A stretch of 64,000 nucleotides of DNA, from NCBI GenBank assembly GCA_964035545.1, contig OZ037767.1, forward strand, positions 4,153,680 through 4,217,679, read 5' to 3'. The stretch's first letter is position 1; each line of letters opens with the position of its first letter. Origin of the DNA: Bugula neritina (lineage: Eukaryota > Bryozoa > Gymnolaemata > Cheilostomatida > Bugulidae). The notes under the pieces were generated by a model, which had not been told where the DNA came from, made no database searches, and saw nothing but the letters and a program-made list of their open reading frames with translations. Position numbers and translations under genes: made by a program. Below, in pieces: positions 1 to 64,000 of this stretch.

Positions 1-2092
1 AGTTGGTCATTTTTATCATTCACTAACGTCAGCTTATTATTCACTAACAACCCTGTTTTCTTGCATTTGGAGTGCAGACCTCTATCATGCTTAGTGTAGA
101 CAGTGAGTGCAAGCCTGGTTATTATCTATTATCAATACTTATAATAGCTGTTATTGTTATGTAACATAACCTAGTTATATGTAAAAGCATTTTAGGAACA
201 CTGATACAATAGTAGAAAAGTTCTGGACAATGAATCATAGCTCTAAATATGCTTAGACATCTGGATATTGAAAAACTTTTTATTTTATTATCCTTATGAA
301 TTATGTAACTTTTCGCTTTTAACTAACTGTATATTATTTGTGGTTGAATCCAAACAAATATATGAGAAATTGTTATTGGTGTGACTTGTTTAAAACTACA
401 AAGTCTTTATCAATAATAAATATAATGTATATTCTCAATCATATTCCAAAAATTGCTAGTGATTTAATTAGAATTTGTACAAAATTTTAATTGAGATTGG
501 TGATGAGCCTAAAAATAGATAGAGTAAAATCTCTCCAAGAGAAAGTTATTTTTATATGTACATAAATATAATTATAAGCTCAAAATAAGCACAGCACAAC
601 TAAATGTTATAGAATCATTTCAACATGTATAACACTTGTTACAAAGATTATTGAACATAAGCTTTCCCAAAAATAGAGTAATAAAAAATTTAAAATGTTT
701 AAAGACATACACAACACTTTATAATGGCAAAGGTTCTGTTACTAAATTGTTCTCGCAATATCAGTTTTGAATGTACTGTAGTTATATCTTTGGAGCTACT
801 CTTAATAAAAATGTCTGATATCACGATGCATGCTGTGCATGAGGCTAATTCAAAAGGAAAATCAATAAGTTTTGTATAAATTGATTTCTTAACTTTAACA
901 TATCTGCACGAGCCTACTTGTAAGATAAATCATTAGCTTGGATCCTCAAAATTCATACAGTGTTTTATTAAGTAGTGTCAGATGGTCCAAAAATTTTTGC
1001 TCAAGAATCATATAAGATAGTCTACTGCTGTTATTGATTTTTCACAGCTTGTGTCCATAACTCCGTATGTGAGTTAACTGACATATGTAGGCTACTAACA
1101 CAGATATAGTCAACACTGTTAAATATACTGTAGACAGCTAAATTTTATATTATGATCTCAAGTGGCATTTTTACTTCAAACATTTTTTAATGTCATCCTG
1201 CGTAGTGGAAAGACAACTAACAAACTGTGAGCTAATCATGGGATAATTAGCTTGCCTACTTTACATGTTTAGTCAGCTTTGTAGATGCATAAGATAGAAT
1301 AATATTAAATGTGAGCAAAAGGAAGCTTTTAATAAATGGTAGAGCTTTTCTATTTCATTGTACCAAATGCACATGCACGAAGAATCAGATAATTTTTTAT
1401 TTTAAAATAACATAACCATGTAGTAGCGTCTTTCAGCCTACATAGTGCAGAAGGAGGGGATGAGTATTTACAAAGTTAATAAATACTAGTCAGTGATGAG
1501 AAGAAATTTTTCATTTGTTCTCTAATTAAACTAAATTTGGATGTTTTGCTCCTTTTACTTTGTGGTTCTAGGTGTTAGTTTTAATATGGCTTGCTTATTA
1601 CAGAGCCATTACTGGATGTTGTGTGGATGCATGAATTCATAACATACTAGGCTAATCTACAACAGCCTAATAAAATACAATATTCTATAGTATATCCAAA
1701 CTCTACAACTTTATTAACTTTAAAGAGCTGATGTGCAATCGCTCAACTAGTGGTAAATGTTTTAATACCACAAATAAATTATATGCTATTCGAAAATAGA
1801 GTAGTAACATTATAAAGAAAATGTGTATAAGATATTGCACAAACTTTTTGTAAAAGTCGTCTTTGGTAATCTATGAAAATCCATAAAAATATGATGCAAT
1901 TTTTTTTTAAAAACCCAAAATATCACATGACAAAAGTTTTATGAAACATAAAACTTTGTGTATAAAACTGTTAGTCCCTCAAAAAGCAAAATAACTTTAC
2001 ACTTTATATGAACGTTTAATTTTAACTCTATTTATAATCTTTCTTTGTTGAGTATTTGACAAAAATTGAAAATAAACTAAGAGATTCAAATG
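1..2092. other. Intergenic / 3' flank of the MFS gene
   Basis: AT-rich sequence with no open frame that resembles a gene on either strand. The right-hand part should contain the 3'UTR of the minus-strand transporter that ends at 2093. Several TTTATT hexamers (AATAAA on the minus strand) occur here, for example near 1397, but I cannot tell which is used. Confidence 0.5.
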
Positions 2093-5000
2093 CTAGAGAC
2101 TAGAATGTTTCGTTTTATATTCTGTAACTTCTTCGAAGCTGGCATTCTCTTTACAGCTGGAGCTGTTTGAGTCGAAACTGGAAATGTCTGAATCTACGAC
2201 TGTTTCACCGTAACTAGATTCTACAGTGTACACATCACACGTGTCACTTCCTGTCACCTTGTCATCAGAAGACGACCTTGACCGACAACCTTTGTAGTAT
2301 ATGATAGTGATGACCATCATGATAGCTGATGACATCAGAATGGATCCAGCCACAAACAGGAATACATAGTCCCATCGTTGTGTTCGATCATAAATTCCAC
2401 CTGTAACAACCAGCCCAGGCATAACATGTAGTTTATTCTGTGTATTGTTATGTATATATGGTATAACATATGATATTATCTATTATATATTACATTTTAT
2501 ACATCTTTATATATTGTATATTACATATTTTGTTTTTATTATATATTACATAACATGTTACATTTTAATATATATAAAAGCTTATCACTGTAAGTATGAA
2601 ACTGACTTACATGTACATGTAAAAGCATGACATCGTACATATAAAACTTACCTGTATAAGCACTGTAAGTATAAAACTTACCTACGTACTTGTAAAAGCA
2701 TAACATCGAACATGTATATAAAACTTACCAGAAACAAAAGTAGATACTATGGATGACAGACCCTCGTAGACAAAGTTGATGGAGAGACCACTATTGAGGT
2801 TCTCTTTGCCCATTAGCTCTTCTATAGCTGCCGGTATTAAGCCAAATACAGGTATTGACAGCGCCATGATCATAATAGCAATACCTACATAATATACAGC
2901 AAAGTGAGAAGGTGTCGACGTAATAGCTACTACAGAAGAGGTGCTGATAGCTGGCAGGAGGTATCTAGTCCGAGTATGTACTATTTTTACAATAATTGAA
3001 CAATAACTGTAGTAGCAGCAAATATGATTTCATTTTTGAAAACTTGGTAAAGTTTAACATATTAGGCTGCAAACTGTCTGTATAACTATTATATTTGAAA
3101 ATTTGAACCTTAGGTTTTGATTTTAAGGATACTTATTGGATCAGCATCAGCAATAGAAATTAGGTAAAAGTGTTTAATTATTCTATTGATGTTGAAGTGT
3201 TCAAGACTCAATAAGCTGATCATTCACACGCAATATATTACTAAAGATTCTGTGTGAAAGCATCACAGAGTTACCAACTTACCTGCCACTCCTGGAAGCA
3301 CTGCGCACAGTATTCCAGATACTCCTATTATTACAATGTTGATGGCCAGCTGAGCTGTTGGAGGAATAAATCTCTTGTCTGCCAACCAGCCTACAGCCAC
3401 CCGAGCCGGGATCTCCAACCCTCCCCCAACGGCCAGTATAATTGCCACCATGTCTTTGCTTATGCCTGCAAAATTATTCGATTTATATATTTTGTTTTGT
3501 TGGTTGTACAACAGATAATGAGCTTTGCAAATTAAAAATTATATTAAAAAGAATAGTGTTATTTTACACTGTAGTTACGTACTAAATTATGTAGAGAAAT
3601 AGGGCTACCCTGCAGCACTGTGGTGCTACCCTGCAGCACTGTGGTGCTACCCTGCAGCACTGTGGGCACATAAAGAGCATCTAATAGTAATTTTTTTATT
3701 AAATTCACCCTATTCTTGTTTTACGTGCAATAGACACGGTTCAGTGATTATAGCATAAAGGGCACCTTTTTCATTATTTATTGCTCTTTTTTTTCTTTTT
3801 TCCTTGTTATATTACATTACAGAACAATTATTAGCTAATATGATTCAATTTATGTTTACACATTTAACTAAATACTCTCTTGTTTTGCTAAAGAAAACTT
3901 GCTGAGCATATATCAAACCCTTGGCTTTTCTCATTTAACAAACACCTATACATGCAGTATTATGCCTTGGTATTGTAAGGCAGTGTTTAGACGAAAAGAT
4001 TTACGCATCTTAGATAAAATATTATGTTTTATATACTATATAATATTTAGTGTATATTATATAATGCATTATTCGTACCTCTGCTTTGGGCTAACGAAGG
4101 TAGAGCCTGGAAAGCTGCAGTCACTCCAGCTATAAAGAATAGACTAGCCATTCCTATGGCCACAGACTTTGGATTGTAGCTTAACTTTAGGTTGATTGAC
4201 TTGCACTACAACATGATATACACACAACATTATGAGTGATAATGCTGTATGGAATTCTATATATTTTATTATATTATTTAGAACACAATAAATGTGTGTG
4301 TGCGTGCCTTCGTGAGTACATGCGTACGTGCGTATTATTTACACAAACTGATGTTATCACAACGTTGTTATAAAGAACTTTATCTTTACCTTATTATATG
4401 GTAATTGATTTGTTAAAAAATACAAAAAAGTAATTTAAAGGAGATGACTCACTAAACCACATGATGACTTTTTCGTTGCTGTATTTTCATTGGTTGCAGA
4501 CACCTCAGCTTCGTCAGCCGACTCTATCTCTGCTTCTGCTGCCGCTGCTGCCACTTTTTTTGCTGTTTCTATTGAAGCATTTTCTGATGGAATGCTTTCC
4601 ACTTCTCTTACCAGTTGTTTGGTCGGACGGGGGATGTAGTAGGATATTGGTCTGAGCAAAGCCGCCAACACCAGAGTCTGAAGGCATACTCCAGCTACAA
4701 CAATGTTTTCTAATGTTTAGTAAAACAGAACTGAAAAAATCATAATTTTGTTGTTATAAAATGCTTTTGTTTAATTTCCTGCTTATTTTGCATAATAAAT
4801 GTAAGTCTGTGTATAAAGAACAACCTTGGTGACACATCTACACGCAGTTGCACTAATTATCATTTATATATAAGTTTTAAATCTATGGAGCTCAAAACAA
4901 ATATAAATGACAATGCTTTTGATTTTTAGAATTGGTAAATCTGAAAAAACTAAAGCTTTACAAATTCAGGAATTAGAGAAATTTTAACACGTTTCAATGA

Positions 5001-7195
5001 TGATTATTTATATTTTAAGTCACCCATTAAAATGTTGTTGCAAAATTCATGCACAGCAAACATTTCCAATAAATTATCTTCTCTTTACCTACTTACCATA
5101 CAAGGTCATAGCTCCTGAGAATGGAAAGTTATTAAAGAATAGCCTAAGCACCACTGGAACAACTAGTAAACCTGCACCAGCTCCCGCAGTACTTAACCCT
5201 ATAGCCAGTGCCTTCTTCTTGTTAAAATAAGGACCAGAAGCTGTGTAGGTGGAGAGATTGATCATGCCATTTCCTAAACCTGTTGGAATAAAATATTACA
5301 TAATATTATCTGAAGTTGTTTACACAAAATCAAAAAGCTATTACAAAAGGAATTAAATTGAAATCATGGTGTATTTTTATTGACTACAACTTATTCCAAC
5401 ACTTTATATTAGAGAATAATTGTGTGTATAACTCAAAATTAAAAACATTATATATGTTTTACCGGCACTTTTGAAGTTTAGTTGCCAAGTAGGATAAAAC
5501 AATTTTCCTCTGTGAAATGTACGGAACTTACCAAAGCCAATGCCGTAAACTGGATACATGTATTCGTAACTTGGAAGATATCCAAACACCAGAAGACTGA
5601 CGGACATAAGAAGCACGCCACAGATGGACAATGTTCTGTTAGAGGTCTTAGCTAATATGAATCCACATAGAGGTCCTGTAAATAAAAGACTAAATTATTA
5701 CAAAGATTACTTTGCTACTTGACACTTTCTTCCTCTCTATTCATCACAGCTGTTATATCTTATTATCTAATTTTACACTTTTTCATTTTTATTTTATGCC
5801 TGAATTACAACATTGCTTAGCAGTCTTTCATCAATTATAATCTTGAGATTGGATCATATTTGTGCATTACATTATAAAGAGTTTTTGTCAAAAAAGTCAG
5901 AACACAAAGCTTGTTTCATACATTGCAAAAACTAACCAATAGCAGCAGTTATCAGTGAGTCATGGTTCTAGATATGATGTAATAGTTTGTATGAGGAAGC
6001 TTGGCATTGGCATTGTTTTAGCATTAGCATAATACAATAAATAATGCAATTTTAAACAGACAATCTAACATGAAGACCTGAAGAGTGCACTGACAGGAAG
6101 CAATGCTGTAGTATGAAATAATTAAGTTATTATGTAATAATATCCAATATAAAACATGTGTGTGTGTGTGTGCGTGCGCGTGGTGTGTGTGTGTGTGTGT
6201 GTGTGTGTGTCCTATCCTATTTTATATGGATGTTGAAAAAAATGCTCAAGACTATAGTCTGTAAAAATTATTCACTATAACAATGATGCCTGTTTTATAT
6301 ATATTGTAGACAGCCACTCACCTGAAACTCTACTTGTTAAGGTGCTGAGGCTAAATATCCATATTAGGGCTGTGACAGGTACATGTGGGAAAATTTCTAT
6401 CAGCTCAACAAGAATGATGCCGGTGCTCTTCTCGCTGCCAGCAGTAAAGGAAAACAGACCACAACTAGCTGCAAGTAACACCAGCACATTTAGTTATAAA
6501 AAACTTGCAAGAGAACATAATATTATAATACAAGTATTTGTTCAGATTCTCTGGGTTTAGATTTTTCAAACAAGCGCAGCACTAATAAAATTGAAAATAT
6601 ATAATATACCTATTTATTGTACGAAATCATATTTTTTAAATTGAATTTCTGCTACAATGCGAATACAGTATAGTGATAGCTTGAGTAAATAGGTTTTAAC
6701 AAGCTTTATGTTTTAATAAATTTAAGAAAAGATTTTAAAACTTATGTTTGACAAAGTTTTGTTGTTTAACGCAAATGCTAATAGTGTTGAACGAATGGTA
6801 TAGTTAGTCAGGAGTGTAGAAAGGAAGGGGGAAGAGCAAAAAAGAGCAGAATAGAAAAATTATCATAATAATTAGTGAAATTAGGTTTGCAAAAAGCTTT
6901 CTGTACTTTTGGAAAAAATATGTAATTACTAAAAGATATGAGTGGAATTACTTCAAATTTTGTTAAGCAAGTTTTAAACCTGATTTTACTTGCAGAACAA
7001 AACAGCTATCAGCAAAGCAACTTGTTCCCTTAATAAAATATAAAGTAAAATTTATACAAAAAAATACAATTTTATGATAAAAATTTTTACTTTTGAAAAT
7101 GATTTGTGGTCAATAACTGTGTACTTACCAAAAGCCACTACCCAAGCCCAGCCTTTATCAATTGGTAGCTCTTTTATTTGATTCTTTTTTTCCAT
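2093..7195 (-). CDS. SLC16-like monocarboxylate transporter family (MFS) protein, 9 coding exons
   Basis: Integral membrane transporter of the major facilitator superfamily, MCT/SLC16 branch, probably at the plasma membrane moving a small organic acid with protons or another solute. Coding exons in transcript order: 7195-7129, 6468-6322, 5675-5532, 5279-5097, 4694-4453, 4205-4079, 3465-3283, 2884-2729, 2400-2093. All introns are GT-AG, the phases agree, and the joined frame gives 518 residues, normal for the family. The N-terminus (MEKKNQIKELPIDKGWAWVV) is a variant of the MCT 'DGGWGWVV' start of TM1. Hydrophobic segments follow in MFS spacing, with a Gly-rich stretch in exon 4 (LSTAGAGAGLLVVP). 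Exon 5 encodes an Ala/Glu-rich hydrophilic loop typical of the central TM6-TM7 cytoplasmic loop. The last exon ends in a Ser/Asp-rich cytosolic tail. A 5'UTR exon (donor at 7907) and acceptor at 7225-7226 precede the ATG. Substrate cannot be read from sequence. Confidence 0.9.
2605..2728 (-). repeat. Tandem copies of the 5' splice donor in the last MFS intron
   Basis: The genuine exon-8 donor reads GTAAGTTTTATA on the minus strand (2728 downward). The same donor block recurs at 2681 and 2651, with a weaker GTAAGT at 2610. Between them a unit of about 45 bp containing GCTTTTACA and CGATGTTATG-like words is duplicated. The repeats lie just inside the intron and each keeps a good GT donor. Confidence 0.7.
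3602..3666. repeat. 21-bp minisatellite, three copies, in an MFS intron
   Basis: Three nearly identical direct copies of a unit containing CTACCCTGCAGCACTGTGG lie between exons 6 and 7 of the transporter gene, away from the splice sites. The GC content is well above the surrounding intron. Confidence 0.8.
6158..6210. repeat. (GT)n microsatellite
   Basis: Interrupted GT dinucleotide run with GTGCGTGCGCG in the middle, within the intron between MFS exons 2 and 3. Confidence 0.9.
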
Positions 7196-7906
7196 TTATA
7201 ATTCAGATGATTGTAATCAAATTGCTGCAAAAATTTATGTTAGATATTATTGTATTATTAATTTAAAATTGATATTACATTACATATTATCATTAGTATT
7301 TTATTCTACTTAAATTGTATATGGTCATATTAATATATTATATATTAAAATTATTATATTATTATATTTGTTAAATAAAGCAATAAATGTCTTTGCAGCT
7401 ATAGATTATGACTTACAAAAGGATTTTACTCTGCACTACACAGCTAAAGGGGAACAGCTTGACTGTATGTTATAATGGTTGATGTAAAGCTAAATTTTTA
7501 GTCTTTGGGTTTTTTTAATTTTTGATAATTTTATCAACAAAAGCAATTTAGAAACTCAGTTTTAAACTGGCATCATATTTAATTCTTCTCATGAATAATA
7601 ATAATTATATTATTACTATAAAGTGTATTTACTGTGAATATTAAAATAAATGTACTCATTACTCATTAGCGTGTCTAAATGCTTCAGCAAGCAATTTTAT
7701 GCAACTCAATTTTAAATCAATAAACTAAGGCTTTTTTTCAACATGAATCAAAACAGCTGTATTTTTTAATATTTCAATATAAATTAGTGATATAAGTTGA
7801 ACATACAAATAAAACAGAATTTATTTTAATAAAAATTACAAGATAAGAAAATAAATATGAGCTATTTGCTAAATGTTATTTTAAATTAAATTAATTCACG
7901 CCTTAC

Positions 7907-8000
7907 CTTTTAAGACCAAGCTTTGTTCTGCAAGAAAGTGAATGAAACCAGAAAGGATACTGTATTCAGTGAACAACTTGTGTACAGTCACTTCTGTTAT
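7907..8000 (-). other. Probable 5'UTR exon and start region of the MFS gene
   Basis: The minus strand reads TTAAAAG|GTAAGG, a good donor with the exon ending at 7907. A matching acceptor (TTTTTGCAG) lies at 7225-7226, 30 nt before the MFS ATG. No reading frame is needed here, so I infer an untranslated first exon. The upstream limit is approximate, and no TATA box was recognised. Confidence 0.5.
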
Positions 8001-11000
8001 ATACCTAAGGAACAGGAAAATGAAGCAACTACACACATGGCTGCTACCTAAGACACGTTTCCTGTAGCATTGCATTACTCACAGAAGACTGGTAAGGTTA
8101 TTACAACACCGGTTTGGTTGTCCAACAGAAAGGTTTTTGAAGCAGCTCATTGAAATAAAATTTTGCTTCAAGGATCACTACGTTGCTGTTGTTTACTTGT
8201 GTAATTTAGTAGGATGTCTAACCCACCAATCAGAATTCGTTTTAGGAGCAGGGAAATCTTTCCTGTTAAAGGGTGGGGTGATGATTGTTACCATAAACTA
8301 CTATAGCCTAATGAATTATATAATCATGTCTATACTCGTGTGAAGCATGTATAACACGTGGTTTGCATGCTTTTGAAGTGTTGTGCGTCAAAGCGTGCTA
8401 ACTCCTCTTACGGTGTTCCCATTGTAAATGAGTAAAATCTGTTTTATAATCTTTGCTTTTTTATCAATACTGCATATCCTTGTATTGCATCAATGTCATT
8501 TCCTTCATCAAACTCGTGTATATCTTAATTAAATTCCTATTCAAACAGTAAAATTATCTTGAGCTTTTATTGTTTATATATGTTCAAAGTAAAGTAATGA
8601 AATTTGATATTGATAGATCTTTGAACAAGATTTTGTAAAAAGCTATTAAGACTGCGTTGATAGTGTGATAAAAATTCTTATTTATTTTGTATTTCATAAT
8701 ATTTCATCTCAAATTATTGAAAAAAAATTATTTCAAAACTAACTCGTTCAAATGAAACAAGTTTAAGAAATGCTACTAGTAACTTTATATCTTATTAAAC
8801 CATCCGTTTTGTATTTATGTTATTTTGTATTTTGTTGATTGTTTGCAAAATTGTTTATCGGTAAGTGAAATATAAAATCTCTTTGAATTCTCTTATTTGT
8901 CAATTAAATATCTCACAAGGCACTTAGCTCTTTGGTAAATAGGTATTTAGCAACACCTTAACTTAGTCAACAAATGTTATTTTCAAAGCTGGCTTTACAA
9001 AAAAATAAATAAAGTAGGAATCTATCAGGCTAGTATTTTTCCAGTACTAATTTTTTTCATGTAAATGTAATTTTAAACTTATTCTTGTTTCAGTTCTAAT
9101 TTCAAAAAATTACATAGAACAGATTTTATATTAAATAAAGGTATATTTACTACCTATAATCTTTCATAGAGTTGCCATCACAAATAAAAACTAATACATT
9201 TAATGAAGCTATTTACTTTGCAAAAATAACTTTGACTGCGTAATGAAATTAGGTGTGTTTACTTTATTTAGTACACACCGAATATATAAATTATCCTTTG
9301 CCTATAATTTTCATAAAAAAATAGCTGCTAACGTATATGTTTCCTGTTTTAAACTAATGGAATGTCAACAAATATAGTTTGTGCTTTTGCCATTTTGTTG
9401 CATTTCCTGTGCTTTTTTCGCTAAAGTTTAAGAATAAAACATGGGTTAACTTAGTAACAAGGTTTTCATCACCGTTAGTGAGCTGTATTCACATATCAAA
9501 AATAATCTATGTCATATAGTTTTGTAAATGTTATTTTGTTATCCTAAAAATATTTCAGCTTATCTACATTCAACTCATCAAGATACCAATGTGTCTATGT
9601 AATAGTCATAATATGAGCCAAGTATAGCCGTTATGCAAGTACTGTGTTTTTGTGAGAAATCAGTCTTTTTCTAATACATATTTGAAATCAGCACATGCAA
9701 CTACCCTAAATGACAATTCTTTTGGAATTTCAAACCAGTTTGCCTTTTTGGTCCTAACTTGCTAATGGTGCTACTAAATAAATTACATATTTGTGGCAGT
9801 GGAACTAGTAGTAGAACAAACATGTATGAAGTTTAATTTAAGCATTAGGTACAGAGTACGTGTTGGCAAACTCAAGTTGCATAAGCATGTTTACAAACAT
9901 TAGTCATTACATGCCAATTATTGCATATAAACTATAAACAATTAGCATAATTTCAAAAGAGTGTATAATTTTACTGATTTAAAGTTTTACCAAATGTTGT
10001 CATTGAAATAAATGACAAGTTTCATAACTAGGTAGCAAAAAGCTTCGTTTGAAACATGTACTCAACTGCATTGCCTGTATTATCATAATGTACCATGAGC
10101 TTTAACACTCTTATTTTCTAACACCCTGCATGAACTACTCAATCCTATTGGTCCATTGTTAGGTGCAATAACCTAATCCAATTATAAGAAATGCTTCTGA
10201 AACTAAATAGCCTTTTTTATAATAGCCACTCCTGTTTTCTAAAATTATAAGGAAACTGGTTTCTGTTTCCTCAATGATTTGTCTGGAACAACTGATTACA
10301 GGGAACATAAGTCAACCAATTGGGATGAATTACGTACCGAACTAATAATTGATTTTTAAACAAAGTTTAGTTATGTTTTTACAACACAGAGTGGGCACCA
10401 TTTTTATTCAATTATTATTTTTGGCAAAAGCTCCACCAGAATTTCTTTGAGTTCAACTTTTTGTAATTTTAGTCAAATATAATTTTATTTTTATGACACA
10501 ACTATTGTTATTTGTATTGTCATTTTTATTGGCATTGTATAATAACATTTCAATATTTTTGTAAAAAAATCCCTTTAATGTAAAACAAACTAGAAAGCAT
10601 AATTACAGTTTTACTGTTTGCTGAGAATGCAGCAGTAAAGTTATAAATTCCAGCAATTACTTGTTGTGTGGGCTGTATCTACTCTGGCTAATAGAAATGA
10701 CAGATTTCGCAATAAACACCAGTCAGCAACCATATTGATCTTAAATATTATGATTACTTAGCATTGTCTTTCAAGCTGTGGATAAATACTAATGTTGGAA
10801 CGCCTTGCTAGGCATGTATACAATGTATGATGCAATGTCTCAGTTTTACATTAGAATGTTTCAGTAATAATATTTTGAAGTGTCTGTTGTGTTTAGAGGT
10901 TCATTTGTTAATTCTTTACAGCTAGACAAAGCTTCGAGATTTGGTAAAAAATACAAACTATTTTTCCAAGAAAAAGAACAATGCATTGGAATAATAGAGA

Positions 11001-11305
11001 CAGTCACTGATTCCTACAAAATTTCTGTTTGTTGTAATATTTTATTTATTAGAAAGCATCTCAGCTATCTGAATCCCCTTATACTTCTGCATCTGCATGG
11101 TAGTCTATTTAAAATCTTTTAGACTCAAAATCCTATAATCCTCTGTAATGTTATCCATGACTCATAACCAACATTTTAGTTTTTATATAATAACCCCACC
11201 ACCCCCCCCCCCACCTGAATTAAAAATAATATCTTTAAGCTCAAAACTCAATTGATTTTAAAGTCACTATTCCCGTTAGAACTGATAATGGGAAGAGCTT
11301 TTTAA
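8001..11305. other. Intergenic, no gene recognised
   Basis: AT-rich sequence between the transporter promoter side and the first transposon copy. Short open frames near 8137 and 10880 have no recognisable similarity, poor codon structure and no supporting splice context. A poly(C) tract (about 11198-11213) is the only notable composition feature. Confidence 0.5.
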
Positions 11306-12073
11306 AGGATTGCTCTATCTTGTCTAATAAATGGCCATTTAGGTCAAACACACATAATATTGTGTTTTTCTAAGCATGCATTGACAAAAAGCATTTGACC
11401 AAAGGTAGAAAAAGTTAGTTGAAGTTGAGGGTGTAGATTAGTAACAGCCAAAACGCCGGTTTTGAAATGAGTTGGGAAATGTGACGTAACAGCGCCAGCA
11501 TTCCTGCTGGTCACGTGACTATACAAATGAATAACTATAGAAATATGACTGTGAGATGTGATCTTTCAGCTCGTAATTTGTATATTTATAGAAGTGCAAA
11601 TGTGAATTATCTCAACCTATAGTTTTTTGACATGTTAAATAACATGTATGTGATAACATTAGGCCATATTTTGCTTGTAAACATAGAAAAAAGCATTGCA
11701 AAAACATGCATTCTTTAGGATGAATGCCTGCGATTGATCTAAACTAGGTCAGATTGTGCAATATTACGGGCGCACCAAAGCTGACCTATATAGCGCACTG
11801 TAACTGCTTGAGCGTTATTGGTTGATGTTGCGCTCAGCAACCTTGAATACTAGCGTTATAGTTAGCACGTGCAGCATAGTTACTGGCGTTCACACGTCAC
11901 GTATTAGGCTATTCTTTTTCATGGCTGAAAATTTTACCTCCCTCAAAATTGGAATTTTGAAAAGCTGTTTTCTAGGCATATATCCCTTTGCAAAGTCACA
12001 ATTGTTTGCATACACATTAGATTATAGTTCATAATTATAATGTGATTGTAATAAACTAAGATAGAGCAATCCT
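11306..12073. mobile_element. 768-bp non-autonomous TIR transposon (MITE-like), copy 1
   Basis: The element begins AGGATTGCTCTATCTT and ends with the exact inverse AAGATAGAGCAATCCT, giving terminal inverted repeats of at least 16 bp. It is flanked on both sides by TTAA (11302-11305 and 12074-12077), as expected for a TTAA target-site duplication. A second copy in the same orientation lies at 23867-24635 and is only a few percent different, so the family is young. The interior encodes no transposase. Two short frames (11344-11526 minus, 11822-12034 plus) are present in both copies but match nothing I know and are probably chance. TTAA targets are known for piggyBac-type elements, but these termini lack the usual CCC start, so the superfamily is uncertain. 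Confidence 0.9.
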
Positions 12074-12091
12074 TTAAGCGGCTAAGGACGT

Positions 12092-12210
12092 TTTCTAATG
12101 TGACACAGGAGCAATTATGACTGAATGCTTATCTCTGGTGTTTGGCATCTAACCACTATGATCTTGTGTTTACTGGGCCTGTACTCTAACCACTATGCCA
12201 CGGCTGCTCC
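12092..12210 (-). mobile_element. tRNA-derived SINE remnant
   Basis: On the minus strand the segment starts GGAGCAGCCGTGGCATAGTG and continues GTTAGAG, a typical tRNA-like head with a matching Pol III A box (TGGCATAGTGG, 12190-12200). The words CATAGTGGTTAGA recur about 36 bp further on, so the A-box region is partly duplicated. No clean B box was found, suggesting a degraded or truncated copy. Confidence 0.5.
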
Positions 12211-14576
12211 ATAATCCCAATCTTAAACTAAAAGTGTTATAAACTCAGCCAAGGCCCCCCCCCTCCCCTAAGCTCAGCTCAGTCTTGTACATGCATTTAC
12301 TTTTTATCCTTTTAACATAGTTAGACACGCCTCTTAAGATTGTTCCACACTTACAACTTCCATTCATTACAAACTGGTAACCTGTTGAAGCATACTAATG
12401 GACAGGTCTCTTAAGCAGGTAGACTGTGATAGGATGAGTAGTGTAGAGATACACCCTTATAGTAAATACAAGAAATAGGACGTATAGATCTCTAGTTCAC
12501 TCTCATTGGTAGTGAGTAGTTTTATGTGAAAATTTCTAAGCTTCGATTTACAAACTTTTGTGCACTAAAGTGAAATATTTGCACAAGTATACAACTTCAT
12601 TTTATGCTCTAAAAAATGCGACAAGCAATGGCTAGCTTGACTAAATTGAATAACTGTGGAAGTATCTATAAACAGTTCACAGATATTTTATAACTTTCAA
12701 CTCATTCAATACGTCAATCTAATAGGTCATGAAACCTGAGCTTCTATTCATCTTATTTAGCTAAGGGAGTGAAATCATGTCCCTTCCAAGGATTTTATTT
12801 TGCTGGCTCATACCAAAGTGTATCAGTATTAAGATATTACCTCCAAATGTAAGAAAGAACCTTAACACCAACTGGCTTTGTTTCTAAGACATTCTATTCA
12901 GAGAAATTCTCTATAGAAGCATATAATATTATATAACAGTTATCCATGTTGCCAGTGTAACTTTATTATAACACAGGCTGTGTTATAATAAAGTCTAAAT
13001 TTTTCAGCATACCACCTATAATTATTATATTCATAAATCTAGAACTAACTAGTTCAAGCCTTTACAAGGTATGTATTTACATCAATACAGCATACTATTA
13101 TATAACATAAGGGGTTTAATGCTATTGGTTATTAATAAATGTAATCTGTAAATCAGCAACCACTTGTCATGGGAAGCTATCTCAGTGCTGATGAAATATT
13201 CTAGCTTTTATCACCAGCTTCTATGTTTCAAATGGGTTAGTCTGATTGAGAAACTCCACGATCAATCCTGATGCTGAATTACAACTTAAACAATTCGCTT
13301 AAATTAGATTCGTTAGATATACTCAAACTTCGGGTTGGATTTATTCAGATTTAAAAAAAAACATAGACGAATAAATGCTTAAATGGTTTTATGATTTATA
13401 AAGTTATAAAATATAACTGCTTGCCAGCAGTGTTTAGAATTACAATAGCTGTCAACTTAATAGTTTGAGCCTTGCAATGCTCTGGTTACAGAAAAAAAAT
13501 ATATAGATTTAACATTATTTGTAATTATCTGAAAGAGTCGCGGCTAAGATAAATAAATTAATTTGGTTTTGTTATAAATGAAACTGCACTTTATCATAGG
13601 TTATAAGTTCTAGTCTGCATTATAAAGGTTATTGTTTACATTTTGTGACATAGTCACTATAACAAAAAATATCATTTGACTTTATCAGATGATTTGTTTC
13701 CATGCTTCAAATGAAAAATCTTCAATTCGCAGTGTGCAATGTGTCATGTAGAGAATGTAGAGCGTGCAAGGCGCTATTTATTTCTCTCCATCATTTCTGA
13801 CACAGCTGTATATAAAATTATTAAAATAAAGTTGATTTTTACGCTTGTAAATCACATGAATCAGTAGTACTACACTACAAACAACTTTTCTAATTTAAAA
13901 TACGCAAATTGTTATTTTGTATTAATTATATTATAGAAGTTATGGCGCATGGCTGTATTTATATAAACCAATGCAATACTCACAGTTTAAGGTGTAAGGT
14001 AGCAGAAGAATATTGCCTGTCTGTTATTCAACATGGCCTTACAACTGCTTGAATTAAGTTTAGTTTACCCTCTCTGATCAAATTAAAAATTTCAGATAAA
14101 ATACTTGATTAGATTTTATAAATATAATTTAATAATTATAAGTACTTTGCCAACAAATTGCATTGTAAGTTGCTTGTAGTTATTTATGTTTATTTTTGTG
14201 AATAGAATTTCAAATATAGAGTATGGAAAACAAAGTAAAACCGAAAATGTGTTGCTAAGTGAATTGCTTGAAGGGAGTTTATTAAAGAACTATTTCAACA
14301 TTTATAACTGGTTTGCATCAATATCTGTAGACTAAATTGCCTTGCATTATGATGACTAAGAGCTTTAATATTGATTAAAAAGAAAAAAATGACCAATTCA
14401 GAACTAGCTACAATAAATAGAGGACAACATAGTCAATCTTCGTATTAGTGTTATGTGAATATGCGATAGTAGATAACTCCCATTGCTTCGAATAACTTAG
14501 AACAGCTGCTATATGAACTTTGAACCCTGAGTTAAACTTTGAACCCAGAGTTATGTTCTCCCAACAGAATGATTAA
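12211..14576. other. Intergenic, no gene recognised
   Basis: AT-rich stretch between the SINE remnant and the stop of GST-A. It contains a C-rich run near 12257 and a 35-bp palindrome listed separately. No coding similarity was seen on either strand. The last few hundred bases include the 3'UTR of GST-A. Confidence 0.5.
12960..12994. repeat. Perfect 17-bp inverted repeat with a 1-nt centre
   Basis: Left arm ACTTTATTATAACACAG, centre G at 12977, right arm CTGTGTTATAATAAAGT. No mismatch in 17 pairs. It could form a cruciform or hairpin; no gene context explains it. Confidence 0.95.
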
Positions 14577-15901
14577 TTAGATTCCCACTGAAGACGGAGC
14601 TCTTTCAGCCATGTGTTTCTTCATTCTTTCATCAGCTTCAAAATTAGCTGTGAATTCCTTAACCCATGGAGTAATAGTCATGATATCAGGTACTCCTAGC
14701 TTACAAGACTCGAGTGCTGCATATAGCCACACATCTCCTAGCTGGATCTACAAAAGGGATATGATTCGAATATTGTAAATATATGATTTAAAGAGTATTA
14801 CAACTTGTGACAACTGACTTCTTTTAGGATGCGGTGTACTTCATTGGCAAATATTGTCAAGTAACTCTACTATATAATAGACAGAGTAATTACTTTTACA
14901 AAAGCAAATTTTGTACTTGAGTTTCAAAGCTATTTTAAAGTGCATAACTATGGCAACATTTAGTTAGGCGTTATGATTTACTTACATCATTTCCAACGAT
15001 AAACTTTTTTCCTTTCTTATCGGCAATAGATTGAATATAATTCAGATTTTTCACTATTTGCCCTTTGACCTCCTCCATGACCTTTGAAACATCTTCAGGT
15101 TCTGGTTTACTCTTAAATAACTTCCAGGTGTAGATTTTTTCTATGACTGCCTCGTAGAAGTCTTTCGTTACTTCCAAGACTAAATCATTCCAAGTTTCGT
15201 CCCAGCACCCTTCGCCAACTAGCCCTAATAGATTGCATGTCACATTACTGCATATACGTGTTTCTTTCTCATTTATTCAAATATTTACACAGAACTTTTA
15301 GCTATTGGATGTTTTATTTCAGATTTTCTTTTTAATTAGACAGTCAGTATAGCCAATGCTCTTAGTGATCTATTCATTTTTATTATGAAAAATATGTATT
15401 TACAGAAAAAAGGAGGTATAAATACTAAAAAGTGATTGTTCATACCCAATCTTCTGGCGACGTGCCTAGCAATGACATTTGACTGGCACAGAACCTGGCC
15501 CTCTGTTTTAAGGGTTGGCAGTTGCTTCAATGGCTGTTCTAAACGTATATGCAAGTAAATAAATTACTGATATATACAGTACTTAGTCTATTTGAATAAC
15601 CCAGTTGATCAATTTGATATGATATTTGATACACAATCCAATACAGTGTGTGTGCATGTGTGTTAGAGTTTTCGTGTGTAGCATATTGTATAACATCTTG
15701 TATAGTAAACTGTATAAACTCAATAATTTTTACTATTGATTACTGAATACCAAATGATCGCTCACCTTCTTTAACAGCTGGCCAGTCAGCAAACGAAACG
15801 ACCTGGTTGGTGAATTCCTTCTTGGCCACTGCATACAGCATACGAATAGCCTCACCCCTGGCTCTGACGTCAAAGTATATGTAATGATCTTTTTCTGCCA
15901 T
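14577..15901 (-). CDS. Glutathione S-transferase, sigma class (copy A, four coding exons)
   Basis: Cytosolic GST that conjugates glutathione to electrophiles or isomerises prostaglandin-like substrates. Coding exons: 15901-15766, 15538-15446, 15224-14986, 14747-14577; joined length 212 residues, normal for the sigma class. The N-terminal thioredoxin-like domain carries the catalytic Tyr (Tyr9 in YIYFDVRARGEAIR), the Trp-Pro pair near residue 40, cis-Pro53 (KQLPTL) and the glutathione-binding Gln-Ser (CQSNVIAR, residues 64-65). The all-helical C-terminal domain follows (WDETWNDLVLEV, NYIQSIADKKGKKF). It differs from copies B and C by an extra phase-1 intron after the ARRLG codons. An acceptor two bases before the ATG (CGCCACACAG) and a donor near 16252 suggest an untranslated first exon. 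It sits in tandem with copy B on the same strand. Confidence 0.95.
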
Positions 15902-18900
15902 TTCTGTGTGGCGAGAGTAAAACATATTTTATTATGAAGTGCAGTTGTATACAGTTACACCATTTCTACGCATACAGCATGGTCTTATAATGGCTTATTT
16001 TACAGATATTTTTAGCACTATTATAATATTATAGAACAATCATTGCAGCTGCATGATAAAATGATGTGAATGCTATATATATAAATTATCTTGTTTCATC
16101 AAACATCTCATTGTTATAAAAACATTTTATTTATTAGCTGTGAATAATTTTATAATAGTTATAGTTTATGATTCAATAATTAAAAATTGAATCGTGTTCA
16201 ATTAATAAACCAATTTTCAACAAACTTTAATATAATTGAATAAACGTTTTACCTGAATGTTAACAGTTCTTAGTTCTTTAATAGAGTAGCTTGTACAATA
16301 AACTTCTTTCACAGAATGCCGGCAATGGTTATGATGGCAGTTGTTATCACACTATACTGGGCATATTATCATACTTCTTGACCTACAAACATTATAGATT
16401 TGTTTGATCTAAAGATGATTAGAGCTGCTTATGCAGATAAGAATGTGTGCACACTAAGTTATTAGCAAAACCTGCTTGGGTTTAGGACAGTCTGTTTTCT
16501 ATTAAAATAAGATAATGTAAATTTGTGATATAGTTTAACTCTCTGCAACACTCTCTATCTATCACACTCTAACACATTAAAAAAAGACACAGTGTGAAAG
16601 CGAAAGTCAGAAATTCAGAAAAGTAGTAACTAATCACAATGCTACGAATGCAGTTTTTTTTGCTTACACTTTTCTAAATTGAATTGGGTTATCAGTAAAG
16701 ATTCAAATATAATTTATAATATAATCAGCCAAAACTTATGATAGTTATTGCTTTTAATAAATGCAGCTTTATGAGCATTTTTTGCTTTCAAAGATTTGAT
16801 TCCACAGGTTTTATTAATCAACTCTAGCTTATATAATATAGTCAGTAGTAACACTGTAGCGTAGCACATCACCAAAATAGGTGTTGCCTCCCTTGCCTCC
16901 CATTGACAATATGTTTCAATGCTAAGATAATGCAAGTTGGAATATATATCTAATTTTTGAGGTTTAAAGATTTTGAAATTGTGTTCACTTATATCTAACA
17001 GCTGTGAGCAAAATTTAATCAATGTACATAAATGTAAGGAGTTTTCTATTACAGACATTTTATGTTTTCATCATTTTTGCTAAAATGATTTTCATGTATC
17101 ACTGTAACCATGCTCTCCCAGAGAATAAATGAGTTGTTATTGCTGATGTGTTATTTTATTATTCTAACCATCATCATAAAACTTCAAAGTAATTAACAAT
17201 AATGGATAAAAAATATGCAAATATAACTAAAATAATGTTTTATTCAAAGTACAAGTAATTTAACAAGAATCTCCATGCACAGAATTGAAATTAATTGAAA
17301 TTAATTAATTAATTAATTTAATTTAATTAAAATTGACATTAATAAATAAGCCTAAAAACATGATAAATAAAGCATACCTCTTTCACCTTCCCAGGAGTGA
17401 GTTAGTTAGAATATATATGTGTGTAGATATCATATGAATCTAAGTTTGAAAGTACAAACCAAAGTTCTTGCTGAAGGTTTAAAACGGAACTGGTCCTTTT
17501 AGAAAACAGCTGAAATAATGGAATATATTGATAATTCACCCTAATGCAACCTGTGACACCACAGTGGCATCTGGATTACACGCATCCTATTTCTATAGGA
17601 AATCTATTCTATTTCTATTTCTATTTCTTTTGTTATACAAGTCTTTCAATTTGTTTAATAAAAGGGACATATCCTATGCTTAAATATGTAGTAGCTACTA
17701 AATAAACAGCTCTGCAAACAAACAATTAGAAGAAAAAAGAAGCTTTATACCCTAGGGCCTAGAGCCTAGAAAATTGCAATCACCATTGGGTATAAATTGT
17801 TGAAATAGAACGTGATCATAAAGGTTAGTGGTAGATGGTGTTCCTTTCATTACAACACAAAGAGGATATTTGGGAAAATAATCACTAGTTTCTAATCTTC
17901 GTGTGGCTGCAAAATGTTTTGGAAACAGTTGCATGAATGAAACAACAACCATATATGTTAATGCAGATTGCAACCCAATTTCATCATATGCCAAAGTCAT
18001 GGAAACGCAGTGAAAATAATCCGTTAAATTTAGTCTAATTTTCGAGTTGACTCCCACCACTATGCACCATGAGAAGAATTAACAGTTGCTCAAATATTGC
18101 CACTATAACTGGCTAGCTGCATGTGGGAGTATTCAACTTTTATTAATAATTTTCATAAACTTACAATAACATAGACACTTGTTTGTTTAACATAATTTAC
18201 CCACGTCTATTGCAGTTCATCTTGTCAACATTTGCTATAATTCAAATTTATAACCACATTGCATTGCTGCTGAATATTGAACACATTGGCAGCACCGTTT
18301 GAGGTCAGCAAAAAGAGCCAGAAATGGTAATAATTGCAGAAGGAAAATCTGTAGGCAGTTGTCTTCTAAGAAGTTCTGAAGTTAGGATAAAATCCTTTGT
18401 TTTAAATATTCAACTGGCATATTTTCAAAAAGCATTCAAACAGGAATCCAGGCCTTTTTCATCAAACAAGATGATGTGATACATGTGTCCTGCATATTGA
18501 CCTCCATTCAACAAAAGTTAATATTTAATCAGCAAATAGAGTATGTTAGTTATTACTTCTCAGTCAGTCATGCACACACATAAATCTTATAGCTATTATC
18601 AGGTGAAGCATTTCCAGTAGTAACAAATACTGTTATTGCGAGAGTTTAGCTGACGTAAAAATGTTGTATGTTTAGAACTTGTGTATATCCACACAGAAAA
18701 CCTTATTCCTTAGAATATCATTTGTAATTGATATATACCTATACTACCATAGCACCTGGTTGATAATAACACTGTAATGAAGATTTTATGTATTTCAATT
18801 TAGATATGCTTTTGCAGAAGGATTAATGAATAGGAGATTTTTTCAGAAATTTTTTTTCAAGTCATAAAATCGCCCTAATATTTATATATGTGGTTATTAA

Positions 18901-19307
18901 TAGCCCTACAAATATAATGCTATGCCAATTACTACTCCATGTTACATATACTACGACTAAAGGGGATTGCAACCAGCATATTAAATAGCAATACTTACAT
19001 AACTTTCATAATTTTGTTATTTATACTCGTATATTAATTTATTATATTATGCAACAAATGCGAATTGTATAATATTACATCAATACTATGTTATTTTATA
19101 ATATATTATATTGTACTTTACTATATTATATCATCTAGCTTACATTATATTGCATAATATTATAGAATATTATATCACTACAATATTATTTTGCTGATTG
19201 ATTGTCACATGTGACTTCTCTTTAGATTAGCAACAAGAGAGTGGACAACATGTTTAGTATTGTTAGCATATAATATTAAGTTCATAGCAGTCCTTGATCT
19301 GCTGTTG
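15902..19307. other. GST-A 5'UTR/promoter side and intergenic DNA
   Basis: A probable GST-A leader exon ends at 16253 (CATTCAG|GTAAAA on the minus strand). Beyond that, short frames at 16714-17058 and 17752-18060 on the minus strand have no recognisable domain. The second (102 codons, ending in LGSRP) has the more protein-like composition of the two but no intact splice context that I could find. An AATT microsatellite is at about 17288-17330, and very AT-rich sequence runs from 19010 to 19190. Confidence 0.4.
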
Positions 19308-20908
19308 TTATATGCCTGCCGCAGACGGAGGTCTTTCAGCCATGTGTTTCTTTATTCTTTCATCAGCTTCAAACTTGGCTGCGAATTCCTTAACCCACGG
19401 AGTGATAGTCATGATATCAGGGTAGATAACTCTACTCGATTCCAGAGCTGCGTACAACCACACATCTCCCAGCTGGATCTACAAGGCAGAAGAAATCAAG
19501 GCTAATCGAGCTCAAAAATGTACATTTTTGAAATCGATAGGACATAATGGCCAAAAACAAACTAATGGTTTACAATAATTAGTCAATCTGACTACATAGG
19601 GTTCACTCATACTATTGGCTGTTAAAATTATAAAAAAGCCCAGAACTATGGTTAACATATTAGTCATCATGCTTTAAGGCTTTAAAATTAGTTTAATAAA
19701 TCTAACAGTGCAATTTTAGATGGGTTTTATTTGGATTTTCCCAGAATTTAGGTAAAATTGAGGTATTTTAGAACTTGTCATAGCAGGATTTACAAACTTT
19801 TCAAACCTGCTAAAATGGTTATAATCTACCTGGGTTTTAATGCTATAAATTAAGTAACTTTATTTTACATAATTATCTTTGACATGGGTTATGGTTAAAA
19901 CTAATATTTCTAATTCCAAAAGTCAAAAAATGATCTTAATATCTAAAATTATTCAAAAATATTAAAGTTCCACTTTTTGCGCTCATAGATTCAACTCTAA
20001 CTCAAAAGAATTAACACTGGCACATCACTTACTTGATCACAGAGTATGAATTTCTTTCCTCTCCTCTCGGCTATTGTCTGGATGTAGTTAACGTGTTTAA
20101 TGATAGTCTGCCTGACCTCTTCTAAAACTTTTTCCGGGTCTTCTGGTTCAGGCACTCCTTTAAATATCTTCCATAGAAATATCTTAGCAATCACCCCTGA
20201 CTCGTAAAACTCTTTCACAGTTTCCATCACCAAGTCATTGAGTGTCTCGTCCCACTGGGTTGATCCAATCAGACCAAACCTCCTCCCCAGATATCTGGCT
20301 ATTACATTAGACTGACAGAGTACTCCATCTTCAGTGGTTAACACAGGTACTTTGCCCAGAGGTGTGCCTACAATAATTATAGCACATTGGAAACGTCTCA
20401 TGCAGTAACTGTAAATTCATAGATAACTTCTTTAGACAGAAATGAAAAACTTTCTTTTCTACAGTTTAATTTAGTGTCAAATGCTGTGCATGTGTTGCCA
20501 TTCAATGCCATATCAATAAGACAAAGTTTAAATAGAGCTGCATGTAAGCACTGCAAATCTTATAAAGTTTAGTTGGAGGAACTTTGAGTTGAAAGTTTCA
20601 TAGGTTCTAACCAACTCAACTAGAAGTTAAATATGTTGATAGCAATGATATAACACCAGCTTATTAGATATATGCTTATTGAGCAGCTGCTCCAGATATG
20701 TTGTAGTAACATATAGTATAGTTTGAGTATGGCAGTCAACCTGCACTATAGACTAAGTGTCCAACAACTTACTTGGCTTAAGAGAGGGCCACTCTGCAAA
20801 CCCCATTCTCTGGTCATCCAATTCCTTGCCCGCTAGAGCGTATAACATTCGAATTGCCTCTCCACGGGCTCTGACATCAAAGTACAAGTGTTTATCCTGT
20901 TGAGCCAT
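19308..20908 (-). CDS. Glutathione S-transferase, sigma class (copy B, three coding exons)
   Basis: Same enzyme family as copy A. Coding exons: 20908-20773, 20367-20033, 19478-19308; 213 residues. Tyr9 lies in HLYFDVRARGEAIR, cis-Pro in LGKVPVL, and the glutathione-site Gln-Ser in CQSNVIARYLGRRFG. The middle 335-nt exon covers the two middle exons of copy A without an intron. Copy C has the same structure, so B and C are closer to each other. Intron 2 starts with about 58 bp that are almost identical to the intron of copy C, pointing to recent duplication or gene conversion. A leader exon donor is at 21349-21344 and a TATA-like box lies upstream. It is head-to-head with copy C about 3.5 kb away. 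Confidence 0.95.
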
Positions 20909-21349
20909 TATTCTACAGTGAAAGAGTTGTCTTCTCAGTTTCAACTTGTTCTTATATGCTCAAAGATATTATATCGAATGGTTCTATAACCAGCTCCGAG
21001 TTAGTGGTGAAAGACGATTTTAGTTGGGGGGTCTCGCATTTGGAGTTATGTCGTCAACTCTAAACTCAAGACCCCTAAACTCAGTCACCATCAATTCATA
21101 ACTGCTTATAAACGATTCTATTACTTTATGACTCTAGCAATGAAAATCTATACAAAATATAGTCTTTAACAAGCCATATGCTGTAATATTGCAAATTACG
21201 GTCACTATAGCTTTCAGTTCACAAAAGCTGCTCTAAAAACATGATTGCACCATCAAGCACTCATCATAGAAAGACTGCTATTGTCTCGGAAGCCAGTGAC
21301 AGTTTCAATTAGTAAATAAGAATAAAAAGGTGAACTTTAAACTACTTAC

Positions 21350-21425
21350 AAGTGTTTTAGCTTGTGTTATCTCAGCATGAGAAGGTGAACTAATCTCTAG
21401 AACACTTAAAACTGGCCTTTATATG
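21350..21425 (-). promoter_or_regulatory. GST-B leader exon and TATA-box promoter
   Basis: The minus strand reads CATATAAAGG at 21425-21416, a good TATA box. About 70 bp downstream is a splice donor (CACTT|GTAAGT, exon end 21350), so transcription likely starts near 21390 and a short untranslated exon is spliced to the ATG exon. The sequence just upstream of the box resembles the GST-C promoter, with shared words such as TATGCA/TGTGCA, GATCA and ATGACTTGCA in either orientation. Confidence 0.6.
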
Positions 21426-23866
21426 TAAGATAGTGGTGTGATTGGTATGCACATCAAATGATCATGACTTGCACAAATTGTCTTTTCATTGTGGTTGCAG
21501 AACTTTGAATGGCAGAAGTTAAACAAATTAATGGGTTGAATGTTTATTATCACTGAAATATACTGATCTCACTTTAAATTCTAAACCAAAATGAAATATG
21601 TATTTGTCACTAAATACTTTATGAATTTTGTCATTAAATACTTTATGAAACTTTACGAATTTATGATTAGTTAGGAATAGACCTGCCCAACTCCACCTGT
21701 CTTGTTCCAAGACCCACAAGGTCATGAGACATACACTGGCTTGGATTGCTGAAAAAAGTTTTAATTTAGCAGTTTATTATTGAAATATTTCCCACCTCCA
21801 TCAAAGTTTTTCACTGTGTAAGAGTTGCAATGAGACAATGTGAGAAACTAGCCTAACTTTAAAGTTTATAAAGTCTGAAATTTCAAGTTCTAAACTTCTT
21901 AGTTAACAAGCTGTGTAAGGATGTCACAGCTAGTAGAGTTGTGACTCTCAGTCAAGAGGTTGGAGTTTGAATATCAGCTGAGTCATTTCTCGAAAAAATG
22001 TTTTCTCTAAGCTCTGCATCTGTATCGTGTATGACCACCCATGTATAAAAAACCCACATCTGCTTCTTACATAAAGAGTAACCAAATAACAGCTGAGATT
22101 CTCTGGAAAACTTTAATTCTTAGTTCTGGTCAGTTTGAAGATTCTATACTAAATTTATCTAATATTTTTTGGACCAATCTAGGTCTAGGATCAAAACCTA
22201 GCTGTCTTTACTTCATAGAATCTACGTGGAGTTATAGCATCATGGCATCTGCAAGGAGCGTATATTATATTATGCTCCTTGAATATTATGGTTTGTTAAA
22301 AGCACATGCCTTGCAAAATCTTTTGATGACATGCCAGTCACTACTCTGCCGGCAGTTAGCAATGCTGACAGCTCTATGAGTTATATAAACTCAACTAGCT
22401 GCTTATAGTTTTGCTTTCATATTTCAAGAAAATTATAGTCTAAACATAGCTTTTGAAAGACAAATGTGTTCTGTGTTTTGAAGATGTTATTTGCAGCATT
22501 GCATGTGATGATGCAACGCATGAGTAGACAGATCAGTTGAATAAATAATATGTAGAGCCTAAATGTTTTGCAATAATAATTATCTATAGCCAGTCCCATG
22601 TCAGCTTTTTGATAAGTTAGCCACTATAAGTATTCTTATTCGGTTTCACGATATTATAATGACATGGCAAAAAAGCAAGATTCCTAAAATAGCTTTTATT
22701 ATTGCATTTTCATGTGACCATCAATTTGTTTCACTGCGTGAACATTGCCTTTCCAGAATTTTCTGCAATTTTGTATCACTGCTAATGTTCTAACAGACTA
22801 ATAAGAGTTAGTGTATTTGTTAGAATATACACCCTTCAAATCTTGTATAAAAGTTAGTATAAGGACAGCCTTTTTTGGAAAATCAAATATACAAATAATT
22901 TATTTCTACTATAGTTCAATGATATCATTATTAACTTTTATGGTAAATCAAACTCCAAAATTTTTAGAAGAACTTAGATCTTTATAAGAACATCAAACTT
23001 ATAACGTACTGGCTCTTGCATGGCACCTTTGATAAGTAAAATAAAATGGTAAAATGGAACGGCTGTAGCAGAATCAACTTGAAACTGCTGATAATTTCAT
23101 CTGCTATGAATTTTATAAAATTGTAGATTTTTTGTCAGAAATCAGTTTGATTTACATAATAAAAACATGTAAACTACCAAAAATATGCACATCTTCTAAA
23201 TAATTTTTTCCTAATTTATTTGTTAATGCAAGATATCAAAACATTTCCATACGGTTACAGAACAATAACCTCTGAATTTACAGCTTGGTGCGATAGAAAA
23301 ATGCTAAATAAGAACAAAAATAATACAATGTAAAGCAAAAACATGGCTACAGAGGTTCAGAAGCTATAAAGTGAACAAAAACAGAAGTAAAAATATCATA
23401 CCATCTGGTGAAACTACCAGTTCTGTGAACCAAACAGAAGATCAGGGAGAGGTGCTGGTAGAACAGGACAAGTCAGAGTACGAAACAAGTTACAAAATTT
23501 CTATTCATTTAAATCCCAACATTATTTTCTCAGAACCAAGCATTAAATATGAAGTAAAATGAGACCATACCATAAAAGGGGAGCTGACAGATGTAGTTCA
23601 TACTGAACACTGGTAAAAGTTAGAAGCAGCTGCTATAGTAGAGTATAAACATTTTGCATGGTTAAAGTAATTTCAGTAAACAGTGCTTCTAAGAAGAGGC
23701 AGAAGGATTTTTGCTGACTTGCGGAAGATTCTGGAACAACTTGTCATAAGATGTTGCTATGTTGTTTCCATTATTAAATTGCAAAATCATTGCTATAATT
23801 AAAATAAATAGCAAAAACCACATATGGTCAAATATTTGTATTTGTTTATGAGTATCGGAGCTTTAA
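21426..23866. other. Intergenic between divergent GST-B and GST-C
   Basis: AT-rich DNA with a possible SINE fragment near 21917. Short frames at 21528-21725, 22041-22379 and 23371-23562 show no recognisable domain. The last (starting MNKNRSKNIIPSGETTS) is hydrophilic and might be an exon scrap, but it is unsupported. Confidence 0.4.
21917..22030 (+). mobile_element. Possible tRNA-derived SINE fragment
   Basis: A tRNA-like layout is visible: CAGCTAGTAGAGT near 21928 resembles an A-box region. GGAGTTTGAATATC about 35 bp later resembles the Pol III B box GGTTCGAATCC with several changes. No target duplication or tail was identified. Confidence 0.35.
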
Positions 23867-24635
23867 AGGATTGCTCTATCTTGTCTAATAAATGGCCATT
23901 TAGGTCAAACACATATAATATTGTGTTTTTCTAAGCATGCATTGACAAAAAGCATTTGACCAAAGGTAGAAAAAGTTAGTTGAAGTTGAGGGTGTAGATT
24001 GGTAACAGCCAAAACGCCGATTTTGAAATGAGCTGGGAAGTGTGACGTAACAGCGCCAGCATTCCTGCTGGTCACGTGACTATACAAATGAATAACTATA
24101 GAAATATGACTGTGAGATGTAATCTTTTAGCTTGCAATTTGTATATTTATAGAAGTGTAAATGTGAATTATCTCAATCTATAGTTTTTTGACATTTTAAA
24201 TAACATGTATGTGAAAACATTAGGCTATATTTTGCTTGTAAACATTAGAAAAAAGCCTTGCAAAAGCATGCATTCTTTAGGATGAATGCTTGCGATCGAT
24301 CTAAACTAAGTCAGATCGTGCAATATTACGGGCACACCAAAGCTGACCTATATAGCGCACTGTAACTGCTTGAGCGTAATTGGTTGATGTTGTGCCCAGC
24401 AACCTTGAATACTAGCGTTATAGTTAGCACGTGCAGCATAGTTACTGGCGTTCACACGTCACGTATTAGGCTATTCTTTTTCATGGCTGAAAATTTTACC
24501 TCCCTCAAAATTGGAATTTTGAAAAGCTGTTTTCTAGGCATATATCCCTTTGCAAAGTCACAATTGTTTGCATACACATTAGATTATAGTTTATAATTAT
24601 AATGTGATTGTAATAAACTAAGATAGAGCAATCCT
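23867..24635. mobile_element. 769-bp non-autonomous TIR transposon (MITE-like), copy 2
   Basis: Same orientation and termini as copy 1 (AGGATTGCTCTATCTT ... AAGATAGAGCAATCCT), flanked by TTAA at 23863-23866 and 24636-24639. One base longer than copy 1, with scattered substitutions. Inside are palindromic GTCACGTGAC and nearby TGACGTAA and CACGTCACGT words, which resemble bHLH E-box and CREB/ATF sites. They are kept in both copies. This copy ends about 230 bp before the GST-C TATA box. Confidence 0.9.
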
Positions 24636-24738
24636 TTAAATCAAAATATTTCCATGACTCATCCTTGCAAAATTAAGTTTTCACCTGTTTCTATACAATA
24701 GTGTAGATATAATATGCAATCATCGCATTCTTGGACGT

Positions 24739-24951
24739 TTCTAGAAGGTTTCATGAATGATTTGATATGGTCCAGTAACTTCCGCACCGATGACTTGCAA
24801 TTTAACATGCTATGCAACTATAGGATGATCACTTTATCATGAATGCCATGCACCTTACACTTTTTGTATATAAAGCAGAATTCTGAACTTAAGAGCACCA
24901 TATTCAACATTTGAAGTGAACTGTTATCATCGTGTATATCAAGAATTGCAG
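24739..24951 (+). promoter_or_regulatory. GST-C promoter and leader exon
   Basis: A TATA box (GTATATAAAG, around 24866-24875) predicts a start near 24897. The leader exon runs to 24951, where AATTGCAG|GTAAAA is a donor; the acceptor TTTTTTCATAG lies seven bases before the ATG at 25130. At 24739-24746 TTCTAGAA, with further TTC/GAA modules around it (TTCTTGGACG before, TTTCATGAA after), looks like a heat-shock-element cluster about 150 bp upstream of the start. Function is inferred from motif only. Confidence 0.6.
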
Positions 24952-25129
24952 GTAAAAAACACTAATTTCAGTGAATATAACATTTACTTCAACTTATTGA
25001 CTACACTCAGCTATATGCTTTTTCTCTGCGTTTGTTGAAGTGACATAGTTACATTAGACATGTATATTATATATAAATTAGACATGTGTACATTATACAT
25101 TAAGGAACAACTTTTTTCATAGCATAAGA

Positions 25130-26738
25130 ATGGCAGAGCAAGACAAACTTCTGTACTTTGATGTCAAAGCGAGAGGAGAAGCTATCCGAATGTTGTACGC
25201 TGTCGCAGGGAAGGGTCTGAATGACCGGAGGATCAGCTTTGAAGAATGGCCTCCTCTTAAAGCAAGTAGGTTTACCAAAACTCAAATATTTAGTATACTT
25301 TAGCTATAAATATAAACTACTGTTATAAACCTATCCAACCTCCATTTAAAGAGTCCCTGACACACTCCATTTAAACAGCATTAAAATATTAACATATATC
25401 TTAGTTATCACCTTTTTTGAAGGTTGTATGCTAAACAATTTCGTTTTATAATAGATTCTTTGCTCATGCTGGCGATATTTATAGTCAACTCTGAAGTTCC
25501 GTGGTTTTATATATTATAGCTAATAGTAATTATTGCTCACTTTCATTATATTATACTAGCTTAGCTGTTGCAACATAAAGCTTAATCACTGAGCTGGCTT
25601 ACAAATGCATGAATGAAATGTGTCAGAAATCTTTTAAATTATCAGCCTAATATAATTCTGAAATAACTCCATAAAAATGACTCTATAACTCATTCGAAGC
25701 TATTAACCCATAAATTGACTTTAAATTGTCAAGAAGTTATTAATTAATGCAAGGAGCCAGTCAAAGGTGTATCAAAGTTGTATCCTAGGTCACCCCATGC
25801 CATCAATGAGCTTGCACTATCTAAAGGAATTATCCTCCTGCAACGCCACTGTAGAAAGTATTTCTAATAACATAATAATTGTTGTAGGTACACCACTGGG
25901 CCAGATACCTGTGTTAACCACTGAAGATGGTGTACTCTGCCAATCTAACACAATAGCCAGATATCTGGGGAGAAAATTTGGTCTGATTGGATCAACCCAG
26001 TGGGACGAGACACTCAATGACTTGGTGATGGAAACTGCGAAGGAGTTTTGTGAGTCAGGAGTGGTGGCTAAGATTTATCCATGGAAATTGTTTAAAAAAG
26101 CTCCTGAACCAGAAGACTCCGAGAAAATCGTAGAAGAGGTCAGACAGACTATTATTAAACACGTTAATTACATCCAGTCAATAGCCGAGAGGAAAGGAAA
26201 GAAATTCATACTCTGTGATCAAGTAAGTGATGTGCCGGTGTTAATTCTTTTGAGTTAGAGTTTAATCTATGAGCATAAAGCGAGAGTTCAAATTTTCTAG
26301 TTATCTAGTCAATAGCAGAAAGAAATTTATACTTTGTAATGGAAGTGCTATTTAATTTAATACTACTTGGACATTTGGACAAGCAGGAAACAGTAAATTT
26401 GACCCTTGTAGTGCAAATTGTACATTATTGATCGGCAAATTAAAGTTTTCAATAGCAAGGTGTGATCAAGAACAAAAGCTCCCCCATAGTTATGGTCATG
26501 GGTATGGCGTTGTCCATACCAATTTAATCATCACCAAGCTCAATGATTAATTTGCTGTATTTTGTAGATTCAGCTAGGAGATGTGTGGTTATATGCAACA
26601 CTAGAGTTCTGTAAAATAGGAGTACCTGATATCATGACTATCACTCCATGGATAAAGGAATTCACAGCTAATTTTGAAGCTGATGAGAGAATGAAGAAAT
26701 ACCTGGCTGAAAGACCTCCGTCTGCATTGGGAGTCTAA
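25130..26738 (+). CDS. Glutathione S-transferase, sigma class (copy C, three coding exons)
   Basis: Coding exons 25130-25265, 25888-26222 and 26568-26738; 213 residues with the stop at 26736-26738. Catalytic Tyr9 (LLYFDVKARGEAIR), Trp40, cis-Pro53 (GQIPVL) and Gln64-Ser65 (CQSNTIARYLGRKFG) are all present. The helical C-terminal domain (WDETLNDLVMETAKEF; NYIQSIAERKGKKF) ends in PPSALGV. Exon sizes 136/335/171 are identical to copy B. It is the only GST of the three on the plus strand, so the cluster includes an inversion. A poly(A) signal AATAAA occurs near 26862. The next gene, ADAT3, converges from the right, only 367 bp between the two stop codons. Confidence 0.95.
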
Positions 26739-27105
26739 ATTTATTTTGCATGCATTAAACAAGACTTTTTACTTCAACCAATTTTAGAATACAGTTTATT
26801 GTTATAAAGTTAATTATTGCTATAAAAGTTATTATTAAACTTTTTTAAGGAATTTAACGAATAAAAGTATTATTTACATTATACATCAACAATTGAAACT
26901 ATTTAAAACAGCAGCATATGTTAGATAAGTTACACTGGTCTTTGCAAAGTATTACCGAAGCAAATAAAGTCTAAAATCAAAGCTATTCTCGTAAAATATT
27001 GCAATTTAAACTTTACAAGTTTTAAAAGCAATCAGGAGCACAACTGCAATTAATTAATGTGTTGCTATGAGTCAAATTTGGTAGTTTGTAAAACCTAGAG
27101 GTGTT

Positions 27106-30100
27106 TTAATCAGATGGCAGTTCATCTAACTGTTTCCTGGTAACTGTAAAGTTATGGTTGAGCTGGGGGTCATAATGCAGACTATATCTAGAGCCAAGGG
27201 CACCTGATTTAGTTGCCATCTCATAGTGTACATGTTTAATCCTGGAGTGTAACAGTGACATGGCACACCTGTGTAAAATGCAGGTAGAATGATATTGTGT
27301 GGTATAAGTTGAAAATTTAGAATGGAAAAAAAAGCAAGTTCAACAACCAACTTAGAATATTTCTAGCAATAAATAAGACATGTGATGAATATTGAAGGCA
27401 CATAAATAAAAATTACCAGGAGTTCATATTTAAACCTTAAAAATAAGCCACTTTATTGAACAAATGAGAGCTGGTTTAAAAATTAACTTAATTTGAGCTC
27501 ATTAAAATAAAATATAAAAAGTAAGAGAGGCATTGTGTTGTTTTAAACCAGATTTAACATCGTACTTTATCTTATAGTAAAAAGAGCATGTACATTTCAC
27601 ATAAAGGTTTGTGCTGGTAATCTTCCAGTCTAGTATGAATAACTAAATGCTCAACAAGAAAAAATCATTAGAAACTAACATAGTGCAGGGCTCGTGAGTG
27701 AGATAGGCTGTGTACCCAGTGCAAATGTAGTCTTCCTCTCTACTCGCTTCCATCTTTTTCTTCTTAGCCTTAGGACTAGCAGGTGAAATATTGCTGTAAG
27801 CAAAGTGATAAATTATAGAATAATAAATGTCACTAAAAGTCCTACAAGCCAACAATGATATTGCTAGGCACATGGGGGTCGACTAAAAGTATAAATTAGC
27901 CTCGGCAGTCAAATCATGCATAATAAATCAGAATAAATTGATAATTTAAACTTGGAATTGAGCAAATCATCATACTGCCATTCAAAAAATACCATAAATT
28001 GCTGTCAGAATTTTTTTGGCTTTAGTCGGTACATTCGACATGGCGGAAATTAAAAAACAGTAAATCCTTGCTTGAAATTTCCAAACTTTGATAGAAACGA
28101 TTGACTCTATTAACTACTAGTCTATATTCAATAATATTGATTACAGGTAATATTAATCCCATCGAATATATACTTCGTTGACAGAATTGGGCAACTAATC
28201 CAGTGCTAATCTCACGGAATACAAACTCCAATGTAAACCACCTGTGAGCGGAAGGACATAAGACTAGAATTGTGTCAGATAATCTTGGTGGTAAGCAGGG
28301 GCAATGCAACCTTGTGGTTGGTTGAACTTTTGACAGGAACTGATTATTGGCTGTGATGACCAAACAATTGATAACTTATTACTTTCAATCAAATCAAAGC
28401 AGCCTTAAAAGTTGTACAAAAGTATGTGATATATAAAAAACCTGAAAACTGGCACATGTGTTTTCAGTGCTCGCCAGCTTAGCTTTAAATTTGTTTTTTA
28501 CTAATAAATACCAATCTACAACACTAAGATGCAACAGCACCCTATTAGCTAGAGGTAGGTGCAGTAATGGTGAAATTGAGAAAAGCCTGTGTTCTAGATT
28601 AGAAATTTGTAGCAAAAGAAATTATGTTCTCACAAGAATTTCAACCCGAGCCCCAACCAAAATCAATAAAGAAATTTGAAGAACTGAGGCTATCTCAATT
28701 TATCCACTACTGCTACTAAATGATTAGTTACTCATACTGACTAGATACTGACTCTAACCGACTAGATACTGACTAGATGCTGACTCTAACCGACTAGACA
28801 GTGACTTGAGCCAGTTTACCAGAACATACATACCTGCAATACTGAGAGGTAATATGAGCCGTGCTTGACCACGCCCCTCCACCCTGCTGATGAGCTACGC
28901 TGTCAATAGCTACCATTACAGAGTGTTTGAGAGGATGAGCATCGGACATTGAGTAACCAACTCCCATGACTTTCTGGCTATTTGCGTCTGCTATTACAGC
29001 ACCACACTACAACATGAGTTGCTATTACAGCGCCACACTACAACATGAGTTGCTATTACAGCGCCACACTACAACATGACTTGCTATTACAGCACCACAC
29101 TACAACATGACTTACCATTACAGCGCCATTTTATAACGTGGCTTATTACTACAGCGCCACATTGCAACAAGAGTTGTTATTACAGCACCACAGCATGACT
29201 TGCTATCACAGCACCATACAATAGCTTAGGGGACTATTGAAGTACCACACTAACACAGTTAATTGCATAAATTAAAATCTTAATATACAGTATCAGCCAA
29301 CACATCAGGGAGCAATAACATCATATAGAAAGCTCCGTGTACTTTGGAAGTTGTGCAACTCAAACTAAATATTAGATATCTTGCTGGGCTAAAGATTATC
29401 ACAGTGGAAGTTGTAATGTACTAACAAACACAATGTAGATATATGCCTCGTAATGAATCGAAAAGCATCACTTGATGGCAACTCATGAACATGTAAATCT
29501 AGCAATCTACCCTCATGTTTGTACAGAAACTTTACTCACTTTAAAACCACCTTTACTATGCTTGGACAGCTGATGGGCCAAATCTATGCACTTTTTATCA
29601 AACTCCGACATAGCAACCAAACCCAATTTTTTCTCCAACCTAAAAAGATTAAAAACTGATATAAAATAACAATAATAGCCAATCTGATGATTATTCTTTA
29701 GCATGGCGTAAACTTAGCTTTAGATCATTGATTTACTAAGCAAGCTTACTCTTGATCTTCATGAAAGAACGTAGGCCACAGTTTGCAAGCCTCATCATAT
29801 TGAGCTCGAGTTACAGGCTGTCTGGAGGCAGCTTGACAATGGTAGGATTCGGCAGCTACGGCATCAGACGGTATACCAGTGTCCTTGAGTATAGTGCGGT
29901 GACAGGAGGCTGTCGGGTCAGCCGTGTCAGCGACAGCACAGAGTAAGACATGTAGTGTCTTTCTACCTGTGAATAAGTGTGAAGAAGTGAAACAAGATAG
30001 AGGAGTTAAATAAAATTTTTCAAATATGGTGTAAGACATGGACTAAAATAAGCTTTCTCTTTTCACATTTAACATTTTGCAAGTTGGTTGAAATCTGCTG

Positions 30101-31102
30101 GTTTTAAATATATGATGTAAAAGACTTACTAGCAGTTATGATTTAATAAAACATCAAAACCAAAATCTGGAGAAGCCACATTTGCACACCACAAAACTAT
30201 TTCAAGCTTTTATAATACAATTCTAGCCTGTAAATTATGAATAAATACCCATTCTTCTCACTGTAACAACAGAATAAGAGCGTAAGCTCCTAATTAGATA
30301 ATATCTAACAAGTGATGACTAATAATAACACAGACTAACCTTCAACCAACACAGACTTTACTCTTCTCAAGTGCTTGTGGTGTGGTAATGGGCATTTTTC
30401 ATTTAGCGCTCTAAAATATTTCAGAATTTGTTAAGAAATATAGCCATTTTTATTTAAAAGCAAAAACTACAAATATACTATGTGCTTTCAATTCAGCTGG
30501 CAAAAGAAGCTTTCTGGGATATTTGTAATGACTTCAACTGCACAAAGTTTATACCCTTCATGATAGAAGAAAATGCACCATAGTAAAATGACAAAATGGT
30601 ATTACTGCCGACATAGATAAACTGTGATCTAACATTATGGTTCATGTTTAACTGAAAACTTACTTTATAATGTGTGAAGTGTGCTTAGAGTTAGTTATCT
30701 CTACAGCTAGAAAGTTGTCTGCAATGTACAGCATATTGAAGCAGAATATAATATAATTGTGGGTTTATGGATGTTGCTAAGAAAATTGCAAATGTGTACG
30801 TCAAAGGGCATATAATACAGGTAGCAAAACATGGATACCAAAAATTGGAATTGTGCCTCATATTGTAAATTAATAAAATGATTACTTAAGACTTTTTCTC
30901 CCTCCAAATGTTTTTGTTACTAATTGATGTAAGTCAACAGCAAATATCGTTTTCTTAGCAAAATATAGATTACAAATTTATATTATTTAATTAACTTAAT
31001 AATTACATAGACTACTGATTTATATTAATGGCAAAATAAAGACTACAATATCGTACCAGTGGTTATAGGCTGAGTAATGTGATCTGGAAGGACATAGTTC
31101 AT
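27106..31102 (-). CDS. ADAT3: tRNA-specific adenosine deaminase subunit 3 (ADAT3), eight coding exons
   Basis: Structural partner of ADAT2 in the heterodimer that converts A34 to inosine in tRNA anticodons. Coding exons: 31102-31057, 30718-30664, 30410-30340, 29966-29750, 29639-29540, 29006-28834, 27793-27680, 27268-27106; about 312 residues (human is about 350). The zinc site of the cytidine-deaminase fold is visible as HPLKHSVMV (His191) and EPCTMC (Cys257, Cys260). Val193 replaces the catalytic Glu, the hallmark of ADAT3 rather than ADAT2/TadA. The conserved N-terminal part reads NSKHTSHIIKALNEKCPLPH and the linker reads QPVTRAQYDEACKLWPTFFH. The C-terminus has LGSRYSLHYDPQLNHNF. The two most 5' exons were chosen by phase and weak family resemblance, so the start is less certain. 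Two donors are GTTAGT. Confidence 0.9.
28741..28806. repeat. Short tandem GACTAGATACTGACTCTAACC repeats next to an ADAT3 donor
   Basis: Imperfect head-to-tail copies of a 10-25 bp unit built from GACTAGATACTGA and CTCTAACC, lying about 30-90 bp inside the intron after the 29006-28834 exon. The units do not include the splice site itself. Confidence 0.7.
28990..29225 (-). repeat. Acceptor-containing 31-bp tandem array in ADAT3
   Basis: The exon starting at 29006 reads, on the minus strand, TTGTAG|TGTGGTGCTGTAATAGC. The same block of about 31 bp (acceptor AG plus the first codons) is repeated about seven more times upstream, to about 29225. The nearest copies are nearly identical and the farther ones decay. 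Each near copy keeps GTTGTAG|TGTGG, so a row of alternative 3' splice sites precedes the true exon. Confidence 0.85.
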
Positions 31103-33013
31103 TCTTATTCATAGACGATTATTCTAAATCAGATATATTTAAAAGTATTTTATAACTTGTGTAGTTGCCACTTGTGTAGTTTTCAACTCATTTGATTTCA
31201 CAATCTTAAATGCAAGTCAATCAAAGGTACATTGTTCAACAATTTTTTTTATCTAAATCAACGGAGAAATGACTGGAATTTCTAAATTTTATGTGATTCT
31301 CAATAATGCACACTTTTAGAAGTTGTAAAAATAAAAATAATAAAAATTAAAATCAAATTACTCCAGACTTTCATAGATTAAAGTACAGATAAACCTGAAT
31401 TTATAATATTTATACTCAAACTTAGCTGACTTGGGAAAATTTAAAAATCTCAGTGTCAAAGTAAAAGAATACATTTTTATCAAGTATATTAGAAAATCAA
31501 AATGACTTACCAAGCAAAACAGCAAATTTTATTCAAATAATCTGTTGCAGTTTAATCATTATCTGTAGTATTAGCAGAATTGAATGAAACATGAGACAAA
31601 ACAAAATAGGCATAAAATTATAAATTCATGCAAATACTTCATATGAAATCAACTTGAAAGAAGTACTAATTTTAACTCAGTGAAAAATGATGAGATTACA
31701 AAATTTATAGTTAACAGCATGAATGGCAAAGTGAAAATAATGTTTTTTTGAAAAATAAAATTTTTTAGCCTGTTAGGACTTATGTATTGATTTTTACAGC
31801 ATTTTATACCAACTAAAAATTAAAAAGTAAATAATTTTACAATGAAAAATAATTTATTTTCAATTAAGAACATTGAAAATGGCAACTAATTCTTTTATCA
31901 AAATTAAGATCTCCTGTTCTAACTTAATCATAGCTGTTTTGCATAAGAAAAAAAATTGCCTTTCGGCATATATGTGAATTTCTATTTCATATAGTGCACC
32001 AACACGCCACATGTTTTATATTGAGCTATTTTCAATTTTGCACACGTGTTTTTTCAACAATAAAATTAAACAGTATAATTGCCCAAGCGCAAGCAACATA
32101 AATTTTAAGAAATTTAAGAGCTCAACTATGTTTTAATGCATAATGACTGTATTAACTAATTACAAGCTTTTAATAACTTAAATTAGTGAATCTGATACCA
32201 CTACCAACAGCTATTTGTGCATGGATTATTTTAGCAATAAAATAGGTAATACAATAAATTTAATTTACGTGGGAAAATATGGGTAGACTGTGATTGACGG
32301 CTAGGATAAGGTAGTAGTTGCCAGCCTACACTTCATAGCATGTGCTATGTCCATCACCATTAGCACAGCTTAGTTGGAAAGTTCACACCAAGACAAGCTT
32401 CTTAGGTCAATCCATAATAATTAAAATTTGTGTATAATCAATCGAGTTCTATTAAAGAAAATGATAAGGAAGTTGAGAAAACATTAATTGACCATAAACT
32501 AATTACTTCATATAAACATAAATGTTAGTGGCCGTCACTAAAAAAAAGGAACCTTCAAATCGGTCAAACTCTCAATGTGACTGACCAAAATCTGTCTGAA
32601 TATAAAGAAGCAGAAATGTAACTTAAAATTTATCATTTTAGTATATTTACAAGTTTAATTATTTCAACAACAGATTATTTGAAATTTCATATTTTAGAGT
32701 TTAAACAACTCATTATATAAATGCATTTAAACAAAATGATTAAAACATATTATAATGCACTATCATACAAAAAGCTGTATAGTACTAAAGTATTAAAGTT
32801 TAAACAAAATTAAACAGAATTCAAATCAGAATGTTATGTGCAAGCTACCAAACAGATAGGATACTACAGTGGAATTATTATGGCTTTTATATGGTTTAGT
32901 AAAAATGAAAGTTTTTCGGAAAAAAATTCTTTTTATTATTACTCCCACTGGTTGAGATCTACGCAAAACTATATCTTATAGTAGAGCTATTGGTATCACT
33001 AACACAAGCCAGT
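31103..33013. other. Intergenic between ADAT3 and the ELAV-like gene
   Basis: Very AT-rich, no recognisable frames. It contains the ADAT3 5' flank on the left and the 3'UTR of the ELAV-like gene on the right. Confidence 0.5.
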
Positions 33014-36000
33014 CTAGTAGTCAAACAGGCCTTGCTGTTCTAGCTGCTCCATCACAGCTTTAGCAGCAGCGGCTGGTCTTAATGGGTATGGGCTGCTGCG
33101 CTCCTTTTTACCCCCTAAAGATTGAGCTGCACCTGATTCGGATGTGTGTTGCATGTAGGATTGGCGCATTCTTGACAAAAGCTGCTGCTGAAGTTCCATT
33201 CCAACTTCTGACTTATACTTGTCGCCAGACTGCCCCTGTTGAGTCGATGATCCCATCATTTGACTTGAGTTGTTCATTCCAAGTTTCTGGGAAAACTGAT
33301 TAGACATATTTTGAGAGCCAAGTTCACCATTATCACCGTATCCTCCGGACATCTGAGAGTTTGGCATCATCTGCTGTTGGCTAGACATCATTTGCTCTTG
33401 ATTGGGCATGACTTGCTGCTGATTGGGCATGATTTGCTGCTGGCTGGACATCATTGGTTGATTGGGCATCATATTTTGTTGTTGATTGCCAATCATTTGT
33501 TGATTGGGCATCATATTTTGCTGATTACCCATCATTTGTTGATTGGGCATCATTTGCTGTTGATTACCCATCATTTGCTGTTGATTACCCATCATTTGCT
33601 GTTGATTACCCATCATCTGTTGATTACCCATCATCTGTTGATTGGGCATCATATTTTGTTGCTGCATCATTTGGGAATTCTGCATCCCAGACATCATTTG
33701 TTGGTTAGGCATCATTTGTTGCGGATTACCCATCATTTGTTGATTGGGCACCACACTTTGTTGCTGGCTGGGCATCATTGGTTGATTGCCCATCATTTGT
33801 TGCTGATTGGGCATCATCATTTGCTGTTGATTGCCCATCATATTTTGTTGATTGGGCATCATATTTTGTTGAGTACCCATCATTTGTTGATTGGGCATCA
33901 TATTTTGTTGATTACCCATCATTTGTTGACTAGGCATCATATTTTGTTGCTGCATCATTTGCGAATTTTGCATTCCAGGCATCATTTGTTGGTTGGGCAT
34001 CATTTGATGTTGATTAGGCATTTCATTAGAATAATATTCTTGCCAATACTCATTCTGTTTTAAAGCAACGCTATTCATCATATTACCACCTTGACCAAAA
34101 CTATTGGCTTGATTAAACATTTGATTCCCCATACCCTGAGAAAAACAAATTAGCAATGAATTAGATAAAACATGTGACAACCAAATTTAGTATGTTCCTA
34201 CTTCTACAATGTTTAAAGAAATTTAAAGGATAAATATAAAAACAAAAGTAAATTTAAATCTGAAGCAACTGGCACAAAAATATAAATTAATAAAGTCAAA
34301 ATTAAAAGTGAAACAAATCTTAATAGTCAAAAAGTAATATTTATTTATGACAAAAGCTAAATTACCGAAAAATGAAAATATTTATAACAACCAGGGCTAT
34401 AAAGAGAATAACAGCAATGTCTCACAAATTTGTAAGTTTATTATTCTTTAAAGTGAAATAATGGTATAAGCTGTAGTGATACTTACGAAATTCATCATTT
34501 GAGTATTCTGTTGCATGTTATTGACACCAGAGTTCTCCAAGTCCTTATAAATAAATATTAAATAAATTGAATTTAAAAGGCTTTATAGAAATCATTATTC
34601 ATATTTGTGAGAAGTGCTACACAGTGAAACAGGAGTATAGACACAACTTGCTCTAACAAAATTTAGTCTTACATCTTAAAATGCAGCACGTTAGTGAAAT
34701 CTCAAACACTCCAAATGTTTGATTGGAGCATTAACATTAAAAAACCCTGAAACAGCGGTCAACAATATCTAATAATGCTTTTATCTTAGCATTTCTCTCA
34801 GTGTTTGAAGACCAACTAACTGGTATTTTATATGAAGGGTAAAACTTTAATCCAGTTACACCAAATAGAACAAAACTGATATTTTCAACAAAGCTGATGT
34901 TTACACTTGTGAATGGGCTATTGATAAACATGGGTAAAATCAAAATTTTTTGTGATGGCCTAAATCTTTTGAAAAAAACCAGAAAATAAAGTAATTTATA
35001 TAGTCTTCTACAGAAAAAGCTGTTTCACATTATTCTCATTCCTTCAACATGCCATGACAATTACAATGAAGCAGCAGTTCTCTTTAAAGACTCAAAATTC
35101 AAACCTTTCTCAACTTGAAGCGCACTTCAATCTCTCGCCCTTTCAATGTTGAATGGTTTAGTTTTGAAACAGCCCTAGTAGCCTCATCATCATTCATCAT
35201 AGTGACAAACCCAAAGCCTTTACTACCCCCTTCTTGGGTCTTCATAATCGCAACCTACGCAAGAGTGAACATACTTAGACATAACGATTCAATGCACACA
35301 TGTAGTAGAAATAGTTGCTCAGCTATGATGTGCTGTAAGTCTTTAGCACCAGAAAGAGTGAAAAAAAATTTTAATTTACGTAAAAATTTGAGAAAAACTT
35401 CCAAAGAATGAACATACTTGGACATAAAGATTCGATGCACACATGCAGTAGGAATAGTTGCTCAATTATGATGTGCTGTAAGTCTTTAGCACCACAGAAA
35501 TTGAAAAGAACTTTTTTAATTTCTGTAAAAATCTGAGAAAAACTTCAAAAGTCTAGAGTAATGAGTTTAATAAAAATATGTATGCCAAAAAATTTAACAG
35601 ACTAATAAAATGTAGTGATGTAGTAATGCATTACTAACAATACTGTTCAATAAAACAGCCACTGCAGTTTCTGATATTACAAGCGCTCAGAAAAAAATCA
35701 ATATATTAGCCTCTTGCTGCATTTTCTACGTATTGATACATAAAAATAATTGAAAGAAATAGAAAGGTTATTTAACTTAGTGATATTAATTAAGGTTTTT
35801 TTCAAACAACAATTTAAATTTGTTCAATATAATTGCTTCTACCGAAATTAGTTTTTTACTTGACAATAAACTGGTTTCAGCTAGAAAACAGAAATTGTTA
35901 GGAACTTACGGAGGGGACAATTGCACTGACAGTTGACAATGCAGCAGATAATAAAAGCACAATCTAGAAAAAATTTCTAGGAACTCGCAGCCTACCTTTC

Positions 36001-38926
36001 GCACGACGCCGTGTTCAGAGAACAGGGAGAATAAACTAGTGTCATCAGTTTCTAAAGGCAGGTTACGAACAAAGATGATAATTCCCAATTCATTTCTCTC
36101 AGCCACTGACGGGTCAGCTGCAGCATTAAAATCTCTCTTTCCCATTGGCGTCACCCGGCTAAAACATTTAGCAACAATATCTTATAAGTACATCTCACAG
36201 ATGCAGCCCTATATACTGTACCCAGTTTTACTCACTTTACTTTTTTTGTAAAGTGTGGACTCTCAGTTAATTTAACTAATGTTCGGTAAAATTGTCCCCA
36301 TGGTCAAATCAACTTTTTAAATGGAAACCATGAAGCTATAAAACCCACCTTTACAAACGACTTTCAAGTACAAGTACATATTTGTATATAACCAAATCAA
36401 GAGATTTCTCACAGTTCTATTAGCAAATTATGCAGCATTGTGCTTTAATTTGATTACGTTACAACTTTTTAGTAACTACCGAAGCTTTTAATTATCTGGC
36501 ATTGATGCTCACTATTCTACAATTAGGTGTGCATTTTAAATACATTTCCAATAAGAGATATATTAGAATCGCTTACTTATGGCCTCTTGGGTTTCTAATA
36601 GGTCCGACAGATCCCACGCTGTCAGGAACCTACAACACATAGAGCCTTTGTATTTTCCAGTGAAATTAAATTCTCACTGGATATAAAACATGAAACAAGC
36701 TTCATTGACCCTGAATGTCTACACTCAGTATTTATAAACAAAACTATAGAAAAGGCCTCAAAGTCAATGCAAACTAAACCTACTGCTATATGTGACCGAC
36801 ATAAATAAATACTTTAGCTTTCAAGAACAAAACCAAATGCATTTTTCGATGAAAATCTAGCCATCCATACCCTTTCAACTACGCCTTAATAGTGTGCCAA
36901 TATACCGCACCAAATATTTTCTAAAAATAGCTAAATAAATTATGCTAATATTAATTTTTCACTACTGTAAAACTACTGCCGTAAGAATCAAAAATGGTTT
37001 ATGAGAGGAAAATAACTCTACATGGCCAACGACATTGGCTGAATACTAGGGTGTGAATATCGGAACACGGAATTGATAGCCAAATTATCAAGAACTAGCT
37101 AGATGATATAAACTCACGTTTGTATGAGAGTACTTGACATTGATTGCTTTATCATAGCCGGCAGGAGTAGTACGATGTAGAGCAGCAATTGCAGCGTCAC
37201 ACTTGTCAGTGGTCATCAACAGCACAAACCCAGAACCTGTACATATCTCTGAAACATAATATAGTGGGAGGTTATATGTTTGCACAGTGCTGGGTAATAA
37301 CAGATACAGTAAGACTGCGAAACAAGTTCTAGTGACCTACAAGAGAAAAACCTACGCATCAGAATGAGTTACTAGGTAATGCAATAATATCCAATATGTT
37401 ATACTACATTTAAGTTTATTTATTTAGTTTTTTCTTATAACTACAGAGTGTATAGGCAGAGATACAAACACGTAAACAATATTATCAATAATTTGTAAAT
37501 TTTCTACCTGCCTTTTTTTTCACCAAGTACAAGTAATATTTTATAATAAATAAAAAATAACATATAATAAAGCTATTTATCTTCTAGTGAAATAGCAGAT
37601 GCTTTCATAAAGAACCAAACTTTTCATTCACGCTAATCAAGAGGTGCAGTGTAAGTTAGTTTGCCCAAATTATCAAGCTATATCCATATTAAAATAAATA
37701 TTTGTAACCAAAATCACTTCCATTATATGCAATTATTATTGAAATTGTTACAGATTTTCTGATGCATCAAGTTCATACTAATAGAAAATTTTGTATTTCT
37801 ATGGCAAGCACCTGTTCCAGGATGGCATAAAACTCTAGCCTGAATGATGGGTCCGTGGGCAGCAAACAGCTGATACAAGTGGCTTTCATCTGCAGAAGGC
37901 TGCAGGCCAGATATGTACAGATTTGTCTTTTTAGTTTTAACAGACTTTGGTCTGGCATAAGCTACCTGCAGAAAGGTGAAAGACATTCTTCAGATAACAA
38001 AATTTATGACTACGTGGGAAGTGATGTACGATTATATACGATCACAATAATAATTATTACAATTATTATTAATTATCATTATTAACAATTATAATCATGG
38101 TCGGAGCCGATGGATAGCTAAACAATTAACCAATAATTATAATAAGATTACATTTACAAATACTTAAACCCGAACATTAGAACAAAAAATGGTAAATGAA
38201 ATTAAATTTACTATAGAAGTATCTAAAGATCTATCAAATTATACATGCTGCCAAACAAATTATTTCATATATTCTCATGTAACACATATGTAGTTGCACA
38301 AGTACAAAGCAAACAAATTACAATGATTCATACTATCACATATTTTAGTTTGCACTTTTCTAGATAGTAAACCCTCCCTTTTATCACATATATTTACATA
38401 TAGGATTAATAATTTTTTACTATGTAGAGTAATTAATTAAACATAATATTTTATTACACGCACAATATCCACCCTACCTTCAGTGTTTTATGCTGTACTT
38501 TATGCCCGTTTATTGTTTGAATGGCCTTTTCAGCATCTTCTGTGGTCTCATAATTGACAAACCCGTAGCCTAAAGTGCTTCCTGTTTTCATGTCCCGTAC
38601 AACCTTGAAACTCGATAGCTAAATCAGATTTACCAAATCACTTAGGTGTAAGTTTAATTTATCACAGCATTGTGTGTAATTGTCTATAAACATGTGTAGG
38701 TTGACAATTAAATCAAAGGAAATAGTTGGATTTAAAACTTGTTACTACATTATATTGACTAAGAAGAGAAAATGTAGGGAAAAGAATAATCACTCACTGT
38801 TCCAACAGCTGAGAAGATGGATCGAAATTCATCATCTGAAAAAACTGGAGGCAAGTAATTTACAATCAAATTAGTTTTAGATATTTCAATTTCTTGAGAA
38901 TCTTGGCCTGAATTTTCATCTGCCAT
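33014..38926 (-). CDS. ELAV/Hu-like RNA-binding protein with a Met/Gln/Asn-rich C-terminal extension
   Basis: Predicted to bind AU/U-rich RNA through three RRMs and act in mRNA splicing or stability. Coding exons: 38926-38798, 38618-38478, 37965-37812, 37248-37118, 36629-36577, 36158-35996, 35254-35105, 34543-34487, 34135-33014; 699 residues with consistent phases. RRM1 (about 18-93) has RNP2 LIVNYLP and RNP1 LGYGFVNY, matching ELAV exactly in layout. RRM2 (about 105-181) has LYISGL and a divergent RNP1 (GSGFVLLM). After a short hinge, RRM3 (about 229-303) has IFVRNL and [12 protein letters not shown] proteins normally end here. This one continues with about 390 residues dominated by [12 protein letters not shown]-type repeats and ends in [13 protein letters not shown]...GLFDY. 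The last donor before the tail (exon 7, GTTTGA) and the exon 3 donor (GTGCTT) are weak. The gene is divergent from DNase II, 1.7 kb away. Confidence 0.88.
35265..35540. repeat. Two-copy 141-bp direct repeat in an ELAV-like intron
   Basis: The block beginning GAACATACTTAGACATAA near 35268 recurs near 35409 (GAACATACTTGGACATAA) with about 10% differences. It includes the words GCACACATG, AATAGTTGCTCA and GATGTGCTGTAAGTCTTTAG. The first copy starts about 10 bp from the acceptor of exon 7. Confidence 0.85.
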
Positions 38927-39199
38927 TATTGTCAACAAAAATCTAGAAAATATGTAATACGAATGTTTACAAGGCTTAGGTCTATTGTTTTACAAACTTT
39001 AGTATGAGCATAGTATATTATATATAGCTGAGTCCAAGTAACATTGACTTGGGTATTTACAGACTCGAGGTTTTAAAATCTAATGACCCAAATTGACTTG
39101 CAGAAAACCATGGACTCGCTTGATTAATGGACTCAATAATTTTATTGATTTGCTGCGAATCTTTAAGAAAATTTCAAGTCAAAACCAATCATATTCAGT

Positions 39200-39620
39200 T
39201 ATTCTTATGGATAATCATAATCATAATCTGATAATGATCGTATTTGTCATTATCGTTATGAATATCATTATGATAATCAATATCTACTACCACTATCAGT
39301 ATCTTTGTGATTATGATTATCACTTCAAGTTTAAGCTTATTATTATCATTATGATTATGAGAACCATAATCATAATGATCATCATCATGATGATCACAAG
39401 GCCACTGGGCACTAATAGTGATCAGTGATGATCAACTTATAATGATAAACATAGTCAAATTGAACTGGAAATTCAAAAGCAAATTCAATCATTAAATTCA
39501 ATAAATGACATTGATTGTGAAAATGATTATGATGATTATCAAATTTAAATGATCATCATCAATCATTCAATGATCATATTAAATATTTCATTATGATTAT
39601 AATTATTTGATTTTAAAATT
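39200..39620. repeat. Imperfect (ATGATTATC)-type simple repeat
   Basis: Degenerate low-complexity DNA made of ATCAT, ATGAT, AATCAT and TATGATTAT words on both strands, giving many short inverted repeats. The 111-codon frame across it encodes only Ile/Met/Asn-rich sequence and is not a gene. Confidence 0.75.
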
Positions 39621-40218
39621 TAATGTCAAATTTCGTTGTTAGGCCCACAAAATTGACTGATTTGATGAATATTGACTTGACTTGCTATAATTTTATAATT
39701 ATAATTATTTATTAAGCGCAAAACTTGAAATCATTTATCATAATTTTCATTAATATTATATTTAATTTTATTATTATTTAAACTTATTAAAATAAAACTA
39801 AAAAGAGGTCCGCCATGTGTATTTTAGTGCATGGGTCCGCACAAAACAGTTTACGGTAAGTCAGTTTCGTAATCTGAGTTATGCCAAAATGAGAAAACGG
39901 GTTTTAAGGCTTTTGCACCAGCGATTCTATTAAGTATATTTCCACTAAGGATGGCGTGAACCCTTTGATGTCATCATTGCACAATAACTTTAACAAATTG
40001 GCAATGAAATTAAAATTTTAAGATAACTTTTGCCTTGTGTTTATGTAATATTTTTTCAGTGAAACAGAACTTAAAAGTAAATTTTAATAACGATGTTGAT
40101 TTACTAATGATATAATGAATCTGTTCAATGAACACAACGTTATTCAAACTAAAACTTAAATTGAAAGTGAAACTGAGAGTGAGTTGAATGACTCAGACTT
40201 GAAGCTGGACGTCTACTT

Positions 40219-40264
40219 CTAGTAGTAGTGGTAGTAGTAGTAGTAGTAGTAGTAGTAGTACTAG
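40219..40264. repeat. (AGT)n trinucleotide microsatellite
   Basis: About 14 consecutive AGT/GTA units with one GGT interruption, 350 bp upstream of the DNase II start codon. Confidence 0.95.
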
Positions 40265-40617
40265 TACAAGTGCTCTATTTCTAATATTATAGATTATTGC
40301 TATCGCTGGAATTTATCACAATATGATGGTATTCATGTTAATAACTTTAATCTATTACTATTAGTCTATTAGTATTACTATTAGTATTAGGCCATTTTAA
40401 TGCGAGTCTCAACAGGCAGGATGAGAATGGGAACTTTACAATTACTGATCAGAAATTGAAAAATAAAATACTAGAAATTCAAATTAAAAAGACTTTAGTA
40501 ATAGTATGACTCAAGTTTAGATTTATATTTGTGACTCTTTTATTCATTGTTTTTCTGAGTAAAGTTCCTAATTTATTGTTTGTAGCTATAAATTTTGCAG
40601 ACCTGTAAAAATATACT

Positions 40618-43600
40618 ATGGGCGCCTTTGTGCTGCAAGTTATAATCTTGTTGATGTCGTTATGCAATCTACTCAATGCTGCCATATCTTGTTATGGAAA
40701 TGACAAGAAACCAGTTGACTGGTGAGGTTTTTTACAATTATTTTATAAATATCTATTCAAGTCTAGTACTTTCTTGTTTATGTCAACTGTATGTTCTACA
40801 GACGAAAATAAATCAAATCTCAATTTATTTTTATATAGTCCCACACAAATTGCTATTTCTTATAGGTTTATAGTGTATAAGCTACCCGTGTATTACACGA
40901 AAAAGCTAAATGCAAAATATACATTCCCTCCTCACCTCTACATGGACAGCCGCAACCCTAACTTTCAGTTTCTTACTCAATCACTCAACGAAACATCCCA
41001 GGCAGTGGCCTATACTCTTCAACAGGCATACGCAAATAGGCAATCACCAGTACGTCTTTATTCTAACTTTTCTTGTATTCGCACTAAAAGTTAAATAATT
41101 TTGAAAAGTAAAATAGATTAAGGTCTCAATAGTTGCATCTTTTGCTTACAATATTCAAATCCTTTGTAACCTCACCAATGGCGCTTACCGAGGTTCTTTA
41201 ATTAGTTGTGTTAGTTGAATTGTTTATCTACAATATAAGACCTATCTCATGCAGCTTTGTGAAAATGCTTGTTTCTGTACAGGATGTGGGATATATATTC
41301 TACAATGACGAGAAGCCTTTGGCTGCTGGAGGTGGCGTCACTGAGAAATATGGACATACTAAAGGTCTGTTCTATGCGTTAATATCAGTATCTGACAGTT
41401 GATAGTAACCTTTATATAATTAGTTAAGAAAGCCCTCATAGTTATATCCAATGGACAAACTCCAGCCGTGTTCTATAGTTTAATTACTGTCTTCATTTTA
41501 TTTCATTACGCCACGTAGTCCAGCTAAATTTTGTTGATCATCTTATTGCTTCTACAATAAAATTTGCACATTTTGTCATCTGGCCAATCTTAACAGAGAT
41601 AAATTTAGCATATCAGGTTTTCCATCTGCTGAGAGTTTAGATATTTCACTTTTTTAGTTAATCTAGGTGAACTTTTAATGAGTTGCTTATTTAATTTATA
41701 ATATTTTTCTATTAGGTGTGACTATATTTGATGAGAGTACTGCAGTGTGGCTTATCCACAGTGTACCCAAGTTTCCTCCTCCCACCAACACTTCGTACAG
41801 CTACCCTGACACTGGCCTCTACTACGGGCAACATATGATGTGTGTCAGCGTCTCAACGGCTGATGATGTCTCTAACATAGGTATGTGTGTAGATGACAGC
41901 GTCTGTCTCTAACATAAGTATGTGTGTATGTAGGTGAGTGTCTATTATAAGTTGAACCTGTAAGTGCTAACTTCTGACTCTAACCACAAGGTATGTTTTT
42001 AACTTAATGTAGTTAACCTCCAGTAAATTATGTAACATTTACCATCTCTGATAAGTCAAATCATTTAGTGAATTGCTGCCACATAATGAATCGTGGAAAT
42101 ACCAGTTCTGTTTTGTTTGTTTTAGGACTACAGCTGACCTACAATCAACCTTGGGTGTATGATTACCAAATTCCGCCTCAGCTGGGTGATAAATATCCCA
42201 CCATGTTGAATGTCATTACTGGTGTTCAACATTCGCATGACAGCCATGTGGAGCTAATTCACAGCTCGGTTCAGCAGACAGTCTTCATTGTGTTTGCCAA
42301 GTCTCCTAGCTTCAATCAAGGTAAGCGTAGTTCTAAGTCTAAGGTAAGCATAGTCCTAAGTCTAAGATAAGCATAGTTCTAAGTCTAAGGTTTCATATTG
42401 TACCCATTTCTTCTTGAAAAATTAGTTCTCTTGGCAATTCATATGCACTTTCCAATATTGCAGGTTTTTCTTCGCCAAATTTAATTAACCTTTTGTCTGT
42501 GATGTCTTTAACTGTTGATTTGTGAGATATTCGTGATAGTAACTTTGATAACATCATGGCTTTTCATATAAGTGAAGGTGTCTCAAATACATCAGCTGGT
42601 TATAATTAGCTTTGTGTTTCGACCACATAGTTTAAGACATGCTTGATTCTATCAAGTTGAAATTTGATACATTCTAACTTTAACTCAAGTTGTTGGCTAC
42701 TTTCAATACTAATAAAATATTCTAGTGGTTGATAAGCGCTGAGTGAACTTCTATTGTAAACCTACAGTACATTTCCCTAGGACTATATGTTCTCTCTCTC
42801 ATATTGTAAGATACAAGGTTATACACTCTCTCTCTCTCATACTGTCAGATACAGGACTTTGTACTCTCTCATGTTGTAGATTTGTACTCAGCTATGGTTG
42901 CTCCATCTCTGCAGTGCAACCTGTTGACAGAAACTTGGCAGAACGGACCAAAGAGTGGTAATTTACCCTCAGCCTGCAACCAGACCTACAAGGTTGGTGT
43001 TTGTGCTTCTAGTCACCTAATAATAAGTACATGTAAGGATATTAACTGTTTTTTTTGCTAGGTACAACTAAGAATTTTATATATATGCTGTAGATGTGTT
43101 TAAAAGGTTCTGTATTATGATTAGAAATAGCATAGTTAGTTACACAATAAATAGCACCCCTGGGACTTAATGCTATTTACTATATTGTGTATTCAAACTT
43201 GTTTTTTCTCTCAACATTTTGGCATTAATATGGGTTACCTTTGTGAAACTCATATTGTTATATCCAGGATACTGGTTGTTGATTTTCACTGTATATATGC
43301 TGTGTAGGTGGAGACAGTGTTGAGTATAGCTAACAAACAGCTCAATATCAGTTACTCTAATCATATGGATCATTCTAAGTTGGCAGTCTGCAGTGACTCA
43401 GGCTATATATGTGTTGGTGACATAAACAGACAGGTGAGTTATATGTAAGCGACATGAGCAGACAGGTAAGTTATGTGTCAGTGACATGAACAAACAGGTG
43501 AGTTATGTGTCAGTGACATGAACAGACAGGTGAGTTATGTGTCAGTGACATGAACAGACAGGTAAGTTATGTGTCAGTGACATGAACAAACAGGTGAGTT

Positions 43601-44059
43601 ATGTGTCAGTGACATGAACAGACAGGTGAGTTATGTGTCAGTGACATGAACAGACAGGTGAGTTATGTGCCAGTGACATGAACAGACAGGTGAGTTAGGT
43701 ATTATTGACATGAATATTAAAGCATATAATATTTAATAGTCTGTGATTATTTTATTAAACTCTGCCAATGATTAATTTGTCTGTTACTCTTTCAGGTATC
43801 AGTTCTGTCTGCAATGCTATTTGAAATAATCCTTTCCTAATTCTTTAGTCTGATATATCCAATCAAACTATTTAGAAATGACTCACACTGCATACTGTTT
43901 TTAAAAAGAAAGTCAACTTAATACATGTTTCTGTTGTAGAGCCATCAACTGGTTCGTGGAGGTGGCACTGTATGTTTCTTTGACTTGGGAGTACAGAAAC
44001 AGTACATGTCTCTCATTCAATCCATTGACACGTGCAAGCAATATAGATCCAATGAGTAG
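40618..44059 (+). CDS. Deoxyribonuclease II (acid, lysosomal), eight coding exons
   Basis: Acid endonuclease of lysosomes/phagosomes that cuts DNA to 3'-phosphate ends. Coding exons: 40618-40721, 40866-41049, 41283-41364, 41716-41880, 42126-42320, 42880-42992, 43308-43433, 43940-44059; 362 residues, the usual family length. The first 22 residues (MGAFVLQVIILLMSLCNLLN..) form a signal peptide, followed by the conserved ISCYGNDKKPVDWFIVYKLP. The pseudodimeric PLD-like HxK motifs are both present: GHTKG (His121, Lys123) and the catalytic DHSK (His303, Lys305). Other family landmarks are WLIHSVPKFPPP, YYGQHMMCVSVS and QLTYNQPWVYDY. Several Asn-X-Ser/Thr sites fit a secreted glycoprotein. Three or four introns carry splice-junction tandem repeats. 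A poly(A) signal AATAAA lies at 44767. Confidence 0.95.
41868..41935 (+). repeat. Duplicated exon-end/donor block after DNase II exon 4
   Basis: GTCTCTAACATAG|GTATGTGTGTA at the true donor (41868-41891) is followed 37 bp later by GTCTCTAACATAAGTATGTGTGTA. The last 13 exon bases and the donor are therefore present twice. Confidence 0.85.
42318..42390 (+). repeat. 23-bp donor-containing triplet repeat after DNase II exon 5
   Basis: Starting exactly at the exon border, AAG|GTAAGCGTAGTTCTAAG is repeated at 42318, 42341 and 42364 with a period of 23 bp. The third copy has ATAAGC instead of GTAAGC, so two copies keep a consensus donor. Confidence 0.9.
42786..42884 (+). repeat. Tandem acceptor-like blocks before DNase II exon 6
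   Basis: Three successive blocks of about 40-50 bp, each a CTCTCTC tract followed by ATATTGTAAG|AT, ATACTGTCAG|AT or ATGTTGTAG|AT. Only the last, at 42879, is the frame-correct acceptor. The first exon bases (ATTTGTACTC) are echoed by TTTGTACTC and TTATACACTC in the upstream units. Confidence 0.65.
43416..43715 (+). repeat. 32-bp donor-containing minisatellite after DNase II exon 7
   Basis: The end of exon 7 plus its donor (GACATAAACAGACAG|GTGAGTTATGTG) is the first of nine head-to-tail copies. The eight intronic copies read GACATGAACAGACAGGTGAG with period 32 bp and few differences. All eight keep a consensus GTGAGT or GTAAGT donor. Because 32 is not a multiple of 3, and each unit contains an in-frame TGA in some phase, use of a downstream donor would normally end the protein before exon 8. 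Confidence 0.95.
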
Positions 44060-44766
44060 ACCACTTCTATGTGGTGGAGATAATACCATTATGGTTTTTG
44101 TTGCCATGTAAATTAAATTTAGGCTTTTCAGCATTGTGTTGCTGCACATAAAACATGTATATATGATATTGATATTTAGCATGGCATTAGACACAGGGAG
44201 TCTAGCTGTTGAGAATGATCTGGAAAAGTTTGCCAATTATTTTAACTGTGATTGGTTAGTTGATCTGTTTTCAATACTCTAACAAATTTAAGAAACATTA
44301 GCAGTTGTCTTACCAATTTAAGACAGGTGTATTTGTTATTGTGCTTTATACAATGATGTTGATGTGTTGAAGGCAATCATTACTATTAGACAATTAATGT
44401 TAGAATGCTTATAATTTTACAACTATATCATATTTTTGTACCAATTTTTATTATTTGTGTATAAATTCTTTTATTTTATGCTCTCAGAATTATTTTGAAA
44501 TTTTTGTTTCTATTCTCATTTTTTTGTGTCTATGCAACAGCACAATTTTTTATTCGATGCACATTTTTTTGTAATATTGATATTCAGTAGCCTATTTTGT
44601 AATTCTCTCTTGTAGTAGAACAAGCATATCAATTATATATCTAAATTTAATACCATGTTTGAGACATTAAAAGTTTTAAATATTATATATTTTTATTAAT
44701 TTATGTATTTTTACCAATTTTATTTTTGTATATATAAAGTTGTTTTTTGTAAGTTTAAGGTGAGTT

Positions 44767-44772
44767 AATAAA
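44767..44772 (+). terminator. Poly(A) signal of DNase II
   Basis: AATAAA 708 bp after the stop codon, followed by a T-rich stretch. It is the first canonical hexamer downstream of the stop that I noticed. Confidence 0.5.
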
Positions 44773-47700
44773 GAGATGGATTACTATTGTTTTACTTTGT
44801 CATGTAATGATAAATGCTGTCATAAAACAAACATAGGAAGGATTAGGGTAAGGCAGCAGAATGGCTGTGTATTTGGAACATTAAAAGGGTACTTAAAAGC
44901 AGAACTTTCATGATGAAATGTAATTCTGCGTCGTTCATAGTTGCTGTTTTTTGCATTAACAAGTGCACAGCATCAAAACATTGATGCCTCCCGATTGTCA
45001 TTTCTGTTTGCCAAAAACACAGTCAAACTTAAGCGGGAAATTGTCTCCATAGGCTGTCATGTTCATGTTTGATGGAAGATTGCTAATAATTAAATCAACT
45101 TTTTGTGCAAAATATTTTTTTGATTAAAATGTGATCTAGTGTGTAGCTCTTGTACGATTGTTGTGATAAAAATTCCTCTCTTTCTGAGTACAATATAGTA
45201 AACTAGGCCACCTTTTGCTTTAATTCTTACTGGTGTCTCATTTTATTGTGTTTACAAATTACATCACACCAAATTGACACCTCACCAGCTTGGCACCATC
45301 AAGACCAATAACAACTCAAAAGTACGTAACCATGACAACTTTTAAAAACAATAAACTTTTTGTGACACGTGAGCAAAAATGAAATATAAATAATTGTATT
45401 TACCATCAGTAGAGAAAAGCAATGCTTTAGGGGCTTATTAATATATTGCTATACTATACAACAACCTGCTGACTAGCACATGCTTTTGTCAATAGGCTGC
45501 ACTGTAGACACAGCTTGTCTGCAAAAGTCACATACAATATGTAAATGCTGTATATACTTCAGTTTACACAACTTTTAAATTATCTGCTGTAATAAAAGCA
45601 TAAGTTTCTTCTATCGCGAAGGTAGGGGAAATGGAACTCTGTTCTGTGCTGATGAGGGGACAAATCCCGAAGCAACTGCTGTACACAGATTGCAGCAATG
45701 TTTGTATATGCACATTTCAGCAGCTATCTATAACCATGCAACTATATTTTGTTGAGTTGTTTATATTGTTATGAAAAACCTTCACTTCTATGTCATGGTT
45801 GCAAAAGCAGGTGCAAATTGAAGCTGCTTAACGTTACGGATATGACTACTTCATAACACAAACTCATTTACTATAATATCGTAGCTATTTTTATGCGCAT
45901 TGTAACATTTTGCAGGTTTGAACTTTGATGAATGTTTTTGCATGCCTCGTATTAAAAGAATTTATTGACAATTTGTCATTAATTTACAATACCACCAGTT
46001 TGCCAAGTTACTATCTTATTGGTAATGTTACAAAGCAATTTTTATGCTGAATGCACAAATATAAAATATCTAGGCTCTTTATAGATTTATGTATGTTGTA
46101 ACAGCCAAAAGCCTATTTCAAATCAGGATCTACATGAAATGTTACCATAAGCTGGTGATTTATTAATACAGTTTCAGTTAATCTACCTCATATGACGGTG
46201 TGTGTTCATCAGGCGATCACCCATCCATGTATGAACTGCTAGTATAGTACCAACTTTTCTACTGAGTTTTATACAAGATAAGCCGATTTTTCAACTTGAG
46301 ACTAACAAATACCTCATCAGCCATGGCAAGGTATTGGCGAAGAAACACCAACTAACAGAACTATGTGGGGCAGGCGAGCAACTACCAGAAGCATTTTAGT
46401 AAGTGTACGAAGAAATATACCACAACTTATCTCTTTCTGGCAGCTGATCAGAGAATGTATGTATGGTGCTAATAGTAGTAGCGTGTACCTGCATGTCAAA
46501 GAGAATATTCTGCTTCACTTGTTTACTTACAAACATTCTAAACGAACTGACACTCATATCTCTAAGAGGTAATAAAGAAGTAACCCTCTTTTACTCATAA
46601 GATCTAATTAATAAATTCTGCTACGTCAGTCACTTCGTGTGGTACTTTCTTAGTTTAGGTTTCAGTGAGCAACTGAATTGAGTGAAGTTCTGAAGATTGA
46701 TGTTTTGGATTTTAGAATACCCTAGCTACCAAGTATATAGTGTTGTCTAACAGTCACACTTAACTCATCAACTCGTTTCATTGCTTTGTCTGGCAGCAAA
46801 GCAGCCTTAAAGTTTGCTGGCCAATCATGTTAGTACGTTTGCACCTTAAAGAATGAACAATGCTTTGACAAACATCAGTAGTATTGTAATCAGCATATAA
46901 TATTGCTGAAGACAAAAATCTACATAAGAAGTGGGCTTTTTCTAATGCTGCAGAATTCGTACATAACTCATTATTGAAATCATGTCAACCAGAACATTTT
47001 TAGAACCTTCATTTCAATGCATCATAACTAAATTCGATTTTTTGAGGAAAAACTGCTGAATCATGCATTGTAAAACATTTCAAAACCAGTAAATGACTCT
47101 CCATAAATTAATCTCAATTATTATTTCTCTGCTATTTGAAAATAGATTTCCCTGGTGTTTTGCTTAACATCAATGTTTTTGCATGCATATTATGCTATAA
47201 ATTTAAAATATATATTATTACACAAGCATAAACCTATATGCATACTTCACTAGAATAGATCATTGCACAGTATTGTCTCATTACTTCCAAGTCTAAAGCA
47301 CACACACATGGTAAGGACTTGTGTGATTTATACAATGATACGTGCTCAAAGCTCAGCATTCCCAACTGCTATGCACTTAACATTTAGTCTTCACTGTAAA
47401 GGCAGAACCTTTTGCTGAAATGTAACTCTGCAGAAAAGCATCCACGTAGCGGCTGTCTCTGTGTGCATAGCAATACTATACTGATTAGTGCAACTAAAAT
47501 CTCTCAATTTTAAATAAATACTTTTTATCCGTGACCATATAAAAGTTAGCTACTGCATAAAGCATAGAATGCTTTTACATTGCAGTAGACAATAAAGCAT
47601 GCAAAATGACTTTTGTAAACATAGCCTTACATGTGGTAGAAACTTTCAAAAGGTTCTCCGTGGACTGCAAGGTTACTAAAAGAGAATTGGTTTTACTTGC

Positions 47701-48358
47701 CTTGTGTGAATACATAAATTAATTGTACTTAATTTTATAAAACTATTTTTTAGAACTTCTCTTTGTTTAATGCATTTTTCATACAATCAACTACATGAAC
47801 ATTGTAGTATCAAGATATATGCTTTTTTTAAACGCAGAGTATAAAATATCTTGTGATAATGAACTGATGATGTAACATACAATAATTAGTTTTCTAAGAT
47901 CTTAATGACTCGTGACATTTCTCTAAGTAACCTAGCAGGGAAGCATTTACAGTTAATAAGCAGTCATGCAGAAACCATTGCACCTGCTATATGTACCTTA
48001 GTAATTACTTTAAAAGTTGCTCATTCTAACTAATATAACTTATAGCTGCATCATATTTAATAGTATTAATTAGTTCAACTTAATAATCAATATACCATAG
48101 CATTCACACTAATGCAGATGGGTTGGTAAATAAACAAGTTAGGTCTTTAGTATGAGGTGTGAGAAAGCTAGCTCATCCAATTGCTACTTTATCATAATTT
48201 CAGACCGGGTTTTGCCTACATAGTTTGTGACATGTTCAGCCCAACCTAAAATTCCTTCTACTGAATTGTGACTTACAAATTATTTGTATGTTTGTTTGTT
48301 TGTTTGTTTATTTGACTGTTTACACACAGTTTATTTACTATTCACTGTCTGATTGTAG
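44773..48358. other. Intergenic / possible upstream introns of the membrane-protein gene
   Basis: No recognisable exon. Because the next exon (48359) begins at a splice acceptor without an ATG, its 5' exons should lie somewhere in this interval. A frame at 47606 (MTFVNIALHVVETFKRFSVD, then a GT) is one possibility, but it does not look like a signal peptide. A (GTTT)n run lies at about 48288-48310. Confidence 0.4.
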
Positions 48359-48937
48359 AGATTGACTACTGCTATTTTTATCACTCACATTGCGCTTTGT
48401 CAGCGCACGTTCATCTCCTCTTCCAGTGAAGGGACAACCCCTGTAAGCAAAGTTACAACTTCTAACGAGGCGACAACTCCTAGTGAGATTACAACTCCTA
48501 GCGAGGCAAGCACAGAATCAGCTACACGACTTTCTCTAAATGCAATAGAAATAAGCAACGGACTGAATGCTTCATCTACAAGCAGATTTCGAACTACTCG
48601 GCCACTTCTGCAGGACATAAAATCTTCCATAGTTACCAGGCGAACTCCAACACAAAGTAATACAACTCCAGATGTCGCTCAAAGTGAATCTCTTTCAACA
48701 AAGTTACAGTCACAGACAACTACAGAACGCTATTTAGTAGACAAATCATATGTACCAACTCTCGCAGCTGTGTGCTGCATTGTCGGCATACTGGTTTTAT
48801 TACTAGCGTGTCTCATCGGCACTCATCAAATCAAGAGTAAACAGCCACAAAGACGGAAGAAGAAACTCATGTTTCATAAAAAGATAACTGTGCATACACA
48901 GAACACTAGCAGACGATACCTAATGCAAACCACTTGA
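48359..48937 (+). CDS. 3'-terminal exon of a Ser/Thr-rich single-pass membrane protein
   Basis: The frame is open from a good acceptor (CTGATTGTAG, AG just before 48359) to TGA at 48935-48937, about 192 codons, with no ATG near its start, so it is the last exon of a longer gene. It encodes a low-complexity ectodomain rich in Thr, Ser and Pro with repeats such as TTPSEITTPSEA, several N-glycosylation sequons, and likely dense O-glycosylation. A hydrophobic span follows (AAVCCIVGILVLLLACLIG, near the last 60 residues), then a basic cytoplasmic tail (QRRKKKLMFHKK) as stop-transfer signal. This is a mucin-like type I membrane topology. I do not recognise the family. AATAAA near 49550 may be its poly(A) signal. 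Confidence 0.55.
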   Translation, partial: RLTTAIFITHIALCQRTFISSSSEGTTPVSKVTTSNEATTPSEITTPSEASTESATRLSLNAIEISNGLNASSTSRFRTTRPLLQDIKSSIVTRRTPTQSNTTPDVAQSESLSTKLQSQTTTERYLVDKSYVPTLAAVCCIVGILVLLLACLIGTHQIKSKQPQRRKKKLMFHKKITVHTQNTSRRYLMQTT

Positions 48938-50823
48938 TCACCAGATGAATTTTTATTATCTCCTGGCTTCAATATTATAATATATAATGGGAGAACACAA
49001 TTCTGTTAAAGGCTAAACTAATTTTTGGCACAAAATGACCGTTTTGTAAAGCAAGTTTAAAGTTTAAGACAAATTGAACATATATAGTTTGATGCATGAT
49101 ATAGTGTGCAGATCTTTATAAAGTTAATATTACTAGTCTATTAATTTTGATATGTTAAAAAATATATAACTACGTATCATAAGGGCTTTAAGGCATATAA
49201 GGCTATAAGGCATCATTCCGTAATAATATATCACTTGATTTATTTGAAAATCCTTAACTTCAGACCATAGTGCAATAAATTAGCATATATAATTATTAGC
49301 AACAAGTGCAGTTAATAACTTAGTTAGTGCATTATTTATTATTACAATATTTTTACAAACAAGTCACTTTTCCACAAATTAATGAACACTCATATGAGCT
49401 CCAATAACTATTTCTATACAAAAGACTTGTTACTGAAATCAACTGTTGGGAGAAGAAAAGGCTGAAAAGGATTTTTAATGGTGATTAATAATTTCAAAGT
49501 GTCACGCAGCTGTCATATTATTATGTTGGTTTACACTTCGCAATGGATAAATAAAGAGCTAAAGCGGATGTTTTCTAAGTGCTAATTGTTGCAGTAATAT
49601 TCCTATTTGCTACATACACAATTTACAGTGTTGATGTGTACTATATATCCTGTAAAATGCTTTCAGAGAATATAGCCTGCACAAACAAGTCACTTGTGTT
49701 GAAAATTAGTAGGAGTTTATTCTTAGGTGTTATTTTTAAATTATACGCACACAACAAGCCAAAATAAATAAGAAACTAAAAAAAAACTACAATTTCATTT
49801 TATATACGTATATACATAGTATATACGTATATAAATATATACCGAAATATATATTGGTTTCCCCGGAGATAGATGATTCCAAGAACTAAGCCAACATAAG
49901 CAAGCTTATAGGACGGTGCTGTGTTGAACAGCTAGGTGTTGGATTTTTTACAAGTAATCTCTCAATAGCAATGAAAGAAGTTATTTCATGAATAGTTGCT
50001 ATATGAACTTAATAAACAGATTGGATGCAATGATTTTTTTACCGTAGGTAAGCATCCTAAACAGTCCATATAAATATATATTTAATAAAACAATGCATAA
50101 TAAACATGTTGTATCCTATTGCGTTATATATGTTATATTACTATTAGCTGCTTTACATATAAAATCTAATTCTTGGCAAACTTCACTTTGATTATAATAT
50201 ACACTAGTTTTGCTGGAATGCTGTTAGCCATAAACCTGCTTCTATTATTAATGATGTTGCATCTCAACTTTACCAACAATTCTGTTTTAGGCTGTTATAT
50301 GGGAAATGGCATTTATGAGGGTACTAGATCATCTAAAAATTGAAACACTATTCGCTTACAATCAAGTTTGTAACCCGCGTACTGTAAACTGTATTTTATA
50401 TTTATATTTGTAAAGTTGCTATTTAATGTACATAGTATTATTTTAGATGTACTCAAGTCTAAAATAAAAACAATCAATATTATAAGGAGTTGTCTTTTCT
50501 TGACATTTAAAAATAAACCATTAAACTGGAACCCAGAAAAACTAAGCCTGGGTTTGAAGTAAATAATTGACTACGTGGCCAATAAATATTCACGGTAAAG
50601 TACTAATCGCTAAAATGCTACTTTTGTGAACTTTGAACACTGGTTAGGTTGTAGTTAGTAAAGCTTTGCAAGCTTCAAGCTTCCTACGACCTTATAGTTG
50701 TAACATTAACTCGATTATAATTTTATTTATTGCTACTACTACTTGCTAAGAACAACGCAGAGTGATAGATTGATGATTGTGAGATTGTTATGAAATAAAA
50801 GTCAAACTTTATCGAGTCTAAAA
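48938..50823. other. Intergenic, no gene recognised
   Basis: AT-rich 3' flank of the membrane-protein exon and 5' flank of the cysteine synthase gene. It contains a TATATACGTATATAC-type palindromic run (about 49801-49850). No coding similarity seen. Confidence 0.5.
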
Positions 50824-53800
50824 ATGAAAGGATTGAAAGTCTTGCAGTATTATGCTAAACGCAGTATTTTCCAAAGTCGACACCTCTCTTTAAGTTTATC
50901 TGCTAAATCAAATCAAAATGTGAGTAGGAGTCGTTATGATCATCATTCATTCATTGTGATTACGATTTAATTTAATGCACGATCGATTCGTTTGGCACAT
51001 GAGCGTTGTAACTTACAAGCAAACTGTTTAAAAGAAGTTGAATTCGAAATGTAAGCATGCGAATAGATAACTCACTCACCTCGTAAAATTAGGACACTCT
51101 GCTAACACCTACAGGCGCAAAATTATGAGTGCCTCTTAAGTTGTTTTTGTTTGGGTTTATCATGTGTTAAAATGTATCTATTCTAGCATGTAGCTAAGTT
51201 TATATTACAGACAATGACATAGTCCACTTCTTTTAGGTGAGAATTGGTTTCGCTGGATTGGTTGGGAACACACCTCTTGTTCGGTTAAATTCAATGAGTG
51301 AAGAAACAGGCTGTGAAATACTTGCCAAAGTTGAGTCAGCTAATGGTGGTGGATCTGTCAAAGATAGGGCAGCTTTGTTTTTAATCAGAGATGCTGAAAA
51401 CAAGGGCTTATTACGACCAGGTAAATAGCTGAAACAGGACACATCAAATTCAGTTTACTAATCAAAAATTAGTTCAATTGAAAAAATACCATAACATTGA
51501 ATATTTTTATTAATATGTTATTAGAAAATGTAGTCATTCCCGAGACTTGATGCCATCTACATGTTGAAATAGAACTTATTCTTCAAGTTTATGCATAAGA
51601 ATAAAACTGTTCATTGAACAGTATTTAAATAAATTTTCACTAAAATAGATAAGACCTAAATATGCAAAAACTATTACACTTTTCAACAATTTTTTTTTAC
51701 CACTGGCAGGAAAATGTATTACCTCTGTAAAACTTGACCATGTGTATGTTGTATTTTTCATTGTCATTTCCTTGCAGGGGGTACAGTAGTGGAAGGAACA
51801 GCGGGAAACACTGGGATAGGTCTAGCTCATGTGTGCAATGCTTTAGGTTATAAATGTGTTATTTTCATGCCCAATACACAATCGAAGGTATGTGTAATAA
51901 GCTCATCTCTAAGTTCATGTTGTTTAACATAGTAATATACTGTTATCAGTATTCTCCCAACTGACTCACTATTTGGTATATTGATAAGTAAACTCTCTGC
52001 ATGCTAATTAGATTTATTCTAATTCCTTGTAAATAATTGTTTATAGTTTGTTGACTGTATTTTTAGCATTTTAAGTTTAAAAGTTTGAAGATTCGTATTT
52101 GCTTGTTATAAATAAAACTGACACGAGTTTGAAAATCTCAAATAAACACTTCCACTAAGTAATATTTTCATGCACATATGTAAATTTTTAACCTAAAATA
52201 AATATTTCTTTGCCAGGAGAAAATAGAGTTGTTAGAGACTCTGGGAGCGGAGGTCAGGCCTCAGCCAGTGGTGCCGTGGGATGACCCTATGAACTATAAC
52301 CATCAGGCTGCCAGATACGCCGACAGCATAGACAATGCTGTGTGGACCAACCAGTTTGACAACACTGCAAACAAGCAAGCTCATATTGAGACTACCGGAC
52401 CTGAAATATGGTCACAAACCGGTGAGAGTGGATGGGGTCATTGAGTTCACCTCCCATACCCCATGTTGTGATAGAATAGTTATATTCTCAATATTGGTTT
52501 TTATGTTCTGGTGCTTGCAATAGAGTCGAGATTAGTTTGAACAACAAATGTTTATGCTGATGCTAATTATAATATTTAGGTTTATTTTAACTCAACAGTT
52601 TTTAGTATTTTAGAACTACTATCGCTATGTAAGCATAGGCCTATGTGTACTATCAAGTATGGCTTTGTTTTGGATAAGAAATCAGTTGACAAAAATAAGT
52701 ATGACTAAAACTTATCATCAACAATGCACTTATTGGGCAGTTTGCTTCGTCTACCCTTATGTTTTTATAACTTTTGGTAAGTTTGGTAGATTGAGTGAAT
52801 TTAAACTTTCTAATGTCACTCAAAGGTTTTAGCCGCCTGTTTTTATGAAAACTCCAAGTCAAATTGAATATTTAGTTGAAATAAACTGTTTTCAAAAAGC
52901 TAGCGTTGTTCTTCGCTTGACTTATTGGTTAGGTTGAGACTAAAATGACTCTTCAATGATTTAACTACTTCATTTATATCAGAATCTTATGAAGGATTCT
53001 GGATACTTGCTACTGTTGCTTTTCCTTCTCTTGGTGTGTCGTCATTACTAGATAATGTCTTCCTTTCATAAACAGGTGGGAAAGTTGATGCTGTGGTGTT
53101 TGGCACTGGCACTGGTGGAACTCTAGCTGGTGTAGCAACTTATCTCAAGGAGATGAATCATAAAATACACACAGAGCTGGCTGACCCACAAGTAATATGC
53201 CAGTTATAATATAGTAATATACTAAATATAATATACTAGCTATAATATAGTAATATACTAAATATAATATACTAGCTATAATATAGTAATATAATAGGTG
53301 TGATGTAATAGTATATTAGATATTATCTAATAATCTACTACATATAATATAGTAGCATACTAAATATAATGTAGTAATATACTAGTTATAAGATAGTAAT
53401 ACTAGCTATAATATACTAGGTGTGATATAGTAATATACTAGGTGTGATGTAATAGTATATTAGATATTATCTAATAATATACTACATATAATATAGTAGC
53501 ATACTAAATGTAATGTAGTAATATACTAGTTATAAGATAGTAATACTAGATATAATATACTAACTACATGCAGACTATCTTTATTTAACGCTGACCTGTT
53601 TGCTAAAACCAGAGTTGTCTGCTCTCTTATAAGACACAATTGATGATTTGGTGGAGGAAAACTAAACGCTGAACTTATTTAAACATTATTCTACATTCTA
53701 AATAGTTTATACCAAATAGGAATGCATAAAAATCTACTGTTAATATTTTAGTATGTATTTTTAGGTGACAAATTAATTTTCATATCTTTATTATAGGATG

Positions 53801-56104
53801 TGTATTAACCAAGTTTCATATTTGGTGTTTACTTTATTTTATTTCAGTTATATATTGAAAGTAGTTGTTACCGTAATTAAGTTTTGCATATTTACTATGG
53901 ATGTACTGTATAACTACATCAAACTGTGTATATTTAGGGCAGTGTACTGTATAACTACATCAAACTGTGTATATTATAAGGTAGTGTACTGTATAACTAC
54001 ATCAAACTGTGTATATTATAGGGTAGTGTACTGTATAACTACATCAAACTGTGTATATTATAGGGTAGTGTACTGTATAACTACATCAAACTGTGTATAT
54101 TATAGGGCAGTGTACTATATAACTACATCAAACTGTGTATATTATAGGGCAGTGTACTGTATAACTACATGAAACTGTGTATATTATAGGGCAGTGTACT
54201 GTATAACTACATCAAACTGTGTATATTATAGGGTAGTGTGCTGTATAACTACATCAAACTGTGTATATTTAGGGTAGTGTACTGTATAACTACATCTAAC
54301 TGTGTATATTTAGGGTAGTGTACTGTATAACTACATCAAACTGTGTATATATAGGGTAGTGTACTGTATAACTACATCTAACTGTGTATATTTAGGGCAG
54401 TGTGCTGTATAACTACATCAAACTATGTATATTTAGGGTAGTGTACTGTATAACTACATCAAACTGTGTATATATAGGGTAGTGTACTGTATAACTACAT
54501 CTAACTGTGTATATTATAGGGTAGTGTACTGTATAACTACATCAAACTGTGTATATTTAGGGCAGTGTACTGTATAACTACATCAAACTGTGTATATTAT
54601 AGGGTAGTGTACTGTATAACTACATCAAACACGGTAAACTAGAAAGGTCGGAGGGATCTTCTATAGCGGAGGGTATAGGTCAAGGTCGAGTGACTGCTAA
54701 CCTTAAAGATGCACCTATTGATGATGCTCACGTTGTCATGGATACGGATGCTGTTCGAATGGTATTCAACATATCTGTATATAGTGATCGATTACATTGT
54801 ATTTCTTACTTGGTTTTAGGAAATGTTAATATTTTTGGTAAAATAGTCTTTTAAGCTTGACTCACACGCATTCTGAATTAAACATCTTTCAACCCTCAGT
54901 TATACAGATTTTATCATACTTATATATGTCATAATTTTATAATATCTAACTCTCTTTGCAATTTTTAATCTTTGCTATGCGTTTGATCTAATTTGTTAAA
55001 ATGCTGTTTTTGTTAGCTGACGAGTTTGCACAAAATAACTTTCAGCTAAATTTTAATGGATAATTTACAATGATGGTTTATATTCTTTGCAAAAATTGTT
55101 TAATATTTATTGTAGCATAAATGTTATTTGTTTTTCATTCTCATAAATGAGTCATGGCACGCAATGACCAGACATGCTCATATTTCATGTGATCAGAAAG
55201 TTGTCTTCTCTACTCGCTTGTGTTTCCTGTTGTAGACCTTCCGTTTGCTTCACGAAGAAGGATTCTTTGTTGGGGCTTCAACCGGGTTGAACGTTGCTGG
55301 GGCTGTCAAGGTACGCCTTCTAGTGTACTCTGTCATACGTTATACTATGTTACTGTGTCATAGTGTGTACTCTGTCTATGACACTATGTTACTCTGTTAT
55401 ACTATACTCTGTCATACTATACTCTGTCATACTATACTCTGTCATACTATACTCTGTCATACGTTACTCTGTCATACTATACTCTGTCATACTATACTCT
55501 GTCATACGTTACTCTGTCATACTATACTCTGTCATACTATATACTCTGTTATACTATACTCTGTCATACTATACTCTGTCATACTATACTCTCTCATACT
55601 ATACTCTGTTATAATATACTCTGTTATACTATACTCTGTCATATTGTACTCTGTTATAATATACTCTGTTATACTATACTCTGTCATATTGTACTCTGTT
55701 ATAATATACTCTGTTATACTATACTCTGTCATACTATACTCTGTCATACGTTACTCTGTCACATGTCACCTACGTTATCTCTGTATATTTTAGGTAGCTA
55801 AAGACTTAGGACCTGGCCACACTATAGTCACATGTATCTGTGATACTGGCAGTAGATACTATGCTAAACTATATAGTCGAGAGTTTCTTCAATCCAAAAG
55901 TAAGATAACTCCACCAACTTGTAATGCATTCTTTCTGTTTACAAAACCAGAGTTAACTTTTATAGATATTGTATAATAATTGAAGCTCAGTAAATATTTA
56001 GCTTGTTGTATGCATATTTAATTATGAATATTGCTACCAGCTTGATTTATTTTTCAGATCTGCTGGATTGTATCCCAGAAGCCTACCAGGTGTCACTGCA
56101 CTGA
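50824..56104 (+). CDS. Cysteine synthase-like PLP enzyme (CysK/MCY1 type), nine coding exons
   Basis: Fold-type II PLP enzyme of the O-acetylserine sulfhydrylase/cystathionine beta-synthase group. Coding exons: 50824-50919, 51237-51420, 51778-51887, 52217-52421, 53076-53191, 54603-54761, 55236-55310, 55794-55899, 56058-56104; 365 residues. Exon 1 encodes a basic, Ser/Leu-rich, acid-free 32-residue leader that looks like a mitochondrial targeting peptide. The core begins VGNTPLVRL; the Schiff-base lysine is Lys74 in [10 protein letters not shown]. The substrate loop is [13 protein letters not shown], the PLP-phosphate loop is [11 protein letters not shown], and [15 protein letters not shown] and FVGASTGLN follow. 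The EGTAGNTG variant of the usual E-P-T-S-G-N-T-G loop is what I recall for the fungal mitochondrial MCY1 branch. There is no heme or CBS domain. Introns 5 and 7 contain large tandem arrays. Confidence 0.93.
53192..53575 (+). repeat. AT-rich repeats seeded at the exon 5 donor of cysteine synthase
   Basis: From the donor (CCACAA|GTAATATGCC) the intron continues as repeated blocks of TATAATATAGTAATATACTA with period about 43-45 bp. Then come two copies of a block of about 140 bp containing GGTGTGATGTAATAGTATAT and TACTAGTTATAAGATAGTAA. The hexamer GTAATA of the donor recurs throughout. Confidence 0.8.
53898..54632 (+). repeat. 41-42-bp acceptor-plus-exon minisatellite, 18 copies, cysteine synthase exon 6
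   Basis: The genuine exon 6 acceptor and first codons (TATATTATAG|GGTAGTGTAC then TGTATAACTACATCAAAC) form the last of about 18 head-to-tail copies. The 17 upstream copies read TGTGTATATTATAGGGTAGT or, in one-base-shorter variants, TATATTTAGGG, and all keep an AG|GG. In the exon 6 frame every decoy copy reads GSVLYNYIK and then runs into the next unit's TAG, so an upstream acceptor would truncate the enzyme. Another frame is open over 124 codons, but that is a by-product of the 42-bp period. Confidence 0.95.
55311..55770 (+). repeat. 15-bp TACTCTGTCATACTA array in cysteine synthase intron 7
   Basis: About 25-30 units of a 15-bp repeat (variants TACTCTGTTATACTA and TACTCTGTCATACGT) fill nearly the whole intron from about 10 bp after the exon 7 donor to 30 bp before the exon 8 acceptor. 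The 15-bp period keeps long frames open on both strands (YSVIL/TEYSM repeats); these are not genes. Confidence 0.95.
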
Positions 56105-56986
56105 TATACTCCCCGATAAGAGAGGGGGGAGGAGGGGTGAACTGACCCGTATGTCAACTCACATAAACTTCTAGTGGACCACAACTATGCACCATTTTGT
56201 TGAACTTCTGTGTCATTATGATCTTGTCTGATTTACTTGAAGCAATGCAGTTTAATTAGACTGGTTGCATTGCTTTAACTGTTCTACTTATCAAGTCCAG
56301 CTGTTGTATTACAGCAGCTTCAACTCCTAGAGTTCATCTTTTGTTTGTTAGTCCTTAACATAAAATCATAGCCTGCACTTTGTAAGGCAATATAAATCAT
56401 AAGATAACGATTCTTTAGGTGATTATTTATTCTTTAATTAAATCAAATTGTGATATGCTGTTAGATGAAGATGATCAGATGTATTCATATATTTTCATAC
56501 CACTATTATGTTTATTAAATAATTCAATTCAAAATAAATATAATAATTAATGGAATCATAATTTATAGCACTAGAATAATATCAAGCTTGCTATTACACA
56601 ATATGCAATCCACAGACATGAGCATTGCAGCCTACAATACAAGGTGAAGAATTTCGAGGAAAGAAGTTTATTTTTTGTAAAGTTATGTTGTATAGGGCTT
56701 GTATTTGAATTTATTTGAAATTTTTGAAAACCATTATTTCTCAACGTAATCGTACAGTTGGAAACATAAAATCAATGGACGGATAGATGAGCTAGTTATG
56801 AAAACAGAGCATGCTTCAAGAGAAGGCAACTCTTGAGAAAAGCAGCTTACTGACAATGTATTATAGATGTTATAGTTTGTTTGACCTGTTTTACAAGAAA
56901 CGTGGAAGAATGCAACAGTGTTTTTTTAAATGGTGAATTACAGCTACGCACCAAAACTTTTCTAAAGAGTTGAAGAACATTGGGAA
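56105..56986. other. Convergent 3' region of cysteine synthase and the SPATA7-like gene
   Basis: Holds the two facing 3'UTRs. AATAAA words occur on the plus strand around 56535, and no frame of interest is present. Confidence 0.5.
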
Positions 56987-59900
56987 CTATGGCAACATGG
57001 CCAATTCTTCATCACTATATTTATCAGAGTAATTGTCACTATCGTTTTCCAGGTCGCCTGACACCTGTGAGAGAGCTTTGTAGGTCATATCTAAGTTTTT
57101 GGTCTTGGCAAACATAGTTGTTTTTCCAAACTCAATGTTTGACTCTAAATCTTCTCTTCCCTCATCATCTTCTAGAGACGTCTGCCTTGATGTAGACTTA
57201 GCCTTGTCGTCTGTATCTCCGTCATTGTGAGAGTCGCTTCCGGGAAATCCCCGTTGTTTTGACTTGTACACACTTCTCGTAGATCTCTGGCTAGAAGCAG
57301 GAGACTGCTTTGAAACAGCTTCTCTGTCAACACTAGCTTCACTCTTCTTGGAAGAATATCGTGGAGAAGGTGTGGGAGTTGTGTCATCAGCCAAAGAATC
57401 TTTTCTAGAATTTACCGAGGTTTGACGAGATGACGAGCTGTGGGCAGCTTGTCTAGGAAGAGGTTTAGATCCTGCGGAGTCTTTGAGAGCAGAAGTTCTG
57501 GAGGATCTACTAGCAGCTGAGTGGACAGACACTTCATCACTATGATCCCTTTGAGCTAGAGTCGCCGCATAGTTAGCCAGGGGGTCTGCTGAAGCCTTCG
57601 CAGATAGTTTCTCAGATAGGTGAGAACTCAGCTCAGACTTTACTGACATCGTCTCCATTCCCACTTTGTTACTAAACACTGCATCCTCATTGGCTTGCAA
57701 GTCTTTGGTATCACCAAGGCCTACGATATATCACAATATAACAACATAGAATATCATTTATGACTTGTATGGGTGAATAAAATAATAGAGGCTGAAAATA
57801 CAAGTATGCAATTCTTAAAAACAAACATTATCATTTATATTTAAATGCAAACATTTGAATTGTCTGTTTGTAGCAGATATATAATATGGAAAGTAAATCT
57901 GATTTACTGAATTAAATCAAGTACTAGTCTACAGTCTGCTACCACAGATATGATCCCATGACCATATACCAACAGTAAAATAAAAAAACAAAGCGAAAAG
58001 TAAACATGGTTTAAAAAAAATTATGTCGTAGAGTACTTTAAAGCTGCCAAGATTAATTAACCCATCAAACTCAAGAGAGTTGGCCCATAAGCAATAAATG
58101 GATGTTTTTAAAACTTCTTGTAAAATAAAACCACAGCAAGCGTGTCTCAAATTGCAACTCCAACAACTATAATGTAAACCCAACTATAAAAGGAATATGG
58201 AACTTTCTAATAATTGTTAAAACATTCAATAGGTACCTCCATCTTCCAAAAGAAAGTCTACAGGAAAGACATGAAACAGACAAATTATTTTCAGTTCTTA
58301 TTTACTGAAACTAGCAGCAACATGTTCAATAAAGATCCAAAAGTATTTCAGTATTAATAGTTTTACTTAATGCTAAAATAATGCACACGCTATTTTAAAA
58401 CATAGAAAAAACTTATCTAAGGCCAAGCAAAAGCTCCAAGCCAAGTAAAAAACTGTTTGATCTCTGAAGCCATTTTTAAATGTATAAAGCAGGTAAAAAG
58501 TACACTGTGTAATACCAAATGACGGTGTTACCTGCGCAAGGTATATAATTGCTTACCCAACAGATCAACCAGTGCATCATCCATAGCCTTGGTATCTTTA
58601 CCACTAGCCTTACTTCCCTTAGAGGAGCCAGTTTTAGAAACCAGTGAACTAACTGAGGGACTCTTCTCAGACACCTCGGCTATATCAGTCAGACTCTGTG
58701 CTTCCATAGGATTAGCTGACTGGTTCTTGTTCAATGCAGAGCTCTTATCGTAGTAATCTGTTGACATGAAATCACAATATCTATAAGAAGCTACAGAACT
58801 GAGAATACTTGTATCACTCCATCTTTAGTGACAATATTACATCACTAGAACAGCTGCTCTCACTATCCAACTAACAGCTGTGATGTCATACTGAATATAC
58901 GCTGAGTGACACCAAGCTAGCAAATAATGCAGCATACACTTTAAGAGGCTGCCTGTATATATCAATGTATTAGAGTGGGCGGCAGCTTATATTAAGAGGA
59001 CCAGATTAGCTTACTTTATTCACAGCCATAAATGATTTTAACTGCCACTTTCTTGAATTACTAAAAAATTCAAAACTCAATGATTCTGAACTGCACAGTA
59101 ATTTGCACACTCTAAAGTATAGTCCACAATGCAGGAAGATCAATCTGTTCACATGAAGGCATCAGTATCACACAATGCGGTCATGAGGTGTCTCCAACCA
59201 GCGTATATGTTTCAACCAACTATTTTATTTTTTCCTCGAGTTAAGTCAGCAGATTTCAGACTTTGCAATAATATAAAATTACTTTATCTCCTTGAATGTT
59301 TTTTTTACTTTTTTATTGTACAAACTTGCCATTGTAATGTCAACTCATATCCACAAACGTGCGCACGCACACACACTCGCAAACACGCACACTCACAGGC
59401 ACACACATACACTCGCAAACATGCACACTCACAGACACACACACACACTTGCACACATGCACACTCACAGACACACACACACACTCGCAAACATGCACAC
59501 TCGCAGACACGCACACATGTAATATATACTATATGGATTATGTAAATGTTAAAAATCTTTACTACACATTATAGACAATCTCTCCACAGGAAACACGCAC
59601 CTCTGGAGTCAGTGGTTCCAGTCCAATGATTTCCATCGAGAAGACCTGCTCCTTGTCGATCTGCACTTAAACTTCCCGCTTTTATATTTCTAAATTGAGA
59701 TGAGTCACCCGTGTAGCCTGTAGTCTTGGAAGATGATCTGACCTTGGGGCGCTTGCTACCCATCCCAACATCATCTGGGTCTTCTCTATACGACTCATGA
59801 GCTGATATTCCCAAGTCTTCCCGCAAATTATCCAGCATTGAGCGCATTCGATCCTATAAACACTGCTTTGTAAACTGGCGGCAAGAAAGTAACTAAGACT

Positions 59901-60208
59901 AACAGGTTAAAAAAGTAGTTCTAAGAGTGTAAAGTAAATCCTTCTCCGAACATTCTTTATATGCAGGCTAGCAGTTGGTATGCATTTATTATAATAATAT
60001 ATAATCTATCAGTTATACTGCTATACTAGTTGTGAATCCAACAGATTTTTACTACATATTTAATATACTTACTTCATCCAGTCTGCCTTTATTTTTCTGT
60101 ATGTGCTCTTCAAATACATTACACAGAACCCTGTTTGTAAATATCCCTCTGGTTAAGACATCATTGGTAACTTCTCCAATGAAATCAAGATAGGACAATT
60201 CTTCTTCT
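56987..60208 (-). CDS. SPATA7-like protein, C-terminal part (four exons; 5' end not found)
   Basis: Exons: 60208-60073, 59853-59601, 58757-58557, 57720-56987 (stop TAG). Phases agree and the part seen encodes about 440 residues. The first exon and start of the second encode EEELSYLDFIGEVTNDVLTR ... GIFTNRVLCNVFEEHIQKN ... DRMRSMLDNLREDLGI. This matches, as I recall it, the single conserved block of SPATA7, a photoreceptor connecting-cilium / transition-zone scaffold. The remainder is Ser/Lys/Asp-rich, disordered, and ends in an acidic tail (DNYSDKYSDEELAMLP). The first exon here starts in phase 2, so upstream exons must exist. None is recognisable before the next gene at 61108, which is on the same strand. 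The family call rests on about 60 residues. Confidence 0.65.
59354..59520. repeat. ACACTCGCAAACATGCACACTCACAG-type minisatellite
   Basis: CA-rich tandem repeat with a higher-order period of about 30 bp (CACACACTCGCAAACATGCA, then CACTCACAGA). It lies in the SPATA7-like intron about 80 bp beyond the exon ending at 59601. The frames across it are simple-sequence artefacts. Confidence 0.9.
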
Positions 60209-61107
60209 CTGGGAAAGAAACAATAATGGGATCATAGTTACCATGCTAATGCATTATTATATACAAGTTATTATGGGATGTGTGTGCATGTGTGGATGCT
60301 GAATAAACATAATTGCATACGTGTATTATATTATAGTATATTTTATCAAGAATATATTTTTGAGGAAAGACTTGTACCACTGACTAATAGTAGAAACCAA
60401 TATATATATATAGAGAGAGAGTAACTCCATAATAACATGTATTATTTTGAATTGCCAAATCCTTTTATAAGCAAGTAGATGTAATGGTAGGTGAAGACTC
60501 GGCCTCGCAAGAAGGTACCAGTTGTTTGAAAGTCATTTAATTCTGTAATCTTGGGGACATGAGTGCTAAATATTTAACCACCCCCCCCAAATCATTATTT
60601 GTCATCAGGCAGCAATAACTAAAGATTGGTGGGTGTTGTGAACTTTTATGTTTTAGGTTATTTGTAACTCTCAACTTTGTTCAAGATAATGCACAAGAAA
60701 CTTCAAATCTGTGGTAAATGTGTAAATATAATGTGATGCAACCTAGACGCAACCTACAGCGTTCTTGGTCAGCACTAAATACAACACTCAATATAAGTTG
60801 TAGCAACATGCAACATACATTGGCACAATCATTATTATGGCAATCAAGTTATGAAAGTAAACTCCCAGATGAGAGAATAATTTCCAAAAACATCTTTTTG
60901 TGTGACCTTTTTAATGTTATCTGCAACTGGCTTGCAACATCCTTTCATTTCATTTTAGAAGCCAAACTTCTGGTGTATGATTTGCTGCTAGTTAAGATAA
61001 TAACAAATAATTTTAACAAAGGAAAAATTTTATATTACCTGATGACATTAATATCAGTCATTACACATTAATACAAATTGTAATCATGACAAAAAAATTA
61101 AATAAAT
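60209..61107. other. Between the SPATA7-like exons and the hAT-derived gene
   Basis: AT-rich, with a (TA)n(GA)n run near 60400 and a C8 tract near 60583. No upstream SPATA7 exon was recognised. The plus-strand frame at 60718-61071 has no recognisable similarity. Confidence 0.45.
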
Positions 61108-63829
61108 TTAGAGATGACAATAATTCAACTGAGCTAAGCTGCATCTCAGCTGAACAGCTTTAAGAAACGAGTCTCCTTTTACAGAGGTGCTGCTTATATT
61201 CATAGTCTCTCCCTTCAGGTGGTAAAATCCCTCCACATCGGCATATGATGTTGGAATAGCCAGGTACTTCTGAGCTAAGCCGCTCAAGTGTGGGAAGTTG
61301 GTATCATTGGCTTGCCAGTAACTCATGATGTCACAGTCTTCCATCATCAGTGGTTCGTCCAGATATCGTAACACCTCCGAGGCTATCGTACCCGCCTGCA
61401 CCGATTCCGGCGGTTGTTTCAGAATTCTTGTAAAGAATCCACTTTGGATGGATTCTGGTTTAATTGACTCATCACTGTCACCACCTTCGGACAGCCTTTC
61501 ACCTTTCGCCAGTTGAATTATACTTTTCTTTAAATCATTTTGATTTGCATTGTCGCACCATTGCAGCTTGAATCTGGGATCAAGAATGGTGGCGATGGTG
61601 TAAGCGTTGGCCTTGTTATTGTCATCTATGTCAGCAGTCACCATCTGATAGTTCTTAGCCAGTTCATCCACCAGCTGGCATTCACTATAAGCTTCCTTCA
61701 GATCTAGTAATGCCGCCTTCAGTAACCTTATGGAGGCAAAAGCTAAGCTGCATGAGATCGACCGGGTATTCTGGACCCTCTTAGCTACTTCCTGAAAAGG
61801 CCTCAACACTTCTACCATGTTAGTTAGAAGAAGAATCTGATCTGGTGGTAGGAGTCGGTCAGGTGAATCAGCCAGGAATTTCTCTCTTGGAGTTTGTAGA
61901 ACCAGGTCTATGAGACTGAGGTGCTCCACCCAGGAATATTGTTTCGTCTGTGAAGTAGAGTGTCCGAGTTCGATGCCGGCAGACTCTGCCAAGGCAGCAG
62001 CTTGACTGATGGCTTCCAGTAAAGTATCTCCGCAATCTGTGATGGACTGAGTCACAGCTTTACCTAGCAGGTAGGCGTAACCACTTTGACCTAACGACAC
62101 GCTCACTGGCAGACTCTCAACAACGCCACCTGGTGAGAGAAATCCTGGAAGAGGGAAATTATTGCCTAGATTATTAATGGTCACCAGTACTCTGGACTCG
62201 AGTGAATATTGACTTAGCACTGTTTGCTGAAGTTCGGCCATTTTGTTTTTGTCTTGTAATACGTCTGCAGAGACTGTAGCTCCACTGAGCAGCACGTGCT
62301 TGTAGCACCAACCCTCAATGTAATGACAAGTCAGCGTCAGGTAAAAGAGATTGACGTCTGAATGTTTCCAGACCTCCTGGGAGAGACACAAACTGGGGAC
62401 AGATTTCAACTGATCCGCGAGTTGAGCTTTTCGAAGTGAGATCTTGAAATCGCACAACCTTTGAACTTCATCTTGAGATGGTAATCTGTACTCAGGGTTG
62501 ATACGATGCAGAAACTCTGCTAATCGTGGACTTCCAACCACTTCCATCGGAAGAAAATCTCCTACAAGATGATGAGGGAAAACATATCAAGTCTTTTCAT
62601 CAATTACAGTTATTCTATCAATTAGTCTTGTTAGAGTAGCTTAAATTGAGTTAGCTATCAAGAGCATCACATATTGTTGATAAGATAGTTAACTTGCACA
62701 TGCTATATTCTATGTGGACGCTACCACAACAATACAAGCAATGACAAGTTTAGTTTATTGTCATTAGATAGTGTGTGATATTAACCCAGGAAAATACAGT
62801 AATATAACTGTAACTAAGGATGATGTTAAAAGGGATACTATGCTATACTATGTTATGTGCATGTGATTTACTGTTTTAGCAATAGCAAGTAAGGTAGAGA
62901 ATGTTACATAGGAGATGGTGTTGGTATTAACAATGTATTATTACGTATCATAGTAGACCAGTTGCACAGAGCTTCGCAGTTAATCTAATAAACAAATTAT
63001 TATAGCCACTCTCACACACAGTTAGCTTTTATCAACATCATGTCTGAAGAACAGACAACTTCATATCAGCTAGAACTAAGGCTAGCATACAAATGGCCCT
63101 AGGTCTATAAACCCCAGCTGCTAATACTTATAGAGTTATACTGAGACTATAATTTATGATGCTAATGTAAGCGAGACAGATACAGTAAAACTCACCAACA
63201 ATGAAATTGAGAAGTGCCTCCGTTTGTGAATGTTGCTGGAGTCCAGAGAAAGCACTTTCACTTGTTGACCGAAACGGGTTTGAGGGACCCGTCCACACCT
63301 TTTCATTCTCGTCAGGGTCAGTTTTAACGGTTGCTGAAGGCATTACTATATCTAATGCATCAAAAGTAGAAGTGTGATCTCGAACTGTTGAGGTAGGAAG
63401 GTGATGACTGCTGCTGTTACTCATAGAATTTGCTCCTCGCAAAAAACAGTCTTGGTTACTAGAGAGTTCTCCTGATCCCCCCTCAGGACTTGGAATAGAT
63501 CCAATGATAGCAGAATCTGGCTCATCTAATGATGCTATAGAAACCATAGCATAGCCATAAGGATTATCTGTCTTAGACCCTCCAGCTAGTGACTGCCTTC
63601 CCAGACGGCCCTGAAACTCTCTGTGTAGGTCTGGATGACATTTTCTGAGATGAGTGATGAAATTGGAGTTAACTTTCCTGGTTCCACTGATAACTTTATG
63701 ACAAGATTTACAAGTAGCTCGAATTGCATGAAGTCTAGCTTCGTGTGTAGTTGCTTGGCATTTGTCACTGTTGCTTTCTATCTTACAGAAATAATCTAAA
63801 ATTTTTACTCTGCCTGCTTTAAACTCCAT
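61108..63829 (-). CDS. BED-finger / hAT transposase-derived protein (ZBED-like), two coding exons
   Basis: Likely a domesticated DNA-binding protein. Exons 63829-63196 and 62561-61108 join in phase 1 (IVG|DFLPMEVVGSP) to give 695 residues. Residues 36-66 form a BED zinc finger: Cys40-x2-Cys43, then His60-x4-His65 (NFITHLRKCHPD). A Ser-rich linker with an SUMO-like VKTDPDE follows. Exon 2 is the RNase H-like hAT core (FLHRINPEYRLPS; HYIEGWCYKHVLLSG; LDPRFKLQWC). It ends with the C-terminal hAT dimerisation segment (DIMSYWQANDTNFPHLSGLA ... LAIPTSYADVEGF). Where active hAT enzymes have T-D-x-W and T-D-N, this protein has SQEVW and TINN, so both catalytic aspartates are missing. No terminal inverted repeats were seen flanking it. 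An in-frame extension upstream to about 63904 exists, but the ATG at 63829 is preferred. Confidence 0.85.
62562..63195 (-). other. Intron of the ZBED-like gene
   Basis: GT-AG intron (donor GTGAGT at 63195-63190, acceptor CTTGTAG at 62563-62562). No frame, repeat or element noted inside. Confidence 0.75.
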
Positions 63830-64000
63830 GCTATGTAGTATTCCAATGTGTTTATACAATGTACAGTTGCAGTCTGTGACCGTAGCATTGATTGCTAGAA
63901 TCACTACAGCTCAACTAACGAGTTTAGTAATGGAATACTGGCCGCCGTGGGATGGGTATTATTACAATATATTGGCAATTGCATTCATCCCTCAATTGCA
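63830..64000. other. 5' end of the ZBED-like gene / window edge
   Basis: The minus strand has a possible acceptor (GAGCTGTAG) near 63906-63914, which would make the ATG at 63829 lie inside an internal exon preceded by an untranslated exon outside the window. Nothing else is recognisable. Confidence 0.4.

Follow-up and report, generated by a model that had tools for sequence, protein, structure and literature searches.

Tandem arrays at the junctions of four genes

The window, a stretch of 64,000 nucleotides analysed here as a whole, is part of chromosome 3 of Bugula neritina and carries MFS, ADAT3, DNase II and cysteine synthase genes in which short tandem repeats run across exon–intron junctions. 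An earlier note on this DNA had counted at least seven such introns in four genes and had taken the exon border to be always one terminal unit of the array. The four genes stand, but the count becomes eight junctions in six introns, of which four are enclosed by strong arrays (two DNase II donors, the ADAT3 acceptor and the cysteine-synthase acceptor) and four are graded weak (DNase II at 41880 and 42880, MFS at 2729 and cysteine synthase at 53191/53192). The exon border does form a terminal unit in all four strong arrays.

The DNase II gene, on the forward strand, holds half of these junctions. The longer of its strong donor arrays, at 43408..43714 (32 bp × 9.6; TRF, exon model and geometry), has its junction at 43433/43434, and the exonic portion GACATAAACAGACAG encodes D-I-N-R-Q within the motif GDINRQ, which is also present in Watersipora subatra P0081 in the DNase II alignment. 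The other strong donor array, at 42318..42391 (23 bp × 3.2), was found by the same three approaches and crosses its junction at 42320/42321, with only AAG as shared exon bases. Two copies at the donor at 41880 (41867..41928), spaced 37 bp apart and with 14 exonic bases in common, were recognized by direct reading with a geometry score of 22 and are absent from the TRF output. A weak repeat occupies 42791..42888 on the acceptor side of exon 6 (geometry score 10); the 38 bp × 2.1 part found by TRF ends 9 bp short of the acceptor (42880), and TTTGTACTC is repeated on both flanks of this acceptor, which is among the weakest cases.

The ADAT3 acceptor array lies on the reverse strand at 28989..29192 (31 bp × 6.6; TRF, geometry and homology), and its exonic portion encodes G-A-V-I-A, which aligns with the ADAT3 chain of PDB 7nz7. 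The cysteine-synthase acceptor array, on the forward strand at 53902..54630 (42 bp × 17.5), was supported by TRF, the exon model, geometry and homology; its 28 exonic bases encode GSVLYNYIK and align with the cysteine synthase of PDB 5jis. At the opposite end of this intron a TA-rich array (53191..53566, forward strand; TRF) begins at the donor 53191/53192 and also ranks among the weakest cases, and the next cysteine-synthase intron carries an array without a junction for comparison (55390..55761, forward strand, 15 bp × 24.7; TRF). The donor of the last MFS intron (2729), within 2605..2732 on the reverse strand, was identified by direct reading, with imperfect, unequally spaced copies of GTAAGTTTTATA and a geometry score of 14, and counts as a weaker case.

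Unit structure and reading frame

In the window, in the sample and at the donor-motif loci described below, the tandem unit includes the exon–intron boundary. Units are about 20–44 bp long and combine 3–28 exonic bases with the adjoining intron bases, the extra copies sitting on the intron side of the junction. The founder copy is the exon edge at three of the four strong arrays by homology, and alignment at the arrays so tested demonstrates that the copy at the exon edge is the one that codes and is conserved. The repeat phase is variable: the exon fraction of the best repeat shift ranged from 0.05 to 0.75 across 21 cases, and the geometry analysis found no fixed position of the unit ends relative to AG/GT. 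The earlier statement that copies decay away from the border is clearly borne out in ADAT3 but does not generalize to the eight arrays tried, as two sample arrays fall slightly, the DNase II array at 43433 is poorest at both ends, two (L028 and L044) are flat, and the cysteine synthase and L034 rows gave no usable profile.

It had further been proposed that the arrays multiply usable splice sites. This is doubtful, since among the seven junction arrays tested a shift to the next copy would produce a frameshift in six and an in-frame stop in the seventh. To judge from protein conservation and these broken frames, the exon-proximal splice site probably stays in use. Existing introns seem to have been lengthened by the arrays.

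Recurrence across the genome and preference for junctions

Arrays of this type occur well beyond the window. A blind check took 19 arrays on C1–C2, chosen solely by repeated CAGGTRAGT among the matches listed, and in 14 of them a coding exon terminates at the first copy or immediately upstream of it. An exon score of at least 15 was reached by 13 of the 19, compared with 21% of 124 donor-like non-predicted sites and 82% of 60 predicted donors; for the coding score alone (at least 4.5) the corresponding figures were 11 of the 19, 19% and 67%. An SH3 exon lies beside one further array of the set. In the sample, a striatin-interacting protein gene has an acceptor array of 41 bp × 7.1, and the alignment of the adjoining exon with its PDB relative starts at GVFGE. 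Both donor and acceptor boundaries are thus affected in the window and the sample, in several genes and on several chromosomes, and the central claim of the earlier note, that tandem duplication across donors and acceptors recurs in unrelated genes and apparently lengthens their introns, holds up outside the window. The 100 listed matches of one strong donor motif yielded 19 arrays, 14 of them tied to an exon; extrapolated roughly, this amounts to about 200 arrays for that motif and suggests that boundary repeats are common in Bugula neritina.

Whether junctions are preferred is a separate matter. The local comparison of arrays at junctions with random expectation came out near random: 6 of 78 intronic arrays overlapped a junction against 6.5 expected, and 6 of the 19 with a score of at least 120 against 4.0, with no clear excess in either case. 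Among the six arrays counted, the one at 24427 in block B2 depends on a doubtful exon and that in B4 was entered with a period of 224 although its unit is 44, and the filter that removed 2 of 280 introns (those of at least 3 kb) left the strong DNase II junction at 43433 out of the count. The near-duplicate profile around junctions in the remaining 278 introns had no junction peak; these introns came from a purpose-built gene finder rather than from annotation, and it merges neighbouring genes and invents small exons inside arrays.

Motif counts gave a different impression. Per occurrence, triple arrays were 3.3 times as frequent for the donor 9-mer (1120/6654) as for five pooled control 9-mers (879/17191), where the controls vary from 0.35% to 6% and exonic and intergenic sites are included. 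Hand-collapsed arrays on C1, among the matches listed, numbered 16 for the donor 9-mer and 9 for the control (about 2.9-fold, p about 0.01, with approximate site numbers). GTGAGT in triple had 21,000 matches against 12,375 for the backward motif, but these raw counts, not normalised to single sites, were given no weight. A contrast of 1120 matches with 6 for a backward motif was dropped as misleading, as four further controls gave 106–305. Exact 9-mer chains of at least three were founded at 236 of 151,681 intron positions in six blocks (0–0.44% by block), whereas 1.8% of donor-motif sites on C1 lie in arrays; two control motifs on C1 gave 0.6%, so part of that gap is not junction-related. When the two were compared over one region, the initial 2.9 Mb of C1, donor loci gave 3 of 56 and control loci 3 of 102, which is no significant excess (p 0.67). 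Donor-motif and control-motif arrays cluster alike toward chromosome ends: among the matches listed, 13 of 16 donor-motif arrays on C1 lie at most 5 Mb from an end, and the control-motif arrays give 10 of 13 on C1–C3 and 21 of 28 on C1–C4.

Origin of the arrays and known systems

The explanation favoured here, with a probability of roughly 65%, is that the arrays are minisatellites whose founder unit chanced to straddle an exon–intron junction. A short tandem duplication would arise through slippage, unequal exchange or break repair, and then expand and contract. Given short introns, with a median of about 400 bp, and units tens of bp in length, some arrays must straddle a junction. Those arrays would survive while the exon-adjacent splice site remains used, because a switch to a different copy would shift the reading frame or introduce a stop; protein selection would preserve the exon copy, leaving the intron copies to drift.

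A less likely alternative is that junctions or their transcription, through breaks, R-loops, pausing or AG/GT microhomology, favour the birth of tandem duplications. The roughly threefold donor 9-mer excess, the rarity of founding among the intron positions sampled and the presence of donor repeats in three introns of DNase II speak for it, and against it stand the same-region comparison on C1, the lack of a junction peak in the 278 introns, the near-random overlap, the unit ends lying anywhere relative to AG/GT, the involvement of acceptors and the same end bias in controls, so that the proposed seeding at exon–intron borders is not established. The broader proposition, that in bryozoans and amphioxus minisatellites are born or retained at splice junctions at least three times as readily as in other sequence, which would make junctions genuine hot spots and let introns grow from their edges by repeated junction copying, is likewise unlikely.

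A function for the arrays, for example as U1-binding decoys or stepwise splicing points built of CAG/GTRAGT units, could be read from the intact motif kept in many units, but acceptor arrays and arrays free of splice motifs also occur and units of 20–44 bp fall short of intron size, which makes it very improbable. Tandem repeats are difficult to assemble, yet an artefact is hardly credible in an assembly, presumably of long-read origin, with a contig N50 of 4.0 Mb and a consensus quality of 53.7, in which copies within an array differ from one another and the pattern is repeated in the window, in block B4 and at the 19 loci of the blind check. There is also little to be said for the arrays having created the introns by duplication of exon segments, as Ebner et al. 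proposed for amphioxus. Exonic sequence is indeed duplicated beside the junction, and the array in the striatin-interacting gene fills most of a 340-base intron, but the strong window arrays touch one intron side and non-repeat intron sequence remains. In the model of Rogers, as described, tandem genomic duplication carrying AG/GT splice signals produces a new intron inside an exon, whereas in Bugula existing introns seem to be lengthened.

Chance founding with retention of the exon copy remains the preferred account. The arrays themselves have precedents, contrary to the earlier remark that no description was known: the "mirages" of amphioxus, and a 1995 paper whose title names a human minisatellite with multiple splice donor sites. 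The Bugula arrays belong to this already named kind of repeat and are real and recurrent. The human minisatellite is said to be that of the IFI6 (6-16) gene, where inner donors are reportedly used. As in IFI6, a donor site is repeated in Bugula, although the human case concerns one gene. Human internal tandem repeats in segmental duplications (PMC2812944) are reported to have units averaging 30 bp and to alter introns, some lying at exon–intron boundaries; these differ in belonging to young primate paralogs and in reportedly forming novel introns.

The closest likeness is to the mirages, described from Adh3, the globins Gb6 and Gb9, TnC and PGBD5 as minisatellite-like repeats across the 5' or 3' exon–intron boundary of unrelated genes, with units of 10–160 bp. 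Both their splicing and their length instability are on record, normal mRNA splicing in spite of the copies and copy-number or somatic instability being among the traits of the kind. The Bugula arrays likewise span boundaries, at donors and acceptors of several unrelated genes, and their units fall inside the mirage range. They differ in their host, a bryozoan rather than a cephalochordate, in having been sought genome-wide rather than gene by gene, and in being described from genome sequence. Boundary repeats known from a few amphioxus genes are thereby extended to a second animal phylum, in which an annotated genome of 20,264 genes, deposited as two haplotypes, makes their proposed role in intron growth and gain testable.

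Junction arrays in the window and elsewhere

The genome analysed comprised 215.8 Mb in 295 contigs, with the window at C3:4153680-4217679. The tzBugNeri2.1 description gives slightly more for this bryozoan, 216.00 Mb in 320 scaffolds, with chromosome sizes of 35.64, 33.58, 32.42 and 24.80 Mb for C1-C4 and 16.05 Mb for C6 (PMC11480708). Gene models came from a small two-strand gene finder trained on the window plus 240 kb from five blocks (C1, C2, C3, C4 and C6), where it placed 31 above-threshold genes and 350 introns with a median length of 396 bases. The window also holds a row of three GST genes (14580-26738), one of which, full-length, had its top match in Bugula neritina (78% identical) with Watersipora next, and, on the minus strand, a tandem repeat in coding sequence with many M, P, N and Q residues (33014-34186), the exons upstream of which presumably encode an RNA-recognition-motif protein. 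By eye, long open frames at 61108-63910 (minus strand) resemble a BED zinc finger and hAT-like transposase-derived gene, and those in five loci at 5.00-5.05 Mb on C2 (L009-L013) resemble an LTR retrotransposon polyprotein amid predicted exons.

TRF reported 170 arrays of period at least 10 in the 304 kb of window and blocks. Four strong arrays in the window contain a junction, namely the DNase II donors at 42320 and 43433, the ADAT3 acceptor at 29006 and the cysteine-synthase acceptor at 54603. The earlier note had placed the introns' own junctions within tandem repeats, which stands for these four and is weaker for four others: a two-copy repeat at the DNase II donor at 41880, an imperfect repeat at the MFS donor at 2729, and two additional marginal cases. 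Two clear cases lie in the sampled block at ~2.5 Mb on C4: at the end of one exon, 44-bp units form a donor array, and a striatin-interacting protein gene has an acceptor array with a 41-bp unit. Used as a DNA query, the DNase II array gave two matches, both 69-70% similar: a diverged donor array in locus L003 (1501-1651), adjoining an exon that we take to be gamma-glutamyltransferase-like, and an ambiguous one in locus L002 (1501-1744).

The exon edge as founder copy

Judged from the sequence, the direction of copying is from coding sequence into intron, not from intron into exon, because the repeated exonic bases align with homologous proteins. Those of cysteine synthase translate as GSVLYNYIK, which lines up with a cysteine synthase of known structure; those of ADAT3, as GAVIA, which aligns with a PDB ADAT3 chain; and those of DNase II, as DINRQ, part of a GDINRQ motif that is unchanged in Watersipora, also a bryozoan. 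The alignment of the striatin-interacting gene starts at GVFGE, just within the repeated part. In 21 of 23 cases, those scoring at least 15, the exonic part of the repeat measures 3-28 bases, or 0.05-0.75 of the best repeat shift, some of these ratios being too low since the best shift can cover two units (83 for the 42-bp cysteine-synthase unit). No fixed repeat phase relative to AG/GT was found among the 21.

Splicing at the neighbouring copy would cause a frameshift in six of the seven junction arrays examined and, in cysteine synthase, would keep the frame and add a stop, so the exon-proximal site is probably the one in use, as protein conservation, rather than RNA, indicates. It is doubtful that the extra copies serve as usable splice sites.

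Donor-motif arrays and the question of junction preference

Three tandem copies of the donor motif CAGGTRAGT gave 1120 matches genome-wide; manual grouping of the first 100 listed left 19 arrays, on C1 and at the beginning of C2, all inspected. A good exon (score at least 15) ends at or shortly before the first copy in 13 of the 19, versus 21% of 124 donor-like non-predicted sites and 82% of 60 predicted donors, and a coding score alone of at least 4.5 was reached by 11 of 19, versus 19% and 67%, the array sites being scored slightly more leniently (shorter exons allowed, several upstream donors tried). One further array adjoins an SH3 exon, bringing those linked to an exon to 14; in the remaining five, no convincing exon was found in the additional 0.8 kb searched. 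In a Pfam scan of ten of these 14 peptides, SH3 and myosin tail scored above the cut-off, three matched weakly (MCM OB, PFK and N_Asn_amidohyd) and five had no match.

Of the 16 donor arrays on C1, 13 are no more than 5 Mb from a chromosome end (28% expected), as are 10 of 13 control-motif arrays (counted on C1-C3, leaving out those listed on C5 and C6) and, among the matches listed in a second count, which reach into C4, 21 of 28 control-motif arrays on C1-C4. The similar end bias of donor and control arrays speaks for a single, general minisatellite process in the distal regions. Across C1-C4, arrays of three motifs concentrate within 5 Mb of the ends, and repeat density over six stretches varies widely, from 0.1% to 3.75% of positions.

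That the process is genome-wide, as the earlier note proposed, is supported by the recurrence of the arrays and by the exons beside most motif-picked ones; on its seeding at exon borders the evidence divides. Array-junction coincidence in the 304-kb sample did not stand out from random placement in the same introns, with 6 overlaps observed versus 6.5 expected for 78 intronic arrays, and 6 versus 4.0 for the 19 scoring at least 120. Near-duplicates in 278 introns had a frequency of 1.8% at donors, 1.4% at acceptors and, for comparison, 1.1-4.7% at 30-200 bases inside, where long arrays inflate the values, and within the initial 2.9 Mb of C1 arrays of at least three copies occurred at 3 of 56 donor-motif loci versus 3 of 102 control loci. 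These three comparisons do not favour a junction effect. The per-match excess of the donor motif and the low rate at intron positions do favour one. Triples per single match reached 16.8% genome-wide for the donor motif versus 5.1% for five pooled controls (individually 0.35%, 5.6%, 4.9%, 6.0% and 5.8%), and the array-level donor/control ratio on C1 was ~2.9 (p ~0.01, site numbers approximated). The C1 rate was 1.8% of donor-motif sites versus 0.6% for two control motifs, with sampled intron positions below both (exact chains of at least three from 236 of 151,681 positions in six blocks; 0-0.44% by block). Three factors may each play a part here: k-mer make-up, the exonic and intergenic mix of the controls, and better retention of arrays that a conserved exon copy anchors. 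The 9-mer TGARTGGAC is nearly absent from triple arrays (6 triple versus 1700 single matches), far under the other controls.

Relation to known boundary repeats

A minisatellite in human DNA with several splice donor sites is, going by its title, the subject of a 1995 paper. No bryozoan report of boundary repeats was found among the titles and abstracts listed from the literature searched, where subscription papers were mostly missing. Tandem duplication as a source of intron gain is treated in two papers (PMC2891723, PMC3443670), and human exon-intron boundaries also bear tandem repeats, according to a third (PMC2812944). The earlier note knew of no description of such arrays; one exists for amphioxus, where the repeats in globins and Adh3 were named 'mirages' and proposed as a route of intron gain (PMC3087553), and PGBD5 and TnC were added as mirage genes (PMC3902484). 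Like the Bugula neritina arrays, the amphioxus mirages are repeats that run across exon-intron boundaries (PMC3087553).
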